Origin: Hericium rajendrae
Taxonomy: Eukaryota; Basidiomycota; Agaricomycetes; Russulales; Hericiaceae
Direction: 5' to 3'
DNA: 64,000 nucleotides
Assembly (NCBI GenBank): GCA_033439255.1
Contig: CM065887.1
Coordinates: 1,860,001 to 1,924,000 of the forward strand
Below, piece by piece: positions 1-64,000 of the stretch; the stretch's first letter is position 1; every line of letters begins with the position of its first letter. The position numbers and the translations under genes are program-made. Under the pieces are notes generated by a model. The model saw only the letters and a program-made list of their open reading frames with translations. It was not told the origin of the DNA and ran no database searches.

Positions 1-84
1 CCTCATTCCAGCTGGGTTTGACCAGCCCATAACTTACGGCCTTAGGCCACTTTTGTCTGGCCCGTAGGTTGTGGCCAAAGTCAC

Positions 85-480
85 TGTATTGTGTGCTGCC
101 AGCGCTTAGTGCCTGCCACTGATGTCCTGCCAATGTCCCACCCCATAAGTGCTGGAGTGGCCCAAGGGCAGGAGCTAAGCCCAGGGATGATGATAGCAGG
201 ATGCCGACTACATACAGGAGGCAGACTCTATCTAAGTGGGATGCTGACTAAGCCTCAGCATACTCCGAACCTCTGCATGCAGGGAGCCTCTGGCTCCCTA
301 GTCCAGCGCCCGCCTGCTGCCACTGCCACCACCAACAACGACAAGATCTCCCCCATCCCGTAGGCTACAGCGATGAATGTATATACTATCTGAAGTGCTT
401 TTGCATGCTGGTCACGAATATGAGCTTTGTTTCTCGCTCTGCATGCTCCATCATCATGCAAGTCACCTCCAACACTATTC
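85..480 (-). repeat. Left arm of long inverted repeat flanking the KDZ element
   Basis: Read in reverse complement, this stretch matches 19480-19735 over several blocks: the segment around the GCATGCTGGTCACGAATATG motif, the CAAGTCACCTCCAA end, and the block with GCGCTTAGTGCCTGCCACTG. The left copy has an extra piece of roughly 100 bases (about 185-300) that the right copy lacks. The two arms enclose the accessory genes and the KDZ transposase, so they are probably the terminal or subterminal inverted repeats of that element; its outer end may lie before the window. Short open frames inside are repeat sequence, not genes. Confidence 0.75.
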
Positions 481-1063
481 TCACTGTTTCCAATGATGAT
501 GGTGACAAGTCATGTTTTCGATAAGTCCCTTGCATGCATGTATATGTTTCTGTGATTGTGTCTCAGCATATATCATGGATAAGGGGTCCTTTTCATATTA
601 TGACCTCCTGATCATCCTATATCTTGAGATCACACCTGAGCACCTACCAATACTGCACAAGCCTTCTTACATGTTTCTGTTCAAATTCAGGTGCATAACC
701 ACCTTTCATAAAAAGGTATAGATGCCTCTCAAGCTTTGAGAAGTGAAGACAAAGGAATGTGCTAAGGAAATGTGGTTGGGTTGTTGAGGAAAATATAAGG
801 TATCCGTAGGTCCATGACCAAGTTGGCAATGAAAAAGAAAAGAGCAGAATGAGTGGGACAGGGGAGTGAGAGAATAGTTGTTAGATGAAACATATGAGAG
901 TGGAATGGGGAGGCTGCTAGACATGCACAGGCATGGGCACAGGCGGCAGGCATGAGGATCGGAGTGCATGGTAATAAGCTGAAGAACAGGACATACTTTG
1001 TCAGCACAGATCAATAATGAGGGTGAGTATATGCACCAGTCATGCCGACCTCTGTTGAGTTAC
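481..1063. other. No gene recognised
   Basis: AT-rich spacer between the inverted repeat and the accessory gene. Several short overlapping frames occur on the minus strand, but none shows a recognisable domain or a splice pattern joining it to the neighbour. Confidence 0.5.
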
Positions 1064-2192
1064 TTACTCATCATCATCCTCCTCTCCAGATGTTGAAACA
1101 ATGTCTGAGTCTGAGATGTATGCCTTGCTTTTTGGGCCCCTCTTCCACTTATGAGTGGGCTCTTCACTAATGCCCTTCTGAGATTGGCCCTTGTCCTTGT
1201 GCATTGCTCTCTGTTTAGTGTCACCATTGTCCTTAAATGCATGCTTGTGCTCCTTCCATTCATCATTGGGAAGGATCTTCCAGCGACAATCTCCATTGCA
1301 AAGGGCCCTCAGCAGGTGGCTGAGGCAGAAGCTTGAGTTGATCTCAGTGATTGAGCACATGTTCTCTTCGGGCCACCCAACGAGATGTACACCAGTGTCT
1401 ACGATGAGTTTCTCATAGTATACATACTGCATGTACTTTGGCCAGCAGGATTCAGAAATCCCTTTCTGCTCGAGGATGTTGTCTGAGAGAAGTGTCAGAT
1501 GTGTGTTCTTCTGATGGAAAGCCGGACACAATACTCACGAAGACCTTGATTGATCACCTCATGGACCTTTCCCTGAGAGTCTGTCTTGTTGTGATGCTCC
1601 ATGTCTTTGAGAGTTCCTGCAGATCAAGCATGATACAAATGTTGATCATGTGTCAATCATGTGTTATCCAACATCATATCTAACTGCAAGAGCTTACCTG
1701 CGAGACCAGAAATACAGAAGGTCTCTAACTTCAATGCAAGCTCATCGGGAGTTTGAGCAAACAGTGAGCCACATGCTTCGGCAACCTTGGGCAATGCAAT
1801 GACATGACTTTTGTAGGACTTTGAGACCTGGTCCTTCAAGAAGAAGACTCGATATTTGGCACTGGAGTGCTGACCGAGATTGATGAGCTGCATGCAGAGA
1901 AGAAGTCAATGTGGGTCCGTGTATGGCAGTATGTTGACAGCTTCTATTGATCAAGGAATGTACGTACCTTTGCTTCAAGCTTCATGAGTGTCTTGTTATA
2001 ATCCCTCACAATTACCTGTGGTGCTGCCATAGTCTGTGTTGCTTCCTTCTCACATCTGTCCTCCTCGAGCTCATGGATGAGAGCTTCTTTCTGTTTGTCA
2101 GGCATGTTGTGCCAATCGGACTGGGCAATGTCATGAGACATATTTGGCAACTTTCTCCTGCCTTCATTTCCACCATTGTCTGTCCCTGTCAT
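1064..2192 (-). CDS. Transposon accessory protein, multi-exon, function unknown
   Basis: Four minus-strand exons can be joined with consensus splice sites. The exon starting at ATG 2190-2192 carries an SDWHNMPDKQKEAL segment and ends at donor GTACGT near 1967. The exon at about 1891-1697 carries KYRVFFLKDQ and ends at donor GTAAGC. A short exon at about 1620-1540 ends at GTGAGT. The last exon has the GVHLVGWPEE segment, a cysteine/tryptophan patch (NGDCRWKIL), a basic stretch and an acidic EEDDDE tail. This layout matches, from memory, a family of uncharacterised agaricomycete proteins found beside transposases; I know no biochemical role. It lies downstream of, and on the same strand as, the KDZ transposase. 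The true N-terminus may lie further upstream. I saw no stop inside the exons, so it is less damaged than the transposase. Confidence 0.6.
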
Positions 2193-2664
2193 GTCCTGTC
2201 AGTATTTATGTGAGTGGAGATAAGGCATGCATACCGTGCTTTGCTGCATGATGCATCATGACATTGAACAGAGAAGGTGCACACTTCGCTATCAGAGTAC
2301 TAGCACCAGTGTAGACTTGTGATGCAATGTACTTTGTGTTCCTATAAATTGAATTGACTTAGTATATGTATGATACAATGGAAAGGAATATTTACTTGTC
2401 ATTGTCAGCAGCAATTTTCTCCATGGCTTCTATCACTAGGCTTCAACTGGTGATGACATCTTTTGCTAAAGTCTCCTTGTAGCTGGGCTTTTTGTGCTTT
2501 TTTTAAGTCAATATGAGGCAGAGGGGCAGACATTGCAAGGGAGGGGATGAGGGGAGAAACAACTGGTATCGCATGGGCCTCAAGATTTAATTCAGGGCAA
2601 ATAAACAACTACACGTGATGCAGCTGCAGCACTACATGACTAGTTACACAACACCATGCAGCTG
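2193..2664. other. No gene recognised
   Basis: Spacer or possible missing 5' exon region between the two accessory genes. A 67-codon minus-strand frame at 2405-2608 has no recognisable feature; it could be a diverged exon of the gene ending at 1064. Confidence 0.35.
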
Positions 2665-4057
2665 CTATACATTGTCAGAAGTGATAGATAAAAGATCCAT
2701 AATATCCTCCCAATCACCACCTTCTTTCTGCGAAGCTGCTTGCAAGACTCCGTGCAAATTGTCAGGCATATCGCGCTCAATCATTGCACAAAGCTGCCAT
2801 GCCAGCTCATCTGCCAAGCTGGCATTTTGAAACATGCCTACCCAATGTTGAGGCTCAAACTGTAATGCATCATGGATGCACCTACAGGACTCAAGACTGA
2901 TACCATGACTCGATAAAAGACTTGTAGCAGCAGCTGTAAACCCTAAGTGCTCAATATCACTCTGGCTGGGTGGGCTGGGCTCATATGGTGGAGGTGGAGA
3001 ATCAGAGGAGTGTGCAGTCATAGGAGACGTGCTGGAATGATGAGAGACCAAGGGGTTAGGAGCATCAAGTTGTGATGATTCAGTCCTTGCAGCTGAACCT
3101 ACAGAGCTAAAATAAACACGATATCCAAAGCTCAACAATGAACAATGTACTGGAGCTAACATTGGCAATGCTCGATAGGTTTGACGTGCTTCTAACTGTC
3201 TCCTGCCCTTGCTCAATGATTCCAGTATGGCTTGAGGTATGTGGTGAACTAAGAATCTGAACGACAACACCACCATGTCAGTAGAAGATGACATTAGAAT
3301 AATAATAAAAACTTACTGCGCACAAGGCCAATGGTGTGTCCAGGATGTGCTGTGGCAGATGAGGTCTTTGTGGTGTTGTACCTGCTTGTATGGATGCAAT
3401 ATCATCATCGGCAAATGGTTGGTCAGGTTCTAGGGATAATGATGGCATTTCTTCATGCATATGAGGGCACTGTGCATTGCTCATGTTAGTGGCTTCTGCG
3501 GCTGGCACTGAGGAAGATAAATAGATAATCAGACTAATGTTTCAAAAGAACATGCAAAATATACCTTGTTGTGACTGCAGAATGTTAGCTCGAACATCTG
3601 GTGAGCCTGTGCCATCAGCGAGTGGTGTACCGGCAGCAGGACCAAAGCCAAAGTTTGGGATAGATGACTGAGAGTGCTGAAGCTTGAGTGGTGGAGGAAG
3701 GAATGCTGGTATCAATGGGATGAGGATGTGAGGGGCCATAGTGAGCCCTGGTTTAATGATGCAATGGGTCATTGGAGAGAGGAGATAACCCCTCCCTGGA
3801 TCCACTGTATATCACCTCTGAGGGAATCCATAGACATGAGGAGTTGCCAGTTCATCTTGAACAATCTTCATGATACATTCAGTTGCATGTCGAAGAGCTG
3901 GATATTGATAGAACTGGCATGAAAGTATTGGCTCAATTTTGATATGGCAGGGATCAAATGGTTGCAACTCATCCCATTCCAGAGAGATTGCAAAAGCAAT
4001 TACCATGCCATCTGAAAGGTGGTCCATGGAAGCTACCTGTAGAGTAGAAATCAGCAA
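2665..4057 (-). CDS. Second transposon-associated protein, multi-exon, unknown
   Basis: A chain of minus-strand open segments with plausible splice sites. The segment 4057-3812 comes first. The 3805-3542 segment ends in a CAACAAG/GTATAT donor and joins in frame, after a TTCCTCAG acceptor, to the segment that begins VPAAEATN. That segment ends at GCA/GTAAGT near 3313. A final 209-codon segment ends at 2665. The last segment has a Pro/Ser-rich linker (SDSPPPPYEPSPPSQSD) followed by a probably helical C-terminal region with QHWVGMF and ELAWQLCAMIE. I do not recognise the family. The phase of the last junction is not settled by eye, so this could be two genes. Its position inside the inverted-repeat-bounded unit suggests KDZ element cargo. 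Confidence 0.45.
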
Positions 4058-4849
4058 AATGTAGTGTCAGATATTGAAAAGGGGGGCAAGCAGACAAAGA
4101 CCTACCAAATCTCTGATATTGCAGATGGATTCATGGAAAACAAGCCATCAATCATGAGCCTTCAAGCAGAAATGATGATGCAGCTCATTGTTAAGCTGTA
4201 TATCTTTGTCCTTGTGGATGCAATGTCCTGATGCTGAGGAGTCAGCAATGTGTTGTTTACATATTCCGAGATGGCACGAGGACTATACAAAGCCCTATTG
4301 AAGGTTGAGCGAGAACCAGGAGATGCTTGCATAGCAGATATGATTGAGGAGAAACTATGTGAGACAGACTGTGGAATAAGAGAGAATGAGCATTGAATGT
4401 TGACTGTTGACAGGCTGATTGCATGATCCTAGCTCGATCAACAGTTAAGCACTGTACATAGTCTGGCTGCCGCAGCACACTCAAAATGCTATACAATCTT
4501 CAGACACTGTACATGATTATTGCATACTACTCCCTCAATAAAATTTGTATTTCTACAGTAACTGCATATAAAATTTGGCATCTATCAATGGCACGATATG
4601 ACAGGTTAATTTTATTGGAACGTGCTGTTGAATCTGCAAAACTTGTATTTAAAGCATCGTACATACAGAAATGCAGCAAGTAAGTGCATACTGTCATACT
4701 TCTGCTTATCTCTCGTATCCATTACACCTCTCTCCTGCTTGCAAAAAAGCACAGATATTAATGAGTACATGATGGCATTGGTCCAGGTTCTAACTATGTA
4801 AGAGACTCAAAGGTGAAGTGTCAACAACATGGATAATGGGATGCCTTAT
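4058..4849. other. AT-rich spacer, no supported gene
   Basis: Only short frames on both strands without domains. The region separates the second accessory gene from the C-terminal end of the KDZ transposase remnant. Confidence 0.4.
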
Positions 4850-5219
4850 TTACTGCATGGTACCTCATCCTCTTCTGTGTGATTCTCATCCTCTATCATC
4901 AGACCCTTTATGAACTCCCCCAAGCAGTATAACATATCCTACATGCCATTGTTTAGCTCCACCAGCTCTTGATCAACCTCAAAGGACAAGATTTCTTGAA
5001 TGTCATCTTGTACATCTGGCAGCAGGTCTTGTTCCATTGCGATAGCATCCTGCAGTACTGTTTGATCCTCTGAAGCTTGTCTACCTACTCACCTACCATG
5101 TTCTTGAGTACCCTCATAGCCATCTAGAGACCAGATGTCATTGATGCATTGGCGATGCAAGATGTTGACGTGATGTCATGTTTTGCAACAAGTGCAGATC
5201 TCTGACACCAAGATGGTAG
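4850..5219 (-). pseudogene. KDZ transposase, C-terminal piece downstream of copy A
   Basis: The minus strand here reads an HRQCINDIWSLDGYEGTQ segment, the kind of sequence that closes the helical region of mushroom KDZ (Kyakuja-Dileera-Zisupton) transposases. An acidic tail with repeated Asp/Glu/Leu follows (EQDLLPDVQDDIQEILSFEV). A stop lies inside the HVNI region. The piece follows directly on the part at 8008-8866 once copy A is removed, and both are on the same strand. It is degenerate and cannot make protein. Confidence 0.75.
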
Positions 5220-6133
5220 CATCTGAGAAATTTACTACTAGTATATAACACTATGTAGGCTATATAGCTGTCCTAGGTCCATAGCTGTTCTCTTTTCTAC
5301 ATAGCAGTCTCATAGCAGTCAAGTAATCTATGCATAGCTATTATAGCTTGCTATAGCTACCATAGCATAGAGTATAAACTATCATAGCTATCATAGCTGC
5401 TATAGCATAGGGTGTAAGATATCATAGCTATTATAGTATAAGATGACTATAGAAGCTATGTTAACTATATATTATATCTCTATTATTATATGATGTCTAG
5501 CTAGTAAGATTTCTTTCTACTCTATATCACTTCTGTTAAATATGTTGTTCTACTCAATTAACATTTAAATCAAAATTATTATCATCTTAATAACCTTATA
5601 TATATATCTTAGTCACAAATATTGAAAGTTTAAAAAGCATGATAATCTTATATAATTTTATCAAGAAATATTTCTAAAACAACAAAGATTATTACATATA
5701 TACAAAAGATAACAAACTAACAATAATTACAAAAAGTGAAAATGTAAAAAAAAAGAATACATTAGTATTAGAAGATAACAAAGATAACACATAACAACTT
5801 ACCAAACTAAAAAAAAAGGCGAAAACTAGCCAAGACAGTCTGAAAACATTAGTGTAAGGCATAATACAGCTTATCTAGTATAACTACAATAGTACTATAA
5901 TAAGTATGAATATATTAGCATAAGTTATAAGACAACAAGAACAAAAGCTTACCTTAAACAATAGAAAGAACAATGAACAATGACAAAAAGTTATCAAACA
6001 ATGATGAGGAGTGAGCAAACGGCAACAATGAGCGAGTAAATAATGGCAAGCAAGCAAGCGACGACGACAAAGGTGTCGACGTGGCAAGGGATGGTGGGGG
6101 TTAAAGAGCAAGAGGTAAAGTGCATCATGCAAG

Positions 6134-6167
6134 CCTTATATAGGATTCTCGGACGAAGCCGAGAATC
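6134..6167. promoter_or_regulatory. TATA core promoter and adjoining hairpin, copy A
   Basis: CCTTATATAGG reads as TATATAAG on the minus strand, a full TATA consensus, and as TTATATAG on the plus strand, so it may work both ways. It is preceded by GCATCATGCAAG, a word kept at the same place in copies B and C and, altered, in D and E. On its plus side, GATTCTCGG and CCGAGAATC form a 9-bp stem around ACGAAG. In copy D the equivalent stem has a different but still paired sequence. Confidence 0.6.
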
Positions 6168-6523
6168 GTGGCTGCTGGACACTGCCGAATGCCACGTCAG
6201 AGGCTAAGTATTAGATTTGGCTAACTTATACCCTACTACCTAGTAATATACTGTACTCTCATTACCAAGATAGCTCATGTATTCTACTGAGGTGCACAAT
6301 ATATAATTCGTGTTCTTTTTTCATATTTTTAGCTGTTTTATTTGATTTGTTGTGTCTCTTTGCACATTTGGTAGCTGAAGCCCTGAGTTAACACGTCGAG
6401 ACTTGCTACTTGTCACCACTCTCCCTTCTCCTCCTCCGTGTTACCTCCCTCCCTCCCTTTTTCACCCTCTTTCGAGCATCAACATGGTTGGAGTGAGCTT
6501 ATTTAGTAAGCAGAGGGCCGTTG

Positions 6524-6567
6524 GTGAGTAAATAAAGTATTCTTATCAGTTCCTTGTACTAATACAG
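6524..6567 (+). other. Conserved mini-intron, copy A
   Basis: GTGAGTAA donor, TACTAAT branch site and ACAG acceptor, 44 nt long. Introns at the same place occur in copy B (15591-15638), C (41857-41900), D (43480-43524) and E (45644-45689), all 44-48 nt. In this copy the last G of the acceptor is the first base of stem-loop 1. Confidence 0.65.
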
Positions 6568-6594
6568 AGTGTCGCTTGAGAACGAGTGACACTC
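6567..6594 (+). ncRNA. Stem-loop 1, copy A
   Basis: GAGTGTCGCT pairs with AGTGACACTC (10 bp including one G-U) around an 8-nt loop. An alternative hairpin, GAACGAGT/ACTCGTTC, overlaps the right arm, so two exclusive folds are possible. It abuts the mini-intron acceptor. Whether it acts as RNA or as a DNA structure is unknown. Confidence 0.5.
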
Positions 6595-6906
6595 GTTCTT
6601 TTGACACTCACACGTCTCCCTCCCATCTCCTATCTTGCCTTCAACTGCCCCCCTCTGCGCTCGCTACAGTGCCACTGCCGCCCTCTGCTGCCCGCGCATG
6701 CAACATCAATACCCCGCTTGCAACTACCACGTCACCCGCATCCTGACCTGCCCCTCTTTTGTGCGTACAGCCATGAACGATGCAGGCACAGCCACAAACA
6801 ACACAGGTATGGCCACAGACCTTGCGCGGACGTCGTTCTGCACCATCTGTGTTCTGTCAATGATATGCGCGTACTCGCCATGTCACTACCCACCATGCGC
6901 TGCAGA

Positions 6907-6936
6907 GTCCCGTTGCCATGGCAATGAGACTCGGGA
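6907..6936 (+). ncRNA. Stem-loop 2, copy A
   Basis: GTTGCC and GGCAAT pair around a central AT, with outer bases GTCCC and GGGAC also complementary but offset. Equivalent structures lie in B (15768-15791), C (48029-48052) and F (57151-57184), with a weaker one in E (46139-46158). Confidence 0.4.
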
Positions 6937-8007
6937 CATCTCGCCACACCTCAAACCCCATGTCTCGTGCAATGCCCTCTCACCTCAAATATGTGCACAC
7001 AACACCCCGAACAAGCATACAATGCCCCGACACACATGTTCAACACCCAGGTGCACCACACCCCGACGCCTCACATGCAGGCCCATGTGCGACCACTGCA
7101 CCTCATGCGCAGGCTTGCCACGTCGGGCCCACAACAGCCCAATGATGCCTCCTCGTGTGCCTCACGCCTCCGATGTGCAGGCCTGCAGCAGCACACATGG
7201 CCTCTGCACCTCGTCCTGACCTCCTGCACCTCTGCACGGGCCCTTTGCCTCGTGCACCCCTGCTACACCTCACGCATATCCCCAACACATCGTGCATGGG
7301 CCCGACGTCTGGTGCTGCCTCCTAGACACCGCCTGCACCTCAAGCACATTCACTGCAGCCTGGACATGCCTCCTGTGCACATTGCTTGCACCTTACACAC
7401 TGGCCTGCTGCCCCTTGCGCATGGCCCCTTGCCTTGCGCATTCTCTCGCCCTTTGCGCATGGGCCCACCGCGGCCCAGTGCCCCACGCATGAGCCTGCGA
7501 CTGCCCGACAGCTTGCGCATGGGCCCCTCCATCCCTGTGTCTTTCACATGCAGTTCCGCTATGTCATGCAGGCTCGCTGCACCTCATGTGTGCATGTTTT
7601 GTCATGCTCCACCAGTGGCACATGGTCCTACCTGCAGACTACATGTAATTAGGCACCTCCATTATAAGTACTTGTAGTATATTTGATTGTGATAGTAATG
7701 TCATTGAATATGATTAATTTTGACTTATAATTTTTTGTACCTAGTTGACTTGACATAGTACTAGTAGTACTTATAGTAGTCATAGCTCACCTAACTAAGT
7801 ATGATAGTGTATGATAGAGCTATATAATTTAAACTGTTGGCTATGAAAGCTATAATAATACTATATGACTGACACTATTAGCTATGGAAGCTATGAAAGC
7901 TCTCATAGCTCTACATAGCTGGATAAGCAAACTACATAGCTCTGATAGCTCAGTCATAGCACCTATAATATAACCTGCAGCTATATAAAATTTAGTTTTC
8001 TCAGATG

Positions 8008-8866
8008 TATCGCCAACACTATCCTCACTTCTGACTTCAACGCATTGTGCTACTTGCTCAAACAATGACTCGTCATCATCCAAGGATATATATGGTCTCT
8101 TAATCTTGACATGGAGACGTTGAAGTTCTTCTCAGGCACGCTTCACTTTGAAGTAGTGGCTTGTGAGCTCACGGTTGGATTGGATTGTCCAAGGACATGT
8201 CGTGATGTCTGTACGAGAGTATGAATGCTGAAGGATGTCGAATTCAGAAATGAATGTATAGTTGACAATATCTTTCCATTCGAGAATAGGTGCTGGGGGC
8301 TGCAGTTGTTGTGCGAGCATGTTGTACCATTTGAGCACATTATAGATCACTGTGCTGCATTTCTTAAGAGCCTTCCATATCAAAGTCCACATTTTATACC
8401 CTGAGTTGCACAAAAAGTCAACAAGTTATATAGAAGTTACAAGAAACTCACTTTACCCATGCCTGTGATGTTAGCTTTTGAGAGTTTGAATAGCCTCTGT
8501 ACGACTAGTTGCTCCACCCGGTCAAGAGCTTGATGAAACTCACGGCGTCGAATATATTGCAAGGTATCTTGATACTCCCTGTCACTGGGAGTCCACGGCC
8601 TAGAGATCTCGAGCTGCCCTTCAAGGTGCCTGACTGCTCGGATAGTAATGAGCAGCTCCTCCATTGTGGCACTGTGTTGAGCCTCAATGCAATGTGTGGC
8701 ACTTGCATCCGAGGAGTATAACACATTGCTTGATGCATTGATGAATGTACCACTGAGTTTGTTCAATTTCTCGCTACATTGGCAGTGAGCATGCATCTTA
8801 TCGTCACGGCTGATCACATACCTTGCCTTGGCTTGTGCCTCGAGCGCTTGCACATATGAGTATGTT
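8008..8866 (-). pseudogene. KDZ transposase, helical C-terminal region
   Basis: Minus-strand frames carry the long helical segment of KDZ transposases: a region with EEQHSATMEELL-like helices, SRPWTPSDREYQDTLQYIR, REFHQALDRVEQLVVQRLFKLSKAN, then (after a short gap or intron) SGYKMWTLIWKALKK, WKDIVNYTFISEFDIL and the YFKVKRA segment. The order and spacing match this part of KDZ proteins as I know them. A TGA interrupts directly after YFKVKRA where the family has a charged residue. Upstream the protein is cut by the foldback element at 8866; downstream it is cut by copy A at 8007. Confidence 0.85.
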
Positions 8867-8929
8867 CAGTCACTTAGTGCATTGAGGGAATGCCAGGCGA
8901 GCTTGACAAAGTGCCATTGTTGATTGGCC

Positions 8930-9700
8930 ATCCTGCACTGGCCCGTCCATCACAATGTAGCAGTCATTCAATGACAGGCCTGCCCTTCCTATGTACCAAT
9001 GGGTCATTGTCCGGCCTCTAGTCATTTAATCTGTAGTGTCCATTCATCATTGACCGGCCTGTCCTCTGATGTCCATTGGATCATTGGCTGGCCCACTTGA
9101 TCCCACGGGATATCAGTTGCTTGGCCCGTCCTCTACCGTCCATTGGGTCATTGGCTGGCCTATCCCCTTATAATGTCTACTGGTCATTCATCATTGACAG
9201 GCCCATTCTCTGATGTCCAATGGGTCATTGGCTGGCCCTCTCGATCCTGTGAAATGTCAATTGCTCGGCCGGTTCTCTACCATCCATTGGGTCATTGATG
9301 GGCCTATCCCCTTATAATGTCTACTGGTCATTCATCATTGATGGGCCCATCCTCTGATGTCCCATGGGTCATTGGCTGGCCTGCTCAATCTCACAGGTTG
9401 TCAATTGCTTGGCCGATCCTCTACCATTCATTGGATCATTGACAGGCCTGTCCTCTTACAATTTCTACTGGTCATTGGGTCATTGGCTGGCCCATCCTCT
9501 TACAATACCACTGCATATTCATCATTGACTGGCTCGTCCTCTGACATCCAATGGGTTATTGGCTGGCCTGTCCTTTAACAATGTCTACTGTACATTCATC
9601 ATTGACGGGCCCGTTCTCCACTGTCTAATGGGTCATTGGCTGGTCCACTTGATCCTACAGGTTGTCAATTGCTCAGCCCATCCTCTACTGTCCAATGAGA
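8930..9700 (+). repeat. Outer tandem array, left arm of FB1
   Basis: About ten units of roughly 60-75 bases, each with a version of GGGTCATTGGCTGGCC plus CATTCATCATTGAC and TCCTCTGATGTCC words. The units differ by point changes and shuffled order. The complementary array in the right arm is split by a hAT-type insertion. Confidence 0.8.
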
Positions 9701-9737
9701 TGTTATTAGATCTCATGGAATCCTGTCAGACTCTATC

Positions 9738-10560
9738 TTAGACATTTTCAGATCCCATGTGATCCCACAGGATTCTGTTTTAGACATTTTCAGATCCTAT
9801 GAGATCCTGTAGGATTCTATCTTAGACATTTTTGAATCCCACGAAATTCCACAGGATTCTGTTTTAGACATTTTTGGATCCCATGGAATCCTGCAAGATT
9901 CTGTTTTAGACATTTTTGGAAATCCCATGGGATTCTCTTTTGGACATTTTTGGATCCCATGGGATCCCATGGGATTTTGTTTTAGACATTTTCAGGAATC
10001 CTGTGGGATTCTGTTTTAGACATTTTCTGACTGCATGAAATCTTGTGGGATTCGATTTTAGACATTTTCAGAGATCCTGCGGGATTCTGTCTTAGTAGAC
10101 ATTTTCTAACCACATGAAATCCCATGGAATTTTGTTTTAGACATTTTCGGAAGATCCTGCAGGATTCAGTTTTAGACATTTTCGGAAGATCCTGCGGGAT
10201 TCTCTTTTGGACATTTTTGGATCCCATGAGATTTTGTTTTAGACATTTTTAGAGATCCTGCAGGAATTTGTCTTAGACATTTTTTGACTGCATGAAATCC
10301 CGTGAGATTCAGTTTTAGACATTTTCAGAGATCCTGCGGGATTCTGTCTTAGTAGACATTTTCTAACCACATAAAATCCTACGGGATTTTGTTTTAGACA
10401 TTTTTAGGGATTCCACAAGATTCTGTCTTAGACATTTTCTGACTGCATAAAATCCCGCGGAATTCAGTTTTAGACATTTTCGGAGATCCCATGGGATTCT
10501 GTCTTAGTAGACATTTTCTAACCACATGAAATCCCACGGAATTCTGTTTTAGACATTTTC
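9738..10560 (+). repeat. Inner tandem array, left arm of FB1
   Basis: About twenty units of roughly 35-50 bases centred on TTTTAGACATTTT and GGGATTCTG, with ATCCCATGGGATCC-like palindromic words between. The complementary array runs 11640-12400. Every unit pairs with a partner in the other arm, so single strands would form a long stem. Confidence 0.8.
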
Positions 10561-10619
10561 AGACTACATAAAATCCTGCAAGATTATGTTTTAGATGTTT
10601 TCAGATTCATAGGATCTTG

Positions 10620-11600
10620 TAGGACTCTATGTTAGATATTTTTTGTATTTTATAAAATTTTGTCTTAGATGGTTTTGGATTTCATGAGATCAAGTCTTGT
10701 AGGATTTTGTCTTAGATACTTTTGAAATTTATAAGGTTTCACCTGAGTTACCATGATATTTTGCAAAATGCTGATTTAGTGTCATCTCATGAGATCCAAT
10801 GGTAATTTATCAATTTGGCAATTATCCAAGAATCTCAAGCTATGCTCAGATCTGACATCCAAATTGTTCTATAAGCAATTATATCAAGTTTAGTACTTAA
10901 CTATACAATATATCTATATACATTTGCTTCATTTTGTGAGCTGAATTCAAATATAACACTTTTTTACTTAAATTAACTGCCAAATATGAAAATGTGTGCT
11001 TAAACAACTATATGCACTCTTTAATAGATGATTTTTTAAAATCAATTTGAATATAACATGCATTAAGTTATATAAGGACTGGTTGAGGTCATGATACAAA
11101 TATTATACTTAAAAATTGTACAAATCAGTATATTGCAGTTTTTTATAGTTCAGTTGGAGAATATGTTTAGCAATATATTGGATTAGATGCAGATTTTTCA
11201 CGACCTTTCATATAGTAACATTTTTATATCAATTGGATCAGAACTAACTGAGATATTTACAAATTTTTGTTTTATATAAAGCATTTTATCCAGTATTTTG
11301 CAGTTTGCAAGTGAGCCAGGACAGCTATGACAGTCAGACCACTTGTTTACCACTCAGATGACATTGTACTACACTTCAAGACACATATCACTATTTTTAC
11401 ATATCACTTGTTACTTTGCTATTCTGGTATCTCAGATTGAATTTCTAGATAAATATATCTGAGATAGGCAAAGATGACCATTTTTCTGACTCACTGACAA
11501 TGGTCTGATTTGCATAAGTTAGACTACTTTCAGATGAGTCAGACCACTGTCAATGAGTCAGAAAAATGACCATGTTTGCTAATGTGAGAAGCAAAAGTCT
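10620..11600. other. AT-rich core (loop) of FB1, no gene
   Basis: No reading frame with a recognisable domain. It contains one separate palindrome (11475-11573). Confidence 0.6.
11475..11573. repeat. Palindrome in the FB1 core
   Basis: An arm beginning TGACCATTTTTCTGACTCA (about 34 bases) is repeated in inverted orientation with about four mismatches, separated by 20-30 bases. It is unrelated in sequence to the outer arms. Confidence 0.7.
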
Positions 11601-12811
11601 ATAGAACAGAATTCTACAGAATTCCATAAGATCCAAAAGTGTCTAAGATGAGATTTCACAAGATTATCCAAAACAGAATCCTGTAATATCTCATGATAGG
11701 ATCTGAAAGTGTCTAAAACAACATCTCATATAATTTGATTCTATGAAATTTAAAAGCATCTAAGACAAGATTTTATGGGATCCAAAAATGTCTAAGACAG
11801 AGTCTGTGAGATTTTATGTGATCTGAAAATATCTAAGACAGAATCTCATGGGATCTAAAATGTCTAAAACAGAATCTTGCAAGATCCTATGGGATCTGAA
11901 AACATCTAAAACAGAATTCTGCAGAATTTCATGTGGTCGAAAAATATCTAAGATAGAATCCTACGGGATACCTGAAAATGTCTAAGACAGAATTCCATGG
12001 GATTTCATGTGGTTAGAAAATGTCTACTAAGACAGAATCCCGCAGGATCTCTGAAAATGTCTAAAATCGAATCCCACAAGATTTCATGCAGTCAGAAAAT
12101 GTCTAAAACAGAATCCCACAGGATTCCTGAAAATGTCTAAAACAAAATCCCATGGGATCTCATGGGATTCAAAAATGTCCAAAAGAGAATCCCATGGGAT
12201 TTCCAAAAATGTCTAAAACAGAATCTTGCAGGATTCCATGGGATCCAAAAATGTCTAAAACAGAATCCTGTGGAATTTCGTGGGATTCAAAAATGTCTAA
12301 GATAGAATCCTACAGGATCTCATAGGATCTGAAAATGTCTAAAACAGAATCCTGTGGGATCACATGGGATCTGAAAATGTCTAAGATAGAGTCTGACAGG
12401 ATTCCATGAGATCTAATAACATCCCATTGGACAGTAGAGGATGGGCTGAGCAATTGACAACCTGTAGGATCAAGTGGACCAGCCAATGACCCATTAGACA
12501 GTGGAGAACGGGCCCGTCAATGATGAATGTACAGTAGACATTGTTAAAGGACAGGCCAGCCAATAACCCATTGGATGTCAGAGGACGAGCCAGTCAATGA
12601 TGAATATGCAGTGGTATTGTAAGAGGATGGGCCAGCCAATGACCCAATGACCAGTAGAAATTGTAAGAGGACAGGCCTGTCAATGATCCAATGAATGGTA
12701 GAGGATCGGCCAAGCAATTGACAACCTGCAAGATTGAGCAGGCCAGCCAATGACCCATGGGACATCAGAGGATGGGCCCATCAATGATGAATGACCAGTA
12801 GACATTATAAG

Positions 12812-13688
12812 CAGGGCTGTCCAATTATGATTAAATAAATTTTTGGCCATATTTTAATCTATCTTAGTATATTCTTCTGGGCCAAAGCTGTAGGATAATT
12901 GAATCATAATGTTCTGTAGTATATTCTTCTAGTATTCTTTATAGTCAGAGTAAATTAGATTTACTCAAGGATAAAATTCCATCCAAGTAATTCAAGCTGT
13001 CATCAAGTTCTTTCGTTAGAAGCTCCTTTGAAATTATAGCTGTCAAACAGTCTTGGCAGAGAGCGATGACCGTACATCAGATAGCATGTGCTTGCTGTTC
13101 AAGAAGAGCTGCTCTACGGACATGCTGCTGCCCAAGATAGCGAGAATGTCGCAAGTGATGCACGAAAGCACAGGAAATTGGGATGCATGGTCCTGGGTTG
13201 AGAATTGTAACTAGTATCGGTTGTGAAAAATCAAAATTAAGATAGATTCCTTCCTTCATGATCTGGCAATCTTGCCAGTGTCGTTGCTAGGGAACACAGG
13301 GGAACATTCATTCTGATAAATTTTGGAGAGAAAAAAATTCCCAAGATTTACTTACATCATGAAGCGAGCTGATGGACCTGCATCGTGCCAGTATTGTGCC
13401 ACGATTCCTTGGTGACTGGTGACCGGTGACAGAAAATGTGCACTGAGTGGCGAGTGTTGATCGAGTATTGACAACACTCTGCAGCAGGCTATGGCACTCA
13501 AATCTCAGATTTCTTTTGTAGATTACTACAATTAAATATCAGACTGTAGTTGAATCTATCCATAATATAGTGTAACCTATTCAGATATAGTCAGTGTGCT
13601 TGGAATTATGAGCCAGCCGTAGCATAATCATAGTAGTCAATAGTATTCAAAATGTAGTCGCATGTAATCATATTCTTGGACAGCACTG
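12812..13688. mobile_element. Non-autonomous hAT-type element inside the FB1 right arm
   Basis: Ends are CAGGGCTGTCCAA at the left and TTGGACAGCACTG at the right, inverted with one mismatch. They are flanked by an exact 8-bp duplication, ATTATAAG (12804-12811 and 13689-13696), the duplication length of hAT elements. The 877-bp insert has no transposase frame; a 60-codon frame at 13077-13259 shows no domain. It lies only in the right arm, so it came after the foldback structure formed. Its terminal sequence differs from that seen near the hAT gene at 57.7 kb, so that transposase is not an obvious partner. Confidence 0.85.
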
Positions 13689-14142
13689 ATTATAAGGGGA
13701 CAGGCCCGTCGATGACCCAATGGATGGGAGAGAACCGGCCGAGCAATTGACATTCCACAGGATCGAGAGGGCCAGCCAATGACCCATTGGACATCAGAGG
13801 ACAGGCCTATCAATGATGAATGACTAGTAGACATTATAAGGGGATGGGCCAGCCAATGACCCAATGGATGGTAGAGAACGGGCCGAGCAACTGATATCTT
13901 GCGGGATCAAGTGGGCCAGCCAATGATCCAATGGACATCAGAGGACAGGCCAGTCAATGATGAATGGACACTACAGATTAAATGACTAGAGGCTGGACAA
14001 TGACCCATTGGTACATAGGAAGGGCAGGCCTGTCATTGGATGACTGCTACATTGTGACGGACGGGCCAGCGCAGGATGGCCAATCAACAATGGCACTTTG
14101 TCAGGTTCACCTGGCATTACCTCAATGCACTAAGTGACTGTT

Positions 14143-14370
14143 TCATGTGCACATATGTGCATTCGAGCACTTGCTCCTCTGGCTCACTCTTCAGGTTGTG
14201 GATAAACTCACACTCTTTCTTGATCCAGTGCTCAAAATTGTCGTTCATCAGGTTGGATAATGCTTGCAATTTTTTGATCTCAGGTATGTTCTCGGCAAAA
14301 ATGTTCAGGCATTGGTGGTAGTTGTTCAAAAGGAATTTACCTTTAAGAAATCTATTAGCAGGGCAACATA
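14143..14370 (-). pseudogene. KDZ transposase, middle piece between FB1 and copy B
   Basis: The minus strand reads NNYHQCLNIF, then FEHWIKKECEFIHNLKSEPEEQVLECTYV. This corresponds to the KDZ segment in which a short helix is followed by a WLKEE..YL..L..EP...TL..EY pattern. It continues from the sequence right of copy B and leads into the helical region left of FB1. Confidence 0.8.
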
Positions 14371-14979
14371 CATCTGAAAAATGTACCAGTGCTATATTGC
14401 TCTATATAACCTATATAGAAGTCATAGCTCCATAGCAATCCTCTTTTATATATAGAACTTCATAGCTACAAAGCAGTCTATGATAAGCTATGTAGTCAGA
14501 TAGGATTGCTATACCTTGCTATGATAGCTATGATAGCTATCAGAGCATAAAGCATAGCTATGGTAGCTATAAAGGCTATGTCACTTATGCTATATATGTC
14601 TATTATTATATCATATCTAGCTTAATAGGATTGCTATCTATTCTATATCATCTTTAAGTAATATATTGTCTAACAATACTATAAAAATATTTTAATCATC
14701 TGAATTGTTTTATAAGCTTCACAATCATTATATCTTAGATAAACAAAACATCGAAAATTTAAACACATATCATTTTATCAAGAGAGACTAATATACAACA
14801 AAACTACATTAGACTATAAAGTTAAAGAGTCTTAATTATAAACATAAGTCAGACTAGATTAGATAAAAGATACAACACCAAGACTTATTCTGCAAAGACA
14901 ACAAAAAGCGAAAATGAAACCCTAAAGTCAACAACTGATTGTAAGTAGACAAAGAAAGAACATTATATATAAGACTTAC

Positions 14980-15010
14980 CAAAGAGAAGAAAAAGCGAAA
15001 ATTTTAAAGT
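14980..15010 (-). other. Splice-flanked micro-exon-like motif, copy B
   Basis: On the minus strand: acceptor TTGTAG, a 31-nt segment with ATTTTCGCTTTTTC, then donor GTAAGTC. The equivalent in other copies is 21-24 nt (A 5803-5825; C 41088-41111 and 41171-41193; D 42791-42811; E 44949-44972 and 45036-45058). No open frame is conserved across copies. Confidence 0.5.
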
Positions 15011-15172
15011 CTACAAAGATAAAACATAAGTATAAGTATTAATTGACAACATAATAAGATGAGGACTCACCGAATATAAAGAGTTGAAGAGAGAGAGAGG
15101 AGAGAAGGATGAAAGATGAAAGACGAGAGATGGTAGTGGTAGGGAAGAGAGAGAGGACGCGCATCATGCATG

Positions 15173-15183
15173 CCTTATATAGG
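15173..15183. promoter_or_regulatory. TATA core promoter, copy B
   Basis: CCTTATATAGG preceded by GCATCATGCATG. The minus-strand reading (TATATAAG) is followed by a pyrimidine-rich leader and a GTGAGTCC donor; the plus-strand reading leads to the leader before the mini-intron. Confidence 0.55.
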
Positions 15184-15637
15184 CGAGCACGTCGGAGCCC
15201 GAATTGCAGCTGGCCGGTGGTTGCCGGGCGCCGCGGCAGAGGCTACTGCTTTAGATCTCACTAAGGTAGATAGGTCGCTCAGGACAGTACAGTAGAGTAG
15301 ACATGTATCTGGCTCATTGATAGTCTAGATACAACAATTTTATACTTGCTGCCATTTTTTTGGATTTTGAAACATTTGATTTGATTTGTTGGACTCGAAA
15401 CCGCCAGCCACGCGAGTCGAGTGCTGTGACTGCACTCGACGTGCGACTCGGACTTGATGCGTTCCTTCGTCCACCACTCCACCTCCACCACTCCCCACTC
15501 CCCCTTCCCTCGTTTCATTCTTTTTCCACCGGCAAGGCGCGGTGTCGTTCGATGGTCAGAAAGGATAGCAGGGACGTCGGGGGCCTCTTGGTAAGCAATT
15601 TTATTGTTTTTTCCCTGTCTTTGTGCTAATCAAACAA

Positions 15638-15665
15638 GTATCATTCGTGCATGCACGAATGATAC
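15638..15665 (+). ncRNA. Stem-loop 1, copy B
   Basis: A perfect palindrome: GTATCATTCGTGCA pairs with TGCACGAATGATAC. The first G is the last base of the mini-intron acceptor (15637-15638). Confidence 0.5.
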
Positions 15666-17109
15666 TCGTGTGTCTTCTCGTGGCCACGTCTCGCATTTGA
15701 CACCCTGCGCCTACGTATTTGCCCCATCCCACTCCCTCGATAACGCTGTCGATGATGCCAATGTTAGGTCTCATTGCTGCGGCAACAAGACTCGACCAAA
15801 CATCGTTCGACATGCTCTGCCTCCGTCCTCTCCCGCAACACCCGCGTCCAAGCCCCCGCTCCCGCACCTGTTCCCATCCCCGTCACCGTTCCCGTCCCCA
15901 TCCCTGTCCCCACTGCCAGCGCACACGTGCCCGAGCACGCATGCCCGACATGTGTGCGTGTGGCCCCGCATGCATGCATGGGGCCATGCCTGCCTGCAAG
16001 TCGTTGTGCATGGCCGCAGATGACCGCCAGCGCATCCGTGCATGTGCACGCTGTGCAGGCAACTATGGACTGCGTGCCTGGGCCACACACACCGGCGGAC
16101 GACCACGCCAGCCTGCCAGCACACCCACTCACGTGCAGGCAGCCTCGGAGGATCTGCCAGTGTACGCATGCACGTGGCGCTATGCGCGGCTGCGGGTGAC
16201 CTCAACGGCACGAACTGCCCTGCCAGCAAGCACGACCTTGCTCGGCATGCACGCAACCACACATGGCGTCGTCTGCATGCACGAGGCTGCATGGCCCCGT
16301 CTGCCACATCCCCGTCTGCCGCATTCCCACCTTCCCGCGTCCCCGCCTTCCCACGTCCCTGCCCTCCTGTCTCCGGCCCTGCCCTCGCCATGTCGCGACT
16401 CTGCCCTGCCCTCGCCGCGTCACAGCCCCGCCCTGCCTGCGCCGGCCGTGGATGATCGCGCTCATGCAACCATACACGCACGCACAACCACAATGCACGC
16501 ACACAACAACGGCGCAGGCAGCCATGTGCGACGCCCTCTGCATGTCATGTGAGGCCACGCACACTGGCGACAATGCATGCACGCCGGCGACAGCGCTGTT
16601 GCGCACGCATATGCATTCGGGTAGGCGCCGGGCTGCCTCACTGAGCGTCGTGTCATGCACACAGGCGGCATGCATTGTTGGCTACGCACCACCAGCCGCG
16701 ACGACGGGTACCACATCATATGAGGTTATGTGCATGCGAGGTCCATACAGCTTAACTCATTTTGTATTTAGGTACTTTTATAATGTAACACATCATTGTG
16801 CAATAATGATATGATGCTATGGATCCATCTAATTGAAGAAATCTGACTTGATATTTTTGGTGTCTGTCTGATTTAGCATAGTCAGTATAGTACTCATAGA
16901 AGCCATAGTCCTTCTTACTAAGTAGAATAGCTCTATGTATTTGACAGTACAAGCTATGTAGGCTATTTACTTTAAATAATTAACTATAGAGGCTATGATA
17001 GCTCCCATAGCTCTACATAGCTTGACTGATCAAAATCATAGACTCCATAGCCTTCCTATAGGACCCATAGCTTGACTCTTTGCTATATAAAAATTAGATT
17101 TTTCAGATG

Positions 17110-19200
17110 TAGTTCATTGCAGAGAGGAACCTATTGAGCTCCTGATACTTGTCATCATCTCACTGTTTGAAGTGGAGATCTAGAGCTTGAAGATAGTGAT
17201 AGCGAGTCGCATATCGGATAGTTGAGGCAACCACATTCAATGCAGAGAACACCTGCTCCATCCCCTCGAGGTCTTCGATACCTCAGCCAATGAGATACAA
17301 AGGATGATTGTCGAGCTGACATGTTCTGGAATGCACATAGCCATGAAATGAATTCACGGACATTCGATACCTGCCATCTTTCACCTTCTGTCCAAGCAGA
17401 GCACTTTTCTTAATTGTCGACTTCAGTGAACAGCCATTATCCAACTCCACGCCCAAGTCGTTGCCACACTTGTCAATAAGATGGTTGGATACAGCAAGTG
17501 GGTACTTTGCACTTGAAGGTAGCTTAGCATAGTCAGAATACTGAATGATCATGAAGATACATACAGTTCACCACTGCGAACCATCTCGCATGCTGTCAAA
17601 ATGAAGCCATGACAACAGGCACTGGCAAACATGCCGGTGGCATCGTAGATGTCGAGCGCACACTTGTGATGTTCAGCAGCACTTGCCTTCCATCGTTCCA
17701 TGCACTTGCTATGATTGTACTCTTGATTTTTGTGATCACCAGGCCTAGTATCTGGAAGCCAACGTACATCTTCCTCACTCTCCTACAAAGACATATTAGC
17801 TGTCTGAGAGGCCACAGCTTGTGAGGAAACTCATGCTTTCACTTTCTTCAGCTGCCGGGCATGCTCCTCAATAATGTTTTACTTCATCCTTGAATACATC
17901 TACTTGCTCTCATGACAGGAAATAGTTACTCTCAAATGTCCATTCATCTTCACGTCCTGTGCTTAGAATATGCTTCACTGAGTTGTTCCCATCCATGGCG
18001 AGCAGCTTTGTCAGAGATAATTTCAGCTCTTCCTCTAGCTACACCCATGATAAAATAAACCTGACTGTGGATAAGGTATAGACAGCAGCCTTACCTCGTA
18101 ATTGCAGCATACACAAGAATTCTTAATTCTCCAGTCAGACAAGTCACGACCAAGTGCCTCATTCACCCATCCATCTGTTGTCCATAGGATCTGAAGATAA
18201 ACATCAAATGTGTCAGAGATCTGCTCTCTGAATGCAGTTCTGTAGTTGACCTGATGCCGCACCACATTATTCATCAGCCGCCAATCTTCAGATTAGTATT
18301 AGGGAGATACATACATCTTGCATGTCACAGATTGCCCTTGCAAAAGCCTGAACACTAAGGCATGGATGTTGTCATTACAGATGATGATAAAGCTTCAGCG
18401 TACAGAGGCTGATAGCAATGGAGGGGTGAATAGGTGCAGTGCCAAGCAGGCCACAGCAGAGGAGTGCAACATTTGCAAACTCGCTGTTGTACTGATATAC
18501 TGTCTTGATCTCAAATTCTGTTTAACAAGGAAGGAGTCAGTATTAGATGCACAATAGAACTGAAGAATGTACCATAGGCATCAATCGAGAGTACACACAT
18601 TTTGGACTTGCTGTCAGACTCAGGCATCGAGACTTGCTTGTGCTTCCATTGTAGATAAGCCATGGCCAAGGCTGAAATCTGGTCATCCCAGCTGCGATAA
18701 AGACTTTGTAGATGGTATCGTCAACTCTGAGAGCTTGACGTTGCACCCAAAGTACTCCTGGTCAGAGGATGAGGATATCTACAAGCCAAAACAATGAGAG
18801 AAAGACTTACTGCACAATTATGTGTTGATGGGCTGCATGTACAGCGTCATCAGTTTTGCTGCCAGCCATGGAGATACTGACATCATCGTGGTCCACCCAA
18901 TCCATGGTGCTCGCCATTGGATTGTACTGGTAATGGTCGTCCTCGATGCTCGTCCCATGGGCTCGTGCAATGCCATTCACGGTGGCTCTGGTTTCGGACA
19001 GTAATGCTATTGTAATTTGTGTGACAGTTAGTGGAGATTCTCCCTGTACAAATACACTCACCCTCCATCAACTTGTGCTGCTTGCAAAGCATCCTTTTGT
19101 GCTCCTTTGCTACCTGCGTAAGAGACTTGTGCTTGCTGACACTGAGTGGCCTGGCAACATTGCTGGTGATAACTGTACATTTGTGCTTGCAGTGGTTCAT
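17110..19200 (-). pseudogene. KDZ transposase, N-terminal and catalytic part
   Basis: Minus-strand segments appear in the order of KDZ (Kyakuja-Dileera-Zisupton) transposases. An N-terminal VARPLSVSKHKSLTQVAKEHKR segment is at about 19.1 kb. Then come a cysteine-poor linker and CGLLGTAPIHPSIAISL at 18.43 kb. Next are VNYRTAFREQISDTFDVYLQ and a CxxC-type patch (CVCCNYE), followed by LLAMDGNNSVKHIL. The RNase H-like core follows with ATGMFASACRHGF, YPLAVSNHLIDKCGNDLGVELDNGC, FHGYVHSRTCQLD and GIEDLEGMEQVFSALNVVAS. Cut-and-paste transposition would be its original role. It is dead: TGA replaces a Trp codon at 17160-17162, and further stops lie in several segments. Confidence 0.88.
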
Positions 19201-19479
19201 TGTGGTGGCAGGCAGTGGAAGAGCACTGTGATAGAGGTGCTCTCATTGACAGGCGCAGGAATGAGGACCACTTAGATGCATCCATTGATCTGCACATCAA
19301 AGGCACGTGACCACGTCAAGGGCATTATTCACCCAGTGACCTATTCCCTGCTGCCACGCAGGGTGCGCATGTTGCAAATGAGCTTAGATATAGAGTGACT
19401 ATCTTCTATAACTAACTCTTGTCCAAAGGATGGTAAAAGATGCATGTTTTCATGCTACAAGGGGGTTACAAAAGTGTAA

Positions 19480-19735
19480 TACATTGGAGGTGACTTGCAT
19501 GACGACAGAGCATGTGGAGTGAGAAATAAAGCTCATATTCGTGACCAGCATGCAAAAGTGCTTTGGATAGTATATACATTCATCGCTATAGCCTACAGGA
19601 TGGGGGAGATCTCATCATCATCAGTGGCGGTGGGTGGGTGCTTATGGGGCAGGACATCGGCAGGACATCAGTGGCAGGCGCTAAGTGCTGGCAGGGCGGA
19701 ATGATGGATGGGATGCCCAGTGCCCATGGGCCAAG
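19480..19735 (+). repeat. Right arm of long inverted repeat flanking the KDZ element
   Basis: Complement of 85-480 by eye, with the same GGAGGTGACTTGCATGA start and the GTATATACATTCATCGCTA block, but without the extra segment. It lies just upstream of the transposase N-terminus, as expected for an element terminus. The frame at 19495-19704 is a by-product of the repeat. Confidence 0.75.
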
Positions 19736-19944
19736 GCGATGCTGAGCCAGGTACCTGATGATGAGGAAGATAGACCGGAGGTCCCCGACATCCTCCCGAG
19801 ATGATGAAGACACAGTGTACAAGTGGTCAGACAGTGTAGTATTCAGCTTAGCATGAGATCTAGGCAGATCTGAGGCAACTCAGCCTCCATCAGCAGACAT
19901 GATGGTAAGGCTAGTTTGGCTTGATTATTATATCATACAGGTGC
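19736..19944. other. No gene recognised
   Basis: Unassigned sequence next to the inverted repeat; it may be the outermost part of the KDZ element. Confidence 0.35.
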
Positions 19945-20100
19945 AGCATCTTATGTGCATGTAACATGGAATACCAACACAAGCATACCACAAAATACCA
20001 ATGTGCACATAACATGAAATACTGATGCATGCATAACACGAGATACTGACGTGCACGTAACACGGTGTCGCAACATCGATGTGCACATAACACAAATTTC
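19945..20100. repeat. Short tandem repeat (minisatellite)
   Basis: About five to six diverged units of 26-30 bases, each with a version of ATACTGATGTGCACATAACA. Frames across it on the minus strand are repetitive and not genes. Confidence 0.65.
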
Positions 20101-20344
20101 AGAAGAAAAACAGTATATAAGAAAACCATCAGTATTAGAACTATAAGTCAATTTGGCCTCGTGGTCTGATTGTGCAACATATTGTTACCATCATTGTCTT
20201 TCTGTCGGGCATTGGTTCAGTCCTGGTGCCTGTCGCTTTTATTATTGGCATAATATACACTAATTGACTGTAACACCCTGTCTAATAGACATGACGAGCG
20301 TGTATTCCTCTACTATTACAGACTCCTTCCCTACCACTCATTTG

Positions 20345-20900
20345 AGCCAAGACACACAAATATGAGGGGAAAAAAATATGAGATATCTGAGTTTCCCCAT
20401 ACACATACCATGTTAGTCTGAAATTTTGGTGCTACGGCTCGAAGAGCGACTGGCACTTTTCACCCTCATGTAATATCTTCTCATGCCTCATTGGGGCATT
20501 CTCAGCAGTGTGCACCACTTTGACACATCGGGTGACGAGAGGACCTCGAGTACTGCTTGTCACTTCACATGACTAAATAATGTAATGTTTGAAACATAAA
20601 TTTTGATGATTACATTAATGCCTGCAAAGCATCTGGGACAAGATGGCTACTGCATGCACAGGAGCGCAGAGTGATTGCACCATTGGTCAGTCCATTCCGG
20701 AGAGGACGGGGCCAGAAAGGGACAAGAAAGGAAATAAAAATAAAAATCCAAGGGAGAGGCCAGAATCAAACCATTAACTGTGAGGAGAGCCTAACCGGCA
20801 GTGCACAGGTGAAGCCACTGACCTACAGGAGCTTTCTTTGTTATGGAAATCTGGATCCTATCACTATCATGTGCCCTATAGCTGTGGCATGCGTGCATCA
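20345..20900 (-). repeat. Foldback-like repeat FB2, left arm, with tRNA-like boxes
   Basis: This is the reverse complement of 38020-38985, apart from a solo LTR in the latter. On the minus strand a GTCAGTGG word (A-box-like) is followed about 55 bases on by GGTTTGATTCTGG (B-box-like), then a T-rich run. The order suggests derivation from a tRNA gene, as in SINEs, but I could not fold a convincing cloverleaf. The two arms face each other around the chromovirus. Confidence 0.6.
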
Positions 20901-21126
20901 CAAGACACCACCTCATAGCTTCCAGTTATCATCACCGCATCATCACATTTGGCCGTTGCTGTATAGTCAAGTGTACTATATTTGCTAGTGTGAGCTCGGT
21001 GCAAGAGATCTTTCTCCTCGGATTGCACTATGACAAAAATAGATTCATTTTAGCATATATAGAGTGAAGATTGAGTGCACAGGGAGTGCTCCAGCAGACA
21101 GGTGAACGAGTATCTTTGGTGGCTAT
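20901..21126. other. Loop of FB2 left of the chromovirus
   Basis: No gene. It ends in the 5-bp target duplication GCTAT (21122-21126) of the chromovirus. Confidence 0.5.
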
Positions 21127-21549
21127 TGTCACAGATCACTCCATTTCTCTCTGCCTTCTTCTCTGCCATCAAGGCATCACGTCGGTCATGTGCTCCAGCA
21201 GCCCCATCACATGTTCACTTCCTCACATGACCTGGGGTTATCCTTCACCCATGCCCTTGTTCCCCTTTGGAACATCCTATTGTTCTCCCTCCCATTGTTC
21301 TCCATTTGGCCACCATTGTTCTCACTCTATTGTTCGACCTGTTATGGTGTCCATTGTTCTTTTCCCATTGTCGTCCCAGTACTTATAGGCTCCCTATTGC
21401 TCACCTATTTTCCTAGATTGTCCATTTTGTCTGTATCGTACTGTACCTCCAATACAGGTCACTGCGCTGCTAGTCGCTCTCTGCTCTCTTGCTCTCATCA
21501 TCGCTGGTGACTTGGGTGGTTCTCTGCTGTCTACGACCAAGTCTTGACA
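21127..21549 (+). repeat. 5' LTR of the chromovirus
   Basis: 423 bp, TGTCAC...TTGACA. It contains runs of CATTGTTC/ATTGTTCTC words. Matches the 3' LTR, the solo LTR at 38469-38891 and the LTR at 52097-52523. Confidence 0.96.
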
Positions 21550-21551
21550 CC

Positions 21552-21563
21552 TGGACAATCTCT
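21552..21563 (+). other. Putative primer-binding site
   Basis: TGGACAATCTCT begins 2 bases after the 5' LTR and starts with TGG, the complement of a tRNA CCA end. The same sequence follows the LTR at 52097-52523. The priming tRNA is not identified. Confidence 0.5.
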
Positions 21564-23169
21564 CATACACCTGCCTCACCTCCCTACTATTGCCCATCAT
21601 ACCTCTCTTCTTTGAACCCTTCACCACTGACATCTTCACCATATCTCGACATCCATTCCATCAACCTCATCTCCCCTTCCTCATCACCAACACCATTGAG
21701 GGCAGTGCACTCATTCCCCTCCTCTGCTATTGTGCTGTGAAGCATTGGGAAGCCGAAGGAGTTTGGATTCGATTGAGATCGTGGAAATCACGTGCAGGTG
21801 CTATCTCCATTGCCTTATACATGCAAATTCGAGTTGCTTTTGACGTTGACTTGCAAGAATTCACGTTTGGTGCCTTGGACATCGCCTACCACTGTTGCCA
21901 ACCCAACCGAGGATCTCCTGCGAGCATTCTGCCATCGACCTCATTTCCCTTTTGCACACTAGGTTTTTTCACCCCAGAACCCTTGCCTGAGCCTGTGTGG
22001 GCCAGAGAATCCCTCGGTCACCGATTCCGCAGAACCCCGTACTCAGATTCCCTGTACCCTCGTGCCCTCGGTTGTCACCCAGTTGCGGCTGACTTCCTCT
22101 AGACCTCACCATTGATCCCACTGACCCCCATTATCAGACCACAGAACCATACCCACTTGGCATCTTTGCCTTGCTCAACAAATACTTCATCTACACCCTT
22201 TCTGGTATCATTCAAGTAGACTTCGTCACTTCGGACAAGGACAAGGATGCTCCTGCACGGTGGTACTTCCCTGATCGTGACAATGAGGCAGACCTCGAGC
22301 TTAACGACTTTGATGTCGCAGCTACAGAACACCGCTGCCAACACCCTGCTATCCCACTGCTTCCCACCATTGCTCTTTCTAGTGCAGATTCTTCCCCTGC
22401 TCGCACCGCACCACTTGTTGTTCCCCCAGGTATTACCTTCAACCTGGTAACCAACAACTGCTATGCATACTGCTCTGACACCAATCAGCTCGTAGTCAGT
22501 TGGAGACCCAGCCTCATAAAAGAAAGTGACCTGTGGTTTTGGCAGGCCAGTACCCTCTTCTTAACCGCTGCAGAACTTGCACTCTCTCAGACAGTTATAG
22601 AGAATCTCACTCAGCAACAAGCTACCTGCCTCAATACCCTTCGGGTTCCACTACCACCACCTGTTTTGATCCCTACCCCAGTACCAGTCCCCTCACCTGC
22701 TCCACCTGTTGCCACTGTTGCATCAACATCCACCGTCAACATCAAACCAATCATCGCCCCAGCTCCCCCTGTCCAGCCATCCATCAACATGTCCAACCCC
22801 AAGATTGGCATCAAACCTGCTCCCTTTGAGGGAGATCGTTCCAAGTCCAAGGAATTCCAGCTGCGTATTTGCTTATTCCTTTGCACCAACTCTGTCAGGT
22901 ATAAAGATGATACTGCCCAGATCTCCCTCTTTCTCAACCTCTGCCAGGGCCCCATTGCCGGCCAGTGGGCCACCCAGCATGTCGAGGAGATCCTTGAGGA
23001 TGATGACCTTGTGGCTGCAAATAAGTCTCCAGCTCATGTTCCTCACTACGCCAACCTCACTGCCCTTCGAACTCGCTTCAACTTGGACTTCTCTCCCCTT
23101 GATGACTCAAAGGACATCAGGAAACTTCGAAACTTTCTTTTTGGGCTTTTTTTGACTTTTTCAAATTTG

Positions 23170-23660
23170 ACATCTGTAAAAAGATAAATCAGACAATCAG
23201 ATAATTGTCTGGTTTCAGAAGTCATTCTTTTTTCAGACAAAACCAGATGAAACTTCAAAAACCAGACAAAACCAGACAAAAACCAGAAGGTATTAATAAA
23301 ATCAGATAAAATCAGAAAACTCAAAAAAACCAGACATACCTATAAAAATCAGACACACCTAAAAAAAACAGAAGAAACCAGAAGACAAAGTAAAAATCAG
23401 ATAAAAATCAGAATAAGACAATTAGATCAGACAAGTCAGATCAGACAAGTCAGATCAGACAAGTCAGGTCAGATCAGACAAGTCAGATCAGATAGTTCAG
23501 ATCAGATATAAAGTCAGATCAGACAAGTCAGATCAGATATAAAGTCAGATCAGATATAAAGTCAGATCAGATAGGTCAGATCAGATATAAAGTCAGATCA
23601 GATAGGTCAGATCAGATATAAAGTCAGATCAGATAGGTCAGATCATATATAAATCTAGAT
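23170..23660 (+). repeat. Left subterminal repeats of the Plavaka element
   Basis: Dense tandem copies of GTCAGATCAGATA and GTCAGATCAGACAA, most regular from 23410 to 23650. The core TCAGATA reappears in inverted form (TATCTGA) near the right end, as in subterminal transposase-binding arrays of CACTA-type elements. Confidence 0.8.
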
Positions 23661-23981
23661 CAGACTTATTTTTAAGATCAAACTTAGAATTCAGATCAGG
23701 CTCATACAAATCAAAATAATGACAGCAGCTCTAGATTCTGCAAATCAGGGTATAAAGTCAACCAAACCCCATACATAAGATCCAAAAGGTATGCATAGCA
23801 AAAATAGAGCATAGAAAATCAAAATCACAAAAAGTATGAGAGCAAAGAGATTAAAAAGATTTAGCAAAGTAATAAAAGGAAGTGAAAAGAATGACAATTA
23901 AAAAGACCATAAAAAGAAAATCAGAAACAAGACAAACCAGCAGAAACAAATCATCAAAAGTATGAGAAGACAATCCTGCAT
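23661..23981. other. A-rich stretch, no gene
   Basis: A-rich sequence with irregular AAAATCA words between the subterminal repeats and the end of the accessory gene; perhaps its 3' untranslated region. Confidence 0.4.
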
Positions 23982-26900
23982 TTAAGAATTAGCAAAACCC
24001 TTAAGATGATTACGATGACCAGAAGCTGCAGCTGCTGAGGCACTAGGAGTTGTGTTAGCCTTAGAAATGTGCAAATACCCAGCCAAATCAGCCTTAATAA
24101 GCCTCCACTTCTCCTCTGATATCTCAGCTGCAATTTCAGCATAATCTTGAGCTGCACCACCCCAAAGTGACTGAGAGAATTGACCAGTAATCCTAGCCTG
24201 AAGAAGAACATCACCAGAATCAAAGTCTGGCTGAAGCCACAAGGTCAAGGCATGCTCCACCTAAAGCAAAATTAAATAAATATATGCAAAAGCAAGAAAT
24301 ACATACCGCAGTAGCTGCCAATGTCAAGGCACCTACAGGAATGGCTGTGTTTCGGTTCTCCTCGGGAAGAGTGTAAATGCGATTGAAGTGAGCATCTGCT
24401 AGCGTGCGAAGAATCAACTGATTCATCCACATCCCACGATATACCTGCAAATAAAGAAATTAGTAAAACTATACTTAAAAGAATAAAAATGTACCCCAGA
24501 GCTGTTCTGCCTCTTCTCCAACTTTCGAAACATAAAAGGTGCAATAGAATCATCACCTCTAGTTGTCAGGCCCAGCCAAAATGCAGCAAATGCCTCCTTG
24601 ATGCGTCCAGTCTGATTGGCCTTGTTACTAGCCCAGTACATCTTCGAAACTGCATCAATTGCCTTGTGGCCAAATCCTGTGCGCCACTCGTACATTCTTT
24701 GTTTGAGCTACATCAAATGCTGCATCAGTCAAGAAACACAGAGGAAGAGAAGAGAACATACCAGGAGAAAGATAGGATCTTGCTTCGAGAATTTATGGGG
24801 AAGGGTAGGAAACACCTTATCCCAGAGCTTTTGTGCCTTGTAAACAAACCGAGAATCATCGAGGTCTCAGATCTTGTCAGAACACCCCAGGAAATCACGA
24901 AACATTACTATATATGTCTGCCGCCATTTATCACGAGTGCCTACTGGAAGGACTGCATTGCTGATCTTGACACCACCCATGATAATACTGCCCTCAGCAT
25001 CAGAGCCTTCATCGACAGGCTCCTCATTGGTATCAGGGTGCTATAGATATCAATTAACACCGTAGTATGGATGGAATATAACACTTACCAAATCCACATC
25101 CTGAAATTGATCTAGTGTCGTACCAAAGGTAACGACACTCCGTTCACCCTGTGGCTTAAATGAAGGTGAAGGTGCATCATTAAAGGTAACAGCACGCTTG
25201 TGCTTTGATGCTGAGACTTTACCCTTGGATGCTGACATCGACGCAGTACGTTGTTTACCCTTGACATTGCGAGATTGCAATGCTCTGTCTAGGGAGGTGG
25301 GATGATTTGATGGCCCTGGTGTAGGCGTGATAGGAGGGATTGAACGACGTGCACGTGCACGGGATGTCGAAGTCGAGGGAGCTGGGGTGTGTACAGAAAG
25401 CTGGGAGATCTTAAGCGGAAACTCTTCCTCATCGGAAGAGTAATTGGTCTCATTATATGTAACGAGCTCTGCCTCGTCAATGTCTATGTGAGCAAAAAAA
25501 AGGATGAGAAATGTCCACCTCATTTGACGAGGCAGACAGCTGTGTAGTGCAAATAGTATGGCAGACTCACCACTGATTTCTTGCTGATCCACTGGGGAGT
25601 CTGTCTTGGTGGGATGAGACTTGCCTGCCCTATTTTCTGTGGGAGTTGGATCACAATCTATCTCCCTGTCGCGGTCCTGTAAAGTGTAAGTATACATGGT
25701 AAGCATGAACTTACAAATAAAACAGCTACTACATACTTGTACTATATCCTTACGGCCTGAGAACAAGCCCATCTCATCATTTGCAAGTCCTCGGAAGCCA
25801 GCCTCGCTGCGAGAGGCACGAGAATGGTGCACGGGCCTTGGTAAGTTCTCCTTGTCATAAGTGACAGCTGCCTGTTGGCGTGGCTGCCCTGCGCGAGTCG
25901 AACGGGCTGCAGATGAGCCCGCTCCATTGAACGAGGCAGGCGCAAGGCGCAAGGGGTCCGTCGCGTGGCGTGGTTGGTCCGTGCGAGTCGATTGGGCCAT
26001 GAGTGAGCCCTGCTCGTCGAACGACGCAGGCTGGGGTTGTGCGGACTCTGCACCACGGCGAGTCGGCCCCGCGCGAGTCGAAGAGGCTGAAAACGGGTCC
26101 TTATCAGTGAATGAGGCAGGTTTGTTGTATGTGGACTTTGCGTCGCCGTGCGGCTGGTCTGCGCGACTCGATCGGGCTGGGAGTGGGGCCTCCTCGTTGA
26201 ACGAGGCAGGCTCTGGGCATGTGGAGTGTGCATCGCAGTGTGCTTGGTCTGCATGAGGCAAATGGGCTGGGATTGAGCTCCTCTCATCGAACTTGGCAGG
26301 CTGTGGGCTCGAAGTTAGAACAGACAGAAGAAAAACAAAAGATAGATGCATACCTCCCACTCCATCTCGTTATCCTCCCAGTTCATCTCATTATCCTCCC
26401 AATTCATCTTGTTGCCCATCTCCTCGGTGAACGGATCCTCATCGAACGAAATGGGCTGGGGACATGTCGTGTCCGTAAGATGGCGTGGCTGGCCCGTGCG
26501 ACTCGAACGGACCGAGAGTGAGTCCGCCTCATCGAAAGAGGCAGACGGGTGGGGTACGTTGTCCGTGGAACGGCGGGGCTGGCCTCCGCGACTCGGAGGA
26601 ACCGAAACTGAGCCCTCCTCGTCGAAAGAGGCGGGCGGAGGGCGGACGGGCTTCGTGGTGGGGCGTGGCTGTCCTGTGCGACTCGAACGGGCCAATGGCG
26701 AGTCTGCCTCATCGAAAGAGGCAGACGGATGGGGAACGTTGTCCGTGGAATGGCGGGGTTGATCTTCGCGAGTCTTGCTGGCACGAAATGTGCCCACTTC
26801 GTCGACAGAAGCAGGCTGGAGTGCCGTGGTCTCCATAGCGTGGTGTGCAGATCCTACACAAGTCAAATTGGATGGCATTGAGCCCGTCTCATCGATAGAG

Positions 26901-28327
26901 ACAGGGGTGGGGGGTTTGGAGTTCCGAGGATGTGACTTGGGAGGGGCACCATTGTCGTGGATGACAACGACGATGCCAGACTTTTGTTAATGCAAAGAGA
27001 GTGATATTAGAACATGTTTTCGAATGACAAATACTACACGCACCTTGTGAGGGAGTCCCTTCTCGTTCTCATCCTCACCCTCCTGCCCTTCAAACTGGTT
27101 AGTTTCGTCCTCTGACTCAAACGCTGCGGTCGGTTGGGCTGCCTGGTGATGTCATCACGTACAGCTGGCTTGACGCGCAAAGTTGACCTTGCCTTGGGCA
27201 GGGACCAGTCGGGCCTTCGGCCATGTTTGCGTGAATCGAAACTGTACGGTGCGATGGTGAGCATGGAAAAGAGGTAAGCGCCGAGTAAGCACGATAGACG
27301 CCACATGTGTTGATTCGGACTTACCCATCGATCTGCTTACCCTTTCCTTTCGACTTGCTCGCCTTCTCAGTCTCAGCCTCAGCTCCTATATCACCCGAGT
27401 CCGCCATCTCGATATCAACATCCATCTCGTTTCCCGCCTCAGTGCTCCCCTCACTGCTCCCATCGTGCTCGTCTTCTGCGGGGTGCCAATCCAGATCGGC
27501 CAACGAATCGTCTTCATCATCTTCATTGTACAGGGCTTCATCATACAGCAGTTTGTGGTGCGGAGCTTCATCATACAGAGCTGAGTGGTTGTTAGATTCC
27601 TCATCACTGGGATCTGGGTCTTCGGTGAGTCTCAGTTAAGTGATAATTAGATCTATAACTCACGGTCTACTAGTTTCTCCCCCAGATCTTCAAACTGTTG
27701 CTCCAAGATCTCGATATCTTGCATCAAGCGCCTCGCCTTGTCGCGCTGTTGCTGGATCACTGCAATCCAAGCAGCCTTCTCTGTGGCAAAGTCAAGACCT
27801 GCTCCATTTACATCCCCCATCTCTCCTACTGCCTTCTGTGGTAGCTCGACTTCCCCATCCTCCATCTCAAGCTCGTGTCCAGTCGCAGGATCTTGTGCAG
27901 CCATTGCTCGAGATTGTAGCTGGCCTGGACTCTGATGCGGTGTATAATCTGCAGGCCGTTTCACGCGTGAGTACTCAAGTTCAAACAATATTATTTTGTG
28001 CTAACCCGTATGGTTTTTGACTTGGCCCCTTCCCCCGTCCTTGCCTTTCGTCCTATGCCTATCCCGATCCTGGCCATGATGCGGACGTGTCGCAATCACA
28101 ACATGAGGAACATTGCTATTGCTTGTTCTTCTCGACGACGACAATCGTGTGGTGCGCGTACTTGCATTGTATCGCCCGTTATGTGCAACCGCATCATCAG
28201 CCAAGAGTTCCACTTCGGAACGTCGTTTCTTGCACGGCGGCTTCGGTCCTTCCTCGTCCTCGGAAGCAGTAGGTGTGGTTACCTTCTGGTAAGTGATGGA
28301 CTCACTCTTCTTCCGTCTTGGAGGCAT
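23982..28327 (-). pseudogene. Plavaka accessory protein gene, 12 exons, one nonsense codon
   Basis: The start is ATG at 28325-28327 (MPPRRKKSES), with a basic N-terminus that may be a nuclear signal. A coiled-coil-like exon (ATEKAAWIAVIQQQRDKAR) ends in donor GTGAGT, and an acidic exon (DWHPAEDEHDGSSEGST) ends in GTAAGT. Two exons (about 26985-26356 and 26309-25738) hold tandem repeats of about 30 residues on the pattern ASFDEADS..ARSSRTGQPR..TD. A Ser/Pro-rich exon follows, and four C-terminal exons form a compact domain with WDKVFPTLPHKFSKQDP, MYEWRTGFGHKAI, LPEENRNTAIPVGAL and EHALTLWL. The gene ends at 23982. In exon 9 an in-frame TGA (24867-24869) stands where the sequence context suggests Trp. 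The domain resembles uncharacterised agaricomycete proteins linked to Plavaka elements; its role is unknown. All junctions except exon 1/2 have clear consensus sites. Confidence 0.82.
25740..26900 (-). repeat. Coding tandem repeats in the Plavaka accessory gene
   Basis: About ten units of roughly 87-93 bases, each encoding a version of ASFDE..S..ARS(S/T)R..QPR. They lie in two adjacent exons separated by an intron that also falls between units. The conserved Arg-x-x-Gln-Pro-Arg and Phe-Asp-Glu spots are separated by variable acidic or polar spacers, suggesting a disordered, multivalent region. Confidence 0.85.
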
Positions 28328-28668
28328 TGCTGATAGCTTATGGGGGAGGTAGCGACAGTCAGTCGAGACGACAGCGGGGACAGTAAGAGGCAGTGGCAAC
28401 CAGGCTCATCGGAGTGGACTTCCCACGTCACTAAGTCATTTGCCGAGACCTCAAGCCACAAACAAACAGTGCTGTGGCAACAATCCTTGGAGCCTGTGTG
28501 CTAGACTTTTTAACATCAAACTCTAGGCTGGTCTCTGCTTCACTCTCTTCGGTGCTTGATACTATTGTGCACGAAATACCTTTTATTGGGGCTTATTGTG
28601 ATTTTGTGCCCACTGCTGTTATATTGTCGAGCTGTGAAGATCTATATCTGCTCGTGATTGCTTTGACT
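28328..28668. promoter_or_regulatory. Divergent intergenic region of the Plavaka element
   Basis: About 340 bases between the divergent start codons of the accessory gene (28327, minus) and transposase (28669, plus). It must contain both promoters; no clear TATA box was found. An open frame runs in from 28474 but lacks an ATG before 28669. Confidence 0.5.
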
Positions 28669-31615
28669 ATGGCACGCTCTCGAAAAGCATATCGTGCCCG
28701 CAATTTTGCATGTCCTACTCCGACATCTGGAACTTGTCGGCGTGGCTTCATCACCCCACAAGGACTTGCACGGCACATTGATGCTATTCATCCTACTTTC
28801 ATCCATGGAGATTCATCTACTAGTGTTCATATGTCTCCATTGTCACCACTGCAGTCACCTTTGCCTCTAAACTCTGATGATTCAGGCGATAACTTTGATG
28901 ATAAAATAAAATCAGGGACTTATATTGATTTGCATCCACTGTTAGATGGTACTCCCTGTGATGAGACTGAAAATGATCTTGCTCATGGAGCTGCACCTTG
29001 TGGCCTTCCAGCACCTAAGGCTAGCAATGACTGGTCTCCGTTTCGAAATCGAGTTGAATTTCAAACAGCCGATTTACTGTTTAGGCGATTACAGATATCA
29101 AAGGATAATCATGATGATCTTATGGACTTGTGGGCTGCTCAAAATGGAGGCAGACCTCCGTTTGCAAATGTGCATGACTTACATGATGTCATTGATGCCA
29201 CTCAACTAGGTGATGCACCTTGGCTACATTTTTCTATAGAATATAATGGTGTAAAGCCAAAAAAGAAAGTGCCAAAGTGGATGAAACAAAAGTATCATGT
29301 TTGGTATCGTGATCCACGCACTGTAATACAAAATCAGCTAAAAAATCAAGACTTTGAGGGTGAAATTGATTATGCTCCAAAACGCCAGTTTAAAAATGGA
29401 AAAAGACAGTGAACTGACTTTATGTCAGGAAATTGGGCATGGCGTGAGGTTGATAAAATTGCTCAAGATCCAAATACTCATGGTGCTATGTTTGTGCCTC
29501 TGATTATGGGCAGTGACAAAACTACAGTTTCAGTAGGCACAGGCAACAATGAATATCATCCACTTTATGCATCTGTGGGTAATGTGCACAATAATGTTCG
29601 ACGTGCTCATCATGATGCTTTGACTGTTATGGGCTTTCTTTCTATTGCAAAGACAAATCGCCAAAGTAAAAAATCAGTTGTATTTTGTAGATTCAAACGA
29701 CATCTTTTGTATGAGTCTTTGAGGACGATTTTAGCACCTTTGCATTCTGGCATGACTCTACCTGAGATAGTTCAATGTCCTGATGGACATCTACGTCGTG
29801 CCATTTATGGACTTGGTCTTTATATTGCAGATTATCCTGAGCAATGTGCTCTTTCTTGCATAGTTCAGAACTGGTGTTTTGAATGCAAAAATAGACCAGA
29901 CCACTTAGATGATGATCCTTGTGAGAAAAGAAGTCATGAGGACACTTGTCAATTACATCAGTCTAAAACAAAACAAGAATTATGGTCAGAATATGGTATA
30001 GTGCCAGGAATAATGGTAAATATTATTGTTATTATCTTGACATTTGAATCTAATTTGTCTTTTGAAATAGCCATTTACATACTCATTTCCTCGAGCAGAT
30101 ATTCATAGGCTTATTGCTCCAGATCTATTGCATCAAATTATTAAAGGCACTTTTCATGATCATCTTGTGATTTGGGTTGAGCAGTATCTTAAAAAAGTTC
30201 ATGGCAAAAAAGCTTCTGAAATGATTGCAGAGATGGATCGAAGGCTTGCAGCTGTGCCATCTTTTCCTGAGCTTCGTCGATTTCCTGATGGACGTAGATT
30301 TGCACAATGGACTGGAGATGATTCTAAAGCCTTAATGAAAGTGTTTTTAACTGCTATTGATGGACTTGTCCCACCACAAATGGTTAGATGTGTTTGTGCA
30401 TTTTTAGACTTTTGCTATATTGCACGCAAATCTACAATTGATGATGATGACTTAGATGCTATGAATGCAGCCTTAGAGATATTTTGGAAAGAGCGTCAGA
30501 TTTTCATAGATGCTGGTGTGTGTCCTGATGGAATTTCTTTGCCTCGACAGCACTCTTTAAAACATTATCGAGAATGGATTGAGGAATTTGCAGTTCCAAA
30601 TGGCTTATGCACATCTTTGACTGAGGCCAAACATATCAAAGCTGTAAAAGAGCCATGGCGACGCTCTAGTCGATTTGAAGCTCTTGGACAAATGTTAACA
30701 ACAAATCAAAGATTAGACAAGCTTTCAGCCTGTTTGACTGACTTTGTTCAACGTGGCATGTTAGACAAACCTCTTGCACTGCATATGCAAGAAACAAATG
30801 AGGACATAGAAGACCAAATTTTTCCAGGTGAATCAAAGACAGCTAAAAAAAGAGCTGCTAAGATTCAGGCTGATATTAGTAGCAGTCAATCAAGTTTACA
30901 AATTATAGCTCATGTTGAACTTGCTAAGACTTGACAGTCTGGATATCCTAGAAAACTAGATGCTTTAGCTCAATATATCAGGCTACCTGAACTTTCTGAT
31001 ATGATTCGTCGCTTTTTATATGATCAAAAGCATTTAAATGAAGATAAAATCTCATCAGATGTTGATATATCAGAATGTCCTGTTTCACCATATAAAATTG
31101 ATGTCTTTCATTCTGCTATTGCTACATATTATTCACCCAGTGATATATTTGAAAGATCAGGTTTTCAGCATCATTATATTCGATCAAATGCTTCTTGGCG
31201 ATGTGAAGCTGGACAACAAAAAGGATTTCCACGACGTGATTGTGTTTATATTGAAAGTAACCCTGATTTGCCAGGAATGAGAGGTTTGTTTGTTGGACAG
31301 GTCTTAATGTTCTTTTCTTTTGAACAACAAGAGATAGAATATTCATGTGCTCTTATCAAATGGCTCACTCCTATAGATGATAAGCCTGATGAAGACACTG
31401 GTATGTGGATTGTAGAATGGGAAATTGATAAAGATGGAGACAATGTCTGCTCAATAGTTCATTTGGATAGTATTCTTAGAGGAGCACATTTGATTGGAGT
31501 AAATGGAGATGAACATCTTCCTCCTGACTTTGAGCATTTTTACACAATGGATGCCTTTTCCAAGTTCTATGTTAATAAGTTTTCTGACCATCATGCTTAT
31601 GAAATTGCTTTCTAG
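28669..31615 (+). pseudogene. Plavaka transposase, two exons, two nonsense codons
   Basis: The start ATG at 28669 begins MARSRKAYRARN. A C2H2-type finger follows (C-x7-C-x12-H-x4-H, with FITPQGLARH). Then come a linker, the KVPKWMKQKYHVWYRDPRTV segment and the RNase H-like core. The core has GAMFVPLIMGSDKTTVSVGT, YASVGNVHNNVRRAH and, after an intron at 30016-30070 (GTAAAT...ATAG), YSFPRADIHRLIAPDLLHQ. A helical region with QHSLKHY follows. The C-terminal region ends at 31615. TGA at 29410-29412 replaces what is probably Trp before TDFMSGNWAW. TGA at 30932-30934 follows AKT, probably from CGA. Otherwise the frame is open throughout, so inactivation looks recent. Confidence 0.93.
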
Positions 31616-32395
31616 GAGTAGATGTACTAGTAGAAGTACTTATAGAGTATCTTTAACTTATCTTTGATATACTTGTATTAGATTACAAACACTCACATAA
31701 ATTTAACTACTATAAGATGTGTTGTTATCTAACCTGAAATGAAGCTGATAGCTATTTTATGTTCATCATTTAGTTGATGTTGATGAACTTCAAATTTTAT
31801 TAAATCAGTATCTTACAAGATATGTGATGTCTTTAGTAGCTTCTAATATATTTATCTTACCTTATATCTTGATCTAACTTTTAGCTCACTAAGCTTGAAT
31901 TTTTACATATGACACTTGATTTGGATAATAAGAGTACTATCTATATGATGCAATAATCATAGCTTATATTACATTAATATTTTATAAGATACAATTATGT
32001 TTTTATAGTATGAATACAAATTATATCTACTAGGACTTCAAGTTTTGCCTCTTGATAAAAAGCTTTGAAACTTTTTAGTACTTACTACTAGTAGGGCATC
32101 AGTAAACTTGACCATTTTTATAAATGGTTAAAAGTAGTTTAAATAGTTCTGAATAGTTCTGAACTTGGTTTGAACCTTAAGAAATAATCTGAAATATCTA
32201 ATCTTGAATCTGAATCTATCTAAATTTTAACAAATCAGACTATTAGATCTATTCAGATCATTTTCAACTATTTAGAAAAATAGTCAAGTGCAAAGTCTAT
32301 CATTTGGCTGATATCAATAAACCAAATTTATAGCTTCAGATTGTCTTGCTAGATAATTACTTTTCAAAATTTGATCTGAGATATATATACATTAT
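31616..32395. other. AT-rich 3' flank of the Plavaka transposase
   Basis: No gene. Likely 3' untranslated sequence grading into the right subterminal region. Confidence 0.5.
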
Positions 32396-32815
32396 CTGAA
32401 CAAGTAGTCTGATCTTTGAAAAATACCTGGAGAATATGACTAATATCTGAAAAGTATCTGAAGAATATTACTGATATCTTAGAAATGTCTTGAAAACATC
32501 ATTAATATCTGAGGAATATCTGAGAATCTATCTAATATCTGAGAAACATCTGAACATGTATCTATCATCTGAAAAATATCTCAAAATCTATTTAAAATCT
32601 GAAAGCTAAAAGTAAAATCTGTTCAACATCTGAAGATCTGTCTGACATCTGGAAAATATCTGAAAATCTGTTTGTCATCTGAGATACTTCTGATCTTGAT
32701 CTGGTTTTTGTCTGGTTTTTGTCTGGTTTTTGTCTGATTTCTGTCTGATTTCTGTCTGGTTTTTTGAAAACCAGATGTTATAGTTTTTTCAGATAAAACA
32801 GAAATTTTCATCTTT
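32396..32815 (+). repeat. Right subterminal repeats of the Plavaka element
   Basis: About fifteen copies of AATATCTGA(A/G) words, the complement of the TCAGATA core of the left array, then repeated GTCTGGTTTTT. Spacing is irregular, about 18-30 bases. Confidence 0.78.
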
Positions 32816-33599
32816 TCAGACCTTTTCAGATCTTTTCAGACAGAAAAAAGACAAAAAAGCCCAAAAAGAAAGTTTCGAAGTTTCCTGATGGATGCCTCCC
32901 ATGCCATCCAAACCCTCCAGATGGGTATGCACCTGGTAGTCAACTACATCACCGAGTTTGAGTCCTTCACTCCTTGCACCGGCTACAACGATGTGGCCCT
33001 GATTGACTAGTTCCTGCATGGCCTCAACAGCGCCCTGTGGGATGATTACCAGTGCAGCTACCCCATGCCCACCACCCTGGTTGAGTGGAAGGCAAGGGCC
33101 CATAACAGGAATGCTGCCTACCTCATGCGCACCCAGTTCCAGAGTCCCTGCCCTACAACTGGGTGCACCCCGGTGAGCACTCACTCCCCTCAGTCCACAT
33201 CTACTGGCCGATCCTGCACAGTTGCTGCTACAGGTGCCCAACTGCCCAAACTCTCAGAGCCTGACCGTGAGCACCTCAGGTGTGAGGGCGGTTGCTTCTG
33301 CTGCTGCCAGAAGGGCCATGGCTTTCATGACTGCCCCCTCAATGCTGACTGCCCCCTCAATGCTGACTCCAACTCCCATGCCCCAATCCCTTGTGTTCGA
33401 GCACTAGAAACTGGCTCTGCCCTGGGAGTAGCTCCAGAAGATGCAGCCGCCACCCTCACTGTCCCTGCCATCAACAGGTCTATTGCTGACTTATTGTCGC
33501 AGTTGAAGGACTTGAGCGAGGAAGAGAGAGAAGAGGCGAAGGCTGCATTAAAGGACATGGTTGAGGGTTTTTAAAGTGCCCCCCGGTCACATTATCCAT

Positions 33600-36500
33600 G
33601 GGTGGCAAGAAACATTTCTTTGATCCATCGAATTGCTTCTCTGTACTATCCGGCCCCTGTGAGCAATCATATCCATCGTCTTTGCGCATGTCCACTATCA
33701 CACCCAACCATCAGACACTGTCCATTACGCTCCAGGCCAAGATTATCACTGCTCCGATCAAGAAACAAATCGACGCTGAGGCACTTCTCGATAGTGGTGC
33801 AAAAGACATCATTACGCACTCTGAGTTTGCCAAGAAACACCAGTTCCCCCTCAAGAAACTCCCTAAACCCTTTCCCATTCACAACGTGGACAACTCCGAA
33901 AACATCATGGGCTAGGTTCACTATTCAGTCAACCAGAACATCTGCATTTATGCCAAGGACTCGACATCCTTCCATGAGGAGACAGCTGAGTTCTATCTCG
34001 TTGACATTGGTGACTACGACATTATCCTTGGGACCAATTGGTTACAGGAGCACAACCCTAAAATTGATTGGGTCTCTTGTCATGTTGACATGACTCACTG
34101 CCCCCTCTCTTGCACTCTGAATAAACCCCCAGTCAAGAACCTGTCCACTCACACTGAACGCCACCAGTCAGTCCCTCGTCTGCCAGTTCTCAGTGCTGCT
34201 GCAGTACTGCTCCCCCCACCTTGCCCTCTTCCATTGCTCCCACTACCCCTGCCATTTGTCGCTGCTCCACTTTTCAAATATGTGATCCCCGCTTGCCAAG
34301 TCCAAGGTGTCCGCCTTCGCTGCATCCACCTGTCCAAAGTCCCTGCATGTCTATTTACTGAGGACGATGGCCCACGACCTAACATCGATGACAACTGGGT
34401 TGAAGAGGGCCTTTGCCTAGCTGGTGTTCTCCCTGACTGGGACACACCACTCCCACCAGACGATGATCCCAACTACCAACACACCATCCATATCTGTTGC
34501 TCTTTCATCAATGCTCAGAAACTGGCTGAGCATGTGGCCACTCGTGTCGCAGAGAAGTCCTTTGCTGAGATGGTTCCCCCTCAGTATCAGGATTTCCAAC
34601 CTGTCTTCGATGAGGAATCCTCTCATCACCTCCCTGAACGTCATCCTTGAGATCATGCCATTGACCTGAAAGATGGTTTTGAACCCTGCTCCTGCAAGGT
34701 CTATCCCATGGCTCCTACTGAGCAGAAGGACTTCGATTCATTCCTTGATGACCAGGTCAAGAAAGGCTATATCCATCCTTCTAAATCCCCTATGGCGAGT
34801 CTCTTCTTCTTTATCAAGAAAAAAGATGGAAAACTATGCCCTGTCCAGGACTATCATACCCTCAACAAAGGCACCATCAAGAATGAATATCCCCTGCCCC
34901 TCATCTCTGAACTCGTTGACAAGCTCAAGGGTGCCAAGGTCTTCTCCAAGATGGACGTTCACTGGGGTTACAACAATGTTCGCATCAAAGAAGGTGATGA
35001 ATGGAAAGCTGCCTTCAAGACCAACCGTGGTCTCTTTGAACCCCTGGTGATGTTTTTTGGCCTTATGAACTCTCCTGCCACGTTCCAAGGAATGATGAAT
35101 GAACTTTTCAAGGATCTCATTGACACGGGCAAAGTCGTCATTTACATGAACAATATCCTCATTTTCACTGAAACCCTCGAAGAACATCGCGACCTTGTGT
35201 GCAAGGTCCTCCAATGCCTCCAGGACAATGACCTTTTCCTCAAGCCAGAGAAGTGCTCATTTGAGCAGCCCTCAGTTGAGTTCCTTGGTCTCATTGTCTC
35301 CCATAACATGCTTGCCATGGACCCCGTCAAGGTTGCAGGCATTGCTGAGTGGCCTGCTCCCCATAACGTCAAGGACATCCAGTCCTTTGTTGGCTTTGGC
35401 AATTTCTATCGGCATTTTATCCAGGACTTCTCCAAAATTGCTCGCCTCATGTTCGACCTTACCAAGAAAGACCATCCTTGGGCCTGGTCTGTTGAATGTC
35501 AACATGCCTTTAAGGCTCTTAAAGCTGCATTCACCTCATCCAAACCCTACCTGGTTGAGGTCGATGCCTCAGACTATGCCACAGGAGGTATCCTATCCTA
35601 GCACGGGGAGGACGAGCAATGGCACCCAGTTGCTTACATCTCCAAGGCCTTCACTGCCCCTGAATGCAACTACAACATCTACAACCAGGAACTCCTGGCC
35701 ATCATCTGTGCCCTCGAAGCCTGGCACCACTACCTGGAAGGTTCTCCCCATACTGTGGAGATCTGGACTGACCATAAGAACCTGGAATACTTCAAGTCTG
35801 CCCAAAAGCTGAGTCATTGTCAGGCTCGTTGGGCTCTCTTTCTCACTCATTTTGACTTCACCTTAATCCACAAGCCCGGTATTCATCACCGGCCAGATGC
35901 CATGTCGAGACAACCTGACCATAGAGAGGGGGTGGATGACGACAACTCTGATCGTGTTCTCCTCGACCCCAAGTACTTCCAGATCTGTGCTACATGTCCA
36001 GCTGCTGTCAAGTCCATTGGCAATGCTGACCTTTGCCAACGCATTTGCAATGCCAAGACCAAGGACATTGAGGTTGTTCAAGCCCTTGATGTGATCCTGA
36101 ACAATGGTCCTCGCTCCCTCGTCAAGAACCTCCAAGAATGGAACTACAAGAATGGCCTCATCCTCTTTCATGGCAAGGTCTACATCCCTGCCAACAAGGA
36201 CCTTCGTCGGAACATCATCAAGCTACATCATGACACACCCATGGCTGGTCACCCAGGATGCTACAAGACTTACGAGCTCCTTAGTTGCAACTACTGGTGG
36301 CCCGGTATGTCTGTCTTCGTTTGTGATTATGTTGATGGCTGTGCTACCTGCCAGGCCACCAAGGTCCAAAATCATTGCCCTCATGTTGAAACAATTCCCA
36401 ATGCCATCCTTACTCGTCCTTTCCAAGACATTACCTCGGACTTCATCGTCAAACTCCCAGAATGCCAAGGCTATGACTCCATCAATGTGGTCATCGACCG

Positions 36501-37573
36501 TTTTACAAAGCACATCTCCTTTACTCCTTGTAAAGAGACCATTATCAGTGATAGCACAGTCGACATCCTTTTTGACAGGATTTATCGGAACTACAGCCTT
36601 TGGGAATGCCTCATCTCTGATTGTGGCCCACAGTATGCAGGCAAAGTCATGCATGGCGTCTTTGACAAACTTGGTATCAAGTCCTCCCTCAGCACTGCCT
36701 ATCATCCACAGACCGACGGTGAGTCAGAACGCATCAATCAAGAACTTGAGCAGTTCCTTTGTACCTTCTGCAACTACCGTCAGGATGATTGGGTCCAATG
36801 GCTCCTTTACGCTGAGTTCTTGCACAACCACCGTATCCACAGCACCACTAACCGAGCTCCATTTGAAATGCTCCTCGGCTATATTCCCACTGCCATCCCC
36901 ACTGTCAAACCCACATCGTCTACACCCACCGTCGAGGATTGTTTCTGTCATCTCGAACAGCTTTGCACTGAGGTCCAGGCCAGCCTTCAAACAGCTGCTA
37001 ACCTCATGAAGCGCAACAATCAGGACCATATGCACGACACCATCCACTTCCAGGTTGGTGACAAGGTCTGGCTCGATGGCAAGAACATCAAAACCACACG
37101 GCCCAAAGCTAAGCTTGCTGATCGATGCCTGGGACCTTTTGAAATCACTGATGTCCTGGGCCCAGTCTCTTATCGACTGAAGCTGCCACCCACCTGGCGT
37201 ATCCACCCAGTGTTCCACCCATCCTTGTTATCCCCTTACAAGGAAACCAATGCTCATGGCCCCAACTTCCCTGCACCACCACCTGACCTCGTGGAGGGTG
37301 AGGAAGAATATGAAGTTGAGTCTGTCCTCAATGCTCGTCTCATCCAGAACAAACGCGGCATTGAATATCTCGTCAAATGGGCAGGCTATCCTGATTCAGA
37401 AAATCAGTGGCTTTCATGTACCTCCCTTTTCAATGCCCATGGTGCAATCACTGACTTCTACACTTGCCATCCACATGCACTCAAGGCTCCCAATCTTTGT
37501 GGACTCATCTACCTTGACCCCGTCCATGCTCATCACGCACTCCAGGCGAAAGTGCGTCTTAGAGAGGGGGTGA
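33600..37573 (+). pseudogene. pol: Chromovirus pol: protease, RT, RNase H, integrase, chromodomain
   Basis: Protease: EALLDSGAKD near 33.78 kb and DIILGTNWL near 34.02 kb, separated by TAG at 33913-33915. Another stop, TGA 34648-34650, precedes the reverse transcriptase (34.69-35.33 kb). The RT keeps KMDVHWGYNNVRI but has YMNN at 35143-35154 in place of the catalytic YxDD. RNase H begins VDASDYATGG, with TAG at 35599-35601 (probably CAG) just after GILS. Integrase (about 36.2-36.9 kb) has an HHCC zinc domain (HHDTPMAGHPG...CATCQ) and D-D-E residues in DFIVKLP, ISDCGPQ and ESERINQELEQ. A chromodomain (EYEVESVL...YLVKWAGYP) lies at 37.30-37.47 kb. Chromodomains direct integration to marked chromatin in this family. 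The frame then runs on into the LTR. Confidence 0.95.
37561..37573 (+). other. Polypurine tract
   Basis: AGAGAGGGGGTGA sits immediately before the 3' LTR start (TGTCAC at 37574), the expected place for plus-strand priming. Confidence 0.75.
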
Positions 37574-37996
37574 TGTCACGGATTGCTCCATTTCTCTCTG
37601 CCTTCTTCTCTGTCATCAAGGCATCACATCGGTCATGTGCTCCAGCAGCCCCATCACATGTTCACTTCCTCACATGACCTGGGGCTATCCTTCACCCATG
37701 CCCTTGTTCCCCTTTGGGACATCCTATTGTTCTCCCTCCCATTGTTCTCCTTTTGGCCACCATTGTTCTCACTCTATTGTTCGACCTGTTATGGTGTCCA
37801 TTGTTCTTTTCCTATTGTTGTTCCAGTACTTATAGGCTCCCTGTTGCTCGCCTATTTCCCTAGATTGTCCATTTTGTCTGTACCGTACTGTACCTCCAAT
37901 ACAGGTCACTATGCTGCTAGTCGCTCTCTGCTCTCTTACTCTCATCATCGCTGGTGACTTGGGTGGTTCTCTGCTGTCTACGACCAAGTCTTGACA
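37574..37996 (+). repeat. 3' LTR of the chromovirus
   Basis: 423 bp, TGTCACGG...TTGACA, followed by the GCTAT duplication. Confidence 0.96.
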
Positions 37997-38019
37997 GCTA
38001 TTTTGACTTACCCATATGC

Positions 38020-38985
38020 GGCCACAACTTTAGGGTGCACAATGGTGATAGGATCCAGATTGCCATAACAAAGAAAGCTCCTGTGGATCAGTGGCTTCAC
38101 CTGTGCACTGCCGGTCAGGCTCTCCTCGCAGTTAATAGTTCGATTCTGGCCTCTCCCTTGGATTTTTATTTTTATTTCCTTTCTTGTCCCCCCTGGCCCT
38201 GCCTTCTCCGGAATGGGTTGGCCAATGGTGCAATCACTCTGCGCTCCTGTGCATGCAGTAGCCATCTTGTCCCAGATGCTTTGCAGGCATTAATGTAATC
38301 ATCAAAATTTATGTTTTAAACATTACATTATTTAGTCATGTGAAGTGGCAAGCAGTACTCGAGGTCCTCTTGTCACCCAATGCGTCAAAGTGGTGTGTGC
38401 TGCTGAGAATGCCCCGATGAGGCATGAGAAGATATTACATGAGAGTGAAAAGTGCTAGTTGCTCTTCATGTCAAGACTCGGTCGTAGACAGCAGAGAACC
38501 ACCCAAGTCACCAGCAATGATGAGAGCAAGAGAGCAGAGAGCGACTAGCAGCGCAGTGACCTGTATTGGAGGTACAGTACGGTACAGACAAAATGGACAA
38601 TCTAGGGAAATAGGCGAGCGACAGGGAGCCTATAAGTACTGAGACAACAATGGGAAAAGAACAATGGACACCATAACGGGTCGAACAATAGAGTGAGAAC
38701 AATGGTGGCCAAAAGGAGAACAATGGGAGGGAGAACAATAGGGTGTCCCAAAGGGGAACAAGGGCATGGGTGAAGGATAGCCCCAGATCATGTGAGGAAG
38801 TGAACATGTGATGGGGCTGCTGGAGCACATGACCAACATGATGCCTTGATGGCAGAGAAGAAGGCGGAGAGAAATGGAGCGATCCGTGACACTTCAAGCC
38901 ATAGCACCAAATTTTTGAACTAACATGGTACATGTATGGGGAAACTCAGATATCTCATATTTTTTTCCCCTCGTACTTGTGCATC
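38020..38985 (+). repeat. Foldback-like repeat FB2, right arm, with tRNA-like boxes
   Basis: Complement of 20345-20900, interrupted by a solo LTR. A GGATCAGTGG word at 38084-38093 and AGTTCGATTCT at 38137-38147 resemble pol III A and B boxes about 54 bases apart, followed by GGATTTTTATTTTTATTTCC. Identity with the left arm looks like roughly 90% by eye. Confidence 0.6.
38469..38891 (-). mobile_element. Solo LTR of the same chromovirus family
   Basis: A complete 423-bp LTR in minus orientation with no internal region, flanked by an exact CTTCA duplication (38464-38468 and 38892-38896). It arose by insertion of a full element followed by LTR-LTR recombination. It splits the right arm of FB2, whose sequence resumes at about 38897. 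Confidence 0.95.
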
Positions 38986-39334
38986 TTTGCTCGACACTGC
39001 ATGTCGACCCTAAATTTCAGGACAGGATAATGGAGGGAAAGTTGAATTTTTAGGGACTTTCAGGCAAATGTCAGGTCAGGTCGAGATCGGATGATTGTAC
39101 TTAGACCAGCAATTAAATTTGTTCATGTCATATTGCTGACGTATGAACCACATGACTTCATCGTGTCAAATTTCTCTAAGTCATGACTGCCTGACTTCAC
39201 TAGTTAGACCTCCTCCTCCTTTTCTCCTCTCCTCCTCCATATTTGAGGTGACTATATGCTACCTTTCTCGCTCTTCACAAGGTCCATTGCATACTAGTGT
39301 AGTTAATTAACGATCTCACTTTTCTACAGTACCC
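38986..39334. other. Spacer upstream of the Tnp2 remnant
   Basis: No frame with a recognisable domain. It may contain the promoter of the Tnp2 gene; a CT-rich run (TCCTCCTCCTTTTCTCC) lies near 39.22 kb and a TTTCTACAG acceptor-like site at 39.33 kb. Confidence 0.4.
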
Positions 39335-40528
39335 ATGAGCTCGAGCACACTGCAATACTGCCTTTGTATGGCTTGCTCGATATATGACCCTCCACTGGCC
39401 CAAATACCATGGACAATCTACAACCATCTCACACAAGATCGTAGGAATGCCGAACTCATGTGGTTACAGGCATCAACAGCTCCTGTACCGAAGCAGAAGG
39501 CCAGGACAAAGCTGAGCAATGGGACCAATTCTTCGGACAATAATATTCATCGCTCACCGTCCCTCAAGGAAGAACCTCCAGTGAAACATTGCCGTACATG
39601 TACAATTCTGTTACTATAAAATTATTCACCTTTCTGACTACTCTATTATTAAAGCAATGCACATAGAAGATGAGGAAGAACAATACTTCTCACCAAATCA
39701 TGATGGAGCAGACGACGCCAGTGAGTTCATCCCTTAGTGGTCCAGTCACATCATTTCTAATACTCCTTTGATCCAGTGGATCACACGACGCTTGCTGAGT
39801 TCTCTGATTGATCACGCGTTGCATCCCCCTCATGGGCAGAATGGCCAACAGATGCTGAGCATCTCGACTATGATGACTATGCTCTCACAGCATATTCTCC
39901 TGATGCTCCCAGCTGGTCAGGTAAACTCGACGAGCTGGACAACGCAGTCATCTGGGACCTTGACCACCATGTGTCACCCATACCATCACTCGTGCTCGAG
40001 GATGAAGGCTTTGCTGGCAGCAGTCCTTACCCACCCTCACCCACTTACTCAATGTATGATGACAATGATTATCAGTGTTCCCTTCAGGTGATGCCACCCC
40101 CCCTTTCTGACAAAGAAGAAGAGGAAGAGGAAGACGAGAAAGAGGGCATCAAGCCTCCAAAGCTTGAAGATGACCCTCTCTTCCAGACATGGGAAGAGAT
40201 CTTCGCAGCTGCTGACGATCCAGATGGCCCACCTCTCATTGATGATGACTTCCCTCCTGCATTCAATGAGTTGCTCCTCCTCCGAAATGCATAGATTACA
40301 GCATTCCTGCAAGCCACCTTCTATGGAGCAACTCATACCTCAATCCAGCTGTCTCTGGAGTCAACATACGAGATGCTTACTTCGTTGCAGAGACAGACTG
40401 GGGTTGAAATCCCTGGTCTCTCGACAATGGCAAAGACACTTCAGACTGTCGAGAATTGCCTGTGCCTGAACCCCAACATGTACATCATCTATTATTTCCT
40501 CTGCGACACCTGCTGGTTCTGACATCAT
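39335..40528 (+). pseudogene. Tnp2-type (CACTA) transposase, N-terminal part
   Basis: The start ATG at 39335 leads into YCLCMACS, a cysteine cluster typical of the N-terminus. Acidic linkers follow. The block with FPPAFNELLLLRNA, ITAFLQATFYGATHTSIQ, then GLSTMAKTLQTVENCLCLNP and YIIYYFLCDTCWF matches the N-terminal domain of mushroom Tnp2-type transposases as I know it. Stops occur at 40292-40294 and at 40520-40522, where TGA probably replaces CGA in a CWxRHHPSEL motif. Copy C enters two codons later; the rest of the motif (CCTTCTGAGCTC) begins at 49262. Confidence 0.85.
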
Positions 40529-41461
40529 CATCTGAGAAAATCTACATGACTATAGAGCTCTATATAGATTATATAAATGTCATAGGGCCATAGCTATGCT
40601 ACCTATTCTATAGATGGCTATAGAAGGGGGTCATCTATAGAGTGCTATAGAGCTACTTAGGATAGCTATAAAGTGCTATGATAGCTATAGAGCTATAAAA
40701 GATAGCTATGATAACTATAGAGCTACAAGACATAGCTATAGAGCTATGAGAATAGCTATGTAGATTATATTCATTACAGATACTATAGATACTCTGATGA
40801 TTACAATTAGCTAAATGTTCTACATATTCTTAATAGATTATAATGTTATGATTTGAATTTATAGTCATACTAGACTTAGTGAAAGTAGACAAATATCTAC
40901 ATATTAATATATATAAATCATCCACAAAGATCACACAAAAGAGAAGAGAAGACAACAAAATTTCATTGACTAACTACAACATAATAGTATACTACAACAT
41001 TATACTACATAATATGCTAAACATAAAGAGCAATCTAAGACAACATAAACATTAGTAAAGATACATACAAAACACTACAAGACTTACCATTATTATAAAA
41101 AGCAAAAATTTCTAAAACAAATATATATTAGTATTAGAGGATACCCCAAAGAAAACAAAGTAAAGTTTACCAAACTAATAGAAAAGCGAAACCCTACTAG
41201 ACAATTCTAACACATCAATATAAGACATAACAAACTTTACCTAGTAAGTATACAAAGGTACTGATATAAGTACGAAGGCATTAACACAAAACATAAGAGA
41301 TTAAAGAATAAAGACTTACCTCAATAGAGATAGCAATGACGAGTAATAAACGATGACGATGGACGAAGCAATGATGATGAGTGAGCAGCCGATGATAACG
41401 AAGTGTAGACATAGCAAGACATGGTGGGGATAAAGAGCAAGAGGAACGTGCATCATGCAAG

Positions 41462-41472
41462 CCTTATATACG
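41462..41472. promoter_or_regulatory. TATA core promoter, copy C
   Basis: CCTTATATACG, preceded by GCATCATGCAAG exactly as in copy A. Confidence 0.55.
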
Positions 41473-41856
41473 AATCTCGGGCGAAGCCAAGAATCATGGC
41501 TGTCAGGCATTGCCGAGCAGTGTGTCAGAGACTAAGTACTAGATTTTGATATCTTGACCCTGCTGTCCAGTAGTATACCATATGCTTGTCAACAATGTAG
41601 CTCATTTATTGTACTAAGATACATGATACATAGTTTGCTTCTTTTTCTCATATTTCTAGCTATTTAATTTGATTTGTTGTGTCTCTTCGTGCATTCAGTG
41701 GCCAAAGCACCAAGTTGATGTGTTGAGACTTCATCTTTCTCACCCACTGTCTCTCCCTTGCACTCCTCTCTGTTTTCTCCCTTCCTCCCTCTTTTTTGTT
41801 CTCTATTGACTACCAACATGGACAGGGTGGATTGTGGTAGATGAAGAGGGCTTCAG

Positions 41857-41929
41857 GTGAGTAATAAAAGTCCTCTGATTACTTTTTCATACTAATCAAG
41901 AGAGTGTCGCTCGAGAACGAGTGACACTC
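41857..41929 (+). ncRNA. Mini-intron and stem-loop 1, copy C
   Basis: The intron is 41857-41900 (GTGAGTAA, branch ACTAATC, AAG acceptor). The stem-loop is 41902-41929: GAGTGTCGCTC pairs with GAGTGACACTC (11 bp, one G-U) around GAGAAC. The overlapping alternative GAACGAGT/ACTCGTTC is also present, as in copy A. Confidence 0.5.
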
Positions 41930-42589
41930 GTTCTTCATGCCCTCTCCAGCAACACCCTCATGCCTCCTATCACCCATTTCACATCCCTGTCGCTCCCTTT
42001 GCCTTCAACTGCTCCCTCTGCACTCTCAACGATGCTGCCAATGCCCCCTTCTGCCTGTGCACACAACCCCAACATCCTATGCCGAAGCCATCCTGTCATC
42101 CGTACATCTGAAAAACTTACAAGTGGTACATAGCTCTATGAAGTCTACATAGATTTCATAGTTCCATAGCACTGCCCTTTTCTCTATAGCCCACATAGCT
42201 AAAGAGAGATGCTATATAGTGCTATAGAGCTCAAGGGGGATGCTATGAAGTGCTATGAGAGCTATGAGAGCTGACTATGCAGCTATGATAGTATGGCTAG
42301 CTATCAAAGCTATAAGTGTCTATCAAAGCTATAAGACTTATATGTCTTACATATCCTATACTCAATATATATCTCACATATCCTACATTCAATATGTGTC
42401 TCACATATTCTATATTCAACATGTATCTTAAATATCTTATATTCAATATGTAGACCTGATATATATATTGAAATCATAAAATCTATTAGAACTATAAATC
42501 TTTTCCATAGTCATATCAGAATTAATAACACAAAATCACACAAAGATAAATCATTTCAATGCATCAAAATTATATTGATATTATAAACA

Positions 42590-42750
42590 CTATTATTAAC
42601 TAAAAAGCAAAAATATATATGTAAGATAAGATAAGTAAAATAAGATAAGTAAAATATATAAGATAAGATAAGTAAGATATAAAAAGTAAGATAAGTAAGA
42701 TAAGATAAGATCATAAGAAAATATAAGTAAGATAAGATAAGATAAGAAAA
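42590..42750. repeat. AT-rich short repeat in copy D
   Basis: Irregular tandem of AAGATAAGTA words, about 15 units. Not seen at this place in the other copies, so it probably expanded after insertion. Confidence 0.65.
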
Positions 42751-43080
42751 CATTAGTCTTAGAAGATAAAGATAACACATAGAGATTTACCAAAGTAACA
42801 AAAAGTGAAATCTAAGAGACAACTTGAAGACATCAGTATTAGTATGAACAATAAGAGACCAATAATGAAAGGTTAGCTTGAAGACAGCAACAACGAGCAA
42901 GAAATGACACTCAACGAGTAAGAAATGACGACAAACGAGTAAGAAACAATGACAAATGAGTAAGAGACAACGACAAGCAAGTAAGAGATGACGACAAGCG
43001 AGTAAAGGACATCGACGAAGGTGTCGATGTGGCAGGAGACAGTGGGGGTTAAGAGCAAGAGGCAATGGGCATCGCGCGAG

Positions 43081-43113
43081 CCTTATATACAAATCCCAGG
43101 CAAAGCTGGGATT
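43081..43113. promoter_or_regulatory. TATA core promoter and hairpin, copy D
   Basis: CCTTATATAC preceded by GCATCGCGCGAG. The adjacent hairpin is AATCCCAG/CTGGGATT, against ATTCTCGG/CCGAGAAT in copy A: different bases, same pairing. Confidence 0.55.
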
Positions 43114-43479
43114 CGTGGCTGCTGGGCGCTTGCCGAGCATCGCATCAGAGACTGGGGCCAGACTTCACTAAATGGCCTTGGCTCTCTGTGAGTTTCACGT
43201 ATAGTAGATACTTACAATGCTCATTCGTTCGAATCGTATTTACAGCTTATGACTCTACTGTTTTTTTCTAAATTTATGTGATTTTGCTTGATTTGTGGTG
43301 GTTCGAGGAACATAGCTTCACTCATTCGGTGGCTGAAGCACTGAATGCGTGTCTTAGTTCGTCTTGTCCCTACCACCATCACTCCCGTCTCTTGCCCACC
43401 CCTCCTCTCTCTATCCCTCTTCTTGCCCTCATTGGATCGAACACCGGAGGAGGTTGGTAGGATGTCGAGGGCTACAAAG

Positions 43480-43553
43480 GTGAGTAAAAAAAACGTGTTG
43501 ATTCGTTCATTGGTGCTAACTCAGAGAGTATCACTTGAATGAGCAATACTCTC
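43480..43553 (+). ncRNA. Mini-intron and stem-loop 1, copy D
   Basis: Intron 43480-43524 (GTGAGTAA, branch GTGCTAAC, CAG acceptor). Stem GAGAGTAT/ATACTCTC (8 bp) with two mismatches further in, then a short inner CT/AG pair. Confidence 0.45.
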
Positions 43554-44948
43554 GATTTACTTCATCCTCGCTGCCCCTCCCTTCATCTCACCTCTCGCCA
43601 TCATCTCCACATTGTCAGACTCCCTGCCGACATCGCTGCCATTCCCACAGGGGCTGGCGCGCCATCTCCAACAACCGCGACTGCATGCGCTGGTGCATGC
43701 ACACACCGGACAACGTGTCTGCGAGCCTGCCACTGGGCTCTGCCCCTCTCGCATGGCCTCGCCCATCCTGCATTGCTGCCCGGTGGGCCAGCTACCCTGT
43801 GCATGGCCTCCCCGTCTTGTGCAGGAGCCGATGTGTTGCAGCGATCCTGCCTTGGTCCATGTGCACGGCCAGTGGGACGGGCACACATGCACGCACGTCG
43901 CCCATGGCTGTGCGCAGTCATATCGCAGCCTGATGCCTTGCATGTGAGCCCTGCATGCCACATTTCACGTCGCTGTCTCACATGCAGCTAGTGCGACTCA
44001 CGCGCAGGCTTACCGTGCCATGCACGGGCCTGCGGCAGCACCCCGACGTCGCCAGCACCCCGACATCGCCAGCACCCCGACGTCACCAGCCCGCCGACAT
44101 TGCCAACTAGCCCACATCTCTGGCGCACGCAGGACTGCTGTGTTGCCACGGCCTCCGCGCCTGTATCTTGTGCACAGGCCCGGCACCTCAACCCTTGCGC
44201 ATGGGTCCCAAGCCTCATGCACGCCTGTCACGTCACATGCATGCCCATCATGTTGCACATGCCCGCCATGTCACGAGCATGCCCGCCATGTCTCGCGCAC
44301 CCTGCCATGTCTCGCGCACCCCCGCCATGTCTCGCGCATCTCTGCCACGTCTCACACACCCCTGCCACGTCTCGCACATGCCCTCAATGCATTGTGCACA
44401 TGCCCACCGTCTCGGCATACCACCCGCACCTTGTGCATGCATCAGGGAAATGAACAGGTTCTATATAGCTCTATAAGTCCTACATAGATTTCCTAGGGCC
44501 ATAGCAATGTCAAGTTCTACATAGCTCATATAGCTGTAGTGAGATGCTATGTAGTGCTATGTAGCTTGGGTAGGTTGCTATGTAGCTCTATGATAGCTAT
44601 GATAGCTTTCTAATCAGCTATGATGTCTATCATAGCAGATCTAACTATACAATGTATGGAAGATATCTCACTGATGTAAGTTATACTCAGTAGACACATC
44701 TATAAACTCTATCATAGCTACATTTCTAAACTTCATTATATAGCTTTAGTAGACTTCATAAAAGTCTACAATATTATATTCACTTTTATCACATAAAAAT
44801 CAGACATCAAACAATATAAGATCACATCAAAAAAGATTATATTCAAAATCTAATAATCTATTATATAACTAAACTAAGTGTACATATATCTAGCAAGATA
44901 TATGTTAATCATAATATCACAAGGTTATATATAAGCAAGAAAACTTAC

Positions 44949-45058
44949 CAACAATTGGAAAAAAGCGAAAATCTAGACTAGAGATTGTCAACAAAGATAA
45001 TGTAGGAAGTCTACAAGTTCATGATGAGTACTTACCAAAAAGACAAAAAGGCGAAAAT
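44949..45058 (-). other. Pair of micro-exon-like motifs, copy E
   Basis: On the minus strand there are two segments, 45058-45036 (23 nt) and 44972-44949 (24 nt). Both have the form AG/ATTTTCGCYTTTTT...TTG/GTAAGT and are separated by a short intron-sized gap of about 63 nt. Confidence 0.5.
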
Positions 45059-45643
45059 CTAATAACCTAATAAGAGAATACAAGTCAGTATAAGAACATA
45101 AGACCAATAAACAAGAAAGCTTACCATAGGTAGTAGAGTCGAGAGCAAAAGTTAAAGTTAAGAGCGAAGAGCTTGAAGGTGGAGGAGATGGTGGTGGTAA
45201 GAGAGAGAGAGACGACGCGCATCGCGTGAGCTTTAAATAAGATTGCCAGCGGAGCCACAGTTATGTCCGGGCCAGGTACTGCCGGGTGCGGCAACAGAGG
45301 CTAGGCGGGCAGACTTCATTATCTTGTCTTTGCTGCCTGATTATTTACAGTACAGTAGATAGAAATAATGCTCATACAATATATCCGTCTGATTCATCTG
45401 CATTCAGGCCTTTTTTTTCCTGAAATTATATGATTTAATTTGATTTGTTGTGCCCTCGTTGATCGTAACTTTGCGCGCTCGGCTGGAGCAGTGAAGTCAC
45501 GTCGTTCGTCTTCGCACTCTCTTCTCTCTCCCTACCCACTCTCTCTCCTTTTAGTCTCTCCTCCTCCATCTCGTCTTCCGTTGCCTTCATTAACTTGAAG
45601 GGTTGTAGTATCCAGTGGGAGCTCGTGGGCTCAGGGCCATAAG

Positions 45644-45719
45644 GTAAGTAAAAAAGGTTTTATTTCGCATGTAATCTACTGATCTCGAGAGTACCACTCG
45701 TCGATGAGTGGTACTCTCG
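45644..45719 (+). ncRNA. Mini-intron and stem-loop 1, copy E
   Basis: Intron 45644-45689 (GTAAGTAA donor, CTACTGAT branch, CGAG acceptor). Stem CGAGAGTACCACTC/GAGTGGTACTCTCG, 14 perfect pairs around GTCGAT, the strongest in the family. The acceptor lies within the foot of the stem. Confidence 0.55.
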
Positions 45720-48700
45720 TTTTCTCTGCTGCTTTCGACTCCACACGACTCCCTCCCCCTTCGATCCTCAGCCGTCCCACTCGCACACCGTCCGTGCCCA
45801 CTTCCCCGTGTCATTCGCGTGCCGACTACCCGCCAACTTCGACGCCCTCGCCTGCCCGTGCGCACGGCCCCCGACTGCGCGCGCTGCCAACGTGGCTGCA
45901 CCAGCACATGCACGCACGCACGGCCCAGTCAACGTCACCCAGCTACATGTGCAGGCCCACGTGCAGGCCCGCATGCACAGATGGATGGCTGCGCACGGAC
46001 TCACCAATGTGCGCGTCTGCCCATGGCCCCGCCTCCGCAGCACCATCACCCGGCCTTGCACGCCCGCACCTGCATGCGCAGCATGCACGCCCCAGGCCGT
46101 CTGCACATGGGTGTGCCAGCACACGGTGCTGCATCAGACCCGTCACCGTGGCAACGGGCACCAACGGCCACGACTGCAGGCACCGGCTGCCAGCCGCTCA
46201 GCAGCCCGTGCACCCACGCAGCCTCCCCCACACCCTGCTCGCGCTTGGAACACTCCACACCCGCTCAACGCCAGTCTCTCACGCATGCTCCCTGGAGTGT
46301 GGGCACGTACTCCATGCTCCATACCACCGCGTGCCCGTGTGTGTTGCAGAACCTGTCGACGACCCATGCACGGTCCTGCGCACGCGCTAGGCGCGCGAAC
46401 GACACCACACATGACACTGGCAGTCCGCGCAGCAACGCACGGCCCCAGTGCCTCCCGCACGATCTCCGCGTCTCCCACATGACCTCCGCGCCTTGCTCAT
46501 GACCTCAACATCTGCGCACGGGCTCTCGTGCCTCGCGCGCCGCCCACCACATCGTGCAACGACACCGTGCCTCGTGTACAACCCCAACATGTCGCGCAGC
46601 GCCCGTGTACGACCCGAGCACATTGCGCACGACCCACGTGCCTCGTGCACGACATCCCGCATATCACCCTGCCGGACAGCATGTCGAGGCCGCATCAACG
46701 GTGCATCCCGCGCACCCGCTGTGCCTCTCGGTGCCATGTCATGGCATCATATGCTGCTACAGCGACATCGTTGGTCCATGTATGCCTGCCCGGACCGACT
46801 TATACCTAGTTATAAATGCAGTCATATTGACAATGATAACAAAGTAATCTTTAATAATCTTACTTGCACTACCCCAACCTGCAATATAGTAGATTTGACC
46901 TTGCTGTCTCTAGTGTCTATCTGACTAGTCATAGGGCACATAGCTTCCATAGCATGCCTATGAGGCTATGTAGCAACTATAACTATATCCCATGACTATA
47001 TAGTGCTATATATCTTGTGGCTGCTGCTATGGAACCTACGGTAGTCATCATAGTTCTATATAGGTAAAGAGGGTGCTATGTAGACCACATAGCTCTATGA
47101 TAGACCACATAACCTGATACTAGGCTATGTAGAATTCCCATTTCCCTGATGTGCTGCCCGCACCTCGCGTACACCCGCTGCGCCCCTCACGTCTCACGCA
47201 CAGGCCCACTGCCCACTGCCTCTTATGCACACTCCCCGTGCCTCACGTATGTGCCCATGGCAGTACAGCACCCCATGCATGGGCCTCTGCACCTCGCGCA
47301 CACACCCTACCACCCCGTGTGAGCCTAGCACCTCGCGCACGGGTCCGGGCCTCTGCATTTCCTGCGTGCAGTCTGCCCTCTTACGCACGGACCCCGCCAG
47401 CATGCGCACTCCCATGCATGGGCCCCGGGCTTCGGACGTGGCCATCGTGTCTTGCATGCAGCGTCATGCATACTAGTCGCGCCATTGTGTGCATGCATGC
47501 CCGCGAGCATGTGTGTTAGCCCCCACCTAATAATGTAGTATACTTGCATGTATTAGTAATTGAATATAAGTAAATTTGATCTGATTTTGAGTACTCGAAA
47601 TCATAGACTCTACACCAACTGCAGATGTTATAGCAGCCTGAGATTCCATAGCAACCTTATGAAGCTATAAACTGAACATAGTATCTATAGTGTATATAGA
47701 GAGAGACTTATGACATATAGGTTATATAGCAGACATAGCAATGTCCTATTACTATGTAGTGCTACATAGCTATCAACTGTAGCTATGGCAGCTATGATAG
47801 CTCTCATAGTCCTGTATAGCTGTGTGGCCCAACTACATAGCAGCCATAGCACTATAAAACTAGGCATAGCATTGGCTGGCAGCTATGTAGATTTCACATT
47901 TTTCAGATGTACCCTGGTGTCAGCTTTCGTGTGCAGGGCCATGGACTATGCATGGCCAGCATTGCACACTGCATGCACACTGTCAATGATGTGGGCATGG
48001 GCTACATCACCACCCATGCCCTCAATGTGTTCCATTGCTGTGGCAATGGGACTTGGGATGTCATTTGTGTGCATGACTCCATTCACCTCATGCTCTGCAC
48101 TCATGCCTCACACCCCACTCATGCCCGCAACAGCAAGGCCCTGCACGTGGATGCAAGATCCCGCCCCACGTGCCTCACACCTCGTATGCATGCACAACAC
48201 CTTTGCTCACACACAACAACTCGTCCATGTGTGCAGATCCCCGTCTGTGCTCGTAAGCCCTGCTCCCTCACCTGTCATGCCCTGCTTCCTCATCCTACAT
48301 CTGCATGCATGCATAATACCATGCACACCAGCTGAACACCCTGGTGCTCATGTGATGATGCTCTGCGCACTTGCCTGCCACAGCTGACATGCACACACCA
48401 TGACTGACATATGCACACCACGGCCGGGACACGCGCGCCAGGTCCTGCATGCATGCCAGGTCCCACATGAATGCAACACATCCCACACCTGCGCACAACA
48501 CTGCGTCCATGTGCACACCCCTTGGGCATGTGCGCACAGCCTTTGTGCTCTTGCGCAACATCCCGAGTCCGCATGCACCCATGTGCCATCCCCGACACAT
48601 GCACACCTGCTCGACATCCTGCCTGCCTGCTTGCTTAGTGCTTGCTTAGCGCCCACGCACAATGCCCTGCATGCAAGCAGAACACCCGGTATGCTTGTGC

Positions 48701-49259
48701 TCTGCCCTGCATCTGCGCACAATACCCGCGCTCATGTGCTCCGCCCCTCACATGCGTGCAAGGCCGTGCCCTCATGTGTGCCCTCCGTGCCCTCTGCACC
48801 TGCATGCTTCATGGGTGCCAGCACTTGGTGGCACTTAACGGCATCAGCACGGTGCTGGTGCTTGATGTATCTATAATTAGATTTTTCTAAACCTTTGTAC
48901 CTTTATGGCTAAAATAATATAAATGGATTTGATTTTCCTTTATGTGTGATTTATGTCAAATGTATGCTCTGAATACTGTGTATAGTTGCTTTATATTTCA
49001 TAGACATCATAGCATATAGCTTATACTTACAAGATGATATAGGTGACATAGGCTACATAGGATCTATAGCAAGTAGGAACATGTCCATAGCTTTCATAGC
49101 TGTAATAAGTAGCTATATAGGTCTATATAGATGACATATAGAGCTATGTAGTCTATATAGCTGCTATAGACCTATATATCTGTATAAGTCATATATATAA
49201 CTTCTCATAGCTTAGATACTAATAGCTGATTGCTATATAAATTTGGGATTTTTCAGATG

Positions 49260-52096
49260 ATCCTTCTGAGCTCAAAGATCTGGACTCACCAGACTGCATG
49301 CAACCTGACTGCAATAGCATCCTTTATACTGTAAAGATCATGAGCGACAGGCATCTCAAGCACACACCAGTCAAGATCCTACCTACGGCACCAGTAATAC
49401 TGATAATACAGTGATATCTCTTACGCCCTGGCAAGTACGATGAGTTCCAACATTGGAGGAAGCCAGGTGACGCGCCAGGCCCGATGCTGCCAATTTGACC
49501 ACCTCCCAATGGCTTGGATGTCTTCGCAGATGCTCATACACATACACACATGAATGACATCTACAATGGTTGGAGATGGTGTGCAATTCAGGCAGGCCTT
49601 GAGTGACGGTGAGGGAGCAAGTGGGGGGTTTAGGATATTGATGTTCACGAGGTCAATCAATGCTTTGTGGTGCTGCCTTGTGGACTCATTTTCATGCTCA
49701 ACATTGATTGGTATGACCCCTCTCTTTAATTTGTGAATATTTCTCACTATCAATTAGGTTCTCACCTATGAAGTGAAGCACAACCAGAAGTATTCGACGG
49801 GTGCCATTTACATTACCATCTGCAATAATCCATGTGCCAAGTGCTTTCTCCCCACGGAGACGATTCTTGCATGTGTAATTTGCCTTCCCTTGAACAACTC
49901 AACCATGTGATTGAACCATGCATTCGAGATATTCACAGGATGTATGATGGTGGGTTGTCTTAGTCATTATTAAATGTTCTTGTTTAGTAATTCGGCCATG
50001 GTTTCAGGCATGGCTCTTCAAGTACATTCTCGCTCAGAGAGAGAGCTGATTCACAGCACCCTATACCTCAATACTTCTGATCTTCCTGCTAGTCGCAAGG
50101 TAGGTAGCTTGTGCAGCCATACCTCAAAGAAATTTATGTGTCATCTATGCTATCAAACTTTGGCCTCTTTGATCTGTCCAGATTGCTTTGCACCAGAAAG
50201 TAAGTCTTCTTCATAGTATTAACATGGTGATTTATTAATTTCATGTAACAGAATTTTGGGATCATAATGACTGGCACTTTCTGAAGTATGCATTCCATTT
50301 GTGCAACAGTGAACTCGATGAATGAGAGGAGATCACTGAAAAGTGAGGTGTTCATTGGTCAATTGTCAACATACTACCTGGCTGAATGCCTGGTTGTGAC
50401 TCGCCCATTGATTTCATGCATGCTATCTTCCTTAGTAAGTTTTCGTTCAACTTAGATACCTCTACTGATTACTCTGCTTCATAAGTCGAAGTCAAGCATC
50501 TTGCACATGACCTGTTGCTCAAGACAGGTCTTCTACTTCCCTGTAGTCACCATGATAAGCCTCAAGAAAAATTTGACGCACTTCTTGCATCAATATGGTG
50601 GTCATCAACACTGGAGCATGTCTTAAAAATGGTTTGTCACAACAAACTAACTAAATGATTGATGCCTGTACACCGAGTCTTCCACAGATATCAAATACAT
50701 CCAAAGCTGATCAATGGTACAATTTTGCCACCATCTTGCCAGTCTTGCTGTACGAAGCATGGCAGATAGACAGTGAGATCCCAGATGATGATGCTCCAGG
50801 ACTGAGTGAATCCACCAAGGCTGGACAATCCTATATGCAAACGGAAGCCTTATTGGACAACTGCTGTCACAAGCATCTAGGACAGCAGCAAGATGCTGTT
50901 GCTGATGACTTCAAGGAGCTTGACGAGCACACCATGGATCGCAATTACTGCCGGCACTATGCCAATGTACTCAAGCTATGTACCTCTATCCATATCTGGA
51001 CTTCATGCTCAATTACTCCAGATGAAGTGCGACGCACAGGTGAATGTCATTCTCGTGCATGCCAAGCATGGGCATGCATGAACTGCTATCTCATACCATA
51101 TCAACGCCTCCTTGTTCATGGTCTGGTCTATATCTATCATCTAGAAACTGTTTATACCTGGTGGCTCTTCGGACCTGAATGGCATAATGGCCAATTAGTG
51201 AAGGTTTCAACAAATGGGCATGGCGGAGGGGAACTGGAAGCCACACTGATGTGTAGCTGGATCAAAAAGACACTGTTACATGATCTGGTACGATTTTTTC
51301 CCCTTGTAATGCCCCGTTCATCCAAGTTCTTTTTTTAGGTACAGAATCTCGAAGTGTTACCAATGAAGACCAAAGATGATAAGGTTGCCCTTGCACGCCT
51401 TCAAAAATACCTGGATGGAAGTAGCAGTAAAGAATGGGTCCACAGCACTCTCCTCGACATGATCATGCCCGACACATTTGGCATGGCAGAGGGTGAGTCA
51501 CTCACACATTTCTGGAACAATGGCTTACTGCAGAACCAACCAGAAATAGTGCAATTTTCTTCGCAGAGCTCAAGAGCAAACCTTCATGGTCTTGGGCTCT
51601 ATGATTTCATCTTCAAATATCTGTGCAATTTATGGCATGATGAACTCCATCTCATGCCAGACACAAGTGATTGGACTGATGCAGAACCCTTCATTACATC
51701 AGACGTCATATCCTTTGCCTATGCTTTAGTCCATGGCAAGTGCATTGGTGCAGCTATGTCGCATCGCAGTATTGGTACTTCGTATGCATATATCGATGAT
51801 CACACACCAGTACAGATTCAGGCATATTCAAGGTAACCCACGAGTGACAAGATCCTGACCTACATACCCTGTCGGCATCATTTGTCATCATCAAGTGGTT
51901 TGTCTCAGATCCAGACCTTCCAGAGATGCCTTGGTCTATGTGGTATGTGTTTGAATTGTCTTATTAATGACCTTTCCCTGATACCGAACCTCAGTGCTGT
52001 TGATCTTGGTCTTGCCACTTGGGCAGTGGATCAGTTTATGGCCCCCAAGATTATTTCACTCAATCAGTTCTCGGGCCAATTCACCTTAGCAAAAGT
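49260..52096 (+). pseudogene. Tnp2-type (CACTA) transposase, central and C-terminal part
   Basis: The sequence resumes with PSELKDLDSPDCMQPDCNSILYT, then RPGKYDEFQHWRKPGDAPG (49.43 kb). Next come GAIYITICNNPCAKCFLPTETI (49.80 kb), a HSTLYLNTSDLPAS..FMCHLCYQTLASLICPDCF segment (50.05-50.2 kb), CDSPIDFMHAIFL (50.4 kb) and SKADQWYNFATILPVLLYEAW (50.7 kb). A long helical part follows with HYANVLKLCTSIHIW and WWLFGPEWHNGQLVKVSTN, then sequence to about 51.84 kb and degraded frames to the LTR at 52097. Order and motifs fit mushroom Tnp2 transposases. Several stops and missing introns show it is dead. Confidence 0.8.
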
Positions 52097-52523
52097 TGTC
52101 ATGGATTGCTCCATTTCTCTCTGCCTTCTTCTCTGCCATCAAGGCATCACATTGGTCATGTGCTCCAGCAGCCCCATCACATGCATGTTCACTTCCTCAC
52201 ATGACCTGGGGCTATCCTTCACCCATGCCCTTGTTCCTCTTTGGAACATCCTATTGTTCTCCCTCCCATTGTTCTCCATTTGGCCACCATTGTTCTCACT
52301 CTATTGTTCGACCCATTATGGTGTCCATTGTTCTTTTTCCATTGTTGCTCCAGTACTTATAGGCTCCCTGTCGCTCGCCTATTTCCCTAGATTGTCCATT
52401 TTGTCTGTACTGTACTGTACCTCCAATACAGGTCACTGTGCTGCTAGTTGCTCTCTGCTCTCTTGCTCTCATCATTGCTGGTGACTTGGGTGGTTCTCTG
52501 CTGTCTATGACCAAGTCTTGACA
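52097..52523 (+). repeat. 5' LTR of a second chromovirus copy
   Basis: TGTCATGG...TTGACA, 427 bp; a 4-bp CATG duplication near 52185 accounts for the extra length. Followed by the same CCTGGACAATC primer-site region as the first copy. Confidence 0.93.
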
Positions 52524-53590
52524 CCTGGACAATCTCTCATACACCTGCCTCACCTCCCTACTATCACCCATCATACCTTTCTTCTTTGAACCCTTCACCA
52601 CTGACATCTTCACCGAATCTCAACATCCATTCCATCAACCTCATCTCCCCTTCCCCATTGCCAACACCATCAAGGGCAGTGCACTCATCCCCCTCCTCCG
52701 CTATTGTGCTGTGAAGCGTTGAGAAGCCGAAGGAGTTTGGTTTCGATTGAGGTCATGGAAACCACGTGCAGGTGCTATCTCCATTGCTTTATACATTCAA
52801 ATTTGAGTCGCCTTTGACATTGACTTGCAAGAATTCACATTCAGTGCCTCGGACATCGCCCACCACTGTCGCCAACCCAACCAAGGATCCCCTGCAAGCA
52901 TCCTGCCATCAACCTTGTTTCCCTTTTGCATACTAGGTTTTTTTCACCCCAGAACCCTCACCTGAGCCTGTGTGGGCCAGACTGCCTCGGCCACCAATTT
53001 CTCAGAACCCCGTACTCCACCATCTTGTACCTCATGCCCTTGGACATTGTTCAGTTGTGACAGACTTCCTGTAGGTTGTCACCATTGATTCCACCAACCC
53101 CCACTTCCAGACCACTGCACCCTTCCCACTTGGGATCTTCGAGTCTCTTGGGGACTACCACATTTACACCCTTGCTGACATCGTCCAGATCCACTTTTCT
53201 CACCAAGATGCTGCCACCCGCCAGTGGTACTTCGCTGAGCATGAAGACTTCTCCTACCTCGAACTCATTGACTTTGACGTTGCCAAAAAAAACACCACCA
53301 CCTACACCCAGCCACTCCACCGCTCCCCACCGTTGCTCCTCCTAGTGTTGACTCTCCTCCCACATGCACTGAACCCCTCTTTGTACCAACAGGTATCATC
53401 TTCAACACTGTTACCAGGAAGTACTACGCATACTGTTCCAACTCTCGATGCCTAGTCATTGGCTGGAGACCAAACCTAGTAGAAGAAAGAGATCAGTGGT
53501 TTTGGCAGGCCAGTAGCATTTTCATCACTGAACCTGAACTCGCTCTCTCTCACCAAGTCCTAGAAGTACACGAGCAAGAACGAGTTATCC
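52524..53590 (+). pseudogene. gag: Partial gag of the second chromovirus copy
   Basis: Collinear with 21550-22620 of the first copy. Segments such as TIDSTNPHFQTTAPFPLGIF and RQWYFAEHEDFSYLELIDFDV correspond to its gag. A TAG lies in the FL(*)VVTID segment, and a frameshift follows the run of A near 53286. The match ends near 53590, so capsid, pol and the 3' LTR are missing. Confidence 0.88.
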
Positions 53591-53649
53591 GGCTCACTTA
53601 CTATGCTATATCAGATAGAGCTCCAATTTTTTAGGTCAAATTTTATTAT

Positions 53650-54237
53650 ATTCATGGAAGAATCTACATATATTTTTACTACATTATCATAACAAAGTAT
53701 TTAAGGGTCCCAGCTCAGCACACACAGGTGGCTGTGCATGCAGGCGCATCTGTGCATTGGCAGGGCAGTGCAAGCACAAGGGCATGTGCGGAGTGTCGGT
53801 GCATAGGCTATGGACAGGGTGGAGGTGCACAGGTCGTACAGTGCTGCACATGAGCATGCAGAGCGAGGTGATGGCATGTGGGTCTACGTGGCCCCATGCA
53901 TGTGCAGACTATGATGCAGGGGTCATCTGCAGCTGTGCAAGCACAGTCGCTGGCACACGAGGCCGTAAACAGGGCGTAGGGGCCGTGTGAAAGGTGCCGG
54001 GCTGAGACGGGCTCGTGTGCGATGCAGGAAGCCCACACATGGGTGATGCAGGGTATTCTGCATGAAGACAGAGGTGCGGCACATTGGCATGGCATGTGGG
54101 GTGCTGGTGCAGCATGTGGGGTGCTGGTGCGGTGCCTGGGGTGCTGGCACAGCATTGGCGGCATTGGCGCGGTGGTGGCAGGTTGATAGGGCATGGGGGG
54201 CATTTGACAGAGCACAGGGCACATTGGCGGGGCATGG
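53650..54237 (-). mobile_element. Fragment H of the CATCTG family (GC-rich body)
   Basis: AT-rich tail followed by a GC-rich stretch with GTGCATGCAGG and GGTGCTGGTGCGG words, like the family's GC-rich body read in reverse. No TIR recognised. It separates the truncated gag from an integrase remnant. Its right limit is set by where the integrase reading begins. Confidence 0.45.
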
Positions 54238-55113
54238 CAAGAGATGATTTATCATGTGCCTCCGAAGGTTGAGCCCTTACTAGAGCATCCACTAAGGCTC
54301 TGTCAGATTTCTTCTGGGAACAAATATACTGTAGGTATGGAGCCATAGGCCAAGTCACCACTGACAATGGTCCAGAAGTAAAGGCTGGATTCCAATTGCT
54401 AATGGAACGTCTTGGTATCCCCCAAATCTCTATCTCTCCATACAACTCCAAAGCCAATGGGGGTGGTCGAAAGAGGCCACTTCATAATCAGAGAAGCAAT
54501 CATCAAATCCTGTGAGCACTGTCTTAGCTTGTGGCCAACAAAGGTCCACAAAGCTTTTTTTGCTGACAAGATCACAACAAGTCAAGTGACAGGATTCTCC
54601 CCATATTATCTGCTTCATGGTGTACACCCAGTTCTTCCATTTGATCTCACAGAAGCCACATTCTTAGTAGAAGGATTCCACTCTGGTATGAGCCCAGAAG
54701 ACTTGCTCACCCTTAGGATGTGCCAACTTGAAAAAAGAGAAGAAGATCTCGAGCATGCTGCAGCCTGTCTCAATCAGTATAGAGTCAAATCTAATGCTGA
54801 CTTTGAAGCCAAATTTAAGTTCAGACTACAGAAGAATGAATTTCAACTAGGAGACCTTGTTCTCATGAGAAATTCCATGATTGAAAACAGCCTAAACAAC
54901 AAGACCAAGCCTCGCTATCTTGCACCCTTTGAAGTTGATAGACAGACTAAAGGTGGATCATATGTTCTAAAAGAACTATATGGAATCTATCTACAAGATG
55001 CTTCAGCAGCTTCTCGACTTATTCTGTTTATCGCCCATGATGAAAAGATGCTCAAAAAGTTAGCCCAGACAATTCGATGCAAGCCATATGACCTAGATGG
55101 TTACAGGGTATAG
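54238..55113 (+). pseudogene. Integrase core and C-terminus of a second Ty3/gypsy lineage
   Basis: The frame opens with ARDDLSCASEG, a TGA (probably CGA), then SDFFWEQIYCRYGAIGQVTT and DNGPEVKAGF, SISPYNSKANG. One extra G in the GGGG run near 54463 shifts into VVERGHFIIREAIIKSCEH, followed by AFFADKITTSQVTGFSPYYL and HGVHPVLPFDLTEATFLVEG. A C-terminal domain follows with FQLGDLVLMRN and KPRYLAPFEVDRQTKGGSYV. The catalytic Asp-Asp-Glu surroundings are visible. The sequence differs clearly from the chromovirus integrase at 36.2-36.9 kb, so it is another lineage. No LTR or RT was found beside it. Confidence 0.88.
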
Positions 55114-55795
55114 CAGCCAAGCCCAAAAGTACATTGCAACTGAGGATGGTTGATTTCAAGTTCCCTGTGGATGTCATGCCCAAACTCGGTTTGGACAATG
55201 ACATGATACATCTAGCAGCAGACCCGTTTTGACATCCCATAAGCTGTTACATTGAGAGTGAGTATAATATTGAGTACAGGTTTTGGCATGAGTCTGAGAA
55301 TCTGATTGTCATTAACTTACCATAGGTGCCCAATCTGAGATCCAGGGAAAAACTGGAAGCGAGAGCAATATTAGAAGAACACTCACCAAAGTAGCACCCT
55401 TGCTGCAACCATGCTCAGCTGCCTTTGTCCCCACTGCTCCTCCCTCAATCCTCACACATACTCCCCACTACTTGGCCATGTCTTTGAAGAAAAACCAGCA
55501 GAGGTCTAGGTGATGCGAGAATACACATGTGATTCCTTTCCCAATTTGGACCCCTCAGACATGCAGCCTGTTCAGCTTGTCCCAAGAATATCAATCGCCA
55601 GTGATGCCTCTGTCAGCACTGTGTGCCCAGCCTCATGACAGCAGTTGAACAACACAGTCCCACTGGATGAACATGCCCTCCCCCCTCACACCCCATCCCC
55701 TCGTCCCTCATCCCTCCTCCAAATTATCAACGACCTCGATGACAAGGACGGATTCTCCTTTCCCACCCTATACAGGCACTTGCCAGTGGACGCTT
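55114..55795. other. Decayed sequence after the integrase, no supported gene
   Basis: Broken frames only; one reads VPLDEHALPPHTPSP and FSFPTLYRHLPVDASSG up to the TIR of copy F. The latter may be a transposon-protein fragment, but I do not recognise it. Confidence 0.4.
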
Positions 55796-57492
55796 CATCA
55801 GGTAAATCTGTTTTCTACATAGCTCTCAGCCAATGATATGACTCTTATGGTAGTGCTATGAACCCTATGTATTTTAGCAGCACAGCTATACAGCTCTATA
55901 AGACCTATCATAGCTTCTATAGTTGTTGGTGGAGGGTATATAGAGCTATGTAGTTATGACTGACAGCTATGGCAGCTATGTAATATTATAGGGTTGTTAT
56001 CAATGCTATAACTCCCACCATGTCATACCTAGAACCCAAAAATATATTAAGACAAGAGCACCCCAAGCCAGATGTATGAGTTCAAAAAAATTATATTGTG
56101 GACTCCGGAGGCATAACAAACAGTAAATAATTCTACTATACTAGGAGTCAAGTTGTAATGTGTTAAGACATTGTCAAAGGCAGGTGTGTCCGGGCATAGC
56201 TGGGCCACACGCTGGTATGTGCACACAGATGGGGTCAATGCGGGCATGCATGCACAGCGCCAGAGGCCAGCATGAGGCCCAGCCCGTGCGTGGGAGTGCC
56301 GTGCTGGTGGGGCCCGTGCGAGACAAGGTGGACAAGCGCACGAGGCGTGGTGGACCTGTGCAATGCAGCAGGCCTGCGCGTGGGAGACGTGGATGTGAGG
56401 TCTGTGAGTGAGGCACAAGGCAGCGTGCGTGAGGCATCAGGCTGCGGCAGGCCCATGTGCGATGTGACAAGCCTACGCATGAGATGTGATGGCCACACGC
56501 AAGAAGACGGCATGAGGTGCAAGGTGCGGGCCCCGTGCGAGATGTCGGGCTGCTGCAGGCCTGTGCACGACGTGCAACGACATGAGCAGAGCCACATGCT
56601 GCGATGTGTGCGGTGGGCAGAGCCACGCGCGATGTGCACATGCGCTGGCTTGTGTGCATTACCATTGGAGTGGGCCCAGGGGACTCTAGCTATGCCCTGA
56701 AGGAATGCAGATGAATGCTATGATGAGGCTGGCTACTGTGACATGCTACAGACATGGGCTATGCTGACTAAGCCCTTGGCTAACCACCGCTGCTGACCTA
56801 ACCTCTGGAGGGTGGGAGACCTAGTCTCCCCACTCCACCGTGCATGCTCGTGGCCATAATTCCTGGAGCTGTCAACATGCACGTGCTGGCACGTGTGCAC
56901 TGTGTGGCTGTCATGCAGCCAGGGTGGGGCCGCACACGACTTGTGCTGACGTGGCCATCTGCGCGGGCATGGGGAGTGCCTGCACATGTTGGGGCTGTGC
57001 ACGAACTGGTGGGAGCCCCCGCGCAAGGACAGTGTGACCCACAAGCCAGCATGTGCACGCACTCGTGGCCTTGTGCTGGTGCTGTCATGCAGGGCCATGC
57101 ATGCAGGCATGCGAGGACAGGCGGTGCAGTGCATGGCTGCATGATGTGTTGTCGAGTCTCGTTGCCACAGCAATGAGACTCGACACTGGCCCCTTGCGGG
57201 CCACCCACAGCTCTTGAGACGTACGCATGAGCATTGAGATTGCCCGTGCCTGGCTGCCACCATGCACGCCCATGGGAACCCCCATGTGTGGGTGACGTGC
57301 GCAGATGTTTGAGCATCTGCGGGCAGCAGCAGAAAGGCAGGGTGGTCAGAAACAGGCACGGAGAGAGAGGCAGCCGTGGAGAGGGAGACAGGCACGGATG
57401 ATGCACGAGAGGTGAGGCGGGGTGTCAAAGGGTGCACAAGGGGTTGTGGTGTCGAAGAATAGGCAAAACTGAGAGTCTTGCTCGATAACAAG
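55796..57492 (-). mobile_element. CATCAGG-ended family element, copy F, truncated
   Basis: The family end CATCAGGTAAATCTG is at 55796, followed by a TAGCTAT-rich block (55830-56010) and a GC-rich body in minus orientation (56160-57460). Stem-loop 2 (57151-57184) has a 15-bp stem, the longest seen. At 57465-57490 the minus strand reads GAGCAAGACTCTC, the right arm of stem-loop 1, and then stops where the hAT element begins. The promoter half is not next to it. Confidence 0.75.
57151..57184 (-). ncRNA. Stem-loop 2, copy F
   Basis: GTCGAGTCTCGTTGC pairs with GCAATGAGACTCGAC around CACA: 15 pairs, one G-U. The inner TTGC/GCAA core is shared with A, B and C. Confidence 0.5.
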
Positions 57493-57722
57493 TAGGGTTC
57501 GACACGATTCAGAGTCACCCGCAGGTCAATCCAGGTATACCCGTAATATTTACCCACAGGTATGTGACTTCCGGATCTGGATCACCCGGTGGCTGAGACC
57601 TGTGCAGATCCAGGTCACACCTTCACTCAAATGGACTGACCTGCGGGATACCCGCAGGTGACTTGTTGATTATAATTCAGCTAAGAGCAAGAAAGAACTG
57701 ATATACGACTATCATTTACAAT
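57493..57722. other. Probable left end and subterminal region of the hAT element
   Basis: After the copy F hairpin arm the sequence changes to TAGGGTTCGACACGATTCAG, with repeated ACCCGCAGGT-type words up to 57660. Similar ACCCGCGG words close the window (63950-64000), in the orientation expected of the opposite end. No matching 8-bp target duplication was found, so the boundary is tentative. Confidence 0.45.
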
Positions 57723-60560
57723 CTATGCATCACCCTCATCACTTTGGGTGAGATCAACACTATCTGCCACAATTTTCGACCGACAGCATTTCTCCTTGAA
57801 TATCTGCACAATCTCCTTCTCCGGTATCAAGCCATCAATCTTAGCCCAAGAGTTCAGCACTGTTGAAGCTCGTGTTGACTCATCCGAAAGCCTGTGACGC
57901 AGCTTGGTGACAGTCAAACCACCACGCGAGAATCCCCGTTCGACGTCAGTACCTGCAGCTACACGCATCTTCAATTATCAATGTTCGGTGATATAGACAT
58001 AGTATCACTTACCGGGCGCAGACAAAAAGTCGATCGCCATTCTTGCAAGCAGGCTGTTACTGGTGCGATCCCACCACGAAATAGGATCATCAACATTGGT
58101 GATAGGTGGTGAGTTGAGGTAATCCTCAAGCTCGTCCCCACCAGTCTTGCCGAAATCGTCAATGTCTGCGAAAACATCTTTGCCTTCAGCCTGAAATAAA
58201 TGAAGGAAATTAGTCATATTGAGATAGCAAGAAAGAAACAACGTACAGAACTGTCATATTGTGGTGCAGTGTCCTCCGCAGGCTTGTAATGAGCAGCCCA
58301 TTGCTCCCGAACAATGTTCTTCGCAGTCTCGATCCATGCGTCAGGCCATTTCTTCTTAACGAAATATGCGGTCTTGTAACGTGGATGGAGAACTATAAGA
58401 CAATGAGTCACAATAGTATAAGAAACCAGTCAATAAATAAGATGTACTCATCGCACAACGATACATAATTGATTCATCAGTCTTGCTGTAGTATTTATTT
58501 AGAACAGCTACTCTCTTGGCCGCTGCAGCGCAGACAGCAGGAAGTAATACCTCGCTGTCGGAAGCATCTTCAAGAGTGTCAGTTAAGAGATCAATGATCG
58601 GGATGACTTCGTGAAGAAGTGGAATCTTGCTCCGCGACATACGCTCAGTCGCAAGAAGAAATTTCTAAACATTCAATAGTGAGCTGAAATCAATCAAAAA
58701 ATATACTGAGCACACTTACCGTCAAGATAGGCTCAAGTTGTGTTAGTAGATCCCATTCCTCTCGAGACAGGCGACACTTCTTAATTTTGGTCCGCCCAGA
58801 CTTGTTGTGACGATCAATCAAAACAAGCTTATCTAGGGCAGGTTGGAGGTATAAAGCAGATTTGACCATTTCTGCTACAGAATTCCAGCGTGTTGAAACC
58901 GAACGCTTGATCTTTTTCGGCTCGATCTTGGCCTTCTCGCAGCATTCAATGAGATCATCTGCAAGTGAAGTAGAATAATGAACTCGTGATGCGAGCTTTG
59001 TGATCTGAATAATCAGTTAGCATGATCAACTTTAGACATAAGAAAACCATACCTTGATCACCGCGCAGCAGCCAAGGTCGACATCATGCTGAGATAGACT
59101 TCGGGCAGCCTCTACCTCCTCAGCAATGTCTTGAATTTCGGCATCGTCGCTCGCTATCCTGTCCTGATCCACTTCTTCCAACGCATCACGGTCTTCTCCA
59201 TCGAGTTCCGCACCATCGTCTTCGTTGTCACTGTCTTCGGTTGTCACCGATGTGGCCATCACCTTCTTCGACTTCGCGAACTGTGACAGGATTGCCTGTC
59301 TTGGATGTCAACAGGTTAATCATAAGTGAATAGACCAAGCGTACCTTAACGGCTAGATTGAGGATGTGACAGATACAGCGGATACGTGTATGTACACCGC
59401 TCATACTACCATCAACGCGCAGCTCAAGCTCGGTTGTTGTTGTGTCATTGTTCGAGGCATTATCATAGACCTGGCCCAAAAGCTACATGATAATGAGTAC
59501 CATTCATCTAATGGACATCAAAAATAGGACATTACCTTGTGCGCTATTCCAAAACCGTCGAGGCACTTAAAGATTTGCTCGGCCAAATATTCTCCGGTAT
59601 GAGCTTTGGTCATTCTGATCGAAGTCTCAATAAAGTTTATGACGAGCACAGAATAAACTTACCGAATGAAGTCCAGTATAAGAGACCGCATCTCTCCATT
59701 CCGGACCAGAAACACAATAATCCCCAGAAAGGAATATAAGTTTGGCGATGACCATCCGTCAACGCCGATATGTAGTTTTCCTGCATAACTCTGAGGCTAG
59801 TCAGCGAGCGAGAAAGCAGTCTACATTGCGAGAGCTTACCTGCAACATGTTCGCGACATTTTTCTTTGAAAATGCGAAGATCTCCTTGACGTCTCGAGAA
59901 ATGGTCTTATCCGATGGTATTTCGACCTTAGCGTAAAGCATGCGAAACATACGTTGAAGGATCGGGTCGTTGATGATATAGAAAGGCCTGTGACTGCTGG
60001 CGCACCAGAGGCTAGCCAGCATGCGGAATTCTTCCTTTGTATATAGTACCCCATGAGCGAATGTCGTAATCTGTTGCTGCTCGTCTGGAACTACGCCATC
60101 GCAGCTCCTGACGTGACGTAGGAGATTGCTCGTGCTATCATCGCTGCGTTCGCGTACGACATTAGCACTCGGATGCCTTGAAATCATAATCAGCATGGCC
60201 AGAAGTCAGAATTGATGATGTACGACAAACCTTTTGCAGGAAAACTTGTATTTCACAGTCCCTTTTTCAACGACAATCAAAGGCGGAAGCTGGAAATGCT
60301 TGTATACGTCGGATTTCCATCGCTTTCGCTGCATTTCTGCAAAAATAAAGTAATCAGCGAACTTGAAATCGTACAAGCTGTATATTCCTCGACTCACCGA
60401 GTACCTCTTCGTTGCTTCTCTCTGACGTCTGATACCGGGCATTGAAAGCCGTCTTTGCAGCCTTTGCTGGCGGCTCAGGGGTTGCTGACGTGGAGGGCAG
60501 ACGACTCGATTCGCGAGCGCTTGGGTCCGCAGATGAAGAGCGAGCATGCTTGCGAGGCAT
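57723..60560 (-). CDS. hAT transposase, apparently intact, 12 exons, 749 aa
   Basis: Start ATG 60558-60560, stop TAG 57723-57725. Exons: 60560-60398, 60336-60231, 60176-59840, 59790-59663, 59614-59536, 59482-59345, 59295-59053, 59004-58720, 58664-58448, 58392-58247, 58190-58013, 57952-57723. They sum to 2250 nt, stay in phase and contain no stop. Domains: a disordered Ser/Pro N-terminus; a BED-like zinc finger (KYKFSCKRHPS...LLRHVRSC); the hAT core with KLHIGVDGWSSPN, HTGEYLAEQIF, YDNASNNDTT, CHILNLAVK; an acidic insertion; TRWNS; LHPRYKTAYF; and the C-terminal dimerisation region (ISWWD...LLARMAIDFLSAPG, ERGFSRGGLTVTKLRHRLS). Several acceptors were chosen because they restore conserved motifs. 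It would catalyse cut-and-paste transposition; it is the only transposase here without visible damage. Confidence 0.92.
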
Positions 60561-61199
60561 TAGAGTGGAGTGAACAGCAGTGGAGTATAGTTGGGGGCGG
60601 TGGGGATGCGAAATCTGAGAATGCGAGGCTTCAGTGAGCACGATTTTATAGGAATCGTTGCGGACAACGCACGATCGTGACCAGTCGAAATGACATGGCA
60701 CTGGCAGCTTGGCTTGAAGGCGATCGCAATGCCACTGTGCCACTCGGCGAGAGATCGAGGATGTCCACCCCTTGTGAGTGGGCCTCGGATAGCTACCGCA
60801 TGATAAGGAACATGTCTCGTGAACAAATCTGCAGCTGTAAATCAGAAAAGTATTCAGTAAATGCAAGGAATATATGCAGCCAGCTTGAACAAGACAGCAC
60901 GATGCTCAGACATGCTGGTCTGTTACCCCGAAGAACATAAGGGTCTGCAGAAGAGGCAAGAGAGTGAAGAGAGATATACGCTAGCAACGATCTTGCTGTC
61001 TGACACCAGGCATCGAAGCGGGGAATCGGTTGTATCATGCCACAGTACTAGTTACACCCGTTTGTCAGTAGCATCAAGTAGAAGAACTTATCGCGCACCT
61101 GAATATGAGAGATATGTCTACGATGCGTCCCAATAACGAGTTGCTAGCGAAGTTCGGCATGACGATTTACTCATAGAGCTGGAGACAAAAGTTTGAACG
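60561..61199. other. hAT 5' flank, no gene
   Basis: No domain in any frame. It should contain the hAT promoter; no clear TATA box was seen. Confidence 0.4.
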
Positions 61200-61480
61200 A
61201 AGTTGAAACGAGGCGTCGAGCCTGGCTGCCGTGATGCGGCCCGGGCCCTGCCGGGCACCGTGTCAGAGGCTAAACGCCAGATTTCACTAAGTCCCCGTCA
61301 CTGCTCAGTAGCTTACAGTGCGTTGACTAGACAATTATCTGGTTCAGTCGGATTTGTTCAACAAATGTCAGCTACTGTTTTTTTTCCTAGAATTTATGCT
61401 GTTTGATTTGATTTACTAAATTGGAAGACATCCGAATCCCCGCGCGTTCGGTGGCTGAAGCACCGAAATTCGTCTCCCGA
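61200..61480 (+). mobile_element. Fragment G of the CATCTG family (promoter-proximal segment)
   Basis: It matches the stretch between the TATA box and the mini-intron of the other copies: GTCAGAGGCTAAACGCCAGATTTCACTAAG, TTTGATTTGATTT and GGTGGCTGAAGCACCGAA all have counterparts in A-E at the same spacing. No TATA box, TIR or hairpin is left. It is oriented opposite to copy F, so it is not simply F continued across the hAT element. It abuts the start of the sedolisin remnant. Confidence 0.65.
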
Positions 61481-61584
61481 GTCATGGATCTCTTCCTCAG
61501 TCATAGTCTCCTCCCTTGCCGCTGTACCCTCCCCTCTCTGAATCGTCAAGTCGAGTGATGCTGAAGCACTCACGGGCAAGAACT

Positions 61585-62526
61585 ATAAGTCCATCCCGCA
61601 GACCTTCACCTTCAGTCATGGATTCAATAAGCATGATCTTCCATTCTCCATCGCCAAGTACGTTCGGTCGTCTTTTGTTTCTTGATGGTCTGTGTCACTG
61701 ACTTGATTGAATGCCATTAGCAACCTGTGCAACGCTTACGCTCAACTCGGTGCGCGTGGAACAAGCGTTCTGTTCTCATCCAGAGATGGAGGTGTATCTG
61801 GCAGCCAAAGCCAGTCTTGCACTGCCTTCATCCCGACTTTCCCCTCCGGCTGCCCTTTGTACGTCTCGCAATTCTTTCCATGTACGTGGACTCAATGTAA
61901 AATCGTATGTCTTCACTAGCATCACCTCCGTTGGCGCCACGCAGAATGTCAATCCAGAGATCACCACATATTTCTCATCAGGCGGTTTCTCGAACTACTT
62001 CTTCAGACCCGCATACAAAAACGCAGCCATCTCTTCATATCTCCGTAAGATCGGCTCTGAGTACCAGGGCAAGTTCAGTGCAACAGGACGCGGCTTCTCC
62101 GACCTGTCCGCCGCAGGTGTGAACTTCCTTATTGCTGTCGGTGGCCAGGACGAGCTCGTCGACGGAACAAGCGCCTCCACGCCTCTCACGGCCAGCATAA
62201 TCTCGCTGCTGAACGACCAGTTGATTGCACGCGGACGCCTCTCGCTCGGTTCCTTAATCCACTTATCTACTCGAACCCGCATGCGTTCACGCCCATCACG
62301 TCTGGTGCGTTCTGCTGCTGCATTTCAGCTGTGACTTGTCTCGTTGAAGTTTGTTTTTCAGGCAGCAACCCTAGTTGCAACACTGAAGAATTCAGCGCCT
62401 CGGTTGGATGGAGCCCGGTTCGTCTGCCAGACTCTGTTTCCATTGTTCTAGCTTACGCGATGCGGACAGGTCACCGGCGTGGTGCCGCCCATCTTCTCTG
62501 TGCTTAAGAGGGTGGCGGGCTTGTAG
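61585..62526 (+). pseudogene. Sedolisin (S53 serine-carboxyl) peptidase, 3' half, frameshifted
   Basis: Exons can be followed to the natural stop. About 61585-61656 reads IPQTFTFS onward. About 61725-61858 reads CNAYAQLGARGTSVLFSSRDGGVSG, where the family has SSGD (Gly to Arg) next to the oxyanion Asp. After intron 61859-61919 the exon 61920-62304 carries SVGATQNVNPE, FSSGGFSNYF and DGTSASTP, with the catalytic Ser at 62170-62172. A missing T near 62250 breaks the LGFLNPLIYSN-type segment. After intron 62305-62361 comes SNPSCNTEEFSASVGW, then after one more intron a VTG...FSVLKRVAGL end at 62526. Signal peptide, prodomain and the N-terminal catalytic Glu/Asp are missing. Intact fungal sedolisins are secreted acid proteases or tripeptidyl peptidases. 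Confidence 0.85.
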
Positions 62527-63949
62527 GCCATCGACCAGGTGTGTTTGTTCCTATTCATTCCCTGCAGATCTAAATTATATTCTTACCTATCCAGCCAAAA
62601 CCCACGGCCAGACAACACGAAGATCGCCGTACATCGAGCGCAGCATGCACCTAGACCACGTCCATGACGTCCACCCGCTGCGCGTGCACTTTGCTGCATC
62701 CTCAATCTGCCACGAACTCGCAATATCGCTGCGCTCGCATCACCCATACTCGGCTAACGTGGAGTCTTCGGGAGCTACGACACCGCTGAGAACAAGCTTT
62801 ACCTCAGCTGGATTTCCCTAATTTCGGGTGCTGCGATGTTGCGCGCGTGGGCTTATTTGGCCGCATGTTCGAGATCGAGAGCCTGGAGGTGCCGTCCAGG
62901 GAACCTGCTTGAGGACATGGAGTCGAGCATGACGGAGTGGCACAAACGTGGCGTGCGCATGGGCAAGGGACCCAGATCACCAGCACGACATGACGCGAGA
63001 TGCGTGCCATAGCGTCGCAGGCGAGCAGAGCTACTAGGAGCTGCCAAAGCAGAAGTTCGGGCTCGGGAGCAATAGCAGGGAGCAGGAGCACGGAGTCGAG
63101 TGCATCCATTGCAGCATCATCGGCGGCGTCTAATGCTTTGGCAGAATACACTGCATTGGAAGAAGCTGCAGCAGCTCTCCGACGAGAAGCATGCCTTGCT
63201 CGTCCTGAAGACCTCTTCGCCGTCGACCGCAACCATTTCTTGTCCCCCATCAACTCTGCGCCCTCATCATCACCCGTACATCGCCACCGCCGCTTCGTAT
63301 CATCACCACCATCTGCACGCAGGGAGCAGAATGTCTTGAACTCGTGGACTGCTATCATGCGATTGAACTAGTGTTCTTGCTCGGGCATCAACGGCGGCTG
63401 TATAGCCTCTGCAACAGGTACACTTTCCTTTTTACCCTACTGACTCCTCTAATACATGTATGTGCCCAGAACACGATGAGCCTGATGGGCATCCCGCGGT
63501 AGACGCAGTGCTCGCCAGCTGGCATGTGAGTGATCTTGCACACTTGCTCGGGTACGTGCCCATGTCGGATGTGCTTCATCGCCTCGTGAAGCTGTGCGGG
63601 GGCAGACGAGATCCTCAGAAATCAGCACACGATGATTCGCGTGCAGGATCTTCTGGCCTCGTGCCCTACACCGGGCCTGTTTTGCGCATGCACACCATCT
63701 CACGCAGGTGATCACTTCATGACACGTACAATGCAGACGTGTCAGATTCTGCACAAGATGGATGCCATCAACTGCAACGTGCAGGATGCTGCGGGCAGCT
63801 CGTCTGATGAGGGCAAGGAGTTATATTAAGCTGCGAGGATTAGAGTAATTAGAGTAACTTGACAAAGATCTGACATATTGATAATTGCTCTCATAGTAGA
63901 TAGCAACAGTACTATATAATTCAAGCTATTCCTGCACTGTTAATTGAGT
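62527..63949. other. GC-rich stretch, probable decayed host sequence, not recognised
   Basis: Several open segments with intron-like borders on the plus strand (for example a TATGTGCCCAG acceptor before 63471 and a frame to a stop at 63827-63829), but stops break all longer readings. Segments such as LFGRMFEIESLEVPSREPA and DEILRNQHTMIRVQDLLASC do not match a family I know. It could be a host-gene fragment carried with the sedolisin remnant. Confidence 0.35.
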
Positions 63950-64000
63950 GACAATTGACCCGCGGATAACTTGCCATTGAACGAGTACCCGACCCGCGGC
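63950..64000. repeat. ACCCGCGG-type subterminal sequence at the window edge
   Basis: GACCCGCGG, then GAGTACCCGACCCGCGG at the edge resemble the ACCCGCAGG words at 57540-57660. It may be the right end region of the same hAT element or of another copy; the sequence stops here. Confidence 0.3.

Follow-up and report, generated by a model that had tools for sequence, protein, structure and literature searches.

Transposase-less, Plavaka-like transposons with a conserved promoter, intron-like signals and a covarying stem-loop in a fungal genome

For a non-autonomous DNA transposon, the ends are usually taken to be all that is needed. MITEs are under about 800 bp and have no internal organisation, and maize dSpm, a non-autonomous member of the CACTA/En-Spm type, is mobilised in trans, carries subterminal repeats, makes duplications of 2-3 bp and has an interior made of deletion remnants of the coding element. 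SINEs are protein-less Pol III retroelements with their own promoter and RNA structure. Among fungi, passages on Marasmius oreades describe non-autonomous hAT families of 597-631 bp from which an internal section is missing (PMC9674265), and passages on the published PlavakaB elements give ends of the form 5'-CATCA..TGATG-3' and duplications of 2-3 bp (Kojima 2025, PMC12730594). The window studied here, the whole analysed stretch of 64,000 nucleotides, holds the following elements.

5220-8007, plus strand: copy A, full-length, without a matching 2-bp duplication (AG against TA)
14371-17109, plus strand: copy B, full-length, duplication TA
40529-49259, plus strand: copy C, broken by D, duplication AT, stem-loop HP1 at 41903-41928
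42105-47909, plus strand: copy D, broken by E, duplication TA, HP1 at 43527-43550
44440-47151, plus strand: copy E, full-length, duplication TG
44440-44700, plus strand: left terminal and subterminal repeats of E (E-family mean pairwise identity of the first 100 bp, 0.954)
47002-47151, plus strand: right terminal and subterminal repeats of E
55793-57490, minus strand: fragment of the right-hand part, including the right end, the body and palindrome HP2 (57160-57175); BLAST matches reach 57190, the remainder was assigned by eye
61236-61467, plus strand: promoter-region fragment of the same element group
23115-32890, plus strand: transposase-bearing Plavaka with CATCAGG-type ends CATCAGGAAACTTC, duplication GA

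E lies inside D and D inside C, and the observed/expected CpG ratio is lower the older the nested copy is (0.91 in E, 0.75 in D and 0.44 in C). The original prediction of a family of protein-less elements stands as a whole, with small corrections to coordinates, termini and motif spread. Copy D had been placed at 42115 and begins ten bases earlier; the duplications claimed for B to E are present; and the exact subterminal block TAGCTATGATAGC, described as shared, occurs within the window in B and E only, whereas GCTAT-type blocks are dense at both ends of all five copies. Genome-wide, exact TAGCTATGATAGC has 318+286 matches and the reversed pattern none. Both A and C start with CATCTGAGAA. Fragments F to H had been named without coordinates, and the two fragments listed above were found; the far stretch of the first, to about 57490, ends in what appears by eye to be an HP1 remnant.

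Copies A to E are part of a large non-autonomous DNA transposon group in the 46.8-Mb genome. The E-family end motif CATCAGGGAAATG has 23+24 matches, mostly paired, and the 18 E-type relatives retrieved measure 2.6-2.96 kb; 16 of these 18 loci have matching 2-bp duplications and CATCAGG ends. Five E-type relatives are practically identical while their flanks are unrelated, and such near-identical copies at unrelated sites show that the elements were recently mobile. That they are recently mobile, Plavaka-type non-autonomous transposons had gone without mention in the original prediction. The ends of the group (CATCAGG or CATCTG) and its 2-bp duplications, seen also in four of the five window copies, agree with the published PlavakaB elements; the E family carries the PlavakaB terminus, and A to D approximate it with CATCTG..CAGATG, a one-base variant of CATCA..TGATG.

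Coding relatives with similar ends, for which the original prediction suggested a search, exist as well. Locus L064, elsewhere in the genome, is a 6389-bp element with duplication AA and a PF18759 Plavaka transposase in two adjacent ORFs, with an in-frame stop within the domain match; its left 161 bp and right 127 bp are 80% and 75% identical to those of E, and the alignment is confined to these ends. The Plavaka of the window has domain pieces at 29161-30009 and 30065-30178 with internal stop codons (introns or decay); its subterminal repeats differ from those of A to E, and the conserved module is absent. Shared ends, together with near-identical copies at unrelated sites, suggest that a Plavaka transposase mobilises the group.

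Like maize dSpm, these elements combine probable trans mobilisation with subterminal repeats and 2-3 bp duplications, but their interior contains nothing left over from the Plavakas examined. As in SINEs there is no protein, and there appear to be an own promoter and RNA structure; in contrast to them, the elements belong to the DNA transposons, end in terminal inverted repeats and carry signals of the spliceosomal type. Assignment to the MITEs was rejected on the length of the E-type elements and their conserved internal cassette. As the Marasmius hAT families are described, they too parasitise a related autonomous element through common ends, but the E-type elements are longer and have a conserved gene-like interior (PMC9674265). 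The resemblance to PlavakaB extends to CATCA-type ends, 2-bp duplications and relatives with a PF18759 transposase; here, however, neither a transposase nor a TET gene is carried, and the PlavakaB passages of PMC12730594 make no mention of a spliced-looking non-coding cassette. The parts of this cassette are as follows.

44949-44972, minus strand: micro-exon-like unit 2 of E, AG/ATTTTCGC...TTG/GTAAG
45036-45058, minus strand: micro-exon-like unit 1 of E, 86 nt from unit 2
45120-45124, minus strand: first minus-strand splice donor of E, GTAAG, a splice-like signal
45185-45245, no strand: promoter/TATA block of E, kept across lineages
45437-45451, plus strand: block of E with the TTTGATTTGTTGTG motif, range as tested for conservation
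45644-45691, plus strand: predicted mini-intron of E, GTAAGT ... CTGAT ... AG
45686-45719, plus strand: stem-loop HP1 of E, at the predicted 3' splice site, with covariation
45720-46780, plus strand: GC-rich, CpG-rich hypervariable body of E, without coding signature
6524-6593, plus strand: copy A, from the 5' splice site of the mini-intron through HP1 (HP1 6568-6593)
15591-15672, plus strand: copy B, mini-intron and HP1
6911-6926, plus strand: copy A, HP2 core, GTTGC-4-GCAAC type
15772-15787, plus strand: copy B, HP2 core, the second palindrome

The predicted internal order was recovered in all of A to E: minus-strand micro-exon-like motifs, then the TATA block, the mini-intron and the stem-loop. 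Genome-wide, one form of the stem pattern with its branch point gives 281 matches and the micro-exon pattern 91, each with 0 for the reversed control. Across 19 lineages with a mean identity of 52%, conservation is centred on the TATA block, short motifs, splice-like signals and the stem-loop. Within the E family, identity reaches 0.938 at the branch point and 0.945 in the stem arms, against 0.715 in the intron interior and 0.444 in the body; it is moderate in the micro-exon-like units (0.795 and 0.838), which are missing from one of 17 elements scanned. Feature blocks, picked after the cross-lineage conservation had been seen, average 0.865 against 0.778 for random blocks, a level that random draws attained twice in 5000, or 26 times in 5000 once the TATA block was left out of the features.

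The elements were claimed to be protein-less, and the E-family body bears this out: it has no codon periodicity, and 22 of 110 indels of up to 30 nt are multiples of three, so that a coding body was ruled out by indel phase and codon position. In 18 copies the body has a GC content of 0.65-0.73 and a CpG ratio of 0.97-1.36; this CpG richness may reflect youth instead of selection. A conserved micro-ORF across the minus-strand micro-exons, whose ATG closes exon 1 in E and in eight relatives (L045-L050, L052, L053), was not adopted because it is absent in L044, L051, L054, L055, L059 and L060 (L043, L056 and L057 left out).

In HP1, Watson-Crick pairs are retained in 472 of 520 cells among 40 distinct copies. 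One pair is C-G in 21 copies and T-A in 19, and another is A-T in 27, G-C in 10, C-G in two and G-T in one; transitions account for nearly all pair changes. Double-changed cells number 33 against 12.1 in shuffles, a value reached in 0 of 500, and the independent changes at pairs 3-6 are 10 concordant, 0 discordant and 5 uncompensated, although they are too few per single pair for significance. One of the five covariation measures, that of further pair types, does not stand out: the count is 13 where shuffles give 11.6, and 64 of 500 shuffles reach it. When 370 nt of context are folded, the stem can be recognised as such by eye in B, C and E and not in D, and A folds otherwise. A known structured RNA family was rejected, since the Rfam 15 covariance models gave no match in 40500-49300 (copies C to E) at E values up to 1, and at gathering scores the entire window is free of matches. 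The fixed placing of non-coding parts had been taken to point to a functional RNA or DNA structure, and this is supported in part. The parts do keep their places despite the low mean identity and the stem covaries, but RNA and DNA are not separated: HP1 folds equally on either strand (27 of 28 each), and G-U (21) and A-C (17) mismatches are about equal, without strand bias. Pairing as RNA is therefore not favoured over a DNA palindrome.

The palindrome may act as DNA, as the site of a dimeric protein or as a cruciform in transposition, the splice-like signals then being promoter or binding motifs. Equal folding and the unbiased mismatches are in keeping with this, as is the spacer of HP2, fixed at 4 nt in nine of nine strong and eight of ten weak sites, like that of a dimer site. 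The loop of HP1, on the other hand, can be anything between 4 and 10 nt long (22 of 34 distinct modules have 6 nt), which does not suit a fixed dimer site, and HP1 keeps a constant distance to the branch point and to the 5' splice site (44-50 nt from splice site to stem in all 30 of the distinct copies that a pattern search gave); we hold a role as DNA to be quite unlikely. Templated repair of quasi-palindromes, a known mutational mechanism, yields compensatory changes without selection and keeps any palindrome perfect. The predominance of transitions is in keeping with it, but it does not account for a palindrome that has stayed beside one set of intron signals throughout 40 distinct copies, and it seems improbable. 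Equally hard to credit is a host bidirectional promoter with its first exons, captured by a Plavaka in the Pack-type manner and then spread: the promoter and splice signals are gene-like and unlike the Plavakas examined, but a search with the E body alone found no host source, its 30 matches being E-family loci or short partials, most at places already holding the module.

A plain deletion derivative would descend from an unsampled autonomous Plavaka with promoter, 5' exons and stem in its UTRs, the relic being kept by recent common descent alone. Transposase-bearing relatives do share a divergent layout: L064 has DUF6532 on the left on the minus strand and Plavaka on the right on the plus strand, and 11 of 15 DUF6532 loci stand head-to-head with a Plavaka within 13 kb. 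The stem pattern turns up at no fewer than four places 4.1-5.7 kb downstream of a Plavaka, possibly as separate insertions, and two of those listed are on the same strand, at 4.8 and 5.0 kb. Nevertheless, six Plavakas, two complete and four partial, were compared with the element interior, and neither module nor micro-exon motif is present in any of them. Decayed transposase as the interior is ruled out for these six, none of which resembles it. Internal deletion of an examined Plavaka was likewise rejected: only the ends align to L064, and promoter and module similarity to L064 and to the window Plavaka scores within shuffles. A promoter homology to L064 (GAGAGGACGACGCG), plausible by eye, was discarded with a best score of 27 against a shuffle maximum of 29. 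On contigs C1-C4, which hold 94 of the 281 matches to this one sub-variant of the stem pattern, the pattern lies within 4 kb either side of none of 21 Plavaka places. Selective retention in lineages so far diverged is also unexplained by recent descent, and we regard such an origin as unlikely.

The elements are probably passengers mobilised by Plavaka, under selection to keep a non-coding transcription unit that is bidirectional and spliced. A PlavakaB-type (CACTA-like) transposase would read the ends and GCTAT subterminal repeats of A to E and move them in trans, and a conserved non-coding cassette would take the place of genes. The TATA promoter region would serve two units. The leftward one has micro-exon-like splice signals; the rightward one has a short predicted intron (about 45-50 nt), with its 3' splice site at the base of the covarying stem-loop, and runs into a CpG-rich body of 1-1.3 kb, free to vary in sequence. 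Selection would then favour elements that are transcribed and spliced, and the stem-loop may tune how the 3' splice site, or the start of exon 2, is used. The most likely purpose would be that efficient spliced transcription and the CpG-rich body lead to open, unmethylated chromatin and give the transposase access. In Cryptococcus neoformans, intron removal reduces the mRNA of most genes tested (PMC3744415).

The preserved content seems closer to an RNA gene than to a ruined protein gene. More tentatively, it is possible that spliced, structured non-coding RNAs are the only products, so that a Plavaka passenger would have kept a two-way RNA gene with a stem-loop at its 3' splice site through deep diversification, its RNAs acting for the element by anti-silencing in cis or, in trans, by controlling how Plavaka moves or is silenced. 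That the group retains its promoter and intron signals, and a covarying stem at the predicted 3' splice site, amid turnover of most of the rest would mean selection beyond the ends. The copies also supply a set of naturally occurring compensatory variants of a stem on which the predicted 3' splice site lies. Some copies are young, and the system could therefore show directly whether passengers stay mobile by transcription.

All five full copies of the original prediction (A to E) were found in the window, with copy D starting at 42105 and not at 42115. The 2-bp duplications stood for B (TA), C (AT), D (TA) and E (TG), and copy A is without duplication. The internal order described as fixed holds in 5/5 copies: left end, AT-rich arm with minus-strand micro-exon motifs, TATA block, mini-intron, stem-loop, GC-rich body, and right end. 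D is inserted in C and E in D, and the CpG observed/expected ratio drops with age as predicted from this nesting (E 0.91, D 0.75, C 0.44). By BLAST, the copies match at their ends and in patches of the interior, the only long interior match being between A and C (70% over 948 bp). Other repeats were observed in the window:

8867-14140: nested inverted repeat of very large size, holding TAGACATTTT-type minisatellite units
9311-10148 / 11974-12811: its inner arms, 838 bp, 99% complementary
8867-9318 / 13689-14140: its outer arms, 452 bp, 94% complementary
34651-37677: Ty3-type retroelement frames (reverse transcriptase, RNase H, integrase, chromodomain)
21127-21549, 37574-37996, 38469-38891, 52097-52523: repeat of about 420 bp, LTR-like, near the retroelement frames, one copy inverted and 472 bp from its neighbour

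In the genome (46.8 Mb, 19 contigs, the window being C10:1860001-1924000), the core of E (45195-45720) has 19 near-full-length matches, E itself included, at 75-100% identity; the cores of B and A have at least 41 and at least 45 matches, the best 40 of 232 and the best 40 of 288 candidates being scored. The 18 E-type loci besides E were fetched. CATCAGG..CCTGATG ends with identical 2-bp duplications occur in 16/18, for element sizes of 2616-2958 bp, one left end being CATCAGGAAA; locus L059 has both ends without duplication, and the right end of L058, outside this count, was not located within the fetched stretch. Five copies on contig C12 (L047-L050, L052) show 99.96-100% identity among the eight pairs listed, carry duplications AG, AG, AA, TC and TC, and have 500-bp flanks without mutual BLAST similarity; their near-identity and differing flanks indicate separate, recent insertions. 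Also, L065 holds an E-type element (329-5709, duplication AT) interrupted by an inverted CATCTGA-ended copy (1518-4180), with modules (mini-intron plus stem-loop) at 2838-2936 (minus) and 4221-4318 (plus).

PlavakaB transposons are reported to have termini 5'-CATCA..TGATG-3' and 2-3 bp duplications (Kojima, PMC12730594). The Plavaka transposase domain PF18759 has 132 matches in the genome and none in 14 control genomes, which points to a fungal and probably basidiomycete host. Two complete transposase-bearing elements were compared with the protein-less group:

Window, 23115-32890: Plavaka, ends CATCAGGAAACTTC, duplication GA
Contig C7, 6389 bp: element L064, ends CATCTGGGAAAC, duplication AA

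The end pair of the window Plavaka is one of nine from a loose search, selected because it has a CATCAGG end and encloses the transposase; its subterminal repeats are unlike those of the protein-less group. A 31-bp-period AAGTCAGATCAGATA minisatellite lies near its left end (23480-23697), a place occupied by GCTAT repeats in the protein-less group. L064, in which Plavaka sequence points rightward and a DUF6532 protein is encoded leftward, is 80% identical to E over the left 161 bp and 75% over the right 127 bp, and is thus a coding relative with matching ends, as had been sought. Given the stop codons inside the Plavaka matches of both elements, from introns or decay, they are candidate transposase sources at most. 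Among the best 40 of 145 candidates, the left 703 bp of L064 has one interrupted relative (L066, C1:4789300), the other matches being ends of other elements (terminal 129-208 bp, 71-83%). The likeness of L064 and E and these genome-wide end matches indicate that the protein-less group uses PlavakaB-type ends. DUF6532 lies head-to-head with Plavaka, at most 13 kb apart, at 11/15 loci, the same two-way plan as in the protein-less elements, and is an apparent accessory gene of Plavaka transposons. The protein-less elements are very probably Plavaka-type passengers.

Descent of their interior from any Plavaka examined (the two complete elements and L039-L042, partial, 4 kb each) is ruled out by missing motif, module and promoter likeness. 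The micro-exon motif is absent from all of these, and a module search of them gives no match with E of 0.01 or less; relaxing the limit to 10 yields one weak match each in the window Plavaka and L039 (E about 2, chance level). Promoter and module blocks do not outscore shuffles against either complete element. A relative whose transposase explains the interior was therefore not found among these two complete and four partial Plavakas. The stem pattern CTRAYNNNGAGAGTRYCRCTY has 281 genome matches vs 0 for the reversed control, and none of 21 Plavaka places on C1-C4 has it within 4 kb (94 of the first 100 matches listed). Among the matches listed there, four are downstream of a Plavaka by 4.1-5.7 kb, same-strand in two cases (4.8 and 5.0 kb), and two more are upstream, by 7.1 and 9.3 kb. 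The same-strand two (G000 C4:1697520 and C4:1921196), at nearly equal distances, may be separate insertions or part of those Plavakas.

In 30/30 distinct copies of the plus-strand module collected by pattern, the 5' splice site is 44-50 nt upstream of the stem start, and a CTRAY-type branch point directly precedes the stem of HP1, the stem-loop at the predicted 3' splice site (AGTRYCRCTC..GAGYGRYACT; loop 4-10 nt, 6 nt in 22/34). The pattern search required both signals within 85 nt and left the spacing itself free. The likely 3' splice site is the AG at the base of the stem, no other AG being close by in copy B; the stem would hide this site in the precursor. The HP1 regular expression fixed AGT/ACT and set purine vs pyrimidine at variable positions, leaving complementarity free; in 28 distinct copies, the 10-bp stem has 268 Watson-Crick cells out of 280, besides 7 G-U and 5 A-C. 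Covariation, a proposed test of the family, was recovered over 13 pairs: 96.2% of cells are paired vs 89.7% in shuffles, double-changed cells number 33 vs 12.1 and the score is 0.299 vs 0.176 (0/500 shuffles each), and 7 pairs are altered on both sides vs 4.5 (reached in 4/500), further pair types being unremarkable (13 vs 11.6, reached in 64/500). When the partner is slid 1-3 columns, double-changed cells fall to 1-5.

A covariance-model search of 46 sources, from the window and 66 loci with 21 overlapping or duplicate loci omitted, gave 86 matches, of which 52 span the whole module by our filter (40 distinct; 520 cells, 472 Watson-Crick, 21 G-U, 17 A-C, 10 other). One pair is C-G in 21 and T-A in 19 copies, another A-T in 27, G-C in 10, C-G in 2 and G-T in 1. 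In a tree built from 36 upstream regions, parts of which are unsure owing to eight long branches (the joins of three being flagged by the tool), independent same/opposite/unchanged changes (median of pairings) were 3/0/1, 4/0/0, 1/0/1 and 2/0/3 for pairs 3-6; pair 7 has one independent pair, same in about half of pairings. No pair is significant alone, and pairs 3-6 pooled give 10 same vs 0 opposite (sign test about 0.002 by our arithmetic, assuming independent pairs). Three modules of L066 (4791-4888, 5150-5248, 5543-5638) fall within a single stretch of 7.9 kb, next to an L064-like left half that is interrupted, and two have AGTACTGCT-type arms, another compensated variant. At about 57490 of the window, a right-hand fragment is seemingly cut inside HP1 (by eye), as though breakage had occurred at the palindrome.

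Whether HP1 acts as RNA or as a DNA palindrome was weighed against HP2, a second palindrome (GTTGC-4-GCAAC):

Window 6911-6926: HP2, extended variable arms
Window 15772-15787: HP2, extended variable arms
Window 57160-57175: HP2, extended variable arms
L023, L024, L026, L033, L058, L065: HP2, extended variable arms

The RNA-only reading is weakened by HP1 mismatches without strand bias in the 40 distinct copies, by equal folding of both strands (27/28 on each), and by 370-nt contexts, in which, judged by eye, B, C and E show the stem as such and D does not, A folding differently. The HP2 spacer is fixed at 4 nt in 9/9 strong and 8/10 weak sites, as in a dimer DNA site, whereas the HP1 loop varies, which favours RNA for HP1. 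HP2 resembles the RFX X-box; the string GTTGCCATGGCAAC co-occurs with RFX in two papers.

On the minus strand, 16/17 elements scanned (A-E, L063, L061 and 9/10 copies of the E family, the close relatives of E) carry units of the form AG|ATTTTCGCTTTTTT..TTG|GTAAG, with some variation. TTTTCGC and the donor are separated by 20-22 nt, and doubled units are 82-86 nt apart. No such unit occurs in 48,039 bp of the window outside elements on either strand, and the pattern has 91 matches genome-wide vs 0 reversed; a stricter spliced-exon pattern has no match in L051, L059 and L060. Conservation of the units within the E family is only moderate (0.795, 0.838): it exceeds that of the 46 bp separating them (0.585) but is near that of the AT-rich arm (0.818).

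When 60 regions are reduced to 19 lineages below 85% identity (52% on average between pairs), conservation stands out most clearly in the TATA block, CAGAGGCTA, TTTGATTTGTTGTG, AGGTRAGTA, TACTAAT and HP1. In 11 non-redundant E-family copies from 18 aligned (L058, interrupted, omitted), HP1 arms (0.945), branch (0.938) and 5' splice site (0.850) exceed the intron interior (0.715), so that hairpin and splice-like signals are better conserved than the adjoining intron sequence; the left 100 bp reach 0.954, the plus-strand exon 0.719 and the body 0.444. Of 5000 draws of random blocks, 2 attain the feature mean (26 of 5000 without the TATA block), the tested blocks having been picked with the cross-lineage result already known. 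The body keeps its composition and not its sequence (18 copies: GC 0.65-0.73, CpG observed/expected 0.97-1.36, fast-changing sequence), and 22/110 of its short indels are multiples of three (nine pairs, members shared), in agreement with the claim that no protein is conserved. We consider it probable that the cassette is under selection.

No such element was found in the accessible parts of the open-licence literature on Plavaka or on spliced non-coding RNA in non-autonomous elements, including PMC12730594 and PMC9674265. In Cryptococcus neoformans, most of the genes tested are reported to give less mRNA once their introns are removed (PMC3744415). Judging from CpG decay, the host genome would methylate repeats. 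A transcribed, spliced, CpG-rich insertion would stay open to the transposase, and the cassette might, as a tentative and rather doubtful proposal, have been selected for that.
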